Assembly (NCBI RefSeq): GCF_014075995.1
Contig: NZ_CP055153.1
Coordinates: forward strand, 2,542,001-2,606,000
Origin: Adhaeribacter radiodurans
GTDB lineage: Bacteria; Bacteroidota; Bacteroidia; Cytophagales; Hymenobacteraceae
Length of the DNA: 64,000 nucleotides
Direction: 5' to 3'
In this document: positions 1 to 64,000 of the stretch, piece by piece
Layout: each line of letters starts with the position of its first letter
Numbering within the stretch: the stretch's first letter is position 1
Notes under the pieces: generated by a model
Told to the model about the DNA's origin: nothing
Database searches by the model: none
Seen by the model: the letters and a program-made list of their open reading frames with translations, nothing else
Translations under genes and position numbers: made by a program

Positions 1-301
1 GCTTGATATTATTCCAGTTGATGTGGTTCGGTTTAATCATAGCTTAAAGGTTCCACATATGGGTTGGAATAACTTATTTGATTTAAAAGGCGATTTGTTT
101 AATGGCGTAAATGAGCAGGATTACGTTTATTTTGTACATAGCTATTATTTACCCGTTTGTGAATACACCATTGCCACAGGAGCTTACCCAGAACCTTTTA
201 GTGCGGCTGTACAATACAAAAATTTTTACGCCATGCAGTTCCATACCGAAAAAAGTGGCCCTACCGGTACACGAATTATAGAGAACTTCCTCGCTTTATG
301 A
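1..301 (+). CDS. hisH: Imidazole glycerol phosphate synthase glutaminase subunit HisH (5' partial)
   Basis: This is the C-terminal half of HisH; the reading frame is open to the left edge, so the start lies outside the window. HisH hydrolyses glutamine and passes ammonia to HisF in histidine biosynthesis (class I amidotransferase). The visible part holds the PHMGWN segment and the FHTEKS motif, which carries the His and Glu of the catalytic triad; the nucleophilic Cys would lie upstream. The stop overlaps the hisA start, which fits translational coupling in a his operon. Identification is firm because three more his genes follow directly. Confidence 0.95.
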   Translation, partial: LDIIPVDVVRFNHSLKVPHMGWNNLFDLKGDLFNGVNEQDYVYFVHSYYLPVCEYTIATGAYPEPFSAAVQYKNFYAMQFHTEKSGPTGTRIIENFLAL

Positions 302-1020
302 TGCAGATTATTCCCGCGATTGATATTATTGGTGGCCAGTGCGTCCGCCTAACTGAAGGTGATTTTACCCAGCAAAAAACGTATGCCAGCAATCCGGTAG
401 AAGTTGCTAAACAATTTGTTGATGCCGGTTTACAACGCTTGCATTTAGTAGATTTAGACGGAGCCCGGGCACGTAAACCTCTAAATTTAGCTGTATTAGA
501 AGCCATTGCTACTCAAACAAATTTAATTATTGATTTTGGCGGCGGTATTCAGTCAGAAGAATCTATTCAGCAAGCGTTTAATGCCGGAGCACAGCAAATT
601 ACTGCTGGTAGTATTGCCGTACGCGAGGTAAGCTTAGTGCAGCATTGGTTAGAAAAATTCGGGGCTAATAAAATAATTATTGGAGCCGATTTTCGTGATA
701 ACTTTATTTCTATAAATGCCTGGGCTGAGCAATCTACGGTTTCGCTTACTAATTTTATTCAACAGTATTTAGAATACGGGGCTCAGACCTTTATTTGTAC
801 CGATGTCAGTAAAGACGGTAAATTGCAGGGACCGGCTACTCAAACTTACACCGAGCTGGTTCAAAGTTTTCCGAAAGCTGGGTTTATTGCTAGCGGTGGT
901 GTAACAACCATTAACGATTTAGAAGAATTAAAAGCTATCGGAATGGAAGGCGTAATTATTGGAAAAGCCATTTACGAAGGAACCATTACCCTGGCAGATT
1001 TAAATAAATTTGTATGTTAA
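298..1020 (+). CDS. hisA: ProFAR isomerase HisA
   Basis: HisA is the (beta-alpha)8-barrel isomerase that converts ProFAR to PRFAR in histidine synthesis in the cytoplasm. At 240 residues it has the usual length. The N-terminal IPAIDIIGG motif carries the first catalytic Asp, and the [14 protein letters not shown] motif in the second half carries the other. Phosphate-binding segments DFGGGIQ and ASGGV are present. Two ATG codons at 298 and 301 are both possible starts; either overlaps or abuts the hisH stop. The 3' end overlaps hisF by 7 bases. Confidence 0.96.
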
Positions 1021-1775
1021 CAAAACGTATTATTCCTTGTCTGGATATAAAAAACGGACGAACCGTGAAAGGGGTAATGTTCGAAAACATCCGGGATGCA
1101 GGTGATCCGGTGGCTTTGGCCGCCGAGTACGCCCGGCAAGGAGCGGATGAACTGGTGTTTTTAGATATTACCGCCACTAACGAAGAGCGTAAAACCTTTG
1201 CTCAACTCGTCCGGGAAATTGCGCGCCATATTGATATTCCGTTTACGGTAGGAGGCGGTATTGGTGCTATCCGCGACGTGGAAGTACTTCTGCACGAAGG
1301 AGCCGATAAAGTATCTATTAACTCTGCCGCTATAAAAGAACCGCAACTGGTATACGATCTGGCTAAACGTTTCGGTAGCCAATGTATAACGGTTGCCATT
1401 GATACCAAATTAACTGCTACGGGTTGGAAAGTATTTAGCCGCGCCGGAACCTTGGAAACGGAACATGCTACATTAGATTGGGCAAAACAAATTACGGATT
1501 TAGGTGCCGGCGAAATTTTGCTCACCTCTATGAGCCACGATGGTACCAAAAACGGATTTGCTTTGGATATTACCGGTGCTGTTTCACAGGGAGTTTCTAT
1601 TCCGGTTATTGCTTCGGGAGGAGCCGGCCAAATGGAACACTTTGCGGATGTATTTAATAAAGCACAGGCAGATGCTGCTTTGGCTGCCAGTATTTTTCAC
1701 TTCGGCGAGATTCCCATTCCTGCCCTTAAAAAATATTTAGTTAACCAGGATTTACCTATTCGTTTATGTTATTAG
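1014..1775 (+). CDS. hisF: Imidazole glycerol phosphate synthase cyclase subunit HisF
   Basis: HisF is the cyclase partner of HisH. It makes imidazole glycerol phosphate and AICAR from PRFAR and ammonia. The 253-residue barrel has the N-terminal IPCLDIKNG motif (catalytic Asp near residue 11) and the VAIDTK motif near residue 130 (second catalytic Asp), plus the phosphate-binding GGGIG and ASGGAG loops. It overlaps hisA upstream by 7 bases and hisIE downstream by 10 bases, so the set is probably translated as one coupled operon. Confidence 0.97.
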
Positions 1776-2389
1776 ATTTTGCAAAAGCTGGTGGCTTGTT
1801 ACCCGTAGTTATTCAAGACAATTCTTCTCAGGAAGTACTTATGGTTGGGTTTATGAACCAAGAGGCATACGAAAAAACCCAGCAAGAAAAAGTAGTTACT
1901 TTTTATTCCAGAACCAAAAATCGCCTTTGGACCAAAGGAGAAACCAGCGGTAATTTCCTGCACGTAGTTAGTATTCAGGTAGATTGCGATCAAGATACAT
2001 TATTAATTAAAGCAAATCCGGTTGGGCCGGTTTGCCATACCGGTGCCCGTACTTGTTTTGAACCAGCTCCAGATACAAATACCTCCAATACAATTCCAAC
2101 ACCCGATGTGTTTTTTCTAAAATATCTCGAAAATCTAATTCAGGACCGGCGCAAAAATCCGCAGGAAAAATCGTATACGAATCTGCTTTTTGAAAAAGGA
2201 ATTCAGAAGATTGCACAAAAGGTAGGAGAGGAAGCCGTGGAAACAGTTATTGATGCTGTAGCCGGCAATAAAGAACGTTTAAAGGAAGAAGCGGCTGATT
2301 TATTATATCATCTGCTGGTATTATTAGCTGCCTCAGATTTGCAATTATCCGACGTTATTCAAGTATTACAAAAGCGGCATCAGAAATAA
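1766..2389 (+). CDS. hisI: Bifunctional phosphoribosyl-AMP cyclohydrolase / phosphoribosyl-ATP pyrophosphatase HisIE
   Basis: This fused enzyme catalyses the second and third steps of histidine synthesis. Residues 1 to about 110 are the HisI cyclohydrolase domain, with TRNKLWTKGETSGN-like sequence (here SRTKNRLWTKGETSGN) and metal-binding residues in VDCDQDT and GPVCHTG...TCF. Residues from about 115 to 207 are the HisE pyrophosphatase domain, with EEAVETVIDA and EEAADLLYHLL. The HisIE fusion is common in Bacteroidota and Proteobacteria. It overlaps hisF by 10 bases and is the last gene of the visible operon; no clear hairpin terminator follows. Confidence 0.96.
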   Translation: MLLDFAKAGGLLPVVIQDNSSQEVLMVGFMNQEAYEKTQQEKVVTFYSRTKNRLWTKGETSGNFLHVVSIQVDCDQDTLLIKANPVGPVCHTGARTCFEPAPDTNTSNTIPTPDVFFLKYLENLIQDRRKNPQEKSYTNLLFEKGIQKIAQKVGEEAVETVIDAVAGNKERLKEEAADLLYHLLVLLAASDLQLSDVIQVLQKRHQK

Positions 2390-2563
2390 GGATAAAATCA
2401 TTAATCTTTAACGAGCCTACTGTTTGCAGGTTCCGGTAAGTATTTATAGTAATTCTAAGGCCGTAGAAATGTTTTCTTAAATGTTAAAGATTATGTTAAA
2501 TTGAGTTTCTGCTTTGGCATTAGATTTATTCGGATAAGTTATATGTAACAATAAAGCTTAAAC

Positions 2564-3370
2564 ATGCCTGTAAACTATATCTGCACAACCTGCGGCGTAC
2601 AATATGCCGCTACCGATAAAGAACCGGAGCGTTGTATCATCTGCGAAGACGATCGCCAGTACGTAAACTGGCAGGGACAAACCTGGACTACCTTACCGGA
2701 AATGCAGCAAGAATACCGCAATGATATTCAACAGGTAGAGCCAAATTTATATCAGATCCACACTACTCCTAAATTTGGTATTGCTCAGAAAGCCTATTTA
2801 CTTGTAAACCCTAGCGGAAATATTCTATGGGATTGTATTACTCTGATTGACGAGGACACCATAAAATTTATTCAAAGCCTCGGAGGTATTCAAGCTATTG
2901 CGCTTTCCCATCCGCATTATTATTCATCAATTGTTAATTGGAGCCGCACATTTAACAATGCTCCCATTTACATTCACGCCTCTGATAAAGAATGGGTAAC
3001 GCAATCAGATAATGCTATTCAGTTTTGGGAGGGAAAAATACTAGAACTAATCGATAGTATAAGTATAATAAACTGCGGCGGGCATTTTCCGGGAGCTTGT
3101 GTACTGCATTGGCCAGCTGGGGCCGATGGAAAAGGAGTGGTATTATCCGGCGATACGCTCCAGGTTGCCATGGATCGGCAATCCGTTTCGTTTATGTATT
3201 CTTATCCTAACTTAATTCCTTTACGTCAGGCAGAAATAATTGCTATACGGGATGCCCTGCAGGGCGTGAATTTTGAACGCATGTACGGAGCTTTTGAGCC
3301 GTATATTAAACAAAATGCCCGACAAGCTTTCGATCATTCTATTGTTCGTTACCTCCAGATTTACGAATAA
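2564..3370 (+). CDS. Rubredoxin-like zinc knuckle plus metallo-beta-lactamase-fold protein
   Basis: The N-terminus has two CxxC pairs (Cys7, Cys10, Cys24, Cys27) resembling a rubredoxin or zinc-ribbon knuckle. The rest resembles the metallo-beta-lactamase fold: GGHFPG and SGDT motifs are present. The usual HxHxDH motif is replaced by H116-P-H118-Y-Y120-S121, so the Asp and third His of the canonical dinuclear site are absent. Catalysis, if any, would need a mononuclear or altered metal site. No signal peptide is seen, so it is probably cytoplasmic. It stands alone between the his operon and the next gene, and its substrate is unknown. Confidence 0.75.
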   Translation: MPVNYICTTCGVQYAATDKEPERCIICEDDRQYVNWQGQTWTTLPEMQQEYRNDIQQVEPNLYQIHTTPKFGIAQKAYLLVNPSGNILWDCITLIDEDTIKFIQSLGGIQAIALSHPHYYSSIVNWSRTFNNAPIYIHASDKEWVTQSDNAIQFWEGKILELIDSISIINCGGHFPGACVLHWPAGADGKGVVLSGDTLQVAMDRQSVSFMYSYPNLIPLRQAEIIAIRDALQGVNFERMYGAFEPYIKQNARQAFDHSIVRYLQIYE

Positions 3371-3513
3371 TTACTACTCAGGAGATTATTCTTTTTTTAT
3401 CAGCTACGTACCCTTATAATTAATTTCTCTCATAATCTTTAATCTAAGATTATCGTAGAAGCTTACAATTAATTATTTCATCCAATCCTATTTAACCAAA
3501 CCCATTTAAAACT

Positions 3514-3906
3514 ATGAATTACATTCTTAACCTTTTAGTAAACGCCGGTGTCGTAATGCTAATGGCTTATATATTGCCCCAGGTGCGCGTAAAAAGCTTT
3601 GGTACTGCTTTGTGGGTCGCTTTTCTGGTGAGTATTTTAAATGTTACGGTTGGTTTCTTGCTGCGTTTACCACTTAATTTAGTAACCTTCTTTTTGCTAA
3701 GTTTTTTCGTTCGCCTGATAGTAACTGCTATAATCATTAAACTGGTAGATAAATTGTTAAGTAACTTTGAGGTGCGCGGTTTTTGGCCGGCATTGGTAAT
3801 AGCTTTAGCTATAGCTATAGCCGGGGCTCTTTTCGACCGCCAAGAAGCCGAAGAGCGGTACGATACTGCTTCTCAAACAATTATCAGTAACCAAACCGTA
3901 ATCTAA
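3514..3906 (+). CDS. Phage holin family 4-like membrane protein (PF04020-type)
   Basis: This 130-residue hydrophobic protein has about four membrane segments, near residues 3-22, 30-50, 55-80 and 90-110. The pattern AYILPQVRVKSFGTAL, then LNVTVGFLLRLPLN and LVDKLLSNFEVRGFWPAL matches the small membrane family often labelled phage holin family 4. Most members are chromosomal and of unknown function, so a lysis role should not be assumed. A paralogue with the same layout lies at 62989-63324. A strong hairpin terminator follows 22 bases after the stop. Confidence 0.75.
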   Translation: MNYILNLLVNAGVVMLMAYILPQVRVKSFGTALWVAFLVSILNVTVGFLLRLPLNLVTFFLLSFFVRLIVTAIIIKLVDKLLSNFEVRGFWPALVIALAIAIAGALFDRQEAEERYDTASQTIISNQTVI

Positions 3907-3927
3907 ATTCAATCACTATTTTCGATG

Positions 3928-3966
3928 AAGCCTGCTCTTTGAACAAAGAGCAGGCTTTGTTTTTTA
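3928..3966 (+). terminator. Rho-independent terminator after holin-like gene
   Basis: A 13 bp perfect stem (AAGCCTGCTCTTT paired with its complement) with a 4-base loop is followed by TGTTTTTTT. It closes the holin-like gene and insulates the PEP carboxylase gene. Confidence 0.9.
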
Positions 3967-4101
3967 AAATAAGCAATTAAAGGCTCTCTTTACTAATTAT
4001 TTAAACTTGAAGTGTTACGAATATCCTGCAATAAAACAGTCCTCTTGTAGAAAATTTTTCTAAAATTTAAACGGCATGTTATGTTAATTATAATAAAAGC
4101 C

Positions 4102-4109
4102 TAGCTTTG
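4102..4109 (+). promoter_or_regulatory. Candidate -7 box TAnnTTTG for ppc
   Basis: TAGCTTTG matches the Bacteroidota -7 consensus TAnnTTTG. A transcript starting about 7 bases further on would leave a leader of roughly 18 bases before the ATG at 4134. No good -33 TTTG is visible, so support is partial. Confidence 0.4.
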
Positions 4110-4133
4110 TTCAGCGAATTAAAATATAATAGC

Positions 4134-6710
4134 ATGAGTGCTTATTCAAACGGTTCCTTGCACCAATTCCGGAACCTGGTTGGTTTCAAATACGAAATGT
4201 ATAATAGCTTATTCTCTTCTTTGCCCTTTTATCGGGTAGAGAAAACAGGAGTGCTCTTATCATTGTTTTTGTTACATTGCGAAGAAGGATTAAAAAAAGA
4301 ATCTAGTCCGAACGAAATTATTGAATCATTTTTTCAGCAGTATACCTCTTATGCCACTGAACAGGAGCAAACCGATTTATTATTTCGTTTTGTTCAATTT
4401 GCCGAACGCCAGGTAGTTTTATTTGATGCTTTAGAAGATGCAGCATTTAATCAGATAAACGATATGCAAGGAGTTGGCACCTTAAAGCATCTGGAATCTG
4501 AAATTGTTCAGTACCGGACCCAGAATAAGTTAGCTGAAAAATTACAGGATTTTTCCGTTCGTTTGGTCTTAACTGCTCATCCCACACAATTTTATCCCAG
4601 TGAGGTTCTAGGAATTATTAATGATTTATCTAAAGCCTTAACGAACGATAATACCGCTTTAGCAAATTCTTACCTGCAACAGTTAGGTAAAACACCTTTT
4701 TTCAAAAAAGAAAAACCTACCCCTTACGACGAAGCCGTAAATTTAATCTGGTTTTTAGAAAATGTCTTTTATCCAGCTACCGGTCAAATCTTATCTTATT
4801 TAAAAAACAGATTTCCAAATGCTATTAATCCGAATAATCCTTTAATTAGAATGGGTTTTTGGCCAGGCGGAGACCGGGATGGGAATCCGTTTGTAACGGT
4901 GCCTAATACCTTAAAAGTAGCCGAGGCTTTGCGGGGTGGAATAGTAAAATCTTATTATTTGGAAGTTCGCCGGTTGAAAAAACGCCTTACTTTTAAAGGA
5001 GTTGCTAATTTGCTGGCAGACCTGGAACAACGATTATACAATAATTTATTTGTACCAGGTTATAAAGCCGATTTATCAGTAGCAGAAATAAAAGGTACCA
5101 TGCAGCAGATTCGGGCAACTATTCTGCGCTTGCATAATGGCTTATTTGTAAACCAGGTAGATTCTTTTCTGAATAAAGTAGATTTGTTTGGCTTGCATTT
5201 CGCTTCACTCGACATCCGGCAGGATTCTTCGGTGCATACCAGATTGCTGGAAGAAGTAGCAGGTAAGTCGGATGTTTTACCTGAAAATTACGCAGAACTA
5301 TCTGAAGACGATAAAATCAATGCTTTATTAGCAATAGAAAAAACTATTGAACCTGCATTTTTTGAAGACGAGCTGTTGCAAGACACCCTCGAATCATTAA
5401 ATGCTATTAAAACTATTCAGGCCTTTAACGGAGAAGCAGGTTGCCACCGGTACATTATCAGCCATAGTACCAGTGCGCTAAATGTATTAGAAGTATATGC
5501 CCTTTTCATACTGCGGGGCTGGGAACCAGAATCTATTTCGGTGGATATCGTGCCACTTTTCGAGACAATCGAAGATTTGCGGAATTCCGGATCTGTTATG
5601 CAAAAGCTATATGAAAATCAAACTTACCGGCAACACTTACAATCGCGCGGTAACGTGCAAACCATTATGCTGGGATTTTCGGATGGAACCAAGGATGGCG
5701 GCTATTTAATGGCAAACTGGAGCATTTATAAGGCTAAAGAAATGCTTAGCAACCTTTCTAAACAATATGAGATAGAGGTTGTATTTTTTGATGGTCGGGG
5801 GGGGCCGCCCGCCCGGGGAGGTGGAAAAACGCACCAATTTTATGCCTCTATGGGAAGAAACATTGCCAATAAAGAAATTCAATTAACCATTCAAGGGCAA
5901 ACCATTAGCTCTAATTTCGGTACTGTAGATGCTGCCCGGTACAATATGGAGCAATTAATGCATGCCGGAATTAGTAATGCACTTTTCTCAAACCGGGAAA
6001 AAACATTAACCGAGCCCGAAGAAGAATTGCTTATTAGCCTGGCTAACGAAAGCTTTAATGCGTATAATACTTTAAAAAACCACCCTGATTTTCTGGAATA
6101 CCTGAATTATGTAAGCCCTTTACGGTACTACGCCGAAGCTAATATTGGCAGTCGGCCGGCTAAACGTAAATCCGGTCAATTAAACCTAGACGATTTACGA
6201 GCCGTGCCTTACGTTGGAGCCTGGAGTCAGTTAAAGCAAAACGTACCTGGGTTTTATGGCGTAGGAACTGCCTTAGAGAAAATGGAAGCCGCTGGTAAAT
6301 GGCCGGAATTAAAAGCTTTATACGAAGATTCTTTATTCTTTAAAACGTTACTCGATAATTGCGAAATGGCCATGAATAAATGCTGTTTTCCAGTTACGGC
6401 TTATCTGGCGGAGCACCCTAAATATGGTGTTCTTTGGAAGATTATGAACGAAGAATTTGAAAGAAGCAAAAAGTATTTACTTCTTCTTTCGGGTAGCGAC
6501 GAGTTAATGGCAGATAAACCCATTGACCAGCTTTCTATTCAATTAAGACAAAGAATAGAGTTACCATTGATTACCATTCAGCAATATGCTCTTACTAAAA
6601 TACGGGCTATGGAAGAACAACAATTAGAAAGAGACGAAAAGAAAATCTATGAAAAACTAGTAATGCGTTGTTCTTTTGGTATCATAAACGCGGAGCGGAA
6701 TTCAGCTTAG
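4134..6710 (+). CDS. ppc: Phosphoenolpyruvate carboxylase
   Basis: PEP carboxylase makes oxaloacetate from PEP and bicarbonate to refill the TCA cycle. The 858-residue product carries the family signatures: VLTAHPTQ with the catalytic His near residue 149, GGDRDGNPFVT, MLGFSDGTKDGG, and the glycine-rich FDGRGGPPARGGGKTH loop. The C-terminus ends ERNSA rather than the QNTG usual in the family, a modest departure that still looks like a natural end. A TTG start 27 bases upstream keeps the frame open, but the ATG at 4134 is preferred because a TAnnTTTG box overlaps the TTG. The gene is monocistronic, with a hairpin terminator after it. Confidence 0.95.
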   Translation: MSAYSNGSLHQFRNLVGFKYEMYNSLFSSLPFYRVEKTGVLLSLFLLHCEEGLKKESSPNEIIESFFQQYTSYATEQEQTDLLFRFVQFAERQVVLFDALEDAAFNQINDMQGVGTLKHLESEIVQYRTQNKLAEKLQDFSVRLVLTAHPTQFYPSEVLGIINDLSKALTNDNTALANSYLQQLGKTPFFKKEKPTPYDEAVNLIWFLENVFYPATGQILSYLKNRFPNAINPNNPLIRMGFWPGGDRDGNPFVTVPNTLKVAEALRGGIVKSYYLEVRRLKKRLTFKGVANLLADLEQRLYNNLFVPGYKADLSVAEIKGTMQQIRATILRLHNGLFVNQVDSFLNKVDLFGLHFASLDIRQDSSVHTRLLEEVAGKSDVLPENYAELSEDDKINALLAIEKTIEPAFFEDELLQDTLESLNAIKTIQAFNGEAGCHRYIISHSTSALNVLEVYALFILRGWEPESISVDIVPLFETIEDLRNSGSVMQKLYENQTYRQHLQSRGNVQTIMLGFSDGTKDGGYLMANWSIYKAKEMLSNLSKQYEIEVVFFDGRGGPPARGGGKTHQFYASMGRNIANKEIQLTIQGQTISSNFGTVDAARYNMEQLMHAGISNALFSNREKTLTEPEEELLISLANESFNAYNTLKNHPDFLEYLNYVSPLRYYAEANIGSRPAKRKSGQLNLDDLRAVPYVGAWSQLKQNVPGFYGVGTALEKMEAAGKWPELKALYEDSLFFKTLLDNCEMAMNKCCFPVTAYLAEHPKYGVLWKIMNEEFERSKKYLLLLSGSDELMADKPIDQLSIQLRQRIELPLITIQQYALTKIRAMEEQQLERDEKKIYEKLVMRCSFGIINAERNSA

Positions 6711-6737
6711 CTAATTCAGCAATAATCAATAATTAGT

Positions 6738-6767
6738 GAAAAGCCCTAAACATTCAGGGCTTTTTTC
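6738..6767 (+). terminator. Rho-independent terminator after ppc
   Basis: GAAAAGCCCT pairs with AGGGCTTTTTTC across an 8-base loop, ending in a T run. It lies 28 bases after the ppc stop. Confidence 0.88.
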
Positions 6768-7338
6768 ATTTTCAATAGGGTAGGGGAGAGGATTCTATTT
6801 AGCCTGTATCATTCCTTGCTTTTTAACCGAACTAGGTTTTTAGGTTTTTATCTTGTTACATCAAACCGGAATGGTAAGCTATGTCATTTTGTAGAAGGCA
6901 TAATTATTATGTGCTTTTTTCAGACTCTTCAGAACATACTCATAATTATCATTTAAATTAATGAGTATAGCATTACAATAACAATAATTTTTCTTACTAA
7001 TCTTCAAGTTATTCAAGGATATTTTAAATCTTATCTTAAACAATAAGTTGACTTGATTAAATATTTAACTTAATAAATCTTATAAACGCATGAATTATAA
7101 ATAGAGATAAGAATTTATAAGAGTAAGATAAATCTTAATTAGCCAGTTTTGTTCTTGCTATCTTCTTATCATTTATCAGGTGTTGATAAAAGGTAGTTAT
7201 CCATATTGCTGTTGAAGTGTGTATAAGTATAACTTATCCATATCAGGAAAATTTTGAACGGAAATCTTAAATTTGGATATTCTATTCTTATATTTAGTAG
7301 TTGTAAGATAATTCTGAAATATTTACTTGCTGATAAAT
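6768..7338. other. AT-rich 570-base gap with repeated TAAGATAA and DnaA-box-like sites
   Basis: No gene is seen. From about 6950 to 7160 the sequence is very AT-rich. TAAGATAA or its complement recurs near 7029, 7124 and 7304, and TAAGAT-AA-ATCTTA at 7124-7137 is an inverted repeat. A cluster of DnaA-box-like 9-mers follows at 7181-7242. Confidence 0.5.
7181..7242. promoter_or_regulatory. Cluster of four DnaA-box-like 9-mers
   Basis: Within 62 bases there are TTATCAACA (minus, 7181-7189), TTATCCATA (plus, 7197-7205), TTATACACA (minus, 7218-7226, an exact TTATNCACA match) and TTATCCATA (plus, 7234-7242). With the AT-rich DNA on the left this resembles a replication-origin layout. All genes to the left read rightward, which does not favour an origin here, and no dnaA or dnaN is present. 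Confidence 0.3.
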
Positions 7339-8529
7339 ATGAGCGAAAAAAAAATTTGCCTATCGTGTTCTGTGACTATTATGGAGGACGCTAATTTTTG
7401 CCATAATTGTGGAGTGCAAGTAAAATGTAAAGGCTGCGGTGAACCCTTAGTTAAGGAAGCAAGAAATTGTAGTAATTGTGGTCTAGCAGTTACTGCAATA
7501 AATCAAAATTCTTCTGTTAATACTTTTAAACTGAGGGAAAAAAAAGACGAACGGATATACGAAATAGAATTTACCAATGAGGTTGGTAAAGAAATGAAAG
7601 AAGTGATAGCGGACCTATTGCTAAATAAAATAAAATTTAATAATAGCGAAGAGGAAAACATCGGCCATTTACTTGCAACGGAATCAGTGGAGCAAGAGCA
7701 AGTAAACGGGAATGAAGAATTACCAATAGAATCAATTACAAAGCAATTACCATCAGTAAAGAGCCATAGTAATGCAACTGAGGAACCTACTCTTATATAT
7801 CCGCACCTAAATGATTTAGAAATAAAACTTGATTGTAAAGAAAATGAATGGTTGTTGCTCTTTGCTTTTTACAATTCTAATTATGGGGCAAATACTTTTA
7901 CAAGAGATATTGTGTGGCAATTGTATAAGGATAAAAGAAAAACCGAAACCAGATTTAAAAATTTAGGTACTAATTGGAGATCCTTATTTAAAAAATATTT
8001 GGCTACCGTTAAAGAAAATGAATTTCGGTTTACTACAGCGGGACTACAAAAAGTAAAAAGTTTACTCCGCCTAAACGATGATACAGGAGAAAATTACACG
8101 CCACGTAAAAATGTGTCTTCCGGCAATACCAGATCTAACAGCATTCGCAGCATTCCAGTATCCCGAAAAGTAATAGCCAATAGTATTGTACCGAATGAGT
8201 TTGACGTGTATAAAAATGAATATAAGGAGGGGCTGGAATCTTTTTTCCGGCGCAAAAATCCGGGTAGTGGTAATCCTAACCGCATTATAACTATTGCTTA
8301 TTATATTACTAAAGTAAACCACCAGGAATATTTCACCGAGGGCAACATTGATTATGCCTATCGGATATTGAACTTAGGAGGAAAACCGGCTCATTTAAAA
8401 CAAATAATTATAAACCTAAAAAATGAGCGGCTCTGGTTCCAAAAGATTATAGACAATACCACCACTGGGTGGAAATTAACTCGCCAGGGAGAAATTTACG
8501 TAGAAGAGAAATTACCGGCTCGCACTTAA
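7339..8529 (+). CDS. Double zinc-ribbon protein of unknown function
   Basis: The 396-residue product begins with two zinc ribbons (Cys7, 10, 21, 24 and Cys30, 33, 44, 47). After a charged linker, two alpha-rich blocks follow (about 155-245 and 290-390). Each has a helix-rich pattern ending in a KLTRQGE or RFTTAGLQ-like segment that resembles a winged helix. Nucleic-acid or protein binding is plausible but not shown. The ATG at 7339 is preferred to an in-frame TTG at 7327 because the zinc ribbon begins just after it. The gene stands alone beside the AT-rich gap; the family was not recognised. Confidence 0.7.
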   Translation: MSEKKICLSCSVTIMEDANFCHNCGVQVKCKGCGEPLVKEARNCSNCGLAVTAINQNSSVNTFKLREKKDERIYEIEFTNEVGKEMKEVIADLLLNKIKFNNSEEENIGHLLATESVEQEQVNGNEELPIESITKQLPSVKSHSNATEEPTLIYPHLNDLEIKLDCKENEWLLLFAFYNSNYGANTFTRDIVWQLYKDKRKTETRFKNLGTNWRSLFKKYLATVKENEFRFTTAGLQKVKSLLRLNDDTGENYTPRKNVSSGNTRSNSIRSIPVSRKVIANSIVPNEFDVYKNEYKEGLESFFRRKNPGSGNPNRIITIAYYITKVNHQEYFTEGNIDYAYRILNLGGKPAHLKQIIINLKNERLWFQKIIDNTTTGWKLTRQGEIYVEEKLPART

Positions 8530-8606
8530 CAAATGTTTTATACAAAAATAATCAAGTTTAGTTATTATGTTAAATAGGGTGCTCTTGCTTAGAGCCGGTT
8601 AATTTT

Positions 8607-9134
8607 CTATTGTAACTCCGATGATGATTCTAAAACTTTTACGGTAACTAATAGTTGCCCCAAGTGCCGTTGGGTATGTTCTGCTGCATGAAAAAGTAAA
8701 CCCAATACAGTAGAAGGTATTTTAGCCCGACCAACAAGCCTGGTTTCACTTAATTGATTGCTGTCGGTTTGTTTTAGTTGGGCAATTGCTTTGTCTACCT
8801 GATTATTAAAATTCTGCACTAAACCGATTAAGTTTAATTGTGCCACATCAGGTTGACTTTCCTGAGCTAAAGCTTTTAATTGCTCCGTATTTAAAGCCTC
8901 GCCACGAGCATACGTAAATAGCCGATCTAAAACTCCGGTAAGATGTTGCAAATGAAAACCCGCCGTAGCTACCGGGCCAGGTTTTTTCCAAAGTAAATCC
9001 TCGTTAAAATTGTTTGTTAATTCATTTACTTCTTCACGCGCCTGTAATAATGCATGTGCCACTGGTTGCAAATTCCAATGAATATCTGCTATAGGTCCGC
9101 GTAACCAAACTTCTAAATTATTTTTCTCTGCCAT
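8607..9134 (-). CDS. DinB family protein
   Basis: This 175-residue four-helix-bundle protein resembles the DinB/YfiT superfamily of metal-dependent enzymes, often thiol transferases or of unknown role. Likely metal ligands are His64 in FHLQHL and the two His of HAAEHTQRH near residues 149-157, the spacing expected of the three-His site. It is probably cytoplasmic. It is convergent with the zinc-ribbon gene, with only a weak GCTCT/AGAGC hairpin at 8581-8595 between them. A second DinB-type protein lies at 30904-31419. Confidence 0.8.
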   Translation of the reverse strand: MAEKNNLEVWLRGPIADIHWNLQPVAHALLQAREEVNELTNNFNEDLLWKKPGPVATAGFHLQHLTGVLDRLFTYARGEALNTEQLKALAQESQPDVAQLNLIGLVQNFNNQVDKAIAQLKQTDSNQLSETRLVGRAKIPSTVLGLLFHAAEHTQRHLGQLLVTVKVLESSSELQ

Positions 9135-9190
9135 ACTAATGAATTTTGCCAGCTGTTCGATTGATTATTAAATCGATTTTTGATTAACTA

Positions 9191-9198
9191 CAAACATA
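9191..9198 (-). promoter_or_regulatory. Candidate -7 box for DinB gene
   Basis: On the minus strand this reads TATGTTTG, a match to TAnnTTTG, and would give a leader of about 50 bases. No -33 element is evident. Confidence 0.3.
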
Positions 9199-9412
9199 GC
9201 AATATTGTTAATTTTGTTTTTGAAGCTATAATCTAATGGCCAGAAATAAAATATTAATTTGTCTTATAATTTATATTATGTTAAATAGACTTTCAAAGAG
9301 GTTCCAACTAAACAATTGTTTATTCTTATGAATGGATTTTAATGCCGCCAAGTACTCGTTGAACCGGAACCCATTCCCCTATTATTAGGTAATTTACTAT
9401 TTATTATAATAG

Positions 9413-10507
9413 TTAACGTGTAAGCATGGGCTGGCTCGATCTGGACAAGAACTCTTCCCCTAGATCGAGCGTGTTACTTATAATTTTGTTATATAGCTCC
9501 CGGCCGTTTTCTCCATTGGTAAAGATTACCAGCCCACGCTGCGACTTGGGTAATAACAATATAAAGGTATTTAATCCGGGGTTGCTGCCTGAATGTACCA
9601 AGGCCATTTCGCCGTTACTTAAATTAGGATACAAGACCCAGCTCAAACCAAAGGTGTAGTTTGTACCTAGTTGCCGGGAAGTTAGCATTCTTTTGGGTAA
9701 CTGGGGGCGTGTCATTTCTTGATATACTTTTTTAGAAATGCCTTTTCTTTGTAAAACACTCACCCCAAACTTGCAATAATCTTCAATGGTGGTTAAGAGT
9801 AAGTTAGCTGCATTGGCTTCATACCACTTTTCCATTTCCAGAAGCTTCCCACTTTTGTCGTGCCGACCAGCATAGTACGATTCATTTATCTTACTATCCC
9901 AATAAAACCGGGTATTTTTCATGCCTAATGGCTTAAAGAGTAACGAGTCCGCCAATTCTTTTAAGGACCGATTAAAATTGTGCTCCAAAGCATGTCCCAG
10001 ATACATATATCCTTCCCCCGAATAAGCTACCTGGGTACCCGGCTCAAAAGCAAAGGTCATTTTCTTATTAGGATTATTTCCGCGCCAATTGGGAAGTCCT
10101 GTTTGGTGGGCTAATACAATCCGGGTGGTTAATTTGTGGTGCCTTTCATCCTGGGCTAAGTCCGGATCGACAAAGAAATCAGATAAAGGCTGATCTAAAT
10201 TCCATTGCTTTTTACTAACTAATTGTAAGATGAGCATGCCTACCACCGGTTTTGTTAGAGAGGCAATATTAAAAAAAGTTGCCGCTGGGGCGGGCATTCC
10301 AGAGGGTAGCTCCCCTAATACCTTTGTTTCTTTAATCTGACCCTTTTCAATGATGCCCACGGAAACCAGGGGTACGTGGAATTTATTTTGCCAATGTTTA
10401 ATAGAATCGGTGGCTGGTATAGCAATGTGCCTGGGTTGGGCATTTACCAAATGAGAGAAAGAAACGAGAATTAATCCGATAAGAACCGGAAATTTTAAAA
10501 GTTGCAT
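9413..10507 (-). CDS. Serine hydrolase, class C beta-lactamase / DD-peptidase-like family
   Basis: The 364-residue protein has an N-terminal signal peptide (about residues 1-23, ending VNA), so it is exported. The beta-lactamase-family (PF00144) motifs are visible: S83-L-T-K86 as the SxxK nucleophile motif, a YSG at about residue 157 in place of YxN, and HSGSNPG as the third-strand HxG-type motif. Members include esterases, DD-carboxypeptidases and beta-lactamases, and the substrate cannot be assigned here. It is a single gene with no partner in the same operon. Confidence 0.85.
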   Translation of the reverse strand: MQLLKFPVLIGLILVSFSHLVNAQPRHIAIPATDSIKHWQNKFHVPLVSVGIIEKGQIKETKVLGELPSGMPAPAATFFNIASLTKPVVGMLILQLVSKKQWNLDQPLSDFFVDPDLAQDERHHKLTTRIVLAHQTGLPNWRGNNPNKKMTFAFEPGTQVAYSGEGYMYLGHALEHNFNRSLKELADSLLFKPLGMKNTRFYWDSKINESYYAGRHDKSGKLLEMEKWYEANAANLLLTTIEDYCKFGVSVLQRKGISKKVYQEMTRPQLPKRMLTSRQLGTNYTFGLSWVLYPNLSNGEMALVHSGSNPGLNTFILLLPKSQRGLVIFTNGENGRELYNKIISNTLDLGEEFLSRSSQPMLTR

Positions 10508-10704
10508 ACTTTATTAGGAGCCTTATAATAAACTCTGCTGAGGCTTTCACCAACAAAGACGAATAAGGGTCACAAACATTACCAACTAAAAGAAAAAGTT
10601 TTGATTGCGAATAAATGAATTGGGAGTTGCTGCGGCCTTGGCCTCTTAGAGGCTAACTTACTATTTTGATTTTCCATTTATCATTCCATTTGTTCCTGTT
10701 TATA

Positions 10705-10749
10705 AAAATAGCCAAAGGTTTAGCTTTAAACAATAAACTAAACCTTTGG
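10705..10749 (-). terminator. Terminator after hsp20 gene
   Basis: CCAAAGGTTTAG at 10712-10723 pairs perfectly with 10738-10749. Reading leftward the stem is followed by CTATTTTTAT. It lies 28 bases downstream of the hsp20 stop. Confidence 0.75.
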
Positions 10750-10776
10750 TCATTTACTAGTTAAATGGCATGTCTA

Positions 10777-11214
10777 CTAATCTACCGTAACTTCTTGAGC
10801 CGATTGCTGGGAAGCGGCGTTCTTTGGTAAAGTAATTATTAATACACCTTCTACCTGTTTGGCGCTAATTTTGGAAACATCTACCTGGCCGTTTAAATTT
10901 AAAACTCTCTCGAAGGATTTAACAGGATATTCCTGATGACTGAAGTTGGGAGAATTATTTTCTTCTACGGCTCGGGCGCCACTAATGTATAATACATCGT
11001 CCTGCACCGTAATTTTAATTCCTTCTTTTGCAAAACCAAGTGCGTACACATGTACTTCAAAAGCATTTTCATTATCAATAATATTCAGCGGAATGTTGTA
11101 TTTAGGCCGCCGGAAGTAATTACTTCTAAATCGGTGGGAACCAAAAAAACCAGCTTTCCCGAACGCAGAACCACATCCATTGGCTTCCCGCGTTGCATTA
11201 TTATTTCTATACAT
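10777..11214 (-). CDS. Hsp20 / alpha-crystallin small heat-shock protein
   Basis: Small heat-shock proteins hold unfolded proteins in an ATP-independent way. The 145-residue product has the alpha-crystallin core at about residues 38-130: PLNIIDNENAFEVHVYALGFAKEGIKITVQ opens it and GVLIITLPK near the end contains the conserved I/L-x-I/V-type strand after the G-V-L turn. The N-terminus is glycine- and asparagine-rich. It lies downstream of an ECF sigma factor and a small membrane gene on the same strand, with a 104-base gap, so it may be co-regulated. A hairpin terminator follows. Confidence 0.9.
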   Translation of the reverse strand: MYRNNNATREANGCGSAFGKAGFFGSHRFRSNYFRRPKYNIPLNIIDNENAFEVHVYALGFAKEGIKITVQDDVLYISGARAVEENNSPNFSHQEYPVKSFERVLNLNGQVDVSKISAKQVEGVLIITLPKNAASQQSAQEVTVD

Positions 11215-11318
11215 GATTATTTAGTAAAAATTTAGTTAAAACTTATATTCTTACTAATGAAGACGAACAAGTATAGATTTTACTTTATGGGCAATCTTAT
11301 TTTTTATATAAGTGAAAC

Positions 11319-11666
11319 TTACTCTTTGCGGTGCTCGCAACGTTTCCGCCATTGTTCTTTAAAGGCGGCTCTTTCTTCTTCGCTCATATTTAACCATTTG
11401 CCGCGAAAGCCTTGGGGATGCCTGGAAAAAGGCGAACCTGCCCGATAGCCAAATCGTATGCTGCCAAATAATATCCGGCACAGAATTATTAATCCTAAAG
11501 CCTGACCATAGTTTAATGCTTTGGCGGGTAATACTTCAGGTAAAATAGCATTCCAGAGCCATTGAACCAAACCTCCAGCTGCCAGCACTAACAATAAAAA
11601 GAAAAGAGCCAAGCCTGCTCGCCGCTTTTTCCGGGTCCAGCTGTTCTTATTAGGGTTTCTGTACAT
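11319..11666 (-). CDS. Small two-helix membrane protein encoded beside an ECF sigma factor
   Basis: This 115-residue protein has a basic N-terminus (TRKKRR), two membrane segments at about residues 17-38 and 50-68, and a charged C-terminal tail rich in E, K and R. No known domain was recognised. It starts 8 bases after the sigma-factor stop, so the two are almost certainly co-transcribed. A role as an anti-sigma factor or stress-linked membrane partner is possible by position only; no zinc-binding anti-sigma motif is present. Confidence 0.65.
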   Translation of the reverse strand: MYRNPNKNSWTRKKRRAGLALFFLLLVLAAGGLVQWLWNAILPEVLPAKALNYGQALGLIILCRILFGSIRFGYRAGSPFSRHPQGFRGKWLNMSEEERAAFKEQWRKRCEHRKE

Positions 11667-11674
11667 ATTTCCAG

Positions 11675-12223
11675 CTAAATATCTAAGAATTCGTTATACA
11701 GGTTTTCTAAACGTTTACGTAAATGTTGTACCGCGTACCCTTTGCGCGATATAATTGTTTTTAATTTTTCTCCGGTCATATCCGCAATTTGTTGCAGGGT
11801 TTTATCTTCTAATTCGTTCCAGATAAAAACTTGTTTTTGCTTTTCAGGTAATTCGTCTAATGCAGTAAAAAGCTCCTGCCAGAATATTTCTTTTACAAAC
11901 TCGGTTTCCGGATCGGTTTCATCTACTAATAAGATATCCGCTAAATTGTACTCGCCATCTTCTCCTAAAAAAGTAAAATCTTCCAACGATTCTACTGTTT
12001 TCTTGCGGTTACGATCGATAATTTTATTTTTTGCCACCCGAAAAAGCCAACCACTCATTTGTTCTACTTCATCTAAATCCGTTACATGGCTGAGCTGGTA
12101 CCAAACATCCTGCAAAATATCTTCTGCTTCTTCTTTGGTGGTAACCCGGCCGCGGATAAAGTTAAATAAACCTTTACCGTAAGCACTAATGGTCTGAATT
12201 ATATTGCGGGATTGATCCTTCAT
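11675..12223 (-). CDS. ECF-type RNA polymerase sigma factor
   Basis: At 182 residues it has the ECF sigma-70 length and two domains. Region 2 lies at about residues 15-80 (EEAEDILQDVWYQL and GWLFRVAKNKIIDRNRK). Region 4 lies at about residues 115-175 (LDELPEKQKQVFIWNELEDKTLQQIADMTG, then the helix-turn-helix SRKGYAVQHLRKRL). It should direct RNA polymerase to stress promoters. A small membrane protein follows in the same operon and a LiaF-like gene is divergent upstream, suggesting an envelope-stress role by context. Confidence 0.9.
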   Translation of the reverse strand: MKDQSRNIIQTISAYGKGLFNFIRGRVTTKEEAEDILQDVWYQLSHVTDLDEVEQMSGWLFRVAKNKIIDRNRKKTVESLEDFTFLGEDGEYNLADILLVDETDPETEFVKEIFWQELFTALDELPEKQKQVFIWNELEDKTLQQIADMTGEKLKTIISRKGYAVQHLRKRLENLYNEFLDI

Positions 12224-12580
12224 CCGGACTTTAAAACAAATGCAACTAATTAAGTAGACGAATGAAGCCTTTTTTTACTTTAAATATTTTAGTAAACTAA
12301 CAATCCTGGTTGCTGATTTACTTTTTTATTTAAAATACAGGAAGTGAAACCGCAATCCAAATATTATAAAAAGCTGTGCTATAGAACCATAAAGATAATG
12401 GTACATTCCAGGTGAAGTAAGGTATGAAAGTGTACTTAAAATATAATTTAGCTGAGAGTAGCTTCTTGAAATATTTCACCGACAATTCTCCAGTATTTAC
12501 CGATTTTTATTAATCGGTTACCTTAAGCCTATTGGTAAAACCTTGTTGCAAATGCTACCTTTCGAAAAAATAAACAAATT
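12224..12580. promoter_or_regulatory. Divergent intergenic region with an ACCGATT/AATCGGT dyad
   Basis: This 357-base region separates the sigma-factor operon (leftward) from the LiaF-kinase-regulator operon (rightward), so it should hold both promoters. ACCGATT at 12499-12505 and AATCGGT at 12512-12518 form a perfect 7 bp dyad with a 6-base spacer, about 60 bases before the LiaF-like ATG. It could be an operator or a weak hairpin. Confidence 0.4.
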
Positions 12581-13447
12581 ATGAACTCTCATCGAACCTC
12601 TTCTTCCGCCGGTAAAGTAGTAGCCGGTTTAATAATTGTTTCCGTAGGTATTATTTTCCTGCTGCGACAGATGGGTTATCATTTTCCGCATTGGTTGTTT
12701 TCCTGGCCTATGATTTTAGTGGTGGTTGGCTTAATTAATGGCGCGAAAAGCAGCTTCCGCAACTTTGCCTGGTTATTTCTAATAGGACTTGGATTTGCCT
12801 TTTTATTCGACCAAATGTATCCTGTTTTTCAGATTACCCGTTTTACCTGGCCCCTTTTAATTATTGGTGCTGGTTTGTTTATGATCTTTCGCCGGAATCA
12901 TTCCTGGCCTGATAAGTCGGAATACCGGCAACGCTGGCACCAGCGCCGAAATAATTATGAGCAGCGGCTGCAAAACCAACCAGCTAATATTCCTATCCTG
13001 AACGGAGATGAGCCACCCATTACTACAACACAACCAATAGACCCAATTGAACCTGAAACAGCAAAATCTACTATTAATCCAGATTCTTCGGTGCCTTTCA
13101 CCCCAGAGTTTATTGATATTAGTGCCATGTTGGGCGGAGTGAAACGCAATATCTTTTCAAAAAATATAACGGGAGCCGATATTACATGTTTTATGGGAGG
13201 TGCCGAACTCAACTTTTCTCAAGCCGACATTCAAGGTCGGGTAATAATGGATATTACCATGATAATGGGCGGTTGTAAGCTGATTGTACCATCAAATTGG
13301 GAAGTTATTTCAGAAATTACGGCTATAATGGGCGGTGTAGAAGACCGGCGTAGCCTCGCTCCCACTATTAAATCACCCAACCCCAAAGTGCTGGTTCTGC
13401 AAGGCGTTGCTTTTATGGGCGGGCTGGAAATTCAAAGTTATATTTAA
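12581..13447 (+). CDS. LiaF-like membrane protein (LiaI/LiaF transmembrane region plus DUF2154-type C-terminus)
   Basis: The N-terminal 110 residues form about four membrane segments typical of the LiaI/LiaF transmembrane domain. After a polar linker, the C-terminal part (about 165-285) has repeated beta-strand units with MGG turns (MLGGVKRN, CFMGGAELN, IMGGCKL, IMGGVEDR, FMGGLEI), as in the cell-wall-active antibiotic response domain. In Firmicutes LiaF restrains the LiaRS two-component system. Here the gene is followed by a LytS-type kinase and a LytTR regulator, which supports a similar sensing role at the membrane; this remains an inference. Confidence 0.85.
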   Translation: MNSHRTSSSAGKVVAGLIIVSVGIIFLLRQMGYHFPHWLFSWPMILVVVGLINGAKSSFRNFAWLFLIGLGFAFLFDQMYPVFQITRFTWPLLIIGAGLFMIFRRNHSWPDKSEYRQRWHQRRNNYEQRLQNQPANIPILNGDEPPITTTQPIDPIEPETAKSTINPDSSVPFTPEFIDISAMLGGVKRNIFSKNITGADITCFMGGAELNFSQADIQGRVIMDITMIMGGCKLIVPSNWEVISEITAIMGGVEDRRSLAPTIKSPNPKVLVLQGVAFMGGLEIQSYI

Positions 13448-13485
13448 GTAAATAATAATTGAGGCGCAAAAAGTAAAATTGTAGA

Positions 13486-14550
13486 ATGGTATTATCCTCT
13501 CCGTTTACTCAACCCAGAATACTACTCAGCTTACTATTTTGCTGGTTGCTGCTGGGGCTTCTGCAAGCTTATGCCCTAAATAGTTTTGGTTGGGAAGGCA
13601 AAGTAGTCTGGTCAGATTGTGCCATCAGCAATATTTTACTAATTGGCGCGTCCTTTATTCTAATAAATATTCTGCGTTTTTACCGTCCCCGCATTGACCG
13701 TTATTGGTTTTTAATCTCGTATAGTTTATTACTCGCGGTAATCTGGCTCTTTTTGTGTTACGAGTTTTTGCTGGTATGCAACGAAGATCAAGCGGGTTAT
13801 GAAACATTTCTAATTCGTTCTTTGCCCATCCGGTTCATATTTGGTTTTTTTACTATGAGCTGGATTTCTATGCTCACTATCATCTGGCACAATCAACAAG
13901 ATCAAAAATCCCATGAACAACGTCAGGTTCAAGCCGAAAAACTAGCCCGTGAAGCTGAATTATTAAATTTAAGGGAGCAATTAAATCCTCATTTTTTATT
14001 TAACAGCTTAAATTCTATAAGTGCCCTGGTAGGCAACCGACCCGCCGAAGCACGCCACATGATTCACCAACTATCCGACTTTTTACGCGGTACCCTAAAA
14101 AAAGACGAAGACCAATGGGTTAGTCTCTCAGAAGAATTAAATCATTTGCAGTTGTACCTGGATATTGAAAAAGTGCGCTTTGGCCACCGCTTACAAACCG
14201 AAATAACGGCCGAACCCGGCTGTGCCGAAATGCGCTTACCCCCCATGCTGCTGCAGCCTATTGTTGAAAATGCCATAAAATTTGGCTTATACGATACAAT
14301 CGATAACGTAATTATTCGCCTGCAAGCCCAATGCATCGAAAATCAATTACGTTTAATTATTCAAAATCCATTTGATCCGCAAACTGCCCGGCCGCGGCAA
14401 GGTACTGGATTTGGTTTAAGCAGTGTGCAGCGCCGCTTGTATTTACTTTTTGCCCGTTACGATTTGTTCGCCACGCAAATAGATGGTTCGCTTTTTACTA
14501 CTATTTTAACTATTCCCCAATATGATCAAAGCATTGATTATAGACGATGA
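13486..14550 (+). CDS. LytS/YehU-type sensor histidine kinase
   Basis: This 354-residue kinase has four membrane segments in the first 140 residues and no periplasmic domain of size. The His_kinase (PF06580) motif EQLNPHFLFNSLNS gives the phosphoacceptor His169. PPMLLQPIVENAIKFG is the N-box and GTGFGLSSVQRRL the G-box of the ATPase domain. It sits 38 bases after the LiaF-like gene and overlaps the response regulator by 29 bases, so the three genes form one operon. Its small membrane-embedded input suits detection of envelope stress or a signal from the LiaF-like protein. Confidence 0.92.
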   Translation: MVLSSPFTQPRILLSLLFCWLLLGLLQAYALNSFGWEGKVVWSDCAISNILLIGASFILINILRFYRPRIDRYWFLISYSLLLAVIWLFLCYEFLLVCNEDQAGYETFLIRSLPIRFIFGFFTMSWISMLTIIWHNQQDQKSHEQRQVQAEKLAREAELLNLREQLNPHFLFNSLNSISALVGNRPAEARHMIHQLSDFLRGTLKKDEDQWVSLSEELNHLQLYLDIEKVRFGHRLQTEITAEPGCAEMRLPPMLLQPIVENAIKFGLYDTIDNVIIRLQAQCIENQLRLIIQNPFDPQTARPRQGTGFGLSSVQRRLYLLFARYDLFATQIDGSLFTTILTIPQYDQSIDYRR

Positions 14551-15268
14551 ACCTTTGGCTCGTTCGTTGATTTTAGAATACTTACAAGCGTTTCCGCAAA
14601 TTAAAGTTGTGCAGGAATGCAACGATGGTTTTGAAGGCGTGAAAGCAGTGCAAGTACACCAGCCCGACTTAATATTTCTGGATATTCAAATGCCAAAGAT
14701 AAACGGGTTTGAAATGCTGGAATTAATTGAAGAGCCCCCTACCGTAATTTTTACTACGGCTTTCGATCAATACGCATTAAAAGCTTTTGAAGCGCACGCA
14801 GTAGATTATTTATTAAAACCATTTAGCCAGGAAAGATTTGATAAAGCCATAACAAAATGGTTAGATCATAAATTAACCATTCCGGATAACAAAGTTAAAA
14901 CAAAAGCTTTATTAGAATCGGCAGCGCAATCGGCAGAACGGCACGACCGCATTGTAGTAAAGCTAGGCCATAAGATTAATATAATTCCGGTAGTAGATAT
15001 TCTATACTTAGCCGCCGACGACGATTACGTGAATTTACATACGGCCCAAGGTACATATTTAAAAAATCGGACGATGAGTTACTTCGAAAAAACTTTAGAT
15101 CCGCAGCAATTTGTGCGGGTGCACCGGTCGTATATGGTTCAGATTTCGCAAATTACTCGTTTAGATCCTTACCAAAAAGACACCTATATTGCCAAGCTGC
15201 GTTCCGGTGCCGAAATTCCGGTAAGCCGCACCGGATATACCAAATTAAAAGCAGTACTACAACTTTAA
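14522..15268 (+). CDS. LytTR-family response regulator
   Basis: The 248-residue protein has a receiver domain (residues 1-120; acidic pair Asp8-Asp9, phosphoacceptor Asp54 in FLDIQMPKING, Lys in LLKPF) and a LytTR DNA-binding domain (about 145-245; VDILYLAADDDYVNLHT and FVRVHRSYMVQ). It is the partner of the overlapping LytS-type kinase. LytTR proteins bind direct repeats upstream of envelope and regulatory genes. A 22 bp perfect-stem terminator follows. Confidence 0.93.
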   Translation: MIKALIIDDEPLARSLILEYLQAFPQIKVVQECNDGFEGVKAVQVHQPDLIFLDIQMPKINGFEMLELIEEPPTVIFTTAFDQYALKAFEAHAVDYLLKPFSQERFDKAITKWLDHKLTIPDNKVKTKALLESAAQSAERHDRIVVKLGHKINIIPVVDILYLAADDDYVNLHTAQGTYLKNRTMSYFEKTLDPQQFVRVHRSYMVQISQITRLDPYQKDTYIAKLRSGAEIPVSRTGYTKLKAVLQL

Positions 15269-15280
15269 ATCAAATACTAT

Positions 15281-15332
15281 TTATAAACAAAAAGCCTCTT
15301 GGTTATTTTACCAAGAGGCTTTTTGTTTATAA
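15281..15332. terminator. Bidirectional terminator with a 22 bp perfect stem
   Basis: Bases 15281-15302 pair without mismatch to 15311-15332 across an 8-base loop. A and T runs at both ends serve the convergent regulator gene and the small gene at 15344. Confidence 0.9.
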
Positions 15333-15343
15333 AATTTACTAAA

Positions 15344-15577
15344 TTAATCTGCGTCGTAAGTATATAAACTTGGTTTTACGGTACCAAGCATTTGGTTGCG
15401 CCGATCTAAAATATCCTGATAAGTATTAAAACTTACATTGGCATAAGGATCTGGTTCAAAAGAAACACGACTAACAATTTTATCTTCTACTTTGGTAGTA
15501 GATAATGCAGACTCTTTTGTAGTTTTTACCCATCCCGTAGAAGCTGTACTGTTTTGTGTTTTGTTTACTTTTTCCAT
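15344..15577 (-). CDS. Small hypothetical protein (77 aa)
   Basis: The product is 77 residues, polar, with a Ser/Thr/Lys-rich first half and a second half containing DPYANVSFNTYQDILDRR. There is no signal peptide or membrane segment, and no family was recognised. It looks real because it ends just before a bidirectional terminator and has a long upstream gap with room for its own promoter. Function is unknown. Confidence 0.55.
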   Translation of the reverse strand: MEKVNKTQNSTASTGWVKTTKESALSTTKVEDKIVSRVSFEPDPYANVSFNTYQDILDRRNQMLGTVKPSLYTYDAD

Positions 15578-16075
15578 TTTTTTTCTGTTCCTGTGTTAAT
15601 GACCTACCTTATTTTACCGACTCTTCTACTTTAAAGTATTTTACTTCAAAATCTATGGTTTTGTTGCAATTCTACTTCAAAATAAAAGGATTATTTAGCT
15701 AATATAAGTAAATATTATGATTATCAGCTACTTAATTAAGGATATTACAAAATTATGTTTAAGTAAGTTCCTGATTCTGTTATAGAACATCTTAGAATGA
15801 GTAAATAATGGATAAATATTTTGTGAATTTTTGAAAATTAAATATAACTATTTTAATGCTGTTAATTGGCTAAACCAACAAGTTTTTAAATGCTTTTTGC
15901 ATTTTTAGTTTAAATTATTTTAAAAGAAGTTGATTAGAAGCTATAAACAAATAGTTTTATATTATACAATTGACTATAAGCTATATAGTAGTTAAAGATA
16001 GGGCAAACGGGTTTTACTATAAAATAGAATAATTACAAGCGCCGCTATTCTTAAAGTTTTACTTGAAGTATGTAC
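15578..16075. other. AT-rich gap with no gene seen
   Basis: About 500 AT-rich bases between the small hypothetical gene and the xseB end. No ORF, RNA gene or clear hairpin was found. It probably carries the promoter of the leftward small gene. Confidence 0.4.
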
Positions 16076-16294
16076 TTATTTTTTCGTTTTGTCTTCTAAA
16101 TAAGTTAAAATTTTCTTAACCTCTTCGTCCGTTTCGGTTAGTTTGGCTTGACAAAATTCAATTAAATCCGAGGCCCGCTTTACTTTTATGGCAAGTTCAT
16201 CAACCGGAATAGTTTCATCTTCCAAGGCTTCTACAATGTTTTCTAATTCTTCTAAAGCCTGTTGGTACGTTAGGTCATCGTTTACCTTATTCAT
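16076..16294 (-). CDS. xseB: Exodeoxyribonuclease VII small subunit XseB
   Basis: XseB is the small subunit of exonuclease VII, a single-strand DNA exonuclease. The 72-residue product has the family pattern YQQALEELENIVEALEDETIPVDELA, followed by an LIEFCQAKL helix. It overlaps the xseA stop region by 8 bases, so the two are co-translated; several XseB chains normally bind one XseA. Confidence 0.92.
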   Translation of the reverse strand: MNKVNDDLTYQQALEELENIVEALEDETIPVDELAIKVKRASDLIEFCQAKLTETDEEVKKILTYLEDKTKK

Positions 16295-17645
16295 ACGTAG
16301 ATCGGGTTTCGGTAATGGTACTTATAATTTCAGAATCCTGGAATATAGTGGTTATCTCGTCGCCGGGTCTTACTTCGGCTGCATTTTTAATAATGGTATC
16401 GCCTCTAAAAATAATAGCATAACCCCGCTTTAAAACGTTTTCCGGACTAAGCAGCTTTACGGTATTCTTGATAGTTACTAATTTATGCTGCTCGGCTTTT
16501 ATTAAAGCTTCGGTGCTGCCATTTAACTGGTAGGTTATTTTAGCTAATTTAAACCGCTGGTTGTTTACGAGCCGATGAATTAATTGTACAACCATTCCGG
16601 ATAAAGGTCTTAACCGTTGCTGTTGTTGGTTTAAACACTCGTGCGTTTTCCGGATTACTTTGGAGTGTAAAGTCTGTAAAATTAATTTTTGGGCACTTAA
16701 AACTTCGTTGGTTTTAGAAACAACTACTTTTTGCAATTGCAATATAGTTTCTTCGAAACTTCGGTTATGCGCTACAATGGTGGCAGCTGCTTTAGTAGGG
16801 GTTTTAGTGGGTAGCCGGGCCATTAAATCGCAAATAGATTCGTTTCGTTCGTGCCCAATACCGGTTATAATAGGAATGGGAAAACGTGCTACTGCCCTGG
16901 CTACGGTGTACGAATCGAAAGCGCTAAAATCAAGTTGGCTCCCGCCACCCCGCACAATAACGACCGCATCGTACGCAATCTGCGACTGGTAAATCTGAAT
17001 CAGCTTTTGACAAATTTGGTTAGCGGCTTCGTTGCCTTGCACCTGGGCAAAATATTCATCTACCTGAAAAGTATACTGGAATTTGTTTAAGTAAAGCTCG
17101 TGCACAAAATCGTTGTACCCATCGGCCTGGGCCGACGATATAAGCGCTATCTTTTGAATTACGGGCGGAAAGTTGAGCTGCCGATTACGCGTTAAAAACT
17201 CGCCGTTTACTAATTGTACCGCATCCGGATTTTGATCGATTAATTTTTGTAAAACAGCTTGCCGGGTAAGCGCTAGCTTCCCAATAGTATAATTACAATC
17301 AATTTCCTCAATTAAAACATTAAGGCCATAGTAAATATGATACTGGATCCGGACCTTAAATAAAATTTCAATATTGTCTTTAAAAGGCTGGCCGGTAGTT
17401 TCTTCGAAATTGCGGATGGTATGGTAACAATTTCCCCAGATTTTAGCCTGAATAGAAGCCAGCACTTCGTTGGAGTGTTCAGATTTTTCTACCAGGGTAA
17501 GATAACATTGCCGCTTATCGCCGTAATTTTTAATACCAGAAGTTTCAGCAATTACGGCATAGGTTTGCTCCCGAAAAACCCCATCAATGGCATATTGAAT
17601 TAGTTGGTTGAGTTGCGATAATTTTAAGGGAGCAGAAGTTTGCAT
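16287..17645 (-). CDS. xseA: Exodeoxyribonuclease VII large subunit XseA
   Basis: This is the catalytic subunit of exonuclease VII, active in DNA repair. The 452-residue length is normal. The N-terminal OB-fold lies at about residues 8-110. The nuclease core holds VVIVRGGGSQLDFSAFDS and PIITGIGHERNESICDLMA, which carry the family's conserved acidic and basic residues, then APTKTPTKAA-like sequence (LPTKTPTKAA). A long helical region and a C-terminal RGYAIIFRGD segment follow. It is first in the xseA-xseB operon. A minus-strand TAGATTTG box at 17654-17661 is a possible -7 element close to the start. Confidence 0.95.
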   Translation of the reverse strand: MQTSAPLKLSQLNQLIQYAIDGVFREQTYAVIAETSGIKNYGDKRQCYLTLVEKSEHSNEVLASIQAKIWGNCYHTIRNFEETTGQPFKDNIEILFKVRIQYHIYYGLNVLIEEIDCNYTIGKLALTRQAVLQKLIDQNPDAVQLVNGEFLTRNRQLNFPPVIQKIALISSAQADGYNDFVHELYLNKFQYTFQVDEYFAQVQGNEAANQICQKLIQIYQSQIAYDAVVIVRGGGSQLDFSAFDSYTVARAVARFPIPIITGIGHERNESICDLMARLPTKTPTKAAATIVAHNRSFEETILQLQKVVVSKTNEVLSAQKLILQTLHSKVIRKTHECLNQQQQRLRPLSGMVVQLIHRLVNNQRFKLAKITYQLNGSTEALIKAEQHKLVTIKNTVKLLSPENVLKRGYAIIFRGDTIIKNAAEVRPGDEITTIFQDSEIISTITETRSTYE

Positions 17646-17771
17646 ACTATTAACAAATCTAACGATTTCCAGTGAAACTACGGTGTAGCAAATGACAAAA
17701 AAGTTAGCAAAAACTCATTCTACTTTCATCATCCGCATTTTATACGAAGAGTAACATTTTAAAACGCTTGT

Positions 17772-17812
17772 AAAAAAAGAAGGATAGCTTTTGAGGCTAT
17801 CCATCTTTTTAC
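17772..17812 (-). terminator. Terminator after small lipoprotein gene
   Basis: GGATAGC at 17782-17788 pairs with GCTATCC at 17796-17802; reading leftward the stem is followed by TTCTTTTTTT. It ends the small lipoprotein transcript. Confidence 0.82.
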
Positions 17813-17815
17813 CGG

Positions 17816-17974
17816 TTAATGCGACTCTTGAGCTTTTTCGGCGTATTCTCCTCGATGATTTCGTTTATGAGCAGCATCTTTATTAGGATCACCCTCGCGA
17901 TCGCTTTGCGTTTCGCAGGCCTGAATTGAAATAAGTGTCAGCGCCAACACTCCGGCATAGATTAATTTTTTCAT
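17816..17974 (-). CDS. Very small lipoprotein (52 aa)
   Basis: Starting at the ATG at 17974, the product has a lipoprotein signal (basic MKK, hydrophobic stretch, then SIQAC with the lipidated Cys near residue 20). About 32 charged residues follow (DREGDPNKDAAHKRNHRGEY). An upstream in-frame start at 17998 would place extra residues before the signal and is less likely. It lies just downstream of another small lipoprotein gene on the same strand and is followed by a terminator. Function is unknown; it is probably anchored to the outer or inner membrane. Confidence 0.6.
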   Translation of the reverse strand: MKKLIYAGVLALTLISIQACETQSDREGDPNKDAAHKRNHRGEYAEKAQESH

Positions 17975-18010
17975 TTCTTGGATTAACAGTTTATACAATA
18001 ATTGTTGTTA

Positions 18011-18379
18011 TTAATTCTGTGGTTTATTGGTTTGCGGCATTTGCCGGCTCGGCGAATTATTTTCCTGACCTCTGGTTTCGGAGGTACCCGCATTGTTTTC
18101 CGTTACAGAAGTTGCCTTCGCAGCATCCGGATCCTGGGAACTGGTTTGGCCTGGTTTTTTAGCCAATTCGGCGCTGTCCATACCTGTTACACCACTATCA
18201 GGTTTAATATCAACCGGAGATTCCATCGACGTATTCTTATCATCTGTTGGATTATCGACGTTGTTATTTTCTATTTGCCCGGCCCCATAACCTTCAGCCG
18301 GAGTACGGTGATCTTTTCCCTGACATCCTACTCCCACTGTCGCTAGTGCCAGCAAAAATACATACAAATTCTTTTTCAT
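18011..18379 (-). CDS. Small lipoprotein with low-complexity polar tail
   Basis: The 122-residue product starts MKKNLYVFLLALATVGVGC, a clear lipoprotein signal with Cys19 as the lipidation site. The mature part is disordered and rich in D, N, S, T, P and Q, with no recognised domain. It is 36 bases upstream of the 52-residue lipoprotein gene on the same strand, so the two may share a transcript. Fast-evolving tails like this are common in surface lipoproteins; the role is unknown. Confidence 0.6.
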   Translation of the reverse strand: MKKNLYVFLLALATVGVGCQGKDHRTPAEGYGAGQIENNNVDNPTDDKNTSMESPVDIKPDSGVTGMDSAELAKKPGQTSSQDPDAAKATSVTENNAGTSETRGQENNSPSRQMPQTNKPQN

Positions 18380-18583
18380 AGCTTTTTAAATAAATTATTT
18401 TTCATCTACTTTTTTCCCATAAAGGATGTTCTTTTTACTAAAGCAACGTGTAAAAGTTACCTTTTGCCAAATGGAAAAAGCAAGAAATGAAGGAAATAAG
18501 CTTTTATTTACTATATTTTGTTACTCAGCTTTTATAGAATTCTAAATAAAATGTAAATAATTAGTAAACGATGAATCATTAAG

Positions 18584-18619
18584 ACAAAAAGCCAGCACTT
18601 AAAAATGCCGGCTTTTTGT
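18584..18619. terminator. Terminator for the L,D-transpeptidase gene
   Basis: ACAAAAAGCCAGCA pairs with TGCCGGCTTTTTGT (one wobble) across an 8-base loop, with A and T runs on both sides. It lies about 20 bases beyond the stop of the leftward gene. Confidence 0.85.
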
Positions 18620-18640
18620 TTTGGTTAAAAGGAAATTGAA

Positions 18641-20320
18641 TTAATTAAAATATTCTTTTTCTAGTTCTTTATCATGACCATAAATATCATCGCGGAAATG
18701 AATACGACCTTTATCATCCACCCACGAAGTAAAGTATACAATATAAACCGGTATTTTCTCGGCCAGGTTTTCGTATTGTTCGGTTCCAGCGTGCATGGCT
18801 TCTTCAATAGCTTCCTCGGTCCACTGCGGTTTACCATCAAGTAAAAACTCGGCTAGTTGTACCGGCTTTTCTACCCGAATACACCCGTGACTAAAACCGC
18901 GTTGCGTTTGGTTAAACAATTCTGCTGCCGCCGTATGGTGTAAGTACACTTCGTGCTCGTTGGGGAAAATAAACTTTATATCGCCCAGCGGATTTTTCGG
19001 TCCGGGTCGCTGCCGGATTAAGTATTTAAAATTTTCTTTAGTAATAGCACTCCAATCAATAGAAGAAGGATCTACAGGTACCGCATTTTTTCCAGAACCT
19101 TGCACCACTTCCATATCCATTCGCTCCAGCCAGGTCGGGTCGGCCAGCAAATGCGGTTTCATCTCGTTCTCAATAATAGAAAAGGGTACGTACCAATAAG
19201 GTGAGAAAACAATGTATTCTAGTTTATCGCTGAAAATAGGCGTAGAATTCATCACTTTGCCCACAATAACCCGCATGTTAAAAACAGATTTACCTTTGTC
19301 TTTGGCGTATAAGGTGTATTCGGGAATATTTACGAAAATATGTTTGCGCTCCATTTCTTTGGGCTTTGGAATCCAGCGCCAACGCTCCATATTAATAATA
19401 ATCTGGTCAATACGATCGTCGAGCGATACGTTCATGGCTTTTAAGGTCTCTTTATTAATTGTGCCATTTACTTTAAGACCGTGGCGTTCCTGAAAATCCC
19501 GTACAGCCTTTTCCAGTTCTTCGTCATACCGCGTGGAGTCGGGTCGGTTAATTTGTAAACGTTCCGGTGTTAGCAAGCGCTTGCGCAACAAAGGTACGGC
19601 CGCTGAAGATTCGCCGCGGTGCAAATTGTTTTTCACATTTTCTATTTTAGGCCAGCCGCCCTGATTCCGAATAGTGCGGTATTGCTGCAAAGCTGTTCTT
19701 AAGCGATCATAATCTTCGTGTAACGGCTCAAATTGGTAATAAGGGTAGCGGCTGCTTCTCTCGCGTAAAATGGTTTGTAGTGCTTTGTGCAGTTTTATTT
19801 TATTCCGTTTTACACTCCATTCAATATTATCCAGTTCTCGTGGATTAACCGTTCCCCGGTAAAAGTCGGAAGCATAATTAAAATAAGAAGCCGATAAGGT
19901 AACGTCTATTTTTTCTTTCAACTGCTGTTTTACGGAATCTTCTTTAGCTGTTTCATAATGCTGGAGCAATGTGCTAAAATTTTTAATTTGGTAATCTTCG
20001 GGGTTTAATCCTTCGCGCGAAGCTTTACTAATTACATTTAAAAAAGTATTTGCCTGGGGTACCAGTTTATCTTTTTTAAACCAGCCTAATCGATAGTTTC
20101 GGGTCCGGTAGAAAAGCATAGTAGTTGCCCGGTATTTTTTCAATTTTGGTTCTTGCCGGATAAAATTTTCAATAGAGGCGCTATCCGTTTTAGCCGTTGC
20201 TTGTTCTTCTTTTGAAAGTTTTTCTTTATTACTTGCTCTTTTACAAGCTGCTATTTGAGTAAAAATTAAAAAGCAAATTAGTATTTGCCAGCAGGCATTT
20301 GGGTTACGATAGTTTAACAT
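18641..20320 (-). CDS. YcbB/LdtD-type L,D-transpeptidase (lipoprotein)
   Basis: The enzyme should form 3-3 cross-links in, or attach proteins to, peptidoglycan. The 559-residue product has a signal ending IAAC, which suggests a lipoprotein. A scaffold domain spans about residues 50-230. A peptidoglycan-binding domain follows (about 240-305; AVRDFQERHGLKVNGTINKETL). The YkuD catalytic domain (about 320-510) has H and SHGCIRVEKP, with the nucleophile Cys480. This order matches E. coli LdtD (YcbB). It is a single gene with a terminator. Confidence 0.93.
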   Translation of the reverse strand: MLNYRNPNACWQILICFLIFTQIAACKRASNKEKLSKEEQATAKTDSASIENFIRQEPKLKKYRATTMLFYRTRNYRLGWFKKDKLVPQANTFLNVISKASREGLNPEDYQIKNFSTLLQHYETAKEDSVKQQLKEKIDVTLSASYFNYASDFYRGTVNPRELDNIEWSVKRNKIKLHKALQTILRERSSRYPYYQFEPLHEDYDRLRTALQQYRTIRNQGGWPKIENVKNNLHRGESSAAVPLLRKRLLTPERLQINRPDSTRYDEELEKAVRDFQERHGLKVNGTINKETLKAMNVSLDDRIDQIIINMERWRWIPKPKEMERKHIFVNIPEYTLYAKDKGKSVFNMRVIVGKVMNSTPIFSDKLEYIVFSPYWYVPFSIIENEMKPHLLADPTWLERMDMEVVQGSGKNAVPVDPSSIDWSAITKENFKYLIRQRPGPKNPLGDIKFIFPNEHEVYLHHTAAAELFNQTQRGFSHGCIRVEKPVQLAEFLLDGKPQWTEEAIEEAMHAGTEQYENLAEKIPVYIVYFTSWVDDKGRIHFRDDIYGHDKELEKEYFN

Positions 20321-20766
20321 AATTCGGATCGGATTCTAATACTTTTAACTTACCCACACAAGCGTTTCTTTTCCGGAAGCTACCTTTTTTGCAGCACCAT
20401 TTATTTCAAAATCAAAAATTTAAGTGGCTGCTTTTGTATCAGCAGATAAAGAAATATTGAAGTGGGTAGTTATTTTTACTGGTATATCCGAAAAATGTTA
20501 TCCTTAAAACCAGCGGTGTTCAGAAGAGAAAAGCATTATCCAGGAAAATGGCAAACCTGATTACCTTGGAAATTAGACTGAACGACAGGTATTTAGTAAA
20601 TTTTTATCAATGAATTATAGTATTCACTACAATAATATTTTATTAAGCATTTTAAAAATATTTTAATTTTAACAAGAATAACTTTCCTGAAATAAGAAGA
20701 GTAACGTTTATTTACATGGTTCTTTAGAAAAATAATATTTATCGTAATTAATAGTTTAGTCCCATT
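20321..20766. other. Divergent intergenic gap
   Basis: This 446-base AT-rich region separates two divergent genes and must hold both promoters. No RNA gene or strong hairpin was seen. Confidence 0.4.
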
Positions 20767-22557
20767 ATGATGTCCGCTGATTCTGCCCCTACTCATGACC
20801 CGCACAGTTTCTCTCAACCGCAAGAAGCCATAGTAACTCACCTGGCTTTACAGTTAAAGGTCGATTTTGAGAGTAAAATATTAACGGGCGTAGCTACTTA
20901 CCGCATTCAAAAGCAACCCGATGCCCGGAGAATAATTTTAGATACTAAAGATTTATTCATTCAGGCAGTTTATCTGAATCAGGCACCGGATACTTTTAAT
21001 TTAGGGCCAGATAAAGAGTTTTTAGGGCAACCTTTAGAGATTCCTTTACTAAATGATACGGATGAAATATCTATTCATTACCAAACTACTTCTGTTTCGG
21101 CGGCTTTACAATGGCTGGGACCCGAACAAACCGCTGGTGGGCAGCACCCCTTTTTATTTACGCAATCGCAGGCAATTCTGGCTCGTACCTGGATGCCCTG
21201 CCAGGATTCACCGTCGGTGCGCTTTACATACGAAGCCCAGGTTCAGGTGCCGGCTGGTTATTTAGCTTTAATGAGTGCCGAAAATCCGCAGGAAATGGTA
21301 AATAATGGCCTTTATATTTTTAAAATGGTTCATCCTATTCCCTCCTATCTCATGGCTCTGGCGGTTGGTCACTTACAATTTAAACCAGTAGGTTCCCGGA
21401 CCGGAGTTTACGCAGAAACCGCCACCCTGCCGGCTGCCGTTTATGAATTTGCCGAAATGGAAAAAATGCTGTTGGCCGCCGAAGATTTATATGGTACCTA
21501 TCCGTGGGGCCGCTACGATGTTTTGGTACTGCCACCCAGTTTTCCATTTGGGGGAATGGAAAATCCTTGTTTAACTTTTGCTACGCCCACTATTATCACC
21601 GGAGATCGTTCTTTAACCAGTTTAGTAGCGCACGAATTAGCCCATTCCTGGTCGGGCAATTTAGTAACGAATGCCACCTGGAACGACTTTTGGCTAAACG
21701 AAGGCTTTACGGTTTATTTTGAACGCCGCATTATGGAATATCTTTATGGTCCTGAATACGCCGACATGCTAAAAGTATTGGGTTACCAAGATTTAAATAA
21801 AACCATTGAGGAACTAGGCGAAACCAACCCGGATACTTGCTTAAAATTAAATTTAGTAAATCGGGACCCCGACGAAGGTTTAACGGAAATAGCTTACGAA
21901 AAAGGCAATCTCTTTTTATTAACTATAGAAAAAGCAGTTGGCCGAGCTCGGTTTGATGCTTTTATCCAGAATTATTTTCAAAGTTTTGCTTTTCAATCCA
22001 ACACTACCGAAAATTTTTTGAAATTTTTATCTTCATTTTTTGACCAGGAAAAAGGAATTCTAACTAAAGAGGTGCAACCAGAATGTTGGATTTATGAGCC
22101 AGGCATACCCAAAGTAGCCGTTAAAGTTTCATCGGCCCGGTTTGCTTTAATAGAAGAAAAAGCAAAAGAATGGCAAAGCACAAAAGATCCATCGGTTTTA
22201 GCAAATTTACCCTGGACTACGCACGAATGGTTGTATTTTTTGCAGTTGATAGAAACAGAACTACAAGCCAGCGAAATGGCCATTTTAGATAATGCTTTTC
22301 ATTTTACTCAGTCGGGCAATGCCGAAGTTCTGGCAGCTTGGTTGGAGATGGGTTTAAAAAAGGATTATCAGGTTATAGAAGAAGCGCTCGGAAAGTTTTT
22401 GCAGGGAGTAGGCCGGCGTAAGTTTGTATTGCCTTTGTTTAAATTATTAGCAGATAAACCAACAGGTAAAAATCAGGCGAAAAGTATTTATGAAAAAGCC
22501 CGCCCTAATTACCACGCGGTAACCCGCCAATCGGTAGATAAGCTGTTATTTGCCTGA
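20767..22557 (+). CDS. M1 family metallo-aminopeptidase (leukotriene A4 hydrolase-like)
   Basis: The protein should remove N-terminal amino acids from peptides. Its 596 residues follow the leukotriene A4 hydrolase layout: beta-rich N-domain, catalytic domain with the GGMEN exopeptidase motif near residue 263, the zinc site H289-E-L-A-H293 and Glu312 18 residues later, then a C-terminal helical domain. No signal peptide is visible at the ATG pair at 20767 and 20770, so it appears cytoplasmic, whereas many relatives are exported. Single gene. Confidence 0.93.
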   Translation: MMSADSAPTHDPHSFSQPQEAIVTHLALQLKVDFESKILTGVATYRIQKQPDARRIILDTKDLFIQAVYLNQAPDTFNLGPDKEFLGQPLEIPLLNDTDEISIHYQTTSVSAALQWLGPEQTAGGQHPFLFTQSQAILARTWMPCQDSPSVRFTYEAQVQVPAGYLALMSAENPQEMVNNGLYIFKMVHPIPSYLMALAVGHLQFKPVGSRTGVYAETATLPAAVYEFAEMEKMLLAAEDLYGTYPWGRYDVLVLPPSFPFGGMENPCLTFATPTIITGDRSLTSLVAHELAHSWSGNLVTNATWNDFWLNEGFTVYFERRIMEYLYGPEYADMLKVLGYQDLNKTIEELGETNPDTCLKLNLVNRDPDEGLTEIAYEKGNLFLLTIEKAVGRARFDAFIQNYFQSFAFQSNTTENFLKFLSSFFDQEKGILTKEVQPECWIYEPGIPKVAVKVSSARFALIEEKAKEWQSTKDPSVLANLPWTTHEWLYFLQLIETELQASEMAILDNAFHFTQSGNAEVLAAWLEMGLKKDYQVIEEALGKFLQGVGRRKFVLPLFKLLADKPTGKNQAKSIYEKARPNYHAVTRQSVDKLLFA

Positions 22558-22591
22558 TGTATAATCTTTTATCTTAAATGGTTATAAAAAG

Positions 22592-22635
22592 GAAAATCCT
22601 GCATGCCGCATTTAAATACGACATACAGGATTTTC
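22592..22635. terminator. Terminator-like inverted repeat between convergent genes
   Basis: GAAAATCCTG at 22592-22601 pairs with CAGGATTTTC at 22626-22635 across a 24-base loop. It lies between the M1 peptidase and the leftward YciF-like gene and may serve both. Confidence 0.55.
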
Positions 22636-22710
22636 ACTTCTAAATTACACTATACTTGTTCAAATATAGGGATAGTTTTTGAAATATACTAATTATTTAA
22701 TATATTTTTA

Positions 22711-23205
22711 TTAGTGATTTTCAGCTTTAATGTTTACCGATGATTCTGCGATACCCGTAAGCAATTCATCGGTTTTCTTTTCTTCGTTTAAGGTTTCTTG
22801 TAATAAGGTAAATGCCTCATTATGGCCTAAATATTTGGCGTAGGTACTGGCAGTACCGTAACCGGCAATTTCGTAATGTTCTACCCGTTGAGCGCTGGCA
22901 ATAATACCGGCATCCATTACTTCCGGATCAGCATCTTCCGATAGCATTTCATCGGCTTCTTTTAACAAGCCTTCCATTGCTTTACATTTTATAGCTTCCG
23001 CTTCGATTCCCATCGACTGGAAAACTTGCTCTAATCGTTTAACCTGGTTTTGGGTTTCGGTCATGTGGGTTTCCAAAGCCTGCTTTAGTTTAGCAGACTT
23101 AGCCGTAGAAGCCATTTTAGGCATAGCCTTCAGCAATTGCTGTTCGGCGCCATAAAGATCTTGTAATTGATGAATTAATAAATCATTCAAAGATTGCATT
23201 TTCAT
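22711..23205 (-). CDS. YciE/YciF-family ferritin-like protein (DUF892)
   Basis: The 164-residue all-helical protein matches the DUF892 family: LNDLLIHQLQDLYGAEQQLLKAMPKMA opens it, and Glu/His metal ligands are present in ETHMTET, RVEHYEIAGYGT and NEEKKTDELL. Members are ferritin-like di-iron proteins linked to stress. The sequence starts directly with the first helix. It is a single gene. Confidence 0.88.
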   Translation of the reverse strand: MKMQSLNDLLIHQLQDLYGAEQQLLKAMPKMASTAKSAKLKQALETHMTETQNQVKRLEQVFQSMGIEAEAIKCKAMEGLLKEADEMLSEDADPEVMDAGIIASAQRVEHYEIAGYGTASTYAKYLGHNEAFTLLQETLNEEKKTDELLTGIAESSVNIKAENH

Positions 23206-23560
23206 AGTTTTATATTTTAGTTAAGAATATAACTTATTAAAAGTGTTAACCTCTATACGCCTCCCTACCCGGAAGGTTTATTAAAAAAGTTCTATTAAAC
23301 CTGCGTTTTTTGAGCATTATAGAGTAACCTGGATATAGAAAAATTAAATTTTACTAATAAATCAAAATTAAAATTCGACTTATTATTTAAAGCTTTTTAC
23401 TTCTAATATTATAGCCTGTTACAAGGTTAAAAGCGAAAAGAATGGCTTTGTAGGGGGCTAACTTTGTAATCAAAATTAGTTACTTTGCATACACGCTTAT
23501 GTAACGGATTTGCTGAAAATTTGGCTATAACCGTAACCAAAGCAGATTAACAAACTACTT
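23206..23560. other. Divergent gap upstream of cyanophycinase
   Basis: This 355-base AT-rich gap separates two divergent genes. TAACTTTG at 23459-23466 fits the TAnnTTTG -7 consensus, about 95 bases before the cyanophycinase GTG. Nothing else was seen. Confidence 0.4.
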
Positions 23561-24469
23561 GTGCATACACCTAAAGGAAAAATTATAGCCATCGGCGGCA
23601 ACGAAGATAAGGGCACCTATTCCAACCCGCGTACCAGGCGCAAATACTACCTTAATTTTTTTGAATTAGGAATTTTAAAACGCTTCACCTCTGAGTTAGG
23701 CAAAACTAACCCGCGGATTGAAGTAATTACTACTGCTTCCATGATTCCGGAGGAAGTGGGCCATATTTATCAAAAAGCTTTTGCCACTCTCAGTATTACC
23801 AATGTAGGTTTAATGCACATCCGTACCCCACCCGAAGCGGATTTACCGGAATATTTAGATCGTTTGCGGCAAGCAGATGGTATTTTATTTTCGGGTGGCG
23901 ACCAGGCCCGTTTAACACGCATGTTTTTACATACGGAATTTTTAAACATCTGCAAGCACCGCTACCAGCACGAAGAATCTTTTGTACTGGCGGGTACCAG
24001 TGCGGGAGCCATGGCTATGTCTGGGGTAATGATAAAACGCGGTAGTAGTTTCGAGGCTTTAATGAAAGGAACTGTTAAACTAGATCACGGTTTAAATTTT
24101 TTATCTAACGTAATCATCGACTCGCATTTTGTGAAGCGTGGCCGGTTCGGCAGGTTAATGGAAGCGGTAGCTCTGCATACCCGTAAAATAGGCATTGGCC
24201 TGGGCGAAGACACGGGAGTACTCATTACCAAAGGTAACTTAATCGAAACCATTGGCTCCAACCTGGTAATAATTGTAGATGGCTACCGAATTGGTTATAA
24301 CAACGCCGACGAAGCCAATCGGGGTGAACCATTATCCATCGAGAATATTGTTATGCATGTGCTGGCAAAAGGTAATGTGTATGATATTTACTTACGCGAA
24401 TTTTACAAAAATTCAGAAGCTCACCAACGTCACGTACAAGACATCCTGGATAATCTTTCACCAAAATAA
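23561..24469 (+). CDS. cphB: Cyanophycinase (peptidase family S51)
   Basis: Cyanophycinase cuts the Asp-Arg polymer cyanophycin to beta-Asp-Arg dipeptides. The 302-residue product has the S51 motifs: an N-terminal IIAIGGNEDKG, FSGGDQARLTRMF, and the GTSAGAMAMSG nucleophile elbow with Ser147, then SHFVKRGRFGRL and GLGEDTG. No signal peptide is evident, which suggests cytoplasmic use. The start is GTG. About 0.95 kb further on lies an isoaspartyl peptidase that would split the dipeptides. No cyanophycin synthetase is in the window. Confidence 0.92.
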   Translation: MHTPKGKIIAIGGNEDKGTYSNPRTRRKYYLNFFELGILKRFTSELGKTNPRIEVITTASMIPEEVGHIYQKAFATLSITNVGLMHIRTPPEADLPEYLDRLRQADGILFSGGDQARLTRMFLHTEFLNICKHRYQHEESFVLAGTSAGAMAMSGVMIKRGSSFEALMKGTVKLDHGLNFLSNVIIDSHFVKRGRFGRLMEAVALHTRKIGIGLGEDTGVLITKGNLIETIGSNLVIIVDGYRIGYNNADEANRGEPLSIENIVMHVLAKGNVYDIYLREFYKNSEAHQRHVQDILDNLSPK

Positions 24470-24527
24470 TTTTTAAATGGGTAGATAATTAATACTCAGT
24501 AGTTGCTATAGAAGACGTTAATGTTGT

Positions 24528-24722
24528 TCTGTGGATCCTTTCCAAGTCTCCAGACTCCGGTGCTATCTAGTTTGACAAGGCTGAGTTTGCCTCGTTGCCG
24601 GCGGGCCTCGTTTGGCTCTTCCGGGCTGGTCTAAGCTTGTTTTGTTCGTGCCTCACAATGCCTCGTTCCTCGGCACCACAACCTTGGAAGGCCCTCCACA
24701 GCCAAACTGATGTCAATTGCTT
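24528..24722 (-). repeat. R1 repeat copy A (subtype 2)
   Basis: About 195 bases, reading leftward. Helix P1 pairs AGCCAAAC (24700-24707 on plus) with GTTTGGCT (24610-24617). P2 joins GGGC and TCCAAG with CTTAGA and GCCC (one C/A mismatch). P3 is TGCC/GGCA with a 9-base loop. The terminal hairpin P6 has CTT/AAG around a GGA loop. It is more GC-rich than its surroundings and has no conserved reading frame. Confidence 0.85.
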
Positions 24723-24910
24723 GTAGTTTCGGCTTTTCTGCCACACCTAGTATAAATTTGGAATGGATAAATTATTCGTAGTAGCCACAATCAACAGATA
24801 AAATTAATTTTAGTAGATTCTCTTGTTCTATGTAAGGCACAACTAAACCTTACATAATTCCGCTTAAGCAATTAAAAAATATTACTCTGAATGGGAGATA
24901 TCAGTAGCTA
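24723..24910. other. AT-rich spacer between R1 copies A and B
   Basis: About 190 bases between the facing 5' ends of two R1 repeats. It shares little with the spacer of the D/E pair beyond a short CAGTAGCTA before the plus copy. No gene was seen. Confidence 0.5.
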
Positions 24911-25104
24911 AGCGCAACAGACATCAGTTTGGCTGTGGAGCACCTGCTAGGGTTCCGGTGCCGCAGGCATTCCGCAGCAGAGCGAGGAAAGGAAGGCTAG
25001 CGAGGGCAGAAGAGCCAAACGAGGCCCGCCGGCCACGAGGCAAACTGGTTACTTCCCAAACAAGTTAGCACTTGAGCTTGGAGGCTGGAACAGACTTCAA
25101 AGAA
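24911..25104 (+). repeat. R1 repeat copy B (subtype 1)
   Basis: About 195 bases. P1 is GTTTGGCT (24927-24934) with AGCCAAAC (25013-25020). P2 is GCTAG with CTAGC (24946-24950 and 24997-25001). P3 is TGCC-GCA-GGCA (24959-24969). P5 is GGCC-CGCC-GGCC (25023-25034). P6 is 25080-25098 with CTG/CAG around a GAA loop. It is head-to-head with copy A. Confidence 0.88.
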
Positions 25105-25412
25105 AACGCTTACTAGCAAGCAAAATCTAGGATGGAATTTTGACACGATTTGGTATAATTTGGTAAATTAGACAATATTATGTTTTTGATTACATTCTTA
25201 AATTCTTCATCAATAAAGGCAACACGCTGTAAAGCACCAGCTCAACTTAAAAATTTACTAAATAACCGGACAAAATTAATTTAAGATGATTGATGGTTAG
25301 TTTGTAACTTTTATATTAGTGATTTTCAACCCTTAGGTTTACAAAAGTCTAACATCTAATATCTTGATACTAGTGTCTCTTTAATAATTTTAAAGTATTT
25401 TCACTCAACCAC
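25105..25412. other. AT-rich gap downstream of isoaspartyl peptidase gene
   Basis: About 300 bases between repeat B and the stop of the leftward isoaspartyl peptidase gene. No gene or strong terminator was seen. Confidence 0.35.
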
Positions 25413-26348
25413 TCATTCATAAATCCCCACGTAAGTAGGTTCATCGTTGCGTTTACTGGCGCGGTACATTCCTTCTGAGTTAAAGGTTAGCGCTATCTCG
25501 CCTTTGGTATTGAGCGCAATAAGTCCGCCCTCCCCTCCTTGCTTTTTTAGCTTCTCTTGTACTACATACAAACAAGCCTCCGTAATAGTTAAGCCTTTGT
25601 ATTCAACCAGGCACGATACATCATAGGCTACTACTGCCCGCATAAAATATTCGCCGTGACCGGTGCAGGAAACCGCACAAGTAGCATTATTGGCGTAGGT
25701 TCCCGCTCCTATTATAGGAGTATCTCCAACCCGGTTAAATTTCTTGTTGGTCATACCGCCCGTAGAAGTGGCCGCCGCTAAGTTGCCTGCAGCATCTAGA
25801 GCAACTGCTCCCACGGTTCCTAATTTCTTATCGGGGAGTATAGGAGCGCTATGATCTAGTTTTATTGAGTCTTCGGCTTTGGCAGCTTGCCATTGCTCGT
25901 ACCTGAAGGCATCAAAAAAATATTCTTCGGGTTCAAAGGCAACACCTACCTGGTGCCCAAAATTTTCGGCCCCTTCGCCGGTTAATAAAACATGTTCAGA
26001 ATGCTGCATTACCGCCTTTGCCAATGTTATAGGATTTCGCACCCGACGTACACCCGCCACTGCGCCAGCCATACCCGTAGCTCCGCACATAATAGCTGCA
26101 TCCAATTCGTGCTCACCCTGGTGGGTAAATACGGAGCCTCGGCCAGCGTTAAACAAAATGCAATCTTCCAGTTCCCGAACCGTTTCTTCTACTGCTTTCA
26201 GGGCACTACCACCTTTTGCCAGAATTTGGTGGCCTTTTTCTACCGCATCTTGTAAAGCTTGGTAATAAGCCCTTTCTTTTTCCTCTGTTAAGAGCGCCCG
26301 TAGAATGGTGCCGGCACCTCCGTGAATAGCAATAGCAATTGGGTTCAT
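25413..26348 (-). CDS. Isoaspartyl peptidase / plant-type L-asparaginase
   Basis: This N-terminal-nucleophile hydrolase of 311 residues should cleave itself before Thr178 in the LGTVGAVALD motif, and then hydrolyse beta-aspartyl dipeptides and asparagine. IHGGAG at the start, FNAGRGSVF, ELDAAIM and STGGMTNK...GDTPIIGAGTY are family signatures. The ATG at 26348 fits the usual MNPIAIAIHGG start; an in-frame TTG at 26357 adds three residues. With the convergent cyanophycinase it could complete cyanophycin breakdown to Asp and Arg. No signal peptide is present. Confidence 0.92.
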   Translation of the reverse strand: MNPIAIAIHGGAGTILRALLTEEKERAYYQALQDAVEKGHQILAKGGSALKAVEETVRELEDCILFNAGRGSVFTHQGEHELDAAIMCGATGMAGAVAGVRRVRNPITLAKAVMQHSEHVLLTGEGAENFGHQVGVAFEPEEYFFDAFRYEQWQAAKAEDSIKLDHSAPILPDKKLGTVGAVALDAAGNLAAATSTGGMTNKKFNRVGDTPIIGAGTYANNATCAVSCTGHGEYFMRAVVAYDVSCLVEYKGLTITEACLYVVQEKLKKQGGEGGLIALNTKGEIALTFNSEGMYRASKRNDEPTYVGIYE

Positions 26349-26425
26349 AAGCCACAAAAATCAAATTTTTAGATAGTAAATTAACTGTAAATATTCTAGT
26401 TAAAAGCAAATTTTAAGCTAGTAAA

Positions 26426-26446
26426 TACGTATATTTGTCATACGTA
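26426..26446 (+). promoter_or_regulatory. TACGTA pair overlapping a candidate -7 box for the DUF3127 gene
   Basis: TACGTA occurs at 26426-26431 and 26441-26446, and TATATTTG at 26430-26437 between them fits TAnnTTTG. A start about 40 bases before the ATG at 26479 would follow. The palindromes could be an operator. Confidence 0.4.
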
Positions 26447-26478
26447 AATTATATTTTTCATTCATAAAATTAGGTATT

Positions 26479-26862
26479 ATGTCTTTTGATGTTCAAGGAA
26501 GGTTGCACGAAATATTCGATGAGATTCAGGTAAGTGATAAATTCCGCAAGCGTGAATTTGTGCTGGAAATTCCGGATGGTTCTTTTACCCAGCACGTTAA
26601 GTTTCAACTGACGCAGGATAAATGCAGTGTGATTGATCAGTTTAAAATTGGTGATGAAGTAAAAGTAAATTTTAATCTTTCAGGTAAGCCTTTTACTAAA
26701 AACGGTACTACCATGTATTTTACCAACCTGCAAGCCTGGCGCGTTGAGAGTGCAGGTGCCGCCCCAGTAAACAACGGCGGAAATAACAGTAACCGTGCCC
26801 AACAACCAGCTACAAGTAGCCCATTCCTGAACGAAGAAATTGATAACGACTTGCCTTTCTAA
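26479..26862 (+). CDS. DUF3127 protein, SSB-like small protein
   Basis: This 127-residue protein matches the Bacteroidota family DUF3127, an OB-fold-like domain (residues 1-95; VQGRLHEIFDEIQVSDKFRKREFVLE and FQLTQDKCSVIDQF). A flexible N/Q/A-rich stretch and an acidic tail follow, ending DNDLPF. The tail resembles the C-terminal acidic tip of single-strand DNA-binding proteins, which recruits repair partners. A role in single-strand DNA handling is plausible but inferred. Single gene, with a very long-stem terminator. Confidence 0.85.
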   Translation: MSFDVQGRLHEIFDEIQVSDKFRKREFVLEIPDGSFTQHVKFQLTQDKCSVIDQFKIGDEVKVNFNLSGKPFTKNGTTMYFTNLQAWRVESAGAAPVNNGGNNSNRAQQPATSSPFLNEEIDNDLPF

Positions 26863-26872
26863 AGGTAAAATC

Positions 26873-26929
26873 AACTATAATAATGCAAAAAAGCGGGTAA
26901 ACTACCCGCTTTTTTGCATTATTATAGTT
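26873..26929. terminator. Terminator with a 27 bp perfect stem
   Basis: Bases 26873-26899 pair without mismatch to 26903-26929 with a 3-base loop; the GCGGGTA/TACCCGC core is flanked by A and T runs. It is active in either direction by sequence. Confidence 0.9.
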
Positions 26930-27101
26930 ATCCTTGTCGCGAACGTATATTGAAAATTTTTTTTGCCGTCGAGCTAAAGCAACATAAGCATTCAGTTGAT
27001 CAGCTAAATTAATCAAAATGTTACCGGCGTTTTAAAATTATTCACCCGTAAAACTAAGCTTCATGCTTTGCTGTTAAATAATTTGGAACAGAATTACAAA
27101 C

Positions 27102-27731
27102 ATGCACGACCTTTTGCGCTTAATTGCCATTGGTGAAAATGAGCAGTTGGATTTTAAGAAAACAATTACGCACCCGGATAAAATTGCTCGTACCTTAGTT
27201 TCTTTTGCCAACACCCAGGGCGGTATTCTGTTAGTAGGCGTGCAGGATAATGGTACTATTGTGGGAGTTGATCCGGAAGAAGAAAAACACACCTTAGAAT
27301 TAGCAGCTCAGTTCTACTGCGATCCTCCTCTTACATTAGATTACAAAGAAATAGAATACGAAAAACGACTGGTACTGGAAGTAATAGTTCCGGAAAGTTC
27401 GTTAAAGCCCCATTTAGCCAAAGTAAAAGAAAATGACTGGCGCGGCTACGTGCGGGTAAAAGACGAAAGTGTGCAATCGAGCAAAATGGTAAACAAAGCT
27501 TTACGCTCCGAAACTGCCTTAACCGAAGCCACCCGACCTTTAAACCTGGACAAACCCGATTACCAGGTATTAGAATATTTAAAAACAAACCGACGGATTA
27601 CTCTGGCGCAGTTCATGAAATTAGCCAATATATCGCAGCGTAGAGCTTACCGGATTCTGGTTAAACTGGTATTACATGGCTACCTCCGGTTGCACGATAA
27701 AGAAAAAGAAGACTATTATACATTAAGTTAA
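27102..27731 (+). CDS. AlbA_2/Schlafen-type domain protein with C-terminal winged helix
   Basis: The first 125 residues match the AlbA_2 (PF04326) nucleotide- or DNA-binding domain: EQLDFKKTI, TLVSFANTQGGILLVGVQDNGTIVGV and the strand-rich core. The last 55 residues (LEYLKTNRRITLAQFMKLANISQRRAYRILVKLVLHGYLRL) form a winged helix. Such two-domain proteins are usually regulators or nucleic-acid binders of unknown target. It is a single gene of 209 residues between two strong terminators. Confidence 0.82.
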   Translation: MHDLLRLIAIGENEQLDFKKTITHPDKIARTLVSFANTQGGILLVGVQDNGTIVGVDPEEEKHTLELAAQFYCDPPLTLDYKEIEYEKRLVLEVIVPESSLKPHLAKVKENDWRGYVRVKDESVQSSKMVNKALRSETALTEATRPLNLDKPDYQVLEYLKTNRRITLAQFMKLANISQRRAYRILVKLVLHGYLRLHDKEKEDYYTLS

Positions 27732-27769
27732 GTAAAAAGACACAGGTAAAAGTCCCGTGTCTTTTTACT
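27731..27769. terminator. Bidirectional terminator between convergent genes
   Basis: AGTAAAAAGACAC pairs with GTGTCTTTTTACT (13 bp), with a GG/CC extension inside. It serves the AlbA_2 gene and the leftward YwqK-like gene. Its first base is the last base of the AlbA_2 stop codon. Confidence 0.88.
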
Positions 27770-27798
27770 ATTTAAGAGCAATTGCAGGTAAATTTGTA

Positions 27799-28332
27799 CT
27801 AAAGTGATTGCAGTTGCGGGCCGGTTTGATACCGTTCAGCACTTTCTTTTTCTTCGTGGCCATCGGGGTAAATGGCTTTAACTGGCCAACCCGCTTCGTA
27901 AATTACTGTCTTGCGTAATGTACCGTCTTCATTATAATACTTCCAGTCGCCAATCCAGTAATAATGAATGCGTTTGGCTGTATTTTCCTGAACGGCTTGG
28001 CCTGTGTGCGCAATTTTTCCGTTTCGGTGGTAATAGGTAGCATTTAAAATACGAAAGTCTTTTTTTGAATCGTATTTTTCAACCAGGTACACTTGACCAT
28101 TCGGGTAAAAGTATTTCCATTTTTTTACCTGTTTGCCGTTTTTAAACCTGCCTTTACTCGTTATTACCTCCGGATTTTCTTTATCTTCTTTATACTTCCA
28201 ACGGCCAACGTGTTCTTTATTCTTGTTAATTTTATTTTTCCCAAAGATATCTTTTAATACCTGCGCTTCTGCCGCTGGTTTAGTGGCTATCCCAAGCACC
28301 AGCAGCAGCCCTAATCGAAGTAATAATTTCAT
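27799..28332 (-). CDS. Exported YwqK-family repeat protein (MORN-variant repeats)
   Basis: The 177-residue product has a signal peptide (about residues 1-23) and then repeats of the kind YFPNGKxxxxxxY: KYFYPNGQVYLVEKYD, YYHRNGKIAHTG, YYNEDGTLRKTVIYEAG, IYPDGHEEK. Databases often call this family a YwqK-type antitoxin, but the export signal argues against a cytoplasmic antitoxin. In Bacteroidota many such proteins are periplasmic or outer-membrane. No toxin gene is adjacent. Confidence 0.75.
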   Translation of the reverse strand: MKLLLRLGLLLVLGIATKPAAEAQVLKDIFGKNKINKNKEHVGRWKYKEDKENPEVITSKGRFKNGKQVKKWKYFYPNGQVYLVEKYDSKKDFRILNATYYHRNGKIAHTGQAVQENTAKRIHYYWIGDWKYYNEDGTLRKTVIYEAGWPVKAIYPDGHEEKESAERYQTGPQLQSL

Positions 28333-28743
28333 GTGTTTTTACTTTATTAATAATTGCTTGCTGTTTGATTAAATGTAAGCAAATTTCTAATGCAAAAAAA
28401 TAAGTAGATGCATTTTAAACGAACCGGGCTCTACATTATTGAACTCTAATTCAGGTATTTTAGTAAATTAAGTTTACATAAAAGCCTCTTTAACTTAACA
28501 AATTTCTGCATTATAAGTTACTTAAGCTTTTAATTTTATTTATGGATTTCCGGTAAGTTACTTCTTGTTAAAGCTTAGCTAAAAAAAATAATTTTTCGCG
28601 ACTTTCTGCTTAAAAATCTCTCAAATAAGTGCCTGTTTAAAGAGTCCATCCGTAGAAATATTCCGGCACCCTTATTAGGACTTACGCCTTACATTAGCTA
28701 AACTACCAATAGAATTACTGTTTCAAACGATTACTCTGTGCAT
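28333..28743. other. Divergent gap before phoH-like gene
   Basis: 411 AT-rich bases between divergent genes. No gene, tRNA or strong hairpin was seen; it should contain both promoters. Confidence 0.4.
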
Positions 28744-30123
28744 ATGACCGAAACCCAAAAAGCAAAAAGAGCTCCTGCCCGAAAAAAAACGGAAACTCCC
28801 CCTAAAACAAAGAAGATTTTTGTGCTGGATACCTCTGTTATTCTCTACGACCACAGTGCCGTAGAGCATTTTGAAGAAAATGATGTAGCTATTCCGATTA
28901 CTGTTTTAGAAGAACTCGACAATTTTAAAAAAGGTAACGATATTAAAAACTTTGAAGCCCGTGAATTTATTCGCTTCATCGACCAACTATCGCATGAAAA
29001 TAAGCTCCAGGATTGGTTGCCGCTTAACGGTAAAAACAAAGGTAACTTCCGGGTATTAATGACCCATGATTCACCGGTGGATGCCGAAAAAGTGTTTAAT
29101 GAGCGTAAAGCCGATCATAAAATTTTGAACTCAGCCTTGCAACTGCAGCACGAAATGCCGGACAGCAAGGTAATTCTGGTAACCAAAGATATAAACCTTC
29201 GCTTAAAGGCCCGCGCCTTAAACCTGCCCGCCGAAGATTATGAAACCGGTAAGGTGCAAAACGTAAATGCTTTATATACCGGTAACGATCGTCTGGAAAA
29301 TGCCCCGGCTACCTTAATAAATGAGTTGTACGAAACCGGCATATCTACCAACCTCGAAGTATTAACGCAAGAACCCCAGGACAATCATTATTATATTTTA
29401 AAGAGTTTTAAAAATTCGGTGTTGGCTTATTATAATCCGGTAGAACGGCGACTTGAGCGGGTAGATAAATTAACGGGCTACGGTATAAAACCCCGTAATG
29501 CCGAACAAGCATTTGCTTTACACGCCATTATGAACCCGAATGTGAAATTAGTAACTATTCAGGGGGTAGCTGGTACGGGTAAAACTTTACTTACTTTAGC
29601 GGGTGCTATTGAACAGCGGCGCAACTACAAGCAAATTTACTTGGCGCGCCCCATTGTTCCGCTCAGTAACCGCGACATTGGCTTTTTACCCGGCGATATT
29701 AAATCAAAAATAAATCCGTACATGGAGCCGCTCTGGGATAACCTTAAGTTTATTCAGAACCAATTTATCGAAACCAGTAAAGAACACCAGAAATTAAAAG
29801 AATTAACCGAACAAGAAAAATTAGTAATTACGCCGCTGGCTTATATTCGGGGCCGGAGTTTATCGAACATTTTCTTTATCGTGGATGAGGCGCAAAACCT
29901 TACTCCCCACGAAATTAAAACTATAATTTCCCGGGCTGGCGAAAATACTAAAATTGTGTTTACCGGTGATATTTACCAAATTGATACTCCTTACCTGGAT
30001 ACGCAAAGCAACGGGTTATCTTATTTAATTGATAAAGCCAAAAATCACCCATTGTACGCGCACATTACTTTATTAAAAGGAGAACGGTCGGAATTAGCCA
30101 ATCTGGCCAACGACCTTTTATAA
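28744..30123 (+). CDS. PhoH-family ATPase with N-terminal PIN domain
   Basis: The 459-residue product joins a PIN ribonuclease-like domain (about 20-155; FVLDTSVILYDHSA opens with the conserved acidic residue, then EELDNFKKG and VTKDINLRLKAR) to a PhoH ATPase domain (about 240-455; Walker A GVAGTGKT near residues 274-281, Walker B FFIVDEAQNLTP, and FTGDIYQID). This fusion is thought to be an RNA helicase/nuclease (PhoH2-like). The ATG at 28744 is chosen; a GTG two codons upstream is possible. Single gene with terminator. Confidence 0.9.
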   Translation: MTETQKAKRAPARKKTETPPKTKKIFVLDTSVILYDHSAVEHFEENDVAIPITVLEELDNFKKGNDIKNFEAREFIRFIDQLSHENKLQDWLPLNGKNKGNFRVLMTHDSPVDAEKVFNERKADHKILNSALQLQHEMPDSKVILVTKDINLRLKARALNLPAEDYETGKVQNVNALYTGNDRLENAPATLINELYETGISTNLEVLTQEPQDNHYYILKSFKNSVLAYYNPVERRLERVDKLTGYGIKPRNAEQAFALHAIMNPNVKLVTIQGVAGTGKTLLTLAGAIEQRRNYKQIYLARPIVPLSNRDIGFLPGDIKSKINPYMEPLWDNLKFIQNQFIETSKEHQKLKELTEQEKLVITPLAYIRGRSLSNIFFIVDEAQNLTPHEIKTIISRAGENTKIVFTGDIYQIDTPYLDTQSNGLSYLIDKAKNHPLYAHITLLKGERSELANLANDLL

Positions 30124-30141
30124 TTATATAGTATTAAGATG

Positions 30142-30176
30142 GCCTGCTCTGTTTATCCGGAGCAGGCTTTTCATTT
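30142..30176 (+). terminator. Terminator after PhoH gene
   Basis: GCCTGCTC pairs with GAGCAGGC across a 10-base loop, followed by TTTTCATTTT, 18 bases after the stop. Confidence 0.83.
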
Positions 30177-30370
30177 TGGTACTATCGTTTTTAATAAAGT
30201 TTAAATTGAATTTTACTTTTTCCTTTAAGAAATAAATTATTTTTGGGTTTATAAGTAACTGTTACGGATAAGAACCTTCTGGTAATTTTTCTTGCAATAA
30301 TCAGAAAAGTAAGTGCATTTGTTTTAAAACAATTTTGCAATTAAACCGAATTAATGATCTAGACCAAACC

Positions 30371-30862
30371 ATGCACCTTATTGAGCTAACGGCCATCTAT
30401 CCTTTAGACTACAAAGCTTTTTTTCAGCAAGGCTTGCGCGACCATCCTGATTGTTTTCGTACTAGTCCGGGTGATGAAAGATGGGCTTATTTCCCAACCG
30501 AAGGAACTCCGGAAAGTTTTACTTTGGCGGCTATTACTGAACAACAAGAGTTAATGGGCGTAGTAAGTTTTGAACGCGAAACTTCCCGCAACATGCGGCA
30601 TAAAGCTTTACTGTACCGCATGTACGTGAGCAAACAATTTGCTGGTAATGGAATCGGGAAATTTCTTATTCAAAATACGCTAGATCGGGCCCGCCAATTA
30701 CCCGGTCTGGAACAGGTCTTTCTTACGGTAATTGCCAGTAATGTAAAAGCTAAAAGCCTGTACAGTAGCTTTGGCTTTGAGCAGTTTTCGCACGAAAAAA
30801 ATGCTATTAAAACTTCTGCCGGTATTTATTACCACGAAGAACAAATGGTTTTATTTTTATAA
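30371..30862 (+). CDS. GNAT-family N-acetyltransferase
   Basis: The 163-residue product follows the GNAT fold: LRDHPDCFRTSP in the N-part, the acetyl-CoA pyrophosphate loop in VSKQFAGNGIGKFLIQ (near residue 100), and a C-terminal VIASNVKAKSLYSSFGFEQ segment typical of acetylation of small amines or protein N-termini. The substrate is unknown. The ATG at 30371 is preferred over a TTG at 30335, because the first strand begins shortly after it. It is convergent with the next gene. Confidence 0.82.
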   Translation: MHLIELTAIYPLDYKAFFQQGLRDHPDCFRTSPGDERWAYFPTEGTPESFTLAAITEQQELMGVVSFERETSRNMRHKALLYRMYVSKQFAGNGIGKFLIQNTLDRARQLPGLEQVFLTVIASNVKAKSLYSSFGFEQFSHEKNAIKTSAGIYYHEEQMVLFL

Positions 30863-30903
30863 AAATTGTTCGGGTAACCAGCGAGGCTTTCTAATTAATA
30901 ATA

Positions 30904-31419
30904 TTAAATCTGATAACGATCTTTTAATATTTGCAAATGATGAAATTCGTGGGCGGCTATTATGGTTAGTATGCCCCTTACGGTTGCGTTGTTGTTATTC
31001 ATGGTACCGGCTCTTTGCAAGGTAGTTTCATCAAAACTCGCGAATAAAGTAATGTTACCATGTCTTTGTAACTGGTACTCTTGCAGCAAGCTATTTATTT
31101 CCCGTTTACTAAATTGAGCAGCCGCAACGTAATCATTTTCCTCGAACCCGGGCAAAGATTGTTTTTCGCCGCGGGCAATACAAAGTGCCCGATACGCCAT
31201 AATGCGTTCGGTATCAATCATGTGGCCGAATAATTCTTTTACGGTCCATTTACCAGATTTATAAGCAAAATTTTGCTTTTCCGATGAAAGCGAGGTCAGC
31301 AATTTACTAATATCATCTGCCTGTTCCTGCAATCGAACCAGAATATCTCCTTCCGGTATTTGCTGTAAATAACGATGATAAAAAGGCGCTACCTCAGAAA
31401 GGGGGGCTTTGGAAATCAT
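30904..31419 (-). CDS. DinB_2-family protein
   Basis: The 171-residue helical protein matches the DinB_2 family. The three likely metal ligands are His in KELFGHMIDTERI and the two His of IAAHEFHHLQIL near the C-terminus. Related proteins include bacillithiol transferases, but the substrate here is unknown. It is a second DinB-superfamily member after 8607-9134. The gene is convergent with the GNAT gene and no strong hairpin separates them. Confidence 0.82.
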   Translation of the reverse strand: MISKAPLSEVAPFYHRYLQQIPEGDILVRLQEQADDISKLLTSLSSEKQNFAYKSGKWTVKELFGHMIDTERIMAYRALCIARGEKQSLPGFEENDYVAAAQFSKREINSLLQEYQLQRHGNITLFASFDETTLQRAGTMNNNNATVRGILTIIAAHEFHHLQILKDRYQI

Positions 31420-31552
31420 AGCTTTATGTATTTATAAAAAAATCTGAAAATAAAAGATTTATATCAAAGTAAAAGTAAAAATCAATATAGCATCTCCGCT
31501 AGCTAATTGTAAAATTTTTCCGTATAAAACCCTAAATTAACTTTATAGCCCT

Positions 31553-32005
31553 ATGAGTACACTAACAGATAAAGGTTTAGAAATTTCTAAAAAAGCTATT
31601 TTTCACATGCTGGTTAAGCGAGCGTCGGCCTTGTTGGGCAAACCGGTAAAAATTAGCTTGTTGTTGAAAGAAGCTTACGATAAATTTGTAGATGCTAAAA
31701 GTTCGAAAAGTGGCTTCGCGCAAATAAAAGACGTATTTTTCACCTTAATCCGGTTAGTGCAGGCCTACGCAAATGGTTCATACCGGCAAATACCTACTCG
31801 TTCTTTACTTCTCGGAATTGCTACTTTGCTTTATCTGGTAATGCCCTTAGATATTATTCCGGATTTTCTACCTTTAATTGGTTATACCGACGATTTAAGT
31901 GTGATTGCCTGGTTTGTTACCACTTTTCAGAGTGAAATTACCCGGTTCCGGAGTTGGGAAACGCGCCACCAGGACGAAGAAGAACCTATGGTAGCGGTGG
32001 TATAA
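31553..32005 (+). CDS. YkvA family membrane protein (DUF1232)
   Basis: The 150-residue protein holds the DUF1232 signature near residues 95-130: LGIATLLYLVMPLDIIPDFLPLIGYTDDLSVIAW. The LDIIPDFLP.IG.TDD pattern is diagnostic of the family, whose function is unknown. One or two membrane segments overlap the signature. The N-terminal part is helical and basic. The next gene begins 69 bases downstream on the same strand. Confidence 0.85.
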   Translation: MSTLTDKGLEISKKAIFHMLVKRASALLGKPVKISLLLKEAYDKFVDAKSSKSGFAQIKDVFFTLIRLVQAYANGSYRQIPTRSLLLGIATLLYLVMPLDIIPDFLPLIGYTDDLSVIAWFVTTFQSEITRFRSWETRHQDEEEPMVAVV

Positions 32006-32029
32006 CTCCTTGGGTTAACAAAAGGCTTT

Positions 32030-32057
32030 TTTGAAGCTTGATATTTCTCTATTTTTG
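32030..32057 (+). promoter_or_regulatory. Candidate promoter for the YeeZ-like gene
   Basis: TTTG at 32030-32033 and TATTTTTG at 32050-32057 (TAnnTTTG) sit 16 bases apart, slightly closer than usual, and the ATG is 18 bases beyond. Confidence 0.35.
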
Positions 32058-32074
32058 TCCGGTAAAGTTTTATT

Positions 32075-32893
32075 ATGCAAAATCTTAAGCGGGTTAGTAT
32101 TTTGGGTTGTGGTTGGTTAGGTCTTCCTTTAGCCGAGCATTTGGTCACCAACGGTTATCAAGTATATGGGTCTACCACTACCCCCGAAAAACTAGAATTA
32201 TTCCGGCAAAAAAATATTCAACCTTTTTTAATTAACCTATCCGATTTATCTGAATCTTCAACTCTAATTGAGTTTCTGGATTCGGATTTTTTAATAATTA
32301 GCTTTCCGCCCCGGCTCCGGGCGGGTGGAGAATCGCTTTACCTGCCGCAAATGGAAAGATTAGCAAAAGCTTTAAAGCAATCTTCCGTTAAACAAGTTTT
32401 ATTTATTTCTTCTACTTCGGTTTACCGCGACGTGAATGGCTGGGTTACGGAAAATGATTTGGAAGCACTCATAAAAGAAAGTCCATTATACCAAGCCGAA
32501 ATTTTATTGCAAAGTAGCAATCATTATAAAACAACTGTTTTCCGCTTTGGAGGTTTGGTCGGCGGCAGTCGTCATCCAGGTCGGTTTTTAGCCGGAAAAA
32601 TGGAGGTGCCTCAACCCGAATCTCCGGTTAATTTAATTTACTTAGACGACAGCCTGCAGCTTTGTTTCCGAATGATTCAAAATCCAATTCCGCATAATGA
32701 GGTTTTTAATGCTGTTGCCGACAAACATCCCTCGCGGCAAGAATTCTATACGGCCGCGGCTAAAGCTTTACAATTAGCTCCCCCACAGTTTACAATGCAC
32801 GATACGCCTCAATATAAAATAATAAGTAACGAAAAAATTAAAGCGGCTCTGGCTTACGAATTTATTCGCCCTGATCCAATGTTATTCTTTTAA
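32075..32893 (+). CDS. YeeZ-like NAD(P)-binding epimerase-family protein
   Basis: The 272-residue protein has an N-terminal Rossmann fold: RVSILGCGWLGLPLAEHLVTNGYQVYGSTT with a GxGWLG dinucleotide motif. Mid-protein VLFISSTSVYRDVNGWVTE matches the SSTSVY active-site strand of extended short-chain dehydrogenases. Members of the YeeZ group are SDR-like and mostly uncharacterised. The substrate is unknown. It is followed 26 bases later by a flavoprotein gene, so the two may be co-transcribed. Confidence 0.82.
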   Translation: MQNLKRVSILGCGWLGLPLAEHLVTNGYQVYGSTTTPEKLELFRQKNIQPFLINLSDLSESSTLIEFLDSDFLIISFPPRLRAGGESLYLPQMERLAKALKQSSVKQVLFISSTSVYRDVNGWVTENDLEALIKESPLYQAEILLQSSNHYKTTVFRFGGLVGGSRHPGRFLAGKMEVPQPESPVNLIYLDDSLQLCFRMIQNPIPHNEVFNAVADKHPSRQEFYTAAAKALQLAPPQFTMHDTPQYKIISNEKIKAALAYEFIRPDPMLFF

Positions 32894-32919
32894 GAAAATT
32901 AAATTTTTATTCGTAGAAA

Positions 32920-34161
32920 GTGCCTGAAACAGAAACAATTGTAGTGGTAGGTGGTGGTGCGGCTGGTTTTTTTGGTGCAATTACCTGTGCGGAAAATAAC
33001 CGGAAGGCAAAAGTCATTTTATTCGAGAAAACCAATAAGCTTCTGGCCAAAGTGCGGATTTCCGGCGGTGGCCGCTGCAACGTTACCCACCATTGCTTAA
33101 ATCCGAATCAACTCATTCAGTTCTATCCCCGGGGCGGTAAATTTTTGAAACAACCTTTTAAAGAATTCGGGGCCCAAGAAACGGTAGCATGGTTCCAGCA
33201 GCGAGGTGTTCGTTTGCACACCGAACCTGACGGCAGAATGTTCCCGGATACGAATGATTCTGCTACAATTGTAAACTGCCTTATGAGCGGGGCTAACAAA
33301 GCCGGCGTAAAAGTAGAAACAAGTATAAGTGTAAATAAAATAGTGCCGCTTCGCGCACCGGATCAACCAGGAGAATTTGAGTTACAATTATCTGATGGCA
33401 AAGCGCTTTTTGCTCATAAAGTACTGGTAACTACGGGAGGCGGTCCTAAAATTGAAAATTATCAATGGTTACAATCTTTAGGCTTAGCTATTCAGGAACC
33501 GGTACCTTCGTTATTTACTTTTAACGTGCCCCGTTCGCCTTTTCAGGAATTAGCTGGTGTGGCTGTGCCCAAAGTCAAAGTGAAAATTGCGGGCCAGAAT
33601 TTAGAAAATGAAGGACCTTTGCTCATTACCCATTGGGGCTTTAGCGGACCAGCCATCCTCAAGTTATCCGCTTGGGGAGCCCGGGTTTTGCAGCAGCTGA
33701 AATATCATTTTACTATATTAATTAACTGGGTACCCGAACATACCGAAGAATCGTTGCGGGCCTTTCTCCTGCAACACCGGCACGATTATTCCCGCCGTAC
33801 AGTGGCTGCCCATCCGTTATTTAACTTACCGCACCGGCTCTGGAAAGCTATACTAGATTTAGCTTCCATTAATGACCAAGTTAAATGGTCTGATTTACCC
33901 GCTAAAAACCAAAACAAATTGCTGGAGCACTTACTCCGATCGCCCTTTGAGGTGCGGGGTAAAACCACTTTTAAAGACGAATTTGTTACGTGTGGTGGAC
34001 TGGATTTAAACGGAATCAATCCGAAAACAATGGAGAGTAAACAATTTCCTGGTTTATACTTTGCCGGCGAAATTTTAGATATCGATGGAATTACCGGCGG
34101 ATTTAACTTTCAGGCCGCCTGGACAACCGCTTACTTAGCGGGTAAAGCAATGGCTTTATAA
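32920..34161 (+). CDS. HI0933/BaiN-like NAD(P)/FAD-dependent oxidoreductase
   Basis: The 413-residue flavoprotein begins at GTG and has the FAD motif VVVGGGAAGFFGAI (residues 8-21), the family signature LAKVRISGGGRCNVTH at about residue 42, and a C-terminal GLYFAGEILDIDGITGGFNFQAAWTTAYLAG. Members of this family (HI0933, BaiN) are abundant and mostly of unknown substrate. It is 26 bases behind the YeeZ-like gene. Confidence 0.92.
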   Translation: MPETETIVVVGGGAAGFFGAITCAENNRKAKVILFEKTNKLLAKVRISGGGRCNVTHHCLNPNQLIQFYPRGGKFLKQPFKEFGAQETVAWFQQRGVRLHTEPDGRMFPDTNDSATIVNCLMSGANKAGVKVETSISVNKIVPLRAPDQPGEFELQLSDGKALFAHKVLVTTGGGPKIENYQWLQSLGLAIQEPVPSLFTFNVPRSPFQELAGVAVPKVKVKIAGQNLENEGPLLITHWGFSGPAILKLSAWGARVLQQLKYHFTILINWVPEHTEESLRAFLLQHRHDYSRRTVAAHPLFNLPHRLWKAILDLASINDQVKWSDLPAKNQNKLLEHLLRSPFEVRGKTTFKDEFVTCGGLDLNGINPKTMESKQFPGLYFAGEILDIDGITGGFNFQAAWTTAYLAGKAMAL

Positions 34162-34282
34162 AAGAAACAATTTTTTCATTTTTCCTGATTTCGCGGGATT
34201 ACTCTTTTTCCAGCAACATTTTGTCTACCAATGTAGTTTATAAGAAAAAATTAAATATTTCTACTTTAAACAAAATAAAACT

Positions 34283-34726
34283 ATGGACAAAGAAAAAGAA
34301 ATTGTTTCGGTGGTGCACCACCTGATAGAACGCGCTAAAGACGGCGAAAAAGGCTACCGTACTGCTTCCCATGATGTACACGAAGAAGATTTAAAAGGTT
34401 TATTCCGCCAGTATGCCGTTCAACGGGATAGTATGATTACTGAATTGCAAGACCAACTGCATCGCATGGGTAAAACCGATAACGAAAGCGGCTCAATAGA
34501 AGGGACCGTTCACCGGGCGTGGCTGGATTTATCGTCGGCTATTGTTGCCCGGGATCGCAAACGTATTTTATCTGAATGCGAGCGCGGCGAAGATTATGCC
34601 GTTGCGGCCTATGAAAAAGCCATGAAAGCTGATTTGCCCCAGGAACTTAAAGCCATTGTTGAAAAACAATATCAACTGGTAAAAGAAGCTCATGATCATA
34701 TCCGGGGTCTGCGGGACCAAGCATAA
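34283..34726 (+). CDS. PA2169-family four-helix-bundle protein (DUF2383)
   Basis: This 147-residue protein is all helix, with E and H residues spaced as in ferritin-like bundles: VHHLIERAKDGEKGYRTASHDVHEEDLKGLF, then RAWLDLSSAIVARDRKRILSECERGEDYAVAAYEKAM. It matches the DUF2383/PA2169 family, often linked to stress; metal binding is plausible. It is a single gene with a 25 bp-stem terminator. Confidence 0.87.
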   Translation: MDKEKEIVSVVHHLIERAKDGEKGYRTASHDVHEEDLKGLFRQYAVQRDSMITELQDQLHRMGKTDNESGSIEGTVHRAWLDLSSAIVARDRKRILSECERGEDYAVAAYEKAMKADLPQELKAIVEKQYQLVKEAHDHIRGLRDQA

Positions 34727-34761
34727 AATTTACTATTTTAAATTTATCCTACACTAGTTGG

Positions 34762-34821
34762 TTTAGTAAAAAGAAAAGGCAGAAGTTTAATCAAGCTTCT
34801 GCCTTTTCTTTTTACTAAACG
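34762..34821. terminator. Terminator with a 25 bp perfect stem
   Basis: Bases 34762-34786 pair perfectly to 34797-34821 across a 10-base loop, with A and T runs on both sides. Confidence 0.9.
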
Positions 34822-34941
34822 TAGTTATCTCCTGCTTTCTATCTTTAATTAAAAATTTTATAATCAAGCTTAAATTTTTTGTATCCATTCAGATGAAAAG
34901 AATATATTTGGCGGTTCGTACCATCTCATATTCGTTAAATT

Positions 34942-36090
34942 ATGAAAAAAATAAAAGTAGGTGTCGCCGGCCTAGGTTTCATCGGTCCGGCTCACATCGA
35001 AGCGCTTCGTCGGCAACCAGATATAGAAGTTGTAGCTATTAACGATTTCAGCGAAGAATATGCTCGTTCTAAAGCAGATAGTTTAGGCATTGAAAAATCG
35101 TTTGGTAACTTCGATAACATGTTGGCCGATCCGGACATAGAAGTTGTGCATATCTGTACGCCCAACTTTTTGCATTATCCTATGGCTAAAGCGGCTTTGC
35201 TCGCCGGCAAACACGTAGTATGCGAAAAACCTTTAGCCAATACAGTAGCCGAAGCTCAGGAATTAGTAGAACTAGCCGCTAAAACCGGTTTAGTAAATGC
35301 TATTCACTTTAACCTGCGTTATTATCCGTTAATCCGCCATATGCGCACCATGCGGGTAAAAGGCGAACTAGGAAACGTGCATTCAGTAATAGGTTCGTAT
35401 TTGCAAGACTGGCTTTTTTACGCTACTGATTATAACTGGCGTTTAGAGCCTGATAAATCCGGTGAATCAAGAGCTATAGCCGATATTGGTTCGCACTTAA
35501 TTGATTTAATAGAATACATTACCGGTTTAGAAATTACTGCTGTAATGGCAGACTTTTCAACCGTACATCCGAACCGGAAGAAACCTACCAAACCAATTGA
35601 AACGTATTCCGGTAAAATGCTACAACCCGAAGATTACCAGGAAGTTCCTATTAATACCGAAGATTACGCTACGGTAATGATTCGGTTTAACGATGGCAGC
35701 AAAGGGGTAGTAACCGTAAGTCAGGTATCTGCCGGCCGGAAAAACCGTTTAAGCCTGGAAATCTCCGGTTCTAACCAAACCGTTTCCTGGTGTTCAGAAT
35801 CGCCTAACAATGTTTGGATTGGTAAACGGGATAGTGCGAATGAAGTGCTGATGCGCGATCCCGCTTTAGTACACAAAGAAAGTGCCCAGCTTATCTCCTT
35901 CCCGGGTGGCCATAACGAAGGTTTCCCGGATACATCCAAGCAATTATTTAAAGAAGTTTATGCCGCAGTACGCGAAGGAAAACAACCCGCTGAACCTAGC
36001 TACCCAACTTTCGCTGATGGTTTACGTGAGTTGATACTATGTGATAAAATTATTGAAAGCAATAAAAAACAAGCCTGGGTTCAGGTATAA
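34942..36090 (+). CDS. Gfo/Idh/MocA-family oxidoreductase
   Basis: The 382-residue NAD(P)-dependent enzyme has the Rossmann motif VGVAGLGFIGPAHIEAL at the start, the HICTPNFLH strand, and the EKPLANT motif (catalytic Lys) near residue 96. The C-terminal substrate domain includes GESRAIADIGSHLIDLIEYITG. Substrates in this family are usually sugars or inositols and cannot be assigned here. It stands alone, with a terminator 19 bases downstream. Confidence 0.92.
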   Translation: MKKIKVGVAGLGFIGPAHIEALRRQPDIEVVAINDFSEEYARSKADSLGIEKSFGNFDNMLADPDIEVVHICTPNFLHYPMAKAALLAGKHVVCEKPLANTVAEAQELVELAAKTGLVNAIHFNLRYYPLIRHMRTMRVKGELGNVHSVIGSYLQDWLFYATDYNWRLEPDKSGESRAIADIGSHLIDLIEYITGLEITAVMADFSTVHPNRKKPTKPIETYSGKMLQPEDYQEVPINTEDYATVMIRFNDGSKGVVTVSQVSAGRKNRLSLEISGSNQTVSWCSESPNNVWIGKRDSANEVLMRDPALVHKESAQLISFPGGHNEGFPDTSKQLFKEVYAAVREGKQPAEPSYPTFADGLRELILCDKIIESNKKQAWVQV

Positions 36091-36108
36091 AATTACTTTT
36101 TCTTATGT

Positions 36109-36145
36109 AAAAAGCCTATTCTGTTTTATTGAATAGGCTTTTTTA
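36109..36145 (+). terminator. Terminator after Gfo/Idh/MocA gene
   Basis: AAAAAGCCTATTC pairs with GAATAGGCTTTTT (13 bp) across a 9-base loop and a T run follows. Confidence 0.9.
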
Positions 36146-36905
36146 TTGTAATTAGAATAAGGTTCTAAGTAAAACTTACAATAATTATTGTACGTAATAC
36201 GTAAGAATTAATACGTATACACCGTAACTTAACCTCCTTATTGTTTGTTATAATTAGTAATATATTTTACATTACCATTTTATAAGTTCAATCTTGGTAA
36301 TTTTCTTTTTTGCATTGGTTTATTGGTTAAACAATTATTAGTTTAACCGCATGTAAAAAGACCAATATTTTAAGTTTAAAGAACACAAATATGCTTTTTA
36401 AACCTGCTTCTTATACTTAGTTGCAGTAATATTAATCTTTCTATGTATTACGCTTTATTACATTACTCAACTAATTTGTATGATAAAAAGAATTATATTA
36501 CTCCCCTATTTAACTGCTAATTATAATTCAGCTTGTTTTAACAGACAAGCTCAGTTAGCTACTTATTCCATATGTAAGCAGGTTCCACCTTTTTGAAATT
36601 AAATCGGGAGCCATTAAGCATAATTATATTTTAGAGTTAGTAGAAACAAAAAAATATATCTTTAAAATATAATCTTATATGGATTAATTCTTCTTCTTTA
36701 AATATTTGACTTTGTAATTTGCAATCAAGTATTTTAAAGCAAAAAAATACCAAACCGTTACTTTTAATGAAATCTAGCTTTCGCTGCTAAAGTAGGAAGC
36801 TACATCTATGCTTGTGTTACCAAATATTTACATTTTCTAGCTTCTCCATTGTTTTAGTTTGAAGTTAGATTTAAAGACAGACCAGATCCATTAATTAATT
36901 ATAAA
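36146..36905. other. 760-base AT-rich gap with three TACGTA palindromes
   Basis: No gene was seen. TACGTA occurs at 36191-36196, 36198-36203 and 36212-36217, spaced 7 and 14 bases. The rest is AT-rich without repeats. The promoter of the radical SAM gene is presumably near the right end. Confidence 0.45.
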
Positions 36906-38450
36906 ATGACAAAATTAAAAATAGGTGTTATTGATCTGGTAAGCAAAGGGCCTACCAATACTTTATGGGCCCGAACGATGCACGCCAACCTGGCGAGTAT
37001 TATGCCGCAAGTAGTAGCAACTTGGTGTGAGCAACAGGGGCATGAAGTAACTTTAATGTGTTATACCGGCTTGGAAGACTTACGCCGGGAATTGCCTAAA
37101 AACTTAGATTTAGTTTTTCTTTGTTCCTTTACGCAAGCAGCTTTATTGGCATACGCCCTTAGTAATTATTTTCGTAGTCAAGGGACTGTAACGGTTTTAG
37201 GCGGCCCCCATGCCCGTTGCTATCCGGACGATGCCGTTAAATATTTTGATTATGTCCTGGGGTTTACCCACCAATCTACCATCATAGAAGTATTAGAAGA
37301 TTGTTCACCCCAGCGCCCAATTGGTAAACATCTTTCGGCAAACCGGCAACCTGCTCATTTACCTGGGGTAAAAGAGCGTTGGAAGTTTATCGAACCTACT
37401 TTAAAAAAAGCACCTTTTTTACAGATGGTACCCATGATTGGGAGCGTAGGTTGCCCTTACACCTGTTCTTTTTGCATTGATGCCACCGTGCCTTACCAGC
37501 CCATGAATTTTGAGGTGATTAAAGAAGATCTGCGCTTTTTGCTAACAAAATTCAAAAGACCTTATGTAGGCTGGCACGATCCTAACTTTGGCGTACGGTT
37601 CGAAGATAATATGGAAGCCATTGCTTCGGCGGCTCCTTTAAAAAGTTTTCGTTTTATTGCGGAAAGCAGCCTTTCTATTTTAACCGAAGAACACCTGCAG
37701 GTTATGGAGCGTAGCGGCTTCGATGCTTTGTTACCAGGAATAGAATCATGGTATGAGTTGGGAAACAAATCCCGGACTAACCGCTTAGCCGGAGAAGAAA
37801 AAGTTAATCGTATTTCGGAACACGTAAATATGATGTTTCGGTACGTACCATACGTACAAACCAATTTTGTATTAGGACTGGACAGTGATGCGGGAGATGA
37901 GCCCTTTGAACTCACTAAACGGTTTGTAGATCTTTCGCCGGCGGCTTTTCCGGGTTATTCGCTTTTAAGTGCTTTTGGCGAAGCAGCTCCTTTAAATTTA
38001 GATTATCAGCGCAATGGCCGGGTATTGCCCTTTCCTTTTCACTTTTTAAATAACCACCTGGCCATGAATGTAAAACCCCAAAATTATGAATGGCTGGATT
38101 TTTATGACAAAGTAATTGACTTAACTGCCTACACTTTCTCTAAAAAAGCAATTTACCGTCGGTTTGTAGCTAGTCCGAGCCGGGCGGCCAAGTGGATGAA
38201 TTTTATGCGGGCCGTTTCTTCCGAAGGTTTTGGACGTTTGCGGTTTTACCGGGAGGTGCGTAATAGATTAGCAGGAGACCAGAAGTTCCGGCAATATTTT
38301 GAAGGCGAAACCCAGGAACTACCAGCATTTTATAAAAATATCGTTCAAAAAGATTTAGGAATTTGGTGGCAATGGTTACCAGAAGGAGCAATGGAACACA
38401 ATCCGAATGCTTACCTTCATAAGAAAACAAATGCATCCATCATCGTATAA
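36906..38450 (+). CDS. Radical SAM protein with cobalamin-binding-like N-terminal domain
   Basis: The 514-residue protein has a B12-binding-like fold in its first 150 residues (GVIDLVSKGPTN, LVFLCSFTQ, VTVLGGPHA), though no DxHxxG cobalamin motif was seen. The radical SAM cluster motif GCPYTCSFC gives Cys183, Cys187 and Cys190. GIESWYELGNK and NFVLGLDSD fit the barrel. The substrate is unknown. A fatty-acid desaturase gene follows 195 bases later on the same strand, which hints at lipid chemistry, by position only. Confidence 0.82.
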   Translation: MTKLKIGVIDLVSKGPTNTLWARTMHANLASIMPQVVATWCEQQGHEVTLMCYTGLEDLRRELPKNLDLVFLCSFTQAALLAYALSNYFRSQGTVTVLGGPHARCYPDDAVKYFDYVLGFTHQSTIIEVLEDCSPQRPIGKHLSANRQPAHLPGVKERWKFIEPTLKKAPFLQMVPMIGSVGCPYTCSFCIDATVPYQPMNFEVIKEDLRFLLTKFKRPYVGWHDPNFGVRFEDNMEAIASAAPLKSFRFIAESSLSILTEEHLQVMERSGFDALLPGIESWYELGNKSRTNRLAGEEKVNRISEHVNMMFRYVPYVQTNFVLGLDSDAGDEPFELTKRFVDLSPAAFPGYSLLSAFGEAAPLNLDYQRNGRVLPFPFHFLNNHLAMNVKPQNYEWLDFYDKVIDLTAYTFSKKAIYRRFVASPSRAAKWMNFMRAVSSEGFGRLRFYREVRNRLAGDQKFRQYFEGETQELPAFYKNIVQKDLGIWWQWLPEGAMEHNPNAYLHKKTNASIIV

Positions 38451-38464
38451 CCAACTCTAGCCAC

Positions 38465-38620
38465 TAAGGTAAATACACCTTTTTTGCCGTTTACCACTTT
38501 CATCCGTTTACAAGCCAACTTTTAAGGTAAGGTTAGAAGGAGAATTTTGCCTTCTGATCTTACCATCTACATTTTACAAGCAATCCTTCCCATTAAGGTA
38601 AAGCACTATTACTTTACTTT
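38465..38620 (+). promoter_or_regulatory. Three tandem AAGGTAA dyads before the desaturase gene
   Basis: TAAGGTAA recurs at 38465, 38523 and 38594, and each opens an inverted repeat: GGTAAA with TTTACC (38468-38473 and 38490-38495); GGTAAG plus AGAAGG with CCTTCT plus CTTACC (38526-38564); AAGGTAAAG with CTTTACTTT (38595-38603 and 38612-38620, one wobble). TTTACAAGC also repeats between them. The array ends about 25 bases before the ATG. Confidence 0.6.
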
Positions 38621-38645
38621 CTTTTCCGTTCACCAATAAAAGTTT

Positions 38646-39764
38646 ATGTCAACCAAAATCAAATTTACCAACACGAGTAATTCAACGTTTTTTGCCACTA
38701 CCCGCCAACGGGTAGAAAGTTACCTAAAAGAAAATACCACTTCTAAATATGCGAATAAAGCCATGTGGGTAAAAACTATATTTTACTTAACGGGCGCCCT
38801 CACTTTATACCTGCTTCTTCTTTCTAATGCATTTTCAGTCTGGACAATGTTGGGTTTAGCTCTTCTGCTGGGTATATTCTGCGCTTTTATTGGATTTAAT
38901 ATTTGCCACGATGCTATACACGGGGCCTTCTCCGCTAATCAAAAAGTAAATAAACTGTTCAGTTTTGTATTTAATCTAATTGGAGCCAGCCCCTATATTT
39001 GGAGTATTTCGCATAATGTGGTGCATCATACCTATACCAACATTCCCGGCCACGACGAAGACATTGAAGTAGCCCCTGGTTTAATCCGGATTTCGGAAGA
39101 AGAAAAAGTAAATAAATTACACCGCTATCAGCATTTTTACGCTTTTGGCGTGTATAGTTTAGCTTCTCTTTCCTGGGTGCTACGGAAAGATTATATAAAG
39201 TTTTTTCAGAAAAAGATTGGCGAACATCCAACCATTAACCATCCCAAACGCGAATATTTTAATTTGTTTTTCTACAAGGCTATTTATTATTTCTTTTTTA
39301 TAGCTCTACCACTGCTAGTTTTAGATATTACCTGGTGGCAATTTATAATCGGGTTTGTTGGTCTGCATTTGGCCGAAGGACTAACCTTGGGCTTGGTATT
39401 CCAGTTAGCGCACGTGGTGGAAGGTACCGATTTCCCAACGCCGAACGAAGAAGGTAATATGGAAGAAGCCTGGGCCAATCACCAGATGCGCACCACTGCT
39501 AATTTTGCAACTGATAACAAAATGGCTGGATTTTTATTGGGTGGTCTTAACCGACAAATAGAACATCATCTTTTCCCGAAGGTATGCCACATTCATTATC
39601 CGGCAATTTCCAAAATTGTAAAGCAAACAGCCCATGAATTTAACCTGCCATACATTGAAAGTCCTACTTTTTGGGCCGCCTTAAAATCGCATTACCGTAT
39701 GTTAAAGAAATTTGGCCATACTGCTTACCACAACCAATTACGATTGGTTGAAGTAACGAGCTAA
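38646..39764 (+). CDS. Membrane fatty-acid desaturase / acyl-CoA desaturase
   Basis: The 372-residue di-iron membrane enzyme inserts a double bond into acyl chains. The three His boxes are H88-DAI-H92, H123-NVV-H127-H128 and Q304-I-E-H307-H308; the Q in the last box is typical of front-end (delta-5/delta-6-like) desaturases. No fused cytochrome b5 domain is present. Membrane segments flank the boxes (about 45-85 and 210-255). The expression signal may involve the dyad array just upstream. Confidence 0.92.
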   Translation: MSTKIKFTNTSNSTFFATTRQRVESYLKENTTSKYANKAMWVKTIFYLTGALTLYLLLLSNAFSVWTMLGLALLLGIFCAFIGFNICHDAIHGAFSANQKVNKLFSFVFNLIGASPYIWSISHNVVHHTYTNIPGHDEDIEVAPGLIRISEEEKVNKLHRYQHFYAFGVYSLASLSWVLRKDYIKFFQKKIGEHPTINHPKREYFNLFFYKAIYYFFFIALPLLVLDITWWQFIIGFVGLHLAEGLTLGLVFQLAHVVEGTDFPTPNEEGNMEEAWANHQMRTTANFATDNKMAGFLLGGLNRQIEHHLFPKVCHIHYPAISKIVKQTAHEFNLPYIESPTFWAALKSHYRMLKKFGHTAYHNQLRLVEVTS

Positions 39765-40163
39765 TAATCGTAAGTTCGTTTAGGTAATCGATAAAGAATA
39801 AAGATGAAAGAAGCATCTGAAAATCATTGCATTACTTAGAGGTGTTAGCAAGGAGTACGCCCCATATAATTTTTGCCTATCAGATACCTACTAAACTATT
39901 TTCATTTTTTAAATGATGCTTGTGAAAAATTTTAATCCTGAAATAGGAAATTAAGGCGCTACTTTAAATTCAGAGGTACCAGAACTTAATGCTTGACCTT
40001 ACGAATTAGGATTTAGAAGCAAAACCGGAAAAGGTCAATCCAAAAATATTTTTAACTTTGCCTATTTGGGAACGTAAGGTCCACTGATAAATAGGGTAAC
40101 CTAGATTATTGTCTGGCAATACCCCGGTAAGGAAGTTAAATAGTAAAATAATAAAAAAAACGT
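39765..40163 (+). other. Gap with candidate promoter and structured leader of the SMR gene
   Basis: No gene was seen in these 399 bases. TAACTTTG at 40053-40060 is a TAnnTTTG match, giving a leader of about 95 bases before the ATG at 40164. The leader holds TAGG-GTAA-CCTA (40092-40103) with a GNRA-type loop and TATTG-TCTGG-CAATA (40107-40121). No known riboswitch was matched by eye. Confidence 0.45.
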
Positions 40164-40490
40164 ATGGCTTGGTTTCTTTTAATTTTGGCAGGTCTGTTTG
40201 AGATTGGATTTACCACTTGCCTTACCAAAGCAAAAGAAGCTACTGGTATTTATTATTTTATCTGGATTGCTGGTTTTTTTATTTCAATGAGTACCAGTAT
40301 GTTCTGTTTATACAGAGCCACCTTAACCTTACCAATGGGTACCGCTTATGCTGTATGGACGGGAATTGGCGCGGCTGGTACCGCTATATTGGGTATATTA
40401 TTTTTTAAAGAACCCGCCGAACTTTGGCGAATAGTTTTTATTACTACTTTGATTGGCTCTATCGTGGGCCTAAAGGCTGTTACTCATTAA
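40164..40490 (+). CDS. SMR-family transporter, Gdx/SugE-like
   Basis: The 108-residue protein has four membrane helices and the SMR-essential Glu13 in AGLFEIGFTTCL, plus MGTAYAVWTGIGAAGTAILG. The AYAVWTGIGA segment and Glu at 13 resemble SugE/Gdx guanidinium exporters more than EmrE multidrug pumps; the call rests on short motifs. It is a single gene, convergent with deaD, with a shared 21 bp-stem terminator after it. Confidence 0.85.
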   Translation: MAWFLLILAGLFEIGFTTCLTKAKEATGIYYFIWIAGFFISMSTSMFCLYRATLTLPMGTAYAVWTGIGAAGTAILGILFFKEPAELWRIVFITTLIGSIVGLKAVTH

Positions 40491-40543
40491 ACGAATTATA
40501 TTAACTTTCTCCGTTCGGTTAAACATTTATTAATTATTATTGT

Positions 40544-40591
40544 AAAACTAAAAAGGCTCATTCCTTAGCAGGAATGAGCCTTTTTAGTTTT
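40544..40591. terminator. Bidirectional terminator with a 21 bp stem
   Basis: Bases 40544-40564 pair perfectly to 40571-40591 with a 6-base loop; A and T runs flank it. It lies between the SMR gene and deaD. Confidence 0.9.
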
Positions 40592-40662
40592 TATAGCTAT
40601 CAATAAAGAAGTTAAATAATTATTTACGGTTTAAGTAGCTACCAAAATATTAGTTTGGGATA

Positions 40663-42444
40663 TTAGTAGTTACTACGTTTTTTCTTTTTATCGAAGTTAC
40701 CACCGCCAAAGCGGGAGCCAAAACCACCCCGGTCCGACCGGTCAGAGAAGCCGCCTCTATTGCCGCCTCGATCGCCACCTCTTTCGGAGTAGCTACCGCG
40801 GTCGCCTCTACTTCTTTCACGGTCACCTCCCCGGTCATTACCTCTTTCACCACGATCTTCGCCGGAACCAGCAGTTTTCTTTTGCGCCTTTTCAAAAGAT
40901 ACCGGTTTGCCCAACATGGTGGTGCGACCTAATTTATCTACTATTTCGGAAGTGTATTCTTTTGGAACTTCTACGAAAGAAAACTTATCGTACAAGCTAA
41001 TATCGCCTACTTTGCTGGCCGGTAAGCTGGTATTATCCGAAATAATTTCGACAATATCTTTCGGGTTAACGCGATCTTTTTTACCAATGGTAACAAATAA
41101 ACGGCTCATGCCTTCGCGCGGGCCATCGAGTTCTTTCGAAACTTCTTTGGCTTTTTCTTCACGCATGCTCATTTTCATGAGAGCGGCAGCAATTTCCAAG
41201 GAAGTAAAATCTTCGGCCAGTAAACGCTCTACGCGGCTAATGTGCTTGGTTAAATTTCCTTTTTGAATAACTTCTTTTACCTGGCTCAAAAACAAAGTGG
41301 TTTTTACTTCGGCTACATCTTCGTAGCTTGGTACGCTGGCCAACTTAATTTTAGCGTTGGTAAAACGCATGATATCTTTTAATTTATAAATATCACGCCC
41401 CGACACAAACGAAAACGCTTTACCGGATTTACCAGCGCGGCCGGTACGGCCAATGCGGTGTACGTAAGCTTCCTCGTCTTGCGGTAAGTCGTAGTTAAAT
41501 ACGGCTTCTAGATCTTCCACGTCAATACCGCGGGCAGCTACGTCAGTAGCTACTAGAATTTCCAGCGTGCCATTTTTAAATTTGGCCATTACGTTGGTGC
41601 GCTGCGTCTGGTTCATGTCTCCGTGTAAACCATCGGCAAAGTAACCGCGCGCTTGCAAATTCGCTACCAATTCATCTACCATGCGTTTGGTATTACAAAA
41701 CACAATGATCGATTTTAGATTGTACATATCTACTACGCGCGATAACACATCCATTTTCATGTTGTTACGCACTTCGTAGTAAACCTGCTCAATGTTGGTT
41801 ACCGTTAAAGTTTGGTGTACTACTTTTACGATCTGCGGATTAGTCTGGTATTTTTTGGTAAGCTCCATAATGGGCTTACTCATCGTGGCCGAAAAGAAAA
41901 TAGTCTGACGGTCGGCAGGAATCTTGGTTAAAACAAATTCAATGTCTTCCCGAAAACCCATGTCCAACATTTCGTCGGCTTCGTCCAGAATAATTTTTTT
42001 AACTTTATCTAATTGCAACGTACCGCGCTCAATATGGTCCATTACCCGGCCCGGCGTTCCAATAACAATTTGCACACCTTGCTTTAAAGCCCGCAATTGG
42101 CGGTCGTAAGCCTGGCCACCATAAATTGGCACCGTGCTGATGTTACGCTTATACTTTATTAGTTTATTTACTTCTTCGGAAACCTGGATAGCCAGTTCCC
42201 GGGTTGGGCACAAAATCAGTGCTTGCACACTTTTGTCATTCTCATCAATGCTCTCGATGGTAGGAATGGCAAAAGCGGCGGTTTTACCGGTTCCGGTTTG
42301 CGCCTGGCCAATTACATCCTGGCCGCGCATTAATACCGGAATGGCTTCGGTTTGTATAGGTGATGCTTCTTCAAAGCCCATGTCGGCAATAGCACGTTGC
42401 ATTTCCGGCGAGAGTGGAAGCTCGTCAAATCTTAAATTGTTCAT
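40663..42444 (-). CDS. deaD: DEAD-box RNA helicase (CsdA/DeaD-like)
   Basis: The 593-residue protein has the ordered DEAD-box motifs: Q motif near residue 31, AQTGTGKT (48-55), PTRELA, GTPGRVMDHIERG, DEAD (in ILDEADEMLDMG), SAT, ARGIDV and HRIGRTGRAGKSG. A DbpA/CsdA-type RNA-binding domain lies at about 470-530, followed by an RGG-rich tail (about 535-593). It should unwind RNA in ribosome assembly or cold adaptation. Single leftward gene. Confidence 0.93.
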   Translation of the reverse strand: MNNLRFDELPLSPEMQRAIADMGFEEASPIQTEAIPVLMRGQDVIGQAQTGTGKTAAFAIPTIESIDENDKSVQALILCPTRELAIQVSEEVNKLIKYKRNISTVPIYGGQAYDRQLRALKQGVQIVIGTPGRVMDHIERGTLQLDKVKKIILDEADEMLDMGFREDIEFVLTKIPADRQTIFFSATMSKPIMELTKKYQTNPQIVKVVHQTLTVTNIEQVYYEVRNNMKMDVLSRVVDMYNLKSIIVFCNTKRMVDELVANLQARGYFADGLHGDMNQTQRTNVMAKFKNGTLEILVATDVAARGIDVEDLEAVFNYDLPQDEEAYVHRIGRTGRAGKSGKAFSFVSGRDIYKLKDIMRFTNAKIKLASVPSYEDVAEVKTTLFLSQVKEVIQKGNLTKHISRVERLLAEDFTSLEIAAALMKMSMREEKAKEVSKELDGPREGMSRLFVTIGKKDRVNPKDIVEIISDNTSLPASKVGDISLYDKFSFVEVPKEYTSEIVDKLGRTTMLGKPVSFEKAQKKTAGSGEDRGERGNDRGGDRERSRGDRGSYSERGGDRGGNRGGFSDRSDRGGFGSRFGGGNFDKKKKRSNY

Positions 42445-42827
42445 GAATTAAATTTTTTAAAAAATAGGTTTTACGCAATCTGGCATCAGCAGGCTTGCAT
42501 CGGAACCGGTATTTATCATTTATGAAGGCAAAAATGAGACGGGTTTTAATGCAACAAATCGAACGACAAAAATTTAAATGAAGATAAATCCGTACGCTGA
42601 TTCCATAATTCCGGGGCAAAGGTAAGCTTTTTATTTACATTTTAGGCTTATTCCTTTTGCTTAATGATAATATAACAAGCAAGGCTACGTTTTAATTCAT
42701 TCAGTTCTTCACTCTTCTGTAGAATAATTCTTAATTTATTTCCACTATGGCGCGGAAGTTACTTCCGTGACTTAACAGATTAACTAAAAGCTTTCGTTCG
42801 CATGGCTGGCTGATTATCTTTGATTTC
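42445..42827. other. Upstream region of deaD with one palindromic R2 repeat
   Basis: No gene was seen. The leader of deaD lies on the left. A single R2 unit, ACTATGGCGCGGAAG continuing to CTT at 42744-42773, contains the palindrome CGGAAGT-T-ACTTCCG. The unit is also present at both ends of the element at 51390-51517. Confidence 0.55.
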
Positions 42828-42945
42828 TGATTAAAGTTGTTTCATTGCTGAAGTATTTGTTCTTTTTGTCTTGACACAAAAAGAACCAAAAAAGTCAAGA
42901 CGCTAAAAACTCGCTGACCGCTCAAACAGTTTAGCGTCGATGATT
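42828..42945 (+). repeat. R3 repeat, copy 1 (possible H-type pseudoknot)
   Basis: GTTCTTTTTG (42859-42868) pairs with CAAAAAGAAC (42877-42886). The loop segment GTCTTGAC (42868-42875) can pair with GTCAAGAC (42894-42901). GACGCTAAA (42899-42907) pairs with TTTAGCGTC (42930-42938). A second copy at 55120-55242 in opposite orientation keeps all three helices. Confidence 0.8.
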
Positions 42946-43185
42946 GCACCTGGCTGAAGTTGTATGTTGCATAGCATGCAGGCAAAGTTTTAAAAAATAA
43001 AAATTACGCTCCGTGTCATTCAGGAGGAACCTTGTTAGCTACGAAACATCTACACAGCAATAAAAGTAGCTCTCTCCTATTGCAAGTTTGATTTTTTTAA
43101 CTTTTCTAAATTCCAGCCCTTTAAAACAGTAAAAAACAACACAGTAAAAAACAACTTGCTAACAAACAAAATAGCAGCAGCTAAG
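42946..43185. other. Gap between R3 copy 1 and R1 copy C
   Basis: AT-rich sequence without a gene. A 15-base direct repeat ACAGTAAAAAACAAC occurs in tandem at 43126-43140 and 43141-43155. Confidence 0.5.
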
Positions 43186-43385
43186 AGCAACTGACACCAG
43201 TTTGGCTGTGGAGCACCTGCCAGGGTTCCGGTGTGCTGCAGGCACATTTCGCAGCGGAGCGTGGAAAGGAAGGCTGGCGAGTGCGGAAGAGCCAAACGAG
43301 GCCTGCGGCCAGGAGGCAAAACTTGAAATATCCAACTAGATAGCAACTGTGCCTGGAGACGGGAACCGGCTGTAAAAATAACGCT
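43186..43385 (+). repeat. R1 repeat copy C (solo, subtype 1)
   Basis: P1 is GTTTGGCT with AGCCAAAC. P2 is GCAC plus GCCAG (43213-43223) with CTGGC plus GTGC (43274-43284). P3 is TGTGC with GCACA (43232-43246). P5 is GGCC-TGC-GGCC. P6 has CGG/CCG around a GAA loop. No inverted partner was found to its left. Confidence 0.86.
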
Positions 43386-43589
43386 GCCATATTGTTTCAT
43401 ACTTGAACACATGCTAAACATTTCAAGATATTAGAAGTACAAAACTCTACTTACAACTATTTTGCTTATCCGCTCCGCAAAATGTAATTTTAAAAAACAG
43501 CTCCGTTTAGCTAACAGGTTTGCCCTTTAAATCAGCAACGACAACGGAACTGTCAATAACAAACAACCAAAAACGAACTACGAAACCGC

Positions 43590-46500
43590 GTGCCGCAGCA
43601 ATTTAAAATATATTCTTCTTCCGCCGGTTCCGGCAAAACCTACCACCTGACCAAAGAATACCTGAAACTGGCTTTGCAGAGCGAGAATCCGGGGTATTAT
43701 CGTTCCATTCTGGCCATAACGTTTACCAACGATGCCGCCAACGAAATGAAAGAACGTATACTATCGGCTTTGCGGCAGTTTAACGAAATACAGGCAGATG
43801 CACGGGCGCAGGCTCGTAGTGAAGAATTGCTGGATTGGATTACTTCCGAAATTCAAACAGAATACAACCAACCAGACACAGACCGGGAAATGGTACGGGC
43901 GCGGGCGCAGCGAACTTTTGAGCAAATATTGTACAATTATTCGGAGTTTGCGGTGAGTACCATAGATGCTTTCGTGAACAAAGTGGTGACGGCTTTTACC
44001 CGCGAACTCAATATTCCTTACAATTTTGAAGTAGACCTGGATACCACTACCCTGCTCAATACGGCCGTATCGATGTTGCTGGATAAAGTAAATAATTCGC
44101 CGGATAACAGCTTACTCGCTCAAACCCTGGAACAATACGCCCTGGAAAAAGCCGACGAAGGCCGGAGTTGGAACAGTTTACCCGATGAATTAGCCAGTTT
44201 TGCCAATAATTTGTTGAACGAGCAGGTGTACGAAGCGGTGTCAGAATTGCAGAAGCTAACGCTTCAGGATTTTAAAAAAATTCGGCAAGACTTGTACCGG
44301 TATAAAAAACAGATTGAAGAAGCCGTGGTAGAAGCGGCGCAAGCGGCATTGGATTTACTCAGCGCTCACCAGATTGAAGCAAGTTTTTTACATTATAAAG
44401 AAAAAGGAATTTACGGATTCTTTAATAAATATTTAAAAAATTTTGATTTTCAGAAGCCAAACTCTTACGCCGAGCAAACCATCAACAACGATAAATGGTG
44501 TGGCGCCAAAGTTCCGAAAGATGTAGAAGCGCGGCTAAATGGCATTAAAAGCCAGCTGATAGAATACTTCCAAACCATCGAAACCATCCGGGCGCAGCAA
44601 AGCGCGAATTATGTTTTAATATCCGAGATCATTAAACACTTGTACCAAGTTTCGGTGTTGAATGAACTGGAAAAATGCATTCAGGATATTAAACGCGATA
44701 CCAACCTGGTGCATATTTCGGAATTTAATAAGCGCATTACCGACATTGTGTTGAACGAGCCGGTGCCATTTATCTACGAGCGCCTCGGTGAAAAATACAA
44801 CCACATCCTAATTGATGAATTTCAGGATACCTCGTCGCTGCAATGGAATAACTTACTGCCTTTAATTGAAAACTCGCTGGCATCGGGGTATTTTAACATG
44901 GCGGTGGGCGATGCCAAACAAGCGATTTACCGGTGGCGCGGCGGCGACATGGATCAGATTCTGCATTTGTACAAACGCAACACACCGGCCTTGTACCAGA
45001 ACCGCAAAAACGAGGATTTGCTGGAAGCCCGGTACGACACTTTAGATTTAAGTTTAACGCCCGCCGACCTGAACACCAATTACCGGAGCGCCACCGAAAT
45101 CATCAGCTTCAACAACGATTTTTTTAAATTTGTGAGCGAAAGCAATTCGGCTTACCCGATGCTGCAAAGCATTTACGACGAAAACTTTAAACAAGCCACG
45201 CCCGAAAGCAACACTCGCACTAGCGGCCACATTCAGGTAATTTTCACTCACAACGAAGATACGAACTACCAACACGATTTAAATTCCTGCGAACGCACCG
45301 AGGTTCTGTACGAAGGCTACGAAAAGCCCGAAGTACTCACTTACCAGGAAAGTACCCTGCAAATCGTGTTGCAACTCATCCGGCACGCCCTAGCGGAAGG
45401 CTACGAGTGGAAAGACATTGCCGTACTGAGCCGCACCAACCGTAACAGCCGCTTAGTGGCGGGCTTCCTGAAAGAAAAAAAGTTTGACATTATTTCGCAG
45501 GACTCGCTTTCCTTGCAATTTGCCGAAGTAGTAAACCTGGTAGTAGCCTTGTTCCGGATTTTTAACCGCCCCGACGATACGCTGGCCCGCTCCGAAGCCA
45601 TGTATTTGTTCTGCAAAGTGGTGCTAAACGTGCAACCCGACAACACCCTCACCCAGACGATTGCCACGATTGCGAACTGCGCCGACAATACCGCTTTCTT
45701 CGATGAACTCCGGGCGGCTGGCTACGACTTGGAAGAAAAAGAAACGGGCAATTTATCTATCTACGAACTCACCGAAAAGATTATCCGGGTTTTTAAATTA
45801 TTAGACAAGAATAATGAATGCGAGTACTTGTTCCGGTTCCTGGATGTGGTGCTGGAATACAGCCTGAATCAAAGCAACAACCTCAATAATTTCCTGGAAT
45901 ACTGGGAAACCCACAAAGAGAAACTCAGCATTAACTCGCCCAAAAACCGCAACGCCATTACCATTACCAGCATTCACAAAGCCAAAGGGCTGGCGTACCC
46001 GGTAGTGATTATTCCGTTTGCCGATTGGTCGGTGGAGCCGCAGCGCAGCGCTTTGCTGTGGAGCCGCTTGCCCGCCGACTTACCTGTTTTCCATGATTTG
46101 CCAGCCGCAGTGGTCACCATGAGCAAACGTCTGGAAGAAACGCCTTTGCAGCTTCAGTACCAGATGGAGCTGGAAAAAACCTTTATCGAAAACCTGAACA
46201 TGTTGTACGTTGGCTTTACCCGCCCCCAGGACCGTCTGTACTTAATTGCCCAGAAAAAAGATTTCAACCAGGGAAGCAACCAGAAAAACATCAGCTATTT
46301 ATTGTACCAATACTTGCAGCACCAGGAGTTGTGGCAAGAAGAACAGCTGTGTTACCAGTTAGCGCAAGGTACGGCCACGCAACATTCCAGCACGCCGGTA
46401 ACCGAGCAGGTTTTTCACCTGGATTTATTCAGTTCTTTTAACTGGACCCAACGCCTGAAACTAAAACAACACGCCAACAACGTGTTTGACTTTGAAACGC

Positions 46501-46958
46501 AGCAGGAATACCGCCGCTTGAACCGCAAATTGCATTACGCCCTCTCCCGCATTACCACCATCGAGGACTTGAATTTTGTGTTGAAGCAACTGGTAAACGA
46601 AGGCATTTTCAGCAGCAAAGAAACCCCGGAACTACGCGAAACTTTAAAAAAGATCATCAACCATCCCGAGATCAAGCGTTACTTCAGCAAAGACATCTTG
46701 ATTGAAAAAGAAAAAGAAATTTTAAACGTACGGGCTACCCGCTACAAACCCGACCGCATTGTTTTCGATGGCACCAAAGTAGTACTCCTGGATTTCAAAG
46801 CCCCGCCCTTCACCCAGGAACACGCCGACAACCTAAACTTCTACGCCAGCCTTTTTAAAGAATTATTCTTTACAGAAATCGAATGCGTGCTGTATTACTT
46901 TGATGTGGAGGAAGTGCAGAAATGGGTTTATGTGGAAGAAGTGAAAGCAAATTTTTAA
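43590..46958 (+). CDS. AddA-like UvrD-family helicase/nuclease
   Basis: This 1122-residue protein should unwind and trim double-strand breaks for recombination, like AddA. Walker A SAGSGKT is at residues 11-17; ILIDEFQDTSSLQW is Walker B, and TSIHKAKGLAYPVVIIP and NMLYVGFTRPQDRLYLIA are motifs V and VI of superfamily 1. The C-terminal nuclease region has VLLDFKA (D-x-K). It begins at GTG. The partner addB-like gene lies 1.5 kb downstream with an O-methyltransferase between them on the other strand. Its second half looks more GC-rich than most of the window. Confidence 0.9.
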   Translation: MPQQFKIYSSSAGSGKTYHLTKEYLKLALQSENPGYYRSILAITFTNDAANEMKERILSALRQFNEIQADARAQARSEELLDWITSEIQTEYNQPDTDREMVRARAQRTFEQILYNYSEFAVSTIDAFVNKVVTAFTRELNIPYNFEVDLDTTTLLNTAVSMLLDKVNNSPDNSLLAQTLEQYALEKADEGRSWNSLPDELASFANNLLNEQVYEAVSELQKLTLQDFKKIRQDLYRYKKQIEEAVVEAAQAALDLLSAHQIEASFLHYKEKGIYGFFNKYLKNFDFQKPNSYAEQTINNDKWCGAKVPKDVEARLNGIKSQLIEYFQTIETIRAQQSANYVLISEIIKHLYQVSVLNELEKCIQDIKRDTNLVHISEFNKRITDIVLNEPVPFIYERLGEKYNHILIDEFQDTSSLQWNNLLPLIENSLASGYFNMAVGDAKQAIYRWRGGDMDQILHLYKRNTPALYQNRKNEDLLEARYDTLDLSLTPADLNTNYRSATEIISFNNDFFKFVSESNSAYPMLQSIYDENFKQATPESNTRTSGHIQVIFTHNEDTNYQHDLNSCERTEVLYEGYEKPEVLTYQESTLQIVLQLIRHALAEGYEWKDIAVLSRTNRNSRLVAGFLKEKKFDIISQDSLSLQFAEVVNLVVALFRIFNRPDDTLARSEAMYLFCKVVLNVQPDNTLTQTIATIANCADNTAFFDELRAAGYDLEEKETGNLSIYELTEKIIRVFKLLDKNNECEYLFRFLDVVLEYSLNQSNNLNNFLEYWETHKEKLSINSPKNRNAITITSIHKAKGLAYPVVIIPFADWSVEPQRSALLWSRLPADLPVFHDLPAAVVTMSKRLEETPLQLQYQMELEKTFIENLNMLYVGFTRPQDRLYLIAQKKDFNQGSNQKNISYLLYQYLQHQELWQEEQLCYQLAQGTATQHSSTPVTEQVFHLDLFSSFNWTQRLKLKQHANNVFDFETQQEYRRLNRKLHYALSRITTIEDLNFVLKQLVNEGIFSSKETPELRETLKKIINHPEIKRYFSKDILIEKEKEILNVRATRYKPDRIVFDGTKVVLLDFKAPPFTQEHADNLNFYASLFKELFFTEIECVLYYFDVEEVQKWVYVEEVKANF

Positions 46959-47079
46959 AATTTAACATTATTGACGACTTAAAATCATTAATAAGTTTAG
47001 TGTTACATTACAGAAATACAAATATTAACCACTGTTTCATAAATCAACCAAGAGCGACTACTTTGGAGTTTTTTATTTA

Positions 47080-48144
47080 TTACTCCCTTGGCTTTATGGC
47101 CGCAATCAGTCCATAATCCAGTAGAGTAGGAATTTCGTCTGTTGTGGGTACTAAGCCGGCTTTTGTAAACCAGCTTCGGTATTCTTTTCTGCTGTAGCAA
47201 CGGCCTTTGGTTCCTAAAAAAAGCATCGCCGAATAATCCGTTACGGCTAAAGGTCCATCCAGGGTATCATTTAAAAAAGCATCATGTACCCACAAGGAGC
47301 CGTTCGGTTTAAGTGCTTTAGCAAATTTCACCGCCAGCTTTTCGCAGGTTTCTACGGGCCAGTCATGAAACAGACTGGCCGCCAGTAAAACATAAGCAAC
47401 CGGAAGTTCATCGGTCAGCATATCGCCGGGCATAAAGGTTAACCGGTTTTGTAGGGAAGTAGCCTCCGCCGGATGGTCCTGACAGAATTCCGTGAATAGT
47501 TCGGCGGCTATTTTCAGCACTTCGGGCCGGTCGAAAACAATGGCTCGGGAAGTTGGATTATTCCGCAACCATTGATAGGTATAATAACCGGTGCCGCCGG
47601 CCACATCCAGTAATAGCCCGGGTTGTTGGGTAATTTTATCAGCTACCAGGGGCGAAAGAAACTTAGCCCTACCCGCTAAGGCCATGGTAAAAAATCGGGC
47701 GGTTTCCGCTTCATCCATCGGCGAAGGCGCGTCTTCATCTTTTACGTATGAAAATCCTTGATTGGTATTTACTGGTCCGTCATTTTGTAACCATTCCACC
47801 ATTCTTATCACCCCCGGATCATCTTTTTCCAAACCGACGTAGCCCAGCAGATTGGTGGTGTTGGCAGTAGTTAAATATTTTCCGGTTTCCGTCAGGCTCA
47901 GTTTTCCTGCGGCATCATATTCCAGCAAACCCATGGCGCACAAAGCCGGAAACAAAACTAGGGCGGGTCGGTCTTTTAAATGCAGCCGCTCCTGCAATTC
48001 CGGTATGGACAATGCGCCTTGGCTTAACTCTTCGAAAACCGGTAAATAATGCGTGGCGGCAACTAAAAGCTGAGAGCTCGCCTTAGCTCTTAGAATTCGG
48101 GTAATGGGTGCCAGGTCTAACATGTTTGCTGATATTTTTTTCAA
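47080..48144 (-). CDS. SAM-dependent O-methyltransferase (hydroxyindole/flavonoid type)
   Basis: The 354-residue protein has the small dimerisation domain (about 10-100) and the SAM-binding domain: LLLDVAGGTGYYTYQWL holds motif I, LTFMPGDM is motif III, and ASLFHDWPVETCEKLAVKFAKALKPNGSLWVHD the conserved region with the catalytic-type His in FHDW. Plant-type and hydroxyindole O-methyltransferases share this layout. The substrate is unknown. It lies in reverse between the addA- and addB-like genes. An in-frame ATG at residue 8 is an alternative start. Confidence 0.88.
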   Translation of the reverse strand: MKKISANMLDLAPITRILRAKASSQLLVAATHYLPVFEELSQGALSIPELQERLHLKDRPALVLFPALCAMGLLEYDAAGKLSLTETGKYLTTANTTNLLGYVGLEKDDPGVIRMVEWLQNDGPVNTNQGFSYVKDEDAPSPMDEAETARFFTMALAGRAKFLSPLVADKITQQPGLLLDVAGGTGYYTYQWLRNNPTSRAIVFDRPEVLKIAAELFTEFCQDHPAEATSLQNRLTFMPGDMLTDELPVAYVLLAASLFHDWPVETCEKLAVKFAKALKPNGSLWVHDAFLNDTLDGPLAVTDYSAMLFLGTKGRCYSRKEYRSWFTKAGLVPTTDEIPTLLDYGLIAAIKPRE

Positions 48145-48474
48145 TTATAATTTAAAAAATGGGGCATCAAAAATTTAAAATAAATTAAGAATTAGCGTAA
48201 AGGTTTCGGTTTACCATGAGTTTTAAGCGAAGGCACTCTCCTCGCCTCTTGCAAAATCAAACATAAACATTTCTACTCGGTTGAATATCCAAAATCGAAA
48301 AGTCTTATTCGGAATAATACTGTTTTTAAAACTGCTGACGCGAAGCCACTTAGTTTTATTCCGGTTATTTCTTATGGTTTATGTTTTTCAGAAGCTTAAA
48401 TTTAAATTAGCATTTACTTTTTTAGAGACTGACATACAACAGTTCTAAAAAGCAATTTTCAAAACCATCCCGAA
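48145..48474. other. Divergent gap before addB-like gene
   Basis: 330 AT-rich bases between divergent genes. No gene or strong hairpin was seen. Confidence 0.4.
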
Positions 48475-51366
48475 ATGAAAACCTTCCTGCACCAGGCAGC
48501 CGAATATATTTACAGCAAACACGCCGAAAACATCAGCCAGATTTGCGTGATTTTACCGACCCGGCGGGCGAGCATTTATTTTAAAAATGCCTTGGCCCAA
48601 GTAGCCAGCGAAGGTATCTGGTCGCCGGAGGTGTCGTCAATGGAGGATTTTGTTACCCGGTTGGCTCGGGTAGAAGTGCTGGAACCCATTCACCTGCAAC
48701 TCGATTTGTTCGATATTATGCAGGAGCTGGATCCGAATATTGAGTTCGACCAGTACGTTACCTGGGCGAGTACTTTACTGGAAGATTTCAGCCGCATGGA
48801 CCAGGAAGTAGTGAATACCGGCAAGCTGTTTGAGTACTTAAGTGAGGCCAAAGCCCTGGAACGCTGGGACCCGAAACGCGCCGGCTTCGATATTTCGCCC
48901 ATGCTCAAAAAATACTTTAAGCTTTGGGACAACTTGCAGGAAGCCTACACCCGGCTGAAGAAAAAATTAAAAGCCGAAAAGCAAGCGTACATTGGCATGG
49001 CGTACCGGCATGTGGCCGAAAACGTGCTGGACATTGTGCAAAAAACCACCTGCTCCCAGTTCATCTTTGTCGGCCTGAATGCCTTGAGTCGGTCGGAACA
49101 AGTTATTATTCGCACTTTATTAAAAGAACACAAAGCTGAGGTTTTGTTCGATTCGGATGATTTTTACATGGATGAAAATACCCAGAATCGGGCCGGGTAT
49201 TTCTTAAAACGCTACCGAAAGCAATGGCAACTCCCCGACTGGAAATGGCAGCAAAACCACTTACTCACCAGCACCAAAGAAATTAACGCCATTGCAGTAG
49301 CCAACGCCAGCATGCAAGGCAAAGTAGCCGGACAGTTGCTGCAGCAAATCCGGCAGGAAAACCCGCAGGCGCAGGTCGCCATTATTTTGCCCGACGAAAC
49401 CATGCTGCTACCGGTGCTGCATTCCATCAGCGAAGATATTCCGGACTACAACGTTACCATGGGGCTTACCTTTAAAGGCACGCCCCTTTACAACCTGATT
49501 GATTTACTGTTCGAACTGCATTTAACCGGCGTTATTCAGCCTAATGACGCGGGCTACAAAGTAAACCGCTACCATTACCTCACGGTCCAAAAAATACTCA
49601 GTCACCCGTTTATCCGGCGCTACGAGCAATATTACAATACCATCACCGAAGATGCCGCGGAGCAAAATTTAATTTCCCAAGTTTTAGCCGAGATCATCAC
49701 CCAAAACAAAGTACTGGTTTCGGCGAAAGAGTTGATTGATGCGGGCAAAGAACATCCTATTTTTAAAGCTTTATTCCGGACCTGGCGCAACTGCGACGAT
49801 ATCATTGCTTCTTTTTACAACCTCATTGACTTACTCAAGCAAGTATATCAGTTTCAGGCCGAAAACCCCATTGAAACCGAGTACCTGTATATATTCTATA
49901 CGCTGGTGAAGCGACTGGATTCTATTTTCGATTGCCGGGAACAACGCATTTCGGTGCGCAGTTTTAAAAAGTTTTTGTACGAAAACATTGCGCAAACCCG
50001 CCTGCCGTTTAGCGGCGAACCCATTTCGGATATTCAGGTAATGGGTTTCCTGGAAACCCGGGCGCTGGATTTTGAAAATTTAATAATTTTATCAGTCAAC
50101 GAAAACGTTTTGCCGCAGCCAAAAAGTCACAAATCGCTGATGCCCTACGACGTGCTGAAAACTTTTGGTTTGCCCACTTACGCCGAGCAAGAAAGCATTA
50201 CATCGTATTATTTTTACCGCTTGCTGCAACGAGCCAAACGCGTAAACTTGCTGTACATTTTACCTTCCGACACTTACGGTTCTGGCGAGAAAAGCCGATT
50301 TATTCTGCAATTGCAACACCATCTGGTACCGGCCAATCCCAATATTACTTTCCGGGAATTAACTGCGGTAGTAGAACAACACGAAAGCAAAACCTACGAG
50401 CCCGATATTGTTATTCAGAAAGACGAGCAAGTGCTGGCTAGCCTTAAAAAAGCGCTGCAAAAAGGCTTGTACCCGTCGCACCTAAACATGTACATTAACT
50501 GTTCGCTGCAATATTACTTCAACAAAATTGCCGGCCTGAAAGAAACCGACGACATTGAAGAGAAAATTGGTGCCGACCAGTTCGGAAATATTGTACACAA
50601 AGTGCTGGAGGATTATTTTAAACCTTTCCTCGAAAAGAAACTACTGGTGACTGCCCAAGACATTGACCGCATGCGGGCGGTGTTGCCGCAACGGGTTCAA
50701 CTGGCTTTTAAAACCGGTGTTCTGGGCAACGTACCGGAGCAAGGCATGAATTACTTACTCCTGAAAGTTGCTACGCAGGTGCTGGAAACTTACCTGAGAA
50801 AACAATCCGAATCGCCGGATTTACCGCTACGCATTATCAGTCTGGAACAAGTGCTGGAAACGGTATTGGAGGTAAACTTGGAGGATGAAGTAATCAAAGT
50901 TAAAATAGCCGGTAAAGCCGACCGCATTGATAGTACCGCTAAAGCTACGCGGGTCATTGATTATAAAACCGGCCTGGTGAACGCGGCCGATTTAAAAATC
51001 AAACAAGAACACATCGCGGAAAATTTACTCACCAATCGCAAATACGAGAAAGTGCGGCAACTGTGGCTGTATCGCTACTTGATGGCCAAAAAGATGCAAG
51101 CCGAAGGTAGTCTGGATAATTCGTTGTTTCAGCCAGAAATTGAAGCTGGAATTATATCTTTCCGGAATTTAAATGCCGGATTTATGACTTCCGATATTGC
51201 TTTTTCCGAAAACAAGCCCGAAACTTTGGAAGCGTACATTCAGCATTCCGAAGATTACCTGAGACTTTTTGTCCAGGATATGCTAAACCCCGACATCCCT
51301 ATCCGGAAGACCAACGACCTGGAAGTTTGCCAATATTGCATCTACCGGGGAATCTGCGCCCGGTAA
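48475..51366 (+). CDS. AddB-like PD-(D/E)XK nuclease/inactive helicase
   Basis: The 963-residue protein matches the Bacteroidota AddB-like partner of AddA. The nuclease core has IDYKTG with Asp829 and Lys831. Four Cys (near residue 676 and Cys952, Cys955 and Cys961 in CQYCIYRGIC) match the iron-sulphur cluster that clamps the AddB nuclease domain. The N-terminal region is a degenerate UvrD fold with ILPTRRASIYFKNAL. The last 13 codons recur just downstream, across a 128 bp inverted-repeat element. The gene end therefore looks restored or replaced. Confidence 0.88.
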   Translation: MKTFLHQAAEYIYSKHAENISQICVILPTRRASIYFKNALAQVASEGIWSPEVSSMEDFVTRLARVEVLEPIHLQLDLFDIMQELDPNIEFDQYVTWASTLLEDFSRMDQEVVNTGKLFEYLSEAKALERWDPKRAGFDISPMLKKYFKLWDNLQEAYTRLKKKLKAEKQAYIGMAYRHVAENVLDIVQKTTCSQFIFVGLNALSRSEQVIIRTLLKEHKAEVLFDSDDFYMDENTQNRAGYFLKRYRKQWQLPDWKWQQNHLLTSTKEINAIAVANASMQGKVAGQLLQQIRQENPQAQVAIILPDETMLLPVLHSISEDIPDYNVTMGLTFKGTPLYNLIDLLFELHLTGVIQPNDAGYKVNRYHYLTVQKILSHPFIRRYEQYYNTITEDAAEQNLISQVLAEIITQNKVLVSAKELIDAGKEHPIFKALFRTWRNCDDIIASFYNLIDLLKQVYQFQAENPIETEYLYIFYTLVKRLDSIFDCREQRISVRSFKKFLYENIAQTRLPFSGEPISDIQVMGFLETRALDFENLIILSVNENVLPQPKSHKSLMPYDVLKTFGLPTYAEQESITSYYFYRLLQRAKRVNLLYILPSDTYGSGEKSRFILQLQHHLVPANPNITFRELTAVVEQHESKTYEPDIVIQKDEQVLASLKKALQKGLYPSHLNMYINCSLQYYFNKIAGLKETDDIEEKIGADQFGNIVHKVLEDYFKPFLEKKLLVTAQDIDRMRAVLPQRVQLAFKTGVLGNVPEQGMNYLLLKVATQVLETYLRKQSESPDLPLRIISLEQVLETVLEVNLEDEVIKVKIAGKADRIDSTAKATRVIDYKTGLVNAADLKIKQEHIAENLLTNRKYEKVRQLWLYRYLMAKKMQAEGSLDNSLFQPEIEAGIISFRNLNAGFMTSDIAFSENKPETLEAYIQHSEDYLRLFVQDMLNPDIPIRKTNDLEVCQYCIYRGICAR

Positions 51367-51389
51367 TAAAAAGAGTTTTTGAAGCCTTG

Positions 51390-51517
51390 TATGGCGCGGA
51401 TTTACTTCCGTGACTTATAACATTTATAAACCACAGATTTCTAATTTTTAGAAAAAAAGATAAACATTTTTTTTAAGAGGTTATTCTAAAAGTCACGGAA
51501 GTAACTTCCGCGCCATA
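51390..51517. mobile_element. 128 bp R2 inverted-repeat element (MITE-like) at the addB 3' end
   Basis: TATGGCGCGGA followed by TTACTTCCGTGACTT at 51390-51416 is repeated in reverse at 51490-51517, with one small length difference. The 73-base centre is AT-rich and has no ORF. The outer parts match the R2 unit at 42744-42773. No encoded transposase and no clear short target duplication were seen. The displaced gene end begins one base beyond the element. Confidence 0.65.
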
Positions 51518-51559
51518 GTATGCTAATATTGCATTTACCGCGGCATTTGCGCCCGCTAA
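51518..51559 (+). pseudogene. Displaced second copy of the addB-like gene's last 13 codons
   Basis: Read in frame this gives V-C-stop-YCIYRGICAR-stop, matching the end of the upstream gene (VCQYCIYRGICAR-stop at 51325-51366) except for Q to stop (CAA to TAA). Seven of 42 bases differ, six of them synonymous third positions. Such a pattern indicates a once-functional allele end, not a recent duplicate. Confidence 0.75.
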
Positions 51560-51577
51560 TATCTTAAATATTGTAAA

Positions 51578-51613
51578 AAGAAAAGCAGTTCCGGTTTCAG
51601 AACTGCTTTCTTT
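51578..51613. terminator. Bidirectional terminator
   Basis: AAAGCAGTTC pairs with GAACTGCTTT (10 bp) across an 8-base loop. On the minus strand the following CTTTTTAC fits termination of the LysM gene. Confidence 0.8.
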
Positions 51614-51648
51614 ATCATCATTCAATTTTTAAATTTTTATATTTTCAG

Positions 51649-51969
51649 CTACCGCGGAATCACAAATTTTTGACCCGGATGAATCAGGTTCGGATCTTTT
51701 ATTTGGTCCAGGTTAGCTTGGTGTATTTTATGCCATTGTTGGGCATCGCCGTATAATTCTTTCGCAATTTTAGACAAGGAATCACCACTTTTTACGGTGT
51801 AATATTCTTTTTGCGCCGCAGCCGGAGCAGCGGTTGGTTGCGGTACATCGCGGTTGTTGGCTTGCGCCTGGTTGCCGGTAGGTGGTACGTTAAAGGCGTT
51901 TTTATTCGGGTCGGCTTTCGGCTGAGCCGGTTTTTCTTCCCCTTTTTTTAAGAAATCAAAAAGTCCCAT
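51649..51969 (-). CDS. LysM-domain protein
   Basis: The 106-residue product (ATG at 51969) has a basic start (MGLFDFLKKGEEKPA), a Pro/Ala/Gln-rich linker and a C-terminal LysM domain (about 55-105): YYTVKSGDSLSKIAKELYGDAQQWHKIHQANLDQI...IHPGQKFVIP. LysM binds peptidoglycan glycans. There is no signal peptide. Such BON/LysM-type small proteins in Bacteroidota are often cytoplasmic or peripheral, with an unknown role. A longer in-frame start at 52041 is less likely. Confidence 0.85.
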   Translation of the reverse strand: MGLFDFLKKGEEKPAQPKADPNKNAFNVPPTGNQAQANNRDVPQPTAAPAAAQKEYYTVKSGDSLSKIAKELYGDAQQWHKIHQANLDQIKDPNLIHPGQKFVIPR

Positions 51970-52431
51970 AGTTTTTAGTATCTGGTATATTAGTCTGTAA
52001 TCAAAAGAGCAATCTTTTAGATGTTGCCTTTTATTAAACATACGCTACACGTTTATATTATGTTCTAATTCAGAGAAGCAATTACCGGTAAAGCTTGGTG
52101 CCTATTGGCTTTATACTGACAATATTAAGTTACCACTAGAGAAAGGCATACTTTTAAAAAATTTAAAAATCCATGCCTCTTAAAATCTTCTAGCAAAATC
52201 TAACCGGACTTTAATCAGATGATCAAATTACCCGCAATTGGTTTAGGACCTTCAAAAATTTTAAAAATCATTGGCTATAACTTAATTATCTGGGAATTAC
52301 CACTATAAGAGGCTTTACTCCGGGTTCATACTAAATTAATCCCGGCCTTTTAACTTAATCCCGATTCTGACGTAATATTCAAAAACTAAAGTATAACCAG
52401 ATACTTGCAAACCCAATTTAACTACATAACT
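51970..52431. other. Divergent gap upstream of a lipoprotein gene
   Basis: 460 AT-rich bases, no gene seen. TTAATCCCG occurs twice, 19 bases apart (52336-52344 and 52355-52363), about 70 bases before the lipoprotein ATG; possibly a regulatory direct repeat. Confidence 0.4.
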
Positions 52432-52842
52432 ATGAAACTCTTTAACCTAAAAAATTACCTGCTGCTGCTGAGCTTTACCCTCCTGCTTTTTGGCGCTGGC
52501 TGCCAGAAAAAGGATACTGTGGGGAACGCCGGCATGCTTACCGGCGCCGATAGTAAAGTCTGGAAAACCGAAAAAGAAACTACGGCTTCCGGTGAAAAAG
52601 ACAAAGTAACCAAAGAAGAAAAACAACAGGAAATTCAATTTTTCGCGAATGGTTCGTTCAGTATGCGTTCGCCCACGCAAAACGCTTCCGGTAAATGGAC
52701 CTACGATGCTATGGCTAAGAATTTATCGTTGCAGTTCGTTGGTTCGGATTTAACCGAAAATTTTCAGGTATTGAATTTAACGGATGATGAATTAAAGCTG
52801 CAAGCCGCCGATGGTTCGCAAATGATTTTGGAAACAGAATAA
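52432..52842 (+). CDS. Lipocalin-like lipoprotein
   Basis: The 136-residue product starts at ATG 52432 (an earlier in-frame start at 52405 precedes the signal). The signal peptide ends LFGAGC with a lipidated Cys. The mature domain is beta-rich (VWKTEKET, EIQFFANGSFSM, SGKWTYDAMAKNLSLQF, FQVLNLTDDELKLQ) and resembles the small lipocalin-like domain common in Bacteroidota. Function unknown; probably outer-membrane-anchored. A hairpin terminator follows 20 bases later. Confidence 0.78.
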   Translation: MKLFNLKNYLLLLSFTLLLFGAGCQKKDTVGNAGMLTGADSKVWKTEKETTASGEKDKVTKEEKQQEIQFFANGSFSMRSPTQNASGKWTYDAMAKNLSLQFVGSDLTENFQVLNLTDDELKLQAADGSQMILETE

Positions 52843-52862
52843 GTTTATTTTAAATTCTATAT

Positions 52863-52891
52863 GAAGGCTGCCCATTCGGCAGCTTTTTTAT
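52863..52891 (+). terminator. Terminator after lipocalin-like gene
   Basis: AAGGCTGCC-CATTC-GGCAGCTTTTTTA: a GCTGCC/GGCAGC stem, a 5-base loop and a T run. Confidence 0.85.
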
Positions 52892-52913
52892 TTATTAGCC
52901 TTTTTTACATACG

Positions 52914-53112
52914 GTTCTTCTTTGGAGTCTTTACAAGCCTCCATGCTCCGGTGCTATCTAACTTGCTAACTTCAAGTTTTGCCTCATGGCCGGCGGGCCT
53001 CGTTTAGCCAGTTCGGGCGGTCTAAGCTTCCATTCCTCGCTCCGCTGCGGAATTTTGCTGCGCAAAACCAGAACCTTAGAAGGCCCTCACTAGCTAAACT
53101 GGTGTCAGTTTC
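52914..53112 (-). repeat. R1 repeat copy D (subtype 2)
   Basis: Reading leftward: P1 GTTTAGC pairs with GCTAAAC (53093-53099 with 53002-53008), where both arms carry the change seen against the other copies. P2 is GGGC plus TCTAAG with CTTAGA plus GCCC. P3 is TTTTGC-GCA-GCAAAA. P6 has GGAG and CTCC arms and CTT/AAG around a GTA loop. Confidence 0.87.
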
Positions 53113-53274
53113 GTTTAGCTTCCGCTATACTTATAATAACCTTTAGAATGATAAGCAATCTTATAATTACTTTATACTTACTTTATACTTACTTTATACT
53201 TACATTGAATTATTGAAGGTTAGCTCAAACACAATCACAGAAACAGTCTAAATAAGTAAAGACAGTAGCTACTA
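53113..53274. repeat. Spacer of R1 pair D/E with an 11-base tandem repeat
   Basis: About 160 bases between the facing 5' ends of copies D and E. TACTTTATACT is repeated three times exactly at 53168-53200. Confidence 0.6.
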
Positions 53275-53472
53275 GCAACTGACATCAGTTTGGCTGTGGA
53301 GCACCTGCCAGGGTTCCGGTGCTGCCTAGCAGCATTCTGCAGCGGAGCGAGGAAAGGAAGGCTGGCGAGTGCGGAAGAGCTAAACGGGGCCCGCCGGCCA
53401 TGAGGCAAACTGGGTACTTGTCAAACTAGGTAGCACCAACGCCTGGAGGCGGGAACCGGTTCCAAAGAATTA
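53275..53472 (+). repeat. R1 repeat copy E (subtype 1)
   Basis: P1 GTTTGGCT pairs with AGCTAAAC (one G-T wobble). P2 is GCAC plus GCCAG with CTGGC plus GTGC. P3 is TGCTGC-CTA-GCAGCA. P5 is GGCC...GGCC. P6 has CGG/CCG around GAA. It is head-to-head with copy D. Confidence 0.87.
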
Positions 53473-53594
53473 CATTTGCTATGCTTTAGGTCCAAATATG
53501 ATAATAGAATATAAACAAAAAGCTTAGCCGCCGCAAAAGGCACTTCCTACCCCCACAATTTGTTACAAAACCCAAATAATAGTAAATTCAGGGA

Positions 53595-54947
53595 ATGGAA
53601 ATAATATTGGCGATCACGGGTTTTTTGGTTGGTTTAATAGGCGCGTATCTGGCTTTAAAAGCGAAGCAAAACGCGGCGCAACAACAAGTAAACCAGGCAT
53701 TGGTAGCGCAGCAAGTTTGGCAGACCCAGGTGCAGGAAAAAAACACCGAAATAACCCAACTTAAAGAACAATTACGGATGGAGACTAACACCATTCTGGG
53801 TTTACAATCAGAGTTAACCAAAACCGAAACCGATCTTTATCATTTAAAGCAAAAGTTAGAAGATCAGAAGCTGGAAATGGAAGCACTTCGCAATAGCTTT
53901 TTGCAGCAATTTTCCAGTGTATCGAACCAGGTTTTAGTTACAAATGCGGAGCACTTTAAAAAAGCCTCGGCCGAAAACCTCGAAACCATTTTGGCCCCAT
54001 TAAAAGAACGCATCAAGGAATTTGAAACGAAAGTAGATACCACCTACGAGAAAAGTCTAAAGGAAAACACCGCCTTAAAAGAACAAATTGCCATGCTAGC
54101 CCAACTCAACCAACAAATGAGTCAGGATGCGATCAATTTAACCCGGGCTCTAAAAGGAGAACGCAAAACTCAGGGCAACTGGGGCGAATATTTACTGGAA
54201 GTTTTACTGGAAAAATCGGGTTTGAAAAAAGATGAGCATTATCGCCGCGAAGTTGTGCTCCGCAACGACGATCATAAACTGTACCGTCCGGATGTCATCG
54301 TGAATCTACCCGGTGATAAACATCTCATCATCGACTCGAAAGTTTCTTTATCCGCTTACGATGCTTATTGTAATTGCGACGATGAAGTATTGCAGCAAGC
54401 ACACTTAAACAGCCACGTACAATCTATAAGAACCCATTTTCTGGATTTAAGCAAAAAAGAATACCACCAACTCATTGGCGTAAACTCCCCCGATTTTGTA
54501 CTTATGTTTATTCCCATTGAGCCGGCCTTTAACCTGGCCATGCAGCACGACCGGGAGCTATTTATCGAAGCTTTAAATTACAACATTGTATTTGTAACCA
54601 CCTCTACCCTACTGGCTACCTTGCGTACTGTAGAAGGTGTTTGGAAACAGGAAAGTCAAAAAAATAACGTGCTAAAGATTGCCCGCGAAAGTGGTTTGCT
54701 CTACGATAAGTTCGCCAATTTTGTGGAAGATTTAAAAGCCATTGGGAAAAGCATTGAAAGCAGCCAAACCAGTTATACCGCTGCCATGAACAAACTCACC
54801 GAAGGTAAAGGCAACTTAATCCGGAAAGTGCAACAATTAAAAGTACTCGGTGCCCGTACCACCAAAACCATCGATACCAATTTTCTACGGGAATCTGACC
54901 TGGAACCGGAAAACACGCCATCTCAACCAGAACTGCTAGAAGAATAA
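53595..54947 (+). CDS. rmuC: DNA recombination protein RmuC homologue
   Basis: RmuC-family proteins are membrane-anchored nuclease-like proteins linked to recombination. The 450-residue product has one N-terminal membrane segment (about 3-22), a long coiled coil (about 25-190), and the RmuC domain (about 190-400): GNWGEYLLEVLLEKSGLKKDEHY, RPDVIVNLPGDKHLIIDSKVSLSAY, and FIPIEPAFNLAM. The C-terminal coil follows. It lies just after the R1 repeat pair; the gap to the R3 repeat follows. Confidence 0.93.
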   Translation: MEIILAITGFLVGLIGAYLALKAKQNAAQQQVNQALVAQQVWQTQVQEKNTEITQLKEQLRMETNTILGLQSELTKTETDLYHLKQKLEDQKLEMEALRNSFLQQFSSVSNQVLVTNAEHFKKASAENLETILAPLKERIKEFETKVDTTYEKSLKENTALKEQIAMLAQLNQQMSQDAINLTRALKGERKTQGNWGEYLLEVLLEKSGLKKDEHYRREVVLRNDDHKLYRPDVIVNLPGDKHLIIDSKVSLSAYDAYCNCDDEVLQQAHLNSHVQSIRTHFLDLSKKEYHQLIGVNSPDFVLMFIPIEPAFNLAMQHDRELFIEALNYNIVFVTTSTLLATLRTVEGVWKQESQKNNVLKIARESGLLYDKFANFVEDLKAIGKSIESSQTSYTAAMNKLTEGKGNLIRKVQQLKVLGARTTKTIDTNFLRESDLEPENTPSQPELLEE

Positions 54948-55119
54948 CGGGATATTAGATGTTGGATGTTGGATATTAGATTTTAACAATCATCTAAAAT
55001 GGTTAATTACCAGCCCAAAACAGCTGAACAAATGGATCAAATAATTTAACTCAGGGGAATAAATCTTACTCCATTTGACATTTATCCCAGAACCGATGCA
55101 ACAGATAGCCTAAGCCATA
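54948..55119. other. Gap with degenerate GATGTTGGAT-type short repeats
   Basis: Just after the rmuC stop, ATATTAGATGTTGGA is followed by a near-repeat TGTTGGATATTAGAT. No gene was seen. Confidence 0.4.
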
Positions 55120-55242
55120 TGCAAAGAATGACGCTAAACTGTTCGAGCGTTCAGCGAGTTTTTAGCGTCTTGATTTTTTTGGTTCTTTTTGTATCAAGAC
55201 AAAAAGAACAATACCTAAGCAATGAAACAACTTCACTAAGCA
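55120..55242 (-). repeat. R3 repeat, copy 2 (inverted relative to copy 1)
   Basis: On the minus strand GTTCTTTTTG (55200-55209) pairs with CAAAAAGAAC (55182-55191); loop TCTTGAT pairs with ATCAAGA (copy 1 has TCTTGAC with GTCAAGA, a compensated C-G to T-A change); GACGCTAAA and TTTAGCGTC pair (55161-55169 with 55130-55138). Confidence 0.8.
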
Positions 55243-55417
55243 ATCAAAGCTACTCTGTCAGCTATACGAACACCTACAAAAATTATTTAAAGTTACTTTA
55301 AACATTTACCCATAGATTTAAATTCCGATTAAAAAAGCTTTCCGAACTAAATGAAATAAACATGACTAGCTTGAAACAGTATACAGGCTAGCAACCTATT
55401 AAAAACTTTAAAAAACT

Positions 55418-56281
55418 ATGGAAGAAATAACCCAGTTGCGCATTGGCGGTGTACCCGAACACTTTAACATTCCCTGGCATCAAGCCATAGAGCAAGGATT
55501 GTTTCAGGCTGAAAACATTAATCTTACCTGGACGGAATATGCCGGAGGTACCGGTGCCATGGCGAAAGATTTACGGAATAATACCTTAGATATAGCCGTT
55601 TTACTCACCGAAGGCATAGTGGCCGATATTGCTAATGGCAACCCCAGTAAAATTGTGCAGGTGTATGTAGATTCGCCTTTAATTTGGGGCATTCACGTAC
55701 CAGCTGATTCTACCTTTCAATCCCCGGATGATTTACAAGGGAAACGCTACGCCGTAAGCCGCATGGGTTCTGGCTCGCACCTAATGGCTTTTGTGGATGC
55801 GACCCAACGTGGTTGGGATCCGCAAGTCCAGGAATTAGTTTTAGTGGGTAATTTAGATGGCGCCCGCGCCGCATTTAAAAACCAGGAAGCCGATGCATTT
55901 ATGTGGGAAAAATTTATGACCAAACCCCTCGTGGATTCCGGTGAGTTCCGGCGGGTAGGCGAAACGCTTACGCCCTGGCCTTGCTTCGTGATTGCGGTGC
56001 GGGAGGAGGTGCTGCAAACCAATTTACTTGCCATCCAAAAAGTACTTACTATTATCAATCATACCACTCAAAAATTCATGACGAATCCGCAGTCCGTTGA
56101 TTTGGTAGTAGAGAAATTTCACCTGCAACCCGAAGATGCGGTGGCCTGGTTTAAAAGCACTCGCTGGTCTACGGGCGAACCTGTATCGGAAGAAATCCTG
56201 CAAACCGTTATCTCTACTTTGCAGGATTTAAAAGTTATTACTACAGCGGTGAAACCTACAGATATATACCAGCCGGTTTAG
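55418..56281 (+). CDS. Periplasmic-binding-protein-like (type 2) protein without signal peptide
   Basis: The 287-residue protein has the type-2 substrate-binding fold of the NMT1/SsuA kind, close to the Ca3427-like group: LRIGGVPEHFNIPWHQAIEQGLFQAENINLTW, GTGAMAKDLRNNTLDIAVLLTEG, RYAVSRMGSGSHLMAFVDA. There is no signal peptide and no ABC permease or ATPase nearby, so it is not a classical transporter component. It might be a cytoplasmic binding protein or enzyme. It is followed 60 bases later by an M2 peptidase lipoprotein. Confidence 0.82.
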   Translation: MEEITQLRIGGVPEHFNIPWHQAIEQGLFQAENINLTWTEYAGGTGAMAKDLRNNTLDIAVLLTEGIVADIANGNPSKIVQVYVDSPLIWGIHVPADSTFQSPDDLQGKRYAVSRMGSGSHLMAFVDATQRGWDPQVQELVLVGNLDGARAAFKNQEADAFMWEKFMTKPLVDSGEFRRVGETLTPWPCFVIAVREEVLQTNLLAIQKVLTIINHTTQKFMTNPQSVDLVVEKFHLQPEDAVAWFKSTRWSTGEPVSEEILQTVISTLQDLKVITTAVKPTDIYQPV

Positions 56282-56341
56282 TAAATTTAAAAATTGTTCT
56301 ATAACCAGTACCTCGCCTATATAATTTAAAATTTTAAAAAT

Positions 56342-58129
56342 ATGAGAAAATTTCTGCTTTCCGGATGTGCGCTGGCGCTGTTATGGTCCTGTGAAACGAA
56401 GAAAGACTATAAGCAGCAAGCGGATACGTTTTTACAAGCGTATTCGGTGAAGTATCAAAAATTGTACACCGCCTCCAGCGAAGCAGAATGGGCCTCGAAC
56501 ACCCGAATTGTGGCCAGTGATTCTGCCAATGCGGTGGCTACTCGTAGAGCCAACGAGGCATTTGCGGCTTTTACCGGGAGTAAAGAAAACATCGAGCAAT
56601 TACAAGACTTGCTGCAGCATAAAGAAGAGTTGGAGACAATACAAGTAAAGCAATTGGAAACTGCATTACGGGCCGCCGCCAACAATCCGCAAACTGTAGC
56701 CGATGTGGTAAAAAGCCGCATTAAAGCCGAGACCGAACAATCCGAAAAACTATATGGCTTTGATTACAAACTAAACGGAAAATCGGTTACAACAAACCAG
56801 ATTGACGAAATTTTAAGAACGGAAACAGATCCGGCTAAACGTTTAGCTGCCTGGCAGGCGAGTAAAGAAGTAGGCACCGTTCTTAAACCGGGTTTAGTAA
56901 ATCTGCGGAATCTGCGTAACAAAACCGTGCAAGCGCTCGGCTACGATGATTATTTCAGTTACCAGGCCCAGGATTATGGCATGAAGCGCGAAGCCATGAT
57001 GGCTTTAATGCGCCAAATTAACCAGGAGTTAAAACCTTTGTACCGGGAACTGCACACCTACGCCCGTTACGAATTAGCCAAGAAATACGGAGTAAAAGAA
57101 GTACCTGACATGCTTCCGGCGCATTGGTTACCTAACCGCTGGGGCCAGGATTGGAGTGCAATGGTAGAAGTAAAAGGCAGTAACCTCGATGCCGCTTTAA
57201 AACCCAAAGGCGCTGAATGGCAGGTAAAACAAGCCGAACGTTTTTACCAGAGCTTGGGCTTTCCGGCCTTGCCCGCCAGTTTTTACACTAAATCCAGTTT
57301 GTACCCGGTTCCTGCCGGCGCGAACTACAAAAAGAACAACCACGCCTCAGCCTGGCACATGGATTTAGAAAACGATGTCCGTAGTTTAATGAGCGTAGAA
57401 CCAAACTCGGAATGGTACGAAACTACCCACCACGAATTAGGGCATATCTACTATTATCTCACGTACACCAACCCCAACGTACCCATCCTTTTACGCAGCG
57501 GTGCTAACCGGGCGTACCACGAAGCTATGGGTAGTTTAATGGGCTTAGCCGCTATGCAACAACCTTTTCTGGCTAATTTGCAATTAGTAGATGCGCAAGC
57601 CAAAGCCGACCAGGTACAAAATTTACTAAAAGAAGCTTTAAACTACGTGGTGTTTGTTCCGTTTGCTTCTGGGGTTATGAGTGAGTTTGAGCACGATTTA
57701 TACGCCAAAAACTTAGCACCCGCAGACTTTAACAAACGCTGGTGGGAACTGGCGCAACAATACCAGGGCATTGTACCACCCAACGAACGTAGTGATAAAT
57801 ACGCTGATGCCACTACTAAAACGCACATCAACGACGACCCGGCGCAGTATTATGATTATGCCTTGTCGTTTGTAATTTTGTTTCAGTTGCATGACCATAT
57901 TGCTACCAAAATTTTAAAACAAGATCCGCACGCCACGAACTACTATGGCAATAAAGAAGTAGGTAAGTTTTTAACCAGCATCATGTACCCCGGTGCCAGC
58001 GCCGATTGGCGGCAAGTACTAAAAGAAAAAACCGGGGAAGATTTGAGTGCCCGCGCCATGATCGCCTACTTTCAGCCGTTAATGGACTACCTGAAAACTC
58101 AAAACAAAGGCAGGAAGTACACACTATAG
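56342..58129 (+). CDS. M2-family (angiotensin-converting-enzyme-like) dipeptidyl carboxypeptidase, lipoprotein
   Basis: The 595-residue protein begins with a signal peptide ending LLWSC (lipidated Cys). It has the M2 layout: all-helical, with zinc site H364-E-L-G-H368 in ETTHHELGHIYYY, and Glu in YHEAMGSLMG downstream as third ligand. YAEHF-like and substrate regions such as HIND...PAQYYDYALSFVILFQLHDHI match the family. Bacterial members cut C-terminal dipeptides. The protein is probably periplasmic and membrane-anchored. Confidence 0.92.
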   Translation: MRKFLLSGCALALLWSCETKKDYKQQADTFLQAYSVKYQKLYTASSEAEWASNTRIVASDSANAVATRRANEAFAAFTGSKENIEQLQDLLQHKEELETIQVKQLETALRAAANNPQTVADVVKSRIKAETEQSEKLYGFDYKLNGKSVTTNQIDEILRTETDPAKRLAAWQASKEVGTVLKPGLVNLRNLRNKTVQALGYDDYFSYQAQDYGMKREAMMALMRQINQELKPLYRELHTYARYELAKKYGVKEVPDMLPAHWLPNRWGQDWSAMVEVKGSNLDAALKPKGAEWQVKQAERFYQSLGFPALPASFYTKSSLYPVPAGANYKKNNHASAWHMDLENDVRSLMSVEPNSEWYETTHHELGHIYYYLTYTNPNVPILLRSGANRAYHEAMGSLMGLAAMQQPFLANLQLVDAQAKADQVQNLLKEALNYVVFVPFASGVMSEFEHDLYAKNLAPADFNKRWWELAQQYQGIVPPNERSDKYADATTKTHINDDPAQYYDYALSFVILFQLHDHIATKILKQDPHATNYYGNKEVGKFLTSIMYPGASADWRQVLKEKTGEDLSARAMIAYFQPLMDYLKTQNKGRKYTL

Positions 58130-58228
58130 ATGTTAGAAACTAGACACAAGACACAAGACACTAGATTTCAGGAAATGAATATAGAATTTAGGTGAGGCAA
58201 TTTAGGATTCAACTTTAACACATCAACA
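58130..58228. other. Degenerate TAGATGTTAGA/AGACACAAGACA repeats after the M2 gene
   Basis: Immediately after the stop, short repeats of AGACACAAGACA type occur (58127-58165), and a related sequence in reverse, GTGTCTAACATCTAG, at 58286-58300. They flank the terminator at 58229. Confidence 0.4.
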
Positions 58229-58255
58229 AAAAAGGCAGCCTGTTGCTGCCTTTTT
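58229..58255. terminator. Bidirectional terminator between M2 peptidase and pirin genes
   Basis: AAAAAGGCAGC pairs with GCTGCCTTTTT (11 bp) across a 5-base loop. Confidence 0.88.
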
Positions 58256-58295
58256 AATTATATTAATCTTATAAATAGAATTTAGTGTCTAACAT

Positions 58296-59012
58296 CTAGT
58301 AGTTAGCCTCCACTGCCGGAACGTCTATTAAAATAAAAGAGCTATCCTGGCTGGCCCGGATTAAGATGGCGCTTTCATCGTCAATGCGCAACTGATCGTT
58401 GGCAGTGGCTTGCATGCCATTGGCAAACAATTCGCCTTCTAAAACATAAATTAAAGTTTTCCGAATCTCGAAAGTTTTAAAATCTATCTCTTTATCTTTT
58501 TTTAAATAGGAATAGTAAACTGTAGAGTTTGAATTCATAAACACTACATCTTCTAATACTTTTTGCCCTGTTACTAGCGGAATTAATTCGTTTTTGCTAT
58601 CGTGAAAATCAACGTGTTTTTGCTCGTACGATGGATTTAAGGCTCGTTTATTCGTAAGGAACCATAACTGGAGCAAGTGCAATTCTTTATCGCTGTTATT
58701 GGTTTCAGAATGCGTAATTCCTGTTCCAGCAGTCATTCGTTGCACATCGCCGGTACTAATTATCGTTTTATTACCCATGCTATCTTCGTGCGTTACTTCT
58801 CCGTCTAATACAATGGTAATAATTTCCATTTCGGAGTGTGGGTGTTGCGGAAAACCAGATTTTGGTGCTACGTAGTCGTCGTTAAAAACCCGCAAAGGTC
58901 CGAATTGCATATTGGTCGGGTCGTAGTAATCGGCAAAAGAAAATAAAAAATGCGATTTCAGCCAACCAGCCGACGAGAAATGGCGGTCTTCGGCATTAAT
59001 AAGTTTTACCAT
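58296..59012 (-). CDS. Pirin-family bicupin protein
   Basis: The 238-residue protein has the pirin N-domain: FSFADYYDPTNMQFGPLRVFNDDYVAPKSGFPQHPHSEMEIITIVLDGEVTHEDSMGN, with His and Glu iron-ligand positions (HPHSEME, THED). The second cupin (about 130-235) is typical of the YhhW-type, some of which are quercetin dioxygenases. The role here is unknown. Single leftward gene. Confidence 0.9.
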   Translation of the reverse strand: MVKLINAEDRHFSSAGWLKSHFLFSFADYYDPTNMQFGPLRVFNDDYVAPKSGFPQHPHSEMEIITIVLDGEVTHEDSMGNKTIISTGDVQRMTAGTGITHSETNNSDKELHLLQLWFLTNKRALNPSYEQKHVDFHDSKNELIPLVTGQKVLEDVVFMNSNSTVYYSYLKKDKEIDFKTFEIRKTLIYVLEGELFANGMQATANDQLRIDDESAILIRASQDSSFILIDVPAVEANY

Positions 59013-59107
59013 AGTTTTTTGTAGTGAGAGTATAGGAATTCTTTATATTCTAATCTTTCTTTAAAATACGCGAGATTAGTTTATAAGTTAAAGCAGCAAA
59101 GCAGGAA

Positions 59108-59137
59108 CAGTAATTTTAAAAGAAATTAAAATTACTG
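59108..59137. promoter_or_regulatory. Inverted repeat upstream of pirin gene
   Basis: CAGTAATTTT (59108-59117) pairs with AAAATTACTG (59128-59137), about 95 bases before the pirin start. It could be an operator or part of the neighbouring terminator region. Confidence 0.35.
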
Positions 59138-59140
59138 ATA

Positions 59141-59176
59141 AATAAAAAGCCCGGTTTACAAATAAGTAAACCGGGC
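59141..59176 (-). terminator. Terminator after XRE-S24 regulator gene
   Basis: GCCCGGTTTAC (59149-59159) pairs with GTAAACCGGGC (59166-59176), and on the minus strand TTTTTATT follows. Confidence 0.88.
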
Positions 59177-59201
59177 GATCAGGATGATATAATTGTTTAA
59201 C

Positions 59202-59978
59202 TTAAGCTTTCTTTAATTTAAGTACTTCTTGTTGCAGGTCTAACACAATTGAGGTAAGCTTATTTAATGATAAATCCGCAATCGGGAAAGTGGTGCTAAT
59301 GTAAGCGCGGGCTTCCCAAATCTCTAAAATATCTTCTACTTGAATTTGATAAGGTGAATAAGATGGATTATCTGAATGAAGATACAGTACAGCTTCGTTC
59401 TTTAATTTATTAAATATCCGCTTAAAAACAACGCCTTCTTTCTGACTTACAATAATGCAGGGCGTGCCATCTTTTATCGTACTCCAATCTTCAATAAAGC
59501 GTCCAATGATTACCGCACCCGAAGCAATGGGTAACATAGAATCACCGGCAATCTCAAATGCCCGGTGCGTACCTTGGGTACTTAACATAGGTAGCCGGAA
59601 GCGTGGTAATTCTTCGATAAATTCCGGATCAGCGTATCCGTTCAGGTAACCGGCACTGGCGCGCTGAGGCACTAATTCAATATTTTCTTTATCTTCCCGG
59701 TCAACGGTAATAGCTAATACTCGCAAGTTTCCTTTACTGGATCGCTGAACCGCCATACTGCTAGATTCCGTACTGCTCGATGGCAAATCTTTAGTAATTA
59801 AAATATCTAAAGAAATATTAAACAGCTTGGATATATTTACTAAGGTGCTTAGTTTTGGTTCGGCGCGGCCTTCTTCGTAAGCTCCAATCAAGGAACGCTT
59901 AATGTTGAGCTTTTCGGCTAACTGTGACTGGGTTAGACCCGTTTGCTTTCTCAGAAATTTTAAATTAGTATTTATCAT
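59202..59978 (-). CDS. XRE-family repressor with S24 (LexA-like) peptidase domain
   Basis: The 258-residue protein has an N-terminal helix-turn-helix (about 1-60: LRKQTGLTQSQLAEKLNIKRSLIGAYEEGRAEPKLSTLVNI) and a C-terminal S24 domain with the Ser of AGDSMLPIASG and the Lys of VVFKRIFN. This is the layout of phage CI-type and LexA-like repressors that cut themselves in response to RecA-like signals. No prophage genes lie nearby. Dyads in its upstream region are candidate autoregulatory operators. Confidence 0.88.
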   Translation of the reverse strand: MINTNLKFLRKQTGLTQSQLAEKLNIKRSLIGAYEEGRAEPKLSTLVNISKLFNISLDILITKDLPSSSTESSSMAVQRSSKGNLRVLAITVDREDKENIELVPQRASAGYLNGYADPEFIEELPRFRLPMLSTQGTHRAFEIAGDSMLPIASGAVIIGRFIEDWSTIKDGTPCIIVSQKEGVVFKRIFNKLKNEAVLYLHSDNPSYSPYQIQVEDILEIWEARAYISTTFPIADLSLNKLTSIVLDLQQEVLKLKKA

Positions 59979-59992
59979 GCCTTTGTTTTCCT

Positions 59993-60038
59993 ATTTCCTT
60001 TTACGGAAATTTATTCTTTTAGACAAAGTAAATTTACT
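59993..60038. promoter_or_regulatory. Dyads upstream of the XRE-S24 gene
   Basis: ATTTCC-TTTTAC-GGAAAT (59993-60010) lies 15 bases before the start codon, and AGTAAATTTACT (60027-60038) is a perfect 12 bp palindrome. Both are plausible operator sites. Confidence 0.4.
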
Positions 60039-60278
60039 AATTTTTTTATTAATTCTAAATCATTTAGCAAATTAATTCAGAAGCATTTAGAAATATTCTT
60101 TAATTTATTTAAAAAAATAGCACACGCAAGCCCAACGAACAGACATGCGCCGGAAAATTTAAATTTAGAAAGAAATGTGACGTTAATTTTAACTACTTAG
60201 GTTGTTCTTAACCCAACAAGTAAGTACTATTAATAGAAAATACTAGGTCATTAATGCGCTAGCCTCATTCAGTATCAT

Positions 60279-62414
60279 TTATTTAACTGGCTGCTGTTTT
60301 CGTTTGTAAACTGCCAAAGCCATGCGAATGGTATTGTAATCTACAGAGCCCCCAAAATGATCGAAATATTCCTTTAATTTAGTTTCCGCCCCTAATTGAT
60401 TAATAGTAGGTTCTAATTTCAGGTAATCGGAAACAGAGATAAATTCTTTAATGTCGATGGCGTAGCCTTGCTCGTACAAAGTGGCTAAATGCGAATAAAT
60501 AGTAACAATGTTTAAGTTTCGCTGCAAAGCAATTTCATTAGGTTTAAAACCTTGCTTGTAGGCCTCCAGAGTTACTAAATGAGTTGCGCCTTTTACTTTA
60601 TTGCCTTGCTCCTGCTGGTCGGTTACAAAAGAAATTATTTCGTTTATAAAAGCTTCGCCGTAGTTTTCAAGTTTTACCATACCCACTCCAGAAATGGATA
60701 GCATGGCTGGTCGGCTGGTTGGTTTTTCCTGGGCCATTTCACTTAAAGTAGTATCGCTGAATACCACGTAAGGCGGCACATTATTCTGGTCGGCTATTTT
60801 CTTACGCAGCGCACGCAACCGCTCAAACAATTCGTCTTTTAAAATTTCTTTCTTGCTCTTGGTTTTAACGGGCGCTTGTACTTCGGTTGCCGCATTAGGC
60901 TCGAATTTAACTAGGGCAAATGGTTTGCTCTGCATTAATACTTCTTTCCCGGCCGGGGTAATTTTTAAAGTATAAGCATCGTCGTAGGCTATTTCCAAGA
61001 GGCCCTGGTTAATCATTTGGTGCAAGTAGCTTTGCCAATCGATATAAGATAAATCGCGGCCGGCACCGTAGGTTTTTATGCGGTCGAAATTCTTTTCCAA
61101 TACCTGTTGGCTGCGGGAACCGCGTAATACATCAATCACCAAACCCAAAGAGGCTTTTTCTAACATGCGGGCTACGGCCGATAGTGCTTTTTGCGCGTGT
61201 ACTGTACCATCGAAAGAAGCGGGCGGATTGCGGCAGATATCACAGTTATTACAATCTTTTTTAAGCGTTTCGCCAAAATAATTTAGTAAAATTTTCCGGC
61301 GGCAACTGGTAGCTTCGGCGAATTGCTGCATGCGCTCTAATTTTACTAATTGCAGTTCCTGCTGTTTCTTATCGCCTTCGGTGAGCATTTTACGCATATT
61401 CAACACATCGGCGTACGAGTAAAATAACAAGGCATTAGCGGGCGCACCATCGCGGCCTCCTCTCCCAATTTCCTGGTAGTAACTTTCGATATTCTTCGGT
61501 AAGTTGTAATGAATTACCCAGCGTACATTCGATTTGTCGATGCCCATGCCAAAAGCAATGGTAGCGCACATAATCTGAATATTGTCTTTTAGAAAGGCGC
61601 TTTGGGTAGTTGCCCGGGCATTTGCCGATAAACCAGCGTGATAATGGGCAGCTTTATAACCTTGAGCCGTTAATTTCTGACTGAGCGATTCGGTGGTACT
61701 GCGACTTAAACAATATATAATACCTGGTTGTCCTTTGTGCCGATCGAGAAAGTCGATGATGCGGTTAAACCGGTTGCGCCCCGGTAAAACTGTTAGATTA
61801 ATATTGGGCCGGTCGAAGGAAGAAATAAAAATAGCCGGATCCTGCAAGCGCAATTGTTGTTGAATATCCTTTTGCGTCAGACGATCGGCGGTGGCGGTTA
61901 GGGCAATTACCGGCACCGTAGGAAACTGTTCTTTTAAAGAACGCAATTGGGTATACTCCGGCCGGAAATCATGTCCCCAAGCCGAAATACAGTGCGCTTC
62001 GTCAATAGCAAAAAGGTTTATTTGTAAGCGTTTTAAAAAAGAGAAAAAGCCATTCGATAATAATTTTTCCGGCGATACGTACAGCAATTTAATAGCTCGG
62101 CCAAGGCAAGCCGTTTCAATGTTATACTGCACATCCGCTGATTGGGTACTGTTAAGAAAAGCAGCATTTACCCCATTCGCTGTAAGGGCTTTCACCTGGT
62201 CTTGCATAAGCGCAATTAAAGGCGAAACTACCACGCAAATACCCGGCATCACCAAAGCGGGTACCTGGTAGCACATCGACTTACCACCGCCCGTTGGCAT
62301 TAAAACAATCGCATCGCGTTTTGCTAAAACCGTAGCTATTATATCTTCCTGCATGGGCCGGAAACGGTCATAACCAAAAAACTTTTTTAATACTTGTTGC
62401 GCGGCTGTAATCAT
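60279..62414 (-). CDS. recQ: ATP-dependent DNA helicase RecQ
   Basis: The 711-residue helicase has the RecQ order: motif 0 and Walker A MPTGGGKSMCY (Lys45), DEAH in AIDEAHCISAWGHDFRPEY, ATADRLTQ, MGIDKSNVRWVIHYNLP and QEIGRGGRDG, then a zinc-binding RQC domain (four Cys in CRRKILLNYFG...CNNCDICRNPP), HRDC (about 520-600) and a C-terminal helix-turn-helix-like domain (about 605-705). It unwinds recombination intermediates. At 711 residues it is longer than the classical 609-residue E. coli protein because of this last domain. Confidence 0.95.
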   Translation of the reverse strand: MITAAQQVLKKFFGYDRFRPMQEDIIATVLAKRDAIVLMPTGGGKSMCYQVPALVMPGICVVVSPLIALMQDQVKALTANGVNAAFLNSTQSADVQYNIETACLGRAIKLLYVSPEKLLSNGFFSFLKRLQINLFAIDEAHCISAWGHDFRPEYTQLRSLKEQFPTVPVIALTATADRLTQKDIQQQLRLQDPAIFISSFDRPNINLTVLPGRNRFNRIIDFLDRHKGQPGIIYCLSRSTTESLSQKLTAQGYKAAHYHAGLSANARATTQSAFLKDNIQIMCATIAFGMGIDKSNVRWVIHYNLPKNIESYYQEIGRGGRDGAPANALLFYSYADVLNMRKMLTEGDKKQQELQLVKLERMQQFAEATSCRRKILLNYFGETLKKDCNNCDICRNPPASFDGTVHAQKALSAVARMLEKASLGLVIDVLRGSRSQQVLEKNFDRIKTYGAGRDLSYIDWQSYLHQMINQGLLEIAYDDAYTLKITPAGKEVLMQSKPFALVKFEPNAATEVQAPVKTKSKKEILKDELFERLRALRKKIADQNNVPPYVVFSDTTLSEMAQEKPTSRPAMLSISGVGMVKLENYGEAFINEIISFVTDQQEQGNKVKGATHLVTLEAYKQGFKPNEIALQRNLNIVTIYSHLATLYEQGYAIDIKEFISVSDYLKLEPTINQLGAETKLKEYFDHFGGSVDYNTIRMALAVYKRKQQPVK

Positions 62415-62439
62415 CTTTCCTGTTTTGCTCTCCTAACAA

Positions 62440-62447
62440 CAAATTTA
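62440..62447 (-). promoter_or_regulatory. Candidate -7 box for recQ
   Basis: Reads TAAATTTG on the minus strand (TAnnTTTG), with a leader of about 19 bases. No clear -33. Confidence 0.35.
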
Positions 62448-62596
62448 AGGTTTTAGATGCAAGGTTTAAAAAGTTTTTGGTCGGTAAGCTAAACGAAAGC
62501 AGACTATTTGGCTAAATGCTTGTATTTAACTGAACATGCCTGTTTGAGCCGCGTACAATTAAACTTAACTGTTCTTTTAACCTCAATTTAAAAACT

Positions 62597-62938
62597 ATGA
62601 AATCGGAAGTAACCAATAATTTAGAGCACATTTTAATAAAGTGCATTACTGCCTGCGAAACGTGCATGACGCTTTGCTTGCAGGAAGAAGATGTAAAAAT
62701 GATGGTAAACTGCATCCAATTGGATCGCGATTGTGCGGATATCTGTACTTTAACCGCCCGGTTTGTAGCGCGTAATTCGCCGCATGCGCCGCACGTTATG
62801 CGCGAGTGCATTGAGATTTGTAAAGCTTGCGCCGCCGAATGTTCGAAACACGATGCGGATCATTGCCAGAAGTGCGCTGAAGAATGCCAGGAATGCGCCG
62901 AAGCTTGCCAGGACTGGCTGCAAACCAAAGCTGCTTAA
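62597..62938 (+). CDS. Csp-like four-helix copper-storage protein
   Basis: The 113-residue protein has 16 Cys in the spacing of the Csp/DUF326 family: Cys16, 20, 23, 27, 39, 46, 50, 71, 75, 78, 82, 90, 93, 97, 100 and 104. The Cys lie inside the four helices and bind many Cu(I) ions. No signal peptide is visible, so it resembles the cytosolic Csp3 type. No copper regulator or pump is adjacent. Single gene with terminator. Confidence 0.88.
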   Translation: MKSEVTNNLEHILIKCITACETCMTLCLQEEDVKMMVNCIQLDRDCADICTLTARFVARNSPHAPHVMRECIEICKACAAECSKHDADHCQKCAEECQECAEACQDWLQTKAA

Positions 62939-62976
62939 ACGAAAAAGGCCCGGTTTAATACCGGGCCTTTTTCGTT
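62938..62976. terminator. Bidirectional terminator with a 17 bp perfect stem
   Basis: Bases 62938-62954 pair perfectly with 62960-62976; GGCCCGGT core and A/T runs. Shared by the Csp-like gene and the leftward holin-like gene. Confidence 0.9.
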
Positions 62977-62988
62977 ATTTACTAAAAA

Positions 62989-63324
62989 TTACTTTGTAAT
63001 CATGTCCACGATAGAAGTAAGAATAGATAATACAAAGCTAAATATTAAAGCCCAGATAAACCCATCCACGCTGAACCCTGATAGAATGTAATCGGCCAGT
63101 AGAATAATAAGCGCGTTAATTACCAGTAAAAACAAGCCCAAGGTAATAATGGTAATGGGTAATGATAAAACAATTAAAATGGGTTTTACAATGGCATTTA
63201 AAATACCTAATACCAAGGCCAGCAAAATAGCGGTTCCTATGCCATCGATGGTTACGCCGGGTAATATGTAGGCGGCTATTGCTGCCGCCACACCGGTTAA
63301 AATTAACTTAATAATAAATCCCAT
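62989..63324 (-). CDS. Phage holin family 4-like membrane protein (second copy)
   Basis: The 111-residue protein has about four membrane segments, and the pattern AAYILPGVTIDGIGTAILLALVLGILNAIVKPILIVLSLPITIITLGLFLLVINALIILLADYIL. It is similar in layout to the protein at 3514-3906 but more canonical for PF04020. Most such proteins are chromosomal and of unknown function. Confidence 0.8.
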   Translation of the reverse strand: MGFIIKLILTGVAAAIAAYILPGVTIDGIGTAILLALVLGILNAIVKPILIVLSLPITIITLGLFLLVINALIILLADYILSGFSVDGFIWALIFSFVLSILTSIVDMITK

Positions 63325-63522
63325 AGTTTTATTTAGTTTAGGTGAATAGATTTAAAACCTGCAACAAACCACTTAAGCAATTACTACTTATTAGCTTTAA
63401 TCTAGTATAGTTTTTAAAATTTGTAATGGCAGAATAAAGCAGTGAGATTTTAATTTAATGCATGGCTTAAAGTAAGCCCAAATGCTATACGGAATTTAAC
63501 GGGTTAGAGTACGAAAATTAAT

Positions 63523-64000
63523 TTACTCGCCGGCTGCTTCAACTACTTTGTTAGAGACCGCCATCCAGTTGCTCAGCTGGTACAACAACCGGGCACCCAC
63601 ATTGCCATTCCAATCCGAATCCCCTGGAGCTACTTCACATAAATCGAAACCAATAATTTCGCGACCAGATTTTACTAAAGCTTTAATTAAATAAACGGCT
63701 TGTTCAAATTCTAATCCGCCCGGCACTGGCGTACCCGTAGCCGGACAAAGTTTCGGATCGAGGCCGTCAATATCAAAGCTGATGTATACTTTCGGCGGTA
63801 GCTGGGCAATAATTTTTTTGCATTGTTTTTTCCAGGTTTTGCCTTCGTACATTTCATTTTTTAAAAAAGAATCAAAAAACGTAGAAACGCGGCCATTGGA
63901 ATGATGTACTAACGCATTTTCTGATTCGGCACTGTCGCGAATACCTACTTGTACTAGTTTTTTTACTTGGGGTAATTTTAGAGCATTGTACATAATAGAA
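63523..64000 (-). CDS. Arginase/agmatinase-family ureohydrolase (3' portion; 5' end outside window)
   Basis: About 158 C-terminal residues of a ureohydrolase; the reading frame is open to the right edge, beyond the internal ATG at 63993. SFDIDGLDPKLCPATGTPVPGG carries the metal-binding Asp pair and the following PxxG segment, and GFDLCEVAPGDSDWNGNVGARL is the C-terminal conserved block. Arginase, agmatinase and formiminoglutamase belong here; the substrate cannot be decided from this part. It reads leftward. Confidence 0.85.
   Translation of the reverse strand, partial: SIMYNALKLPQVKKLVQVGIRDSAESENALVHHSNGRVSTFFDSFLKNEMYEGKTWKKQCKKIIAQLPPKVYISFDIDGLDPKLCPATGTPVPGGLEFEQAVYLIKALVKSGREIIGFDLCEVAPGDSDWNGNVGARLLYQLSNWMAVSNKVVEAAGE

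Follow-up and report, generated by a model that had tools for sequence, protein, structure and literature searches.

R1, a dispersed repeat family of Hymenobacteraceae with a conserved branched fold on one strand

We found that R1, seen in five copies in a 64-kb stretch of Adhaeribacter radiodurans DNA (the window, that is, the whole 64,000-nucleotide stretch analysed), is a dispersed non-coding repeat family of ~200 nt per copy (~206 model positions). Computation established the family, its fold, the strand that carries the fold, the loops at its tips, its inverted doublets and its turnover between species. The best explanation, to which we give an even chance, is that R1 is a non-autonomous, interspersed REP/REPIN-like element recognised through one strand, the complement of the one first aligned, in folded single-stranded form, most likely as DNA. 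The assignment of the functional strand, the dispersed nature of R1, the doublets and the lean toward DNA are new here.

The R1 family and its copies in the window

CM scoring detected at least 150 R1 copies in the A. radiodurans genome. All 150 listed matches span model positions 1–206, as do 45 of the 48 sequences of the cross-genus set. The CM was built from a first set of 64 copies (matches >75 bits). A 144-copy set from the same genome was defined by E ≤ 1e-25, which omits one 95-bit copy, and eight of the 150 listed copies were absent from the fetched sequences. R1 matches were present in 59 of 120 genomes of the family Hymenobacteraceae, with Pontibacter as named carriers, and the sister genome G003 contained at least 109 matches above 65 bits when 150 of 1,327 candidates were scored. 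The Pontibacter set (at least 80 loci, 82 copies) was picked by an exact pattern over helix P2 and one arm of P3–P4. A plasmid search with copy A gave no matches.

The sequence-only reading had placed five copies between positions 24528 and 53472 of the window, and all five were recovered there with CM scores of 178–206 bits, the copies themselves being among the 64 sequences used to build the CM. Copy A (24524..24728; 206.1 bits on the window + strand; type 2 arm GGTCTAAG) and copy B (24906..25107; 198.4 bits on the − strand; type 1 arm GCTAG/CTAGC) form an inverted doublet around a 177-nt spacer (24729..24905), which both functional 5′ ends face. Copy C (43179..43382; 178.5 bits on the − strand) is a type 1 single. 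Copy D (52915..53120; type 2; 199.8 bits on the + strand) and copy E (53267..53472; type 1; 198.9 bits on the − strand) form a second doublet with a gap of 146 nt (53121..53266). The functional strand of these copies, assigned from the family-wide wobble, tip loops and folding, is probably − for A and D and + for B, C and E. Beyond what was first noticed, the genome holds well over 100 further copies, and the arrangement of A/B and D/E recurs throughout it. The outer flank on the copy B side of A/B is of the alpha type, which recurs in other doublets, and a separate repeat, R2, adjoins copy C on its functional 5′ side in the alignment.

No Rfam 15 family matched the whole 64-kb window at the gathering score, and searches at E ≤ 10 with three stretches from three genera gave sub-gathering matches only. 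The best match over R1, MIR7533 (39.1 bits, E 2.8e-6), extends across the D/E doublet and was read as a generic long hairpin, its score being far under the gathering cut-off of 230. A coding origin was rejected because just four ORFs of at least 100 aa overlap copies and the neighbouring protein families do not recur. The largest cluster among 886 ORFs within 1.5 kb of 248 loci comprised four loci of one genome; a second clustering of neighbours yielded one cluster of seven stop-to-stop frames overlapping or abutting R1, and otherwise pairs.

Fold, functional strand and tip loops

The R1 fold comprises 46 base pairs, and the functional strand forms a long branched hairpin (P3–P4–P5a/P5b), a GGCC hairpin (P2) and a 3′ hairpin (P1). 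The helices that had been called P1, P2 and P3 from the five copies are real and correspond to P3, P4b and P5b of this model. In the 64 A. radiodurans copies, 92.8% of the pair cells pair versus 84.0% in shuffles, pairing drops to 31–52% when the arms are slid by 1–3 columns, and 252 double changes were counted, the mean in shuffles being 75.5. In the 48 cross-genus sequences, double changes were found in 41 of the 46 pairs, with 426 double-change cells versus 134 in shuffles, although this alignment leans toward the model because it was fitted to it. The observation holds far beyond chance. Covariation within the genome and across genera supports the earlier proposal that pairing is under selection in a structured RNA or a DNA-hairpin element. 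Neither of the outcomes named as fatal to it, covariation no higher than background or a strong hit to a known insertion sequence or protein-coding family, occurred: covariation exceeded the shuffles, and there was neither an Rfam gathering match nor a recurrent adjoining protein family.

The pairs are almost purely Watson–Crick with common G-C/C-G flips, and some unpaired positions are conserved across genera. Since rare private changes in the A. radiodurans copies show no wobble preference (GU 63, AC 66), it is chiefly the spreading lineages, not every copy, that seem to be under selection. Purifying selection on every copy was suggested by copy D, whose same-site copy in G003 has a core identity of 0.99, but is not general: across 22 loci compared with G003 at the same site and in the same orientation, each having 900 bp or more of matching flank, core identity ranged from 0.61 to 0.99 with a median of 0.76. 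The putative closing helix P0 lacks wobble support. A bistable switch between the 5′ P3 arm and a second arm beyond P2 is not claimed because its signal was not clearly above shuffles in Pontibacter and modestly above them elsewhere.

Wobble asymmetry, gene orientation and single-strand folding concur in identifying the strand complementary to the first alignment direction as the functional one. In the first direction, A.C outnumbered G.U in the core helices of Pontibacter (34 versus 3, excluding a pair with A.C in 79 of 81 copies; 32 to 2 outside the selection pattern), A. radiodurans (122 versus 63) and the cross-genus set (38 versus 11), which places G.U/G.T on the complement. Because G.U, not A.C, counts as a pair in the model alignments, these lean against such an A.C excess. 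Helix P1 showed little asymmetry (28 to 22), and that of P0 was reversed (30 to 52). A tRNA control of three tRNAs only (GU 3, AC 0) was set aside. When folded with DNA parameters, the complement outperformed the other strand in recovering the conserved pairs, in 59 of 60 Pontibacter copies (sampled from 82) and in 52 of 70 A. radiodurans copies (sampled from 144); RNA and DNA parameters recovered the fold about equally. The single-stranded DNA fold of copy D had a z of −3.88 on the functional strand versus −1.82 on the other, and its RNA fold had a z of −2.46.

The tips of three hairpins (P1, P5a and P5b) are mostly GNA or GNNA, on the functional strand only. Among copies in which the script detected a 3–4 nt cap, such loops were present in A. 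radiodurans at 119/136 P1, 120/141 P5a and 87/138 P5b tips and in Pontibacter at 72/80 P5a and 68/82 P5b tips, and the other strand gave 3, 0, 0, 0 and 0 for the same five classes. ANA caps account for 37 of the 138 A. radiodurans P5b tips (AAA 23, AGA 8, ATA 3, ACA 3). P2 does not end in a GNA/GNNA loop on the functional strand. On the opposite strand of the Pontibacter copies a GNNA loop caps P2 in 81 of 82 cases, a loop partly fixed by the selection pattern. A control with terminator-like hairpins (five triloops, none GNA) was too small for use. Titles in the reference lists of PMC11101458 and PMC9969394 call GNA triloops and d(cGNNAg) tetraloops stable or extraordinarily stable DNA loops. 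Because loops of the GNA/GNNA kind are known to cap DNA hairpins stably, folded single-stranded DNA appears to be favoured over RNA.

Gene context and inverted doublets

The functional strand was the gene strand in 20 of 27 tandem cases of the first gene-context set, which skipped five groups without an ORF on one side, and in 21 of 30 of the Pontibacter set (66 of 82 copies). This bias would suit transcribed RNA and is counted against DNA. The gene 3′ end faced the functional 5′ end in 47 to 9 and 52 to 14 cases, respectively. It is possible, if rather doubtful, that R1 works as RNA, as a mobile 3′-UTR or small-RNA element that is co-transcribed with the upstream gene or expressed from a promoter within the doublet spacer. 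Such an element might, for example, stabilise mRNA ends or bind a protein, and might have spread through its usefulness or an RNA intermediate. Both orientation biases fit this explanation, as do the wobble asymmetry, the RNA fold of copy D and the recovery of the Pontibacter fold by RNA parameters as well as by DNA ones. It is opposed by the GNA triloops and the mostly non-GNRA tetraloops (the RNA form, GNRA, makes up only 9 of 42 Pontibacter P5b GNNA loops), by the rare A. radiodurans changes without wobble preference and by the lack of an Rfam gathering-score match. The 3′ end also argues against it, being in the examples inspected a hairpin followed by A-rich DNA with no intrinsic-terminator shape.

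Inverted doublets hold 84 of the 150 listed A. radiodurans copies. All 42 pairs of R1 neighbours no more than 1.5 kb apart have one orientation, with the functional 5′ ends toward the spacer, and three further, weaker doublet partners follow the same order; no doublet was found among the 82 Pontibacter copies listed. Many doublets have their spacer and outer flanks in common, and their two outer ends resemble each other in sequence, as would be expected if R1 were carried passively within MITE-like composites (alpha and beta families) that an ordinary DDE transposase mobilises at their outer ends. We consider this improbable, since 56 of 144 copies are singles, their nearest R1 lying more than 1.1 kb away, and most listed singles are without composite ends, a few keeping one (e.g. 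1351220, 3325062, 3794832 and 5326743). Moreover, the Pontibacter copies lie in a different composite, and a 46-pair fold kept across genera is not expected of a passenger. A further reading, in which template switching or quasi-palindrome correction keeps the arms complementary and the fold is not selected, would fit the Watson–Crick pairs and their flips but is very improbable, because symmetric correction predicts no strand asymmetry, whereas wobble, tip loops and folding pick one strand, and because some unpaired positions are conserved.

Comparison with known mobile elements

If R1 is a REP/REPIN-like element, a putative trans-acting enzyme would recognise the folded strand and spread the element as singles or additionally, in Adhaeribacter, as inverted doublets within longer composites. 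Lineages with the recognised fold would spread and stranded copies would decay, and insertions would survive mainly downstream of genes. Counted against this reading are the absence of target duplication at the 56 A. radiodurans singles, the absence of replication-strand bias among singles (33/33, p 0.98), the absence of R1 (E ≤ 1) within ~1.5 kb of 22 Y1_Tnp loci (PF01797) in seven genomes and the lack of Pontibacter doublets. The wobble of P1 and P0, the P2 loop, the A. radiodurans P5b ANA caps and the equal recovery of the fold by RNA and DNA parameters are also counted against it.

We tentatively suggest, with less confidence, that R1 folds as single-stranded DNA into a large branched structure with GNA caps at its tips, kept in at least four genera of one family and amplified to >100 copies in some genomes by the putative enzyme. 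It would then represent a new class of mobile elements recognised as single-stranded DNA, several times the size of REP, and REP-like elements could be large branched folds. A 46-pair covarying fold in hundreds of copies, with its strand and DNA-type caps, offers a concrete bait for the putative binding protein, as one oligonucleotide per strand, DNA or RNA.

Integron attC sites and Vibrio VCR vary in sequence, conserve their structure and use one folded strand. By this general description R1 is similar, its sequence varying while its structure is kept with one strand folded, but it is dispersed outside cassette arrays. R1 resembles REP, BIME and REPIN in being high-copy, intergenic, palindromic and non-coding, with a strand-specific hairpin and with singles and inverted doublets, although the doublets typical of REPIN and BIME are found in A. 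radiodurans and in none of the listed Pontibacter copies. REP are described as palindromes of 20–40 bp (PMC3733652) with the tetranucleotide GT[AG]G at the base of the fold (PMC6006769), whereas R1 is ~200 nt and multi-branched. The functional 5′ end of the 56 singles has only a weak GTAG consensus (G in 37/56 and T in 41/56 before a conserved AG); GTAG was absent from the 5′ end of three Pontibacter examples inspected. R1 differs from REPtrons, in which REP flank a Y1/RAYT (TnpA-REP) transposase gene of the same genome, in its absence from the 22 Y1_Tnp loci. Three such loci were inspected: two have an identical ~30-bp palindrome, arranged in inverted orientation, and at the third there is an 18-nt inverted repeat with a different sequence. 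IS200/IS605 ends are single-strand hairpins without larger target duplication (PMC6006769, PMC2817692); R1 shares both features but shows no replication-strand bias, nearby transposase or observed autonomous parent. Enterobacterial RU-1, RU-2 and RU-3 are small intergenic mobile sequences of 103–168 bp (PMC2759123). R1 is also a small intergenic repeat but belongs to another lineage. We know of no branched, covarying fold reported for the RU sequences. MITEs are marked by terminal inverted repeats and target duplication; the R1 composites have similar outer ends, and the 56 singles showed no duplication.

R1 would, if its proposed nature is correct, offer a way to mark genomic change in Pontibacter and related bacteria. 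The D/E site was aligned in G003, G005 and G006, and the matches in G001, G002 and G004 were compared there by a BLAST check only. One site carries R1 in G000, G003 and G006 but is empty in G005, which is counted in favour of the REP/REPIN-like reading.

The R1 family and its conserved fold

The positions at which the sequence-only reading had placed five copies of the non-coding ~200-nt repeat R1 were confirmed. A single covariance model matched copies A (24524-24728), B (24906-25107), C (43179-43382), D (52915-53120) and E (53267-53472) at 178-206 bits, these five being among the 64 sequences from which the model was built. The model search found at least 150 copies scoring at least 95 bits in the window's own genome, and three weaker-scoring partners beyond these. 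In the sister genome G003, at least 127 matches, at least 109 of them above 65 bits, were found among the best 150 of 1,327 candidates, which were scored. R1 was present at E ≤ 0.001 in 59 of 120 genomes and four of six genera of the family Hymenobacteraceae, including Pontibacter, in which P. populi and P. fetidus are among the carriers. An order-wide sample yielded R1 in 6 of 194 genomes at E ≤ 1e-4; five are from the same family, and the sixth match, in another family, is weak (31.6 bits). Rfam 15 gave no match at gathering score across the window and only sub-threshold matches with relaxed thresholds. Among the papers listed in searches of an open-access collection, which leaves out most subscription journals, none had a title or abstract opening describing R1.

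A 46-pair structure was built by hand on the 64 copies. Paired cells amounted to 92.8%, compared with 84.0% in shuffles and 31-52% with the arms slid, and double-side changes numbered 252 against 75.5 in shuffles. When 48 cross-genus sequences were aligned by fitting to the R1 model, both sides changed in 41 of the 46 pairs, with 426 double-change cells against 134 (shuffled) and 27-96 (slid). Helix P3 pairs GTTTGGCT with AGCCAAAC in the window's own genome; its Pontibacter arms are GTCTTCGGG/CCCAAAGAC and those of genus g2 GTTTCTG/CAGAAAC. Double-side changes are present too in helices P4, P4b, P5a and P5b. The outer closing helix, P0, is tentative.

Functional strand and the choice between DNA and RNA

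In the direction in which the copies were first aligned, A.C outnumbered G.U in the core helices of Pontibacter (34 vs 3, binomial p 6e-8, omitting a single P3 pair, found as A.C in 79 of 81 copies), of the own genome (122 vs 63, p 9e-6) and of the cross-genus set (38 vs 11, p 7e-5); these p values are indicative only because the R1 copies are related. Outside the core, the counts were 28 vs 22 in P1 and 30 vs 52 in P0. An A.C pair becomes G.U or G.T when read on the complement. Folded alone, the complement recovered the conserved pairs better in 59/60 Pontibacter and 52/70 own copies with DNA parameters, and in 51/60 and 42/70 with RNA parameters. Copy D folded as single-stranded DNA (ssDNA) gave z -3.88 on the complement and -1.82 on the opposite strand. 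The wobble asymmetry and the single-strand folding therefore indicate the complement as the functional strand, the orientation being minus for A and D and plus for B, C and E.

On this strand, hairpin tips were GNA or GNNA, with N free, in 119/136 (P1), 120/141 (P5a) and 87/138 (P5b) own-genome copies and in 72/80 (P5a) and 68/82 (P5b) Pontibacter copies; further copies had no 3-4 nt cap (own P1 8, P5a 1, P5b 6; Pontibacter P5a 2, P5b 0). The opposite strand showed such tips in three own P1 and in no P5a or P5b of either set. Examples occur in additional genera as well. Only 9 of 42 Pontibacter P5b GNNA loops were GNRA. Two works cited in PMC11101458 and PMC9969394 call GNA triloops and d(cGNNAg) tetraloops (extraordinarily) stable loops of DNA, and a GAA triloop within a DNA construct has been termed ultra-stable. 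The tips, the scarcity of GNRA and the known stability of such DNA loops thus favour ssDNA, although the P2 loop departs from the GNA/GNNA rule and 37/138 own P5b have ANA caps. Terminator-like hairpins, taken as a control for tip loops, included five triloops, too small a set. By energy parameters, RNA and DNA could not be told apart: the mean probability of pairing was 0.631 (DNA) vs 0.583 (RNA) for own copies and 0.753 vs 0.765 for Pontibacter copies. On balance, we lean modestly towards R1 acting as ssDNA rather than RNA.

Doublets, composites and neighbouring repeats

Among the 150 own-genome copies listed, 42 neighbour pairs lay within 1.5 kb, and all 42 had the same inverted order, as in A/B and D/E, with both functional 5' ends pointing toward the spacer. 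Gaps were mostly 170-190 bp (range 122 to 1000). The three weaker partners show this order at about 240-590 bp; including them adds one neighbour on the same strand, about 1.3 kb away. By arm type, 41 doublets comprised 26 of type 1 (TGC) with type 2 (CCC), five of type 2 with type 2, none of type 1 with type 1, and ten having an arm of neither type. At least two composite families, alpha and beta, take in many own-genome doublets and have spacers and outer ends in common. These MITE-like composites (e.g. at locus L020:6700-7500) have outer ends similar to TACCAAATnGTA. The D/E spacer (about 53165-53215) holds a short tandem repeat of TTTATACTTAC units, shorter in G003.

No doublets were found among 82 Pontibacter copies, several of which sit within a different composite with flanking palindromes. 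The octamer AACTATAG is very frequent at 80 Pontibacter loci (L228-L307): counting both strands, 490 occurrences lie no more than 350 bp from an R1 copy and 753 lie elsewhere. It seems to join repeat modules together.

R2, a further dispersed repeat (about 150-330 bp; 42743-43069 and 55096-55271), is strongly conserved near GACGCTAAACTGTTCGAGCG..GTCTTGACTTTTTTGGTTCTTTTTGTGTCAAGACAAAAAGAAC. In the ten aligned examples R2 lay 5' of R1 on the functional strand, in most of them 90-130 bp away. A ~30-bp palindrome, CTATGGCGCGGAAGTTACTTCCGTGCCTT, lies close to copy C and most other aligned R1/R2 sites; inverted copies of it also flank Y1 transposase genes of the own genome (L108:1193-2081) and G006 (L355:1198-2053) in a REPtron-like arrangement.

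Transposases, gene context and turnover

R1 behaves like REP/REPIN, small palindromic repeats with their Y1 transposase (RAYT), but differs in the tests of REP size and RAYT. Y1 transposase genes were present in all seven genomes examined (four in the own genome, 18 in the six others), and none of these 22 loci had R1 at E ≤ 1. Among three loci inspected, two were REPtron-like and shared one ~30-bp palindrome; the third had a shorter inverted repeat. Because its size and the results at the Y1 loci depart from those of REPs, R1 was classed as a distinct variant among the interspersed palindromic repeats rather than a REP. No recurrent gene family adjoined R1 among 886 ORFs within 1.5 kb at 248 loci, and R1 singles showed neither target duplication (56 copies) nor replication-strand bias.

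R1 copies avoid divergent gene pairs: with genes taken from simple ORF calls, not annotation, 4/98 own-genome placements were divergent vs 16/84 background pairs, and 5/66 Pontibacter copies vs 65/367. Between tandem genes, the functional strand was the gene strand in 20/27 (own) and 21/30 (Pontibacter).

The D/E site carries the same doublet in G003, with the copy D core 0.99 identical, and no R1 in genome G005. In G006 (locus L140), the left copy is a remnant and the right copy is type 2, vs type 1 in the own genome and G003, possibly through conversion between R1 copies. When the copies at 22 shared sites were compared with those of G003, their cores were 0.61-0.99 identical (median 0.76), and in six comparisons core identity was below that of at least one 200-bp flank. 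R1 sites can persist while the resident copy diverges or is replaced. One Pontibacter site spans about 770 bp, including R1, in P. fetidus vs about 120 in P. populi.
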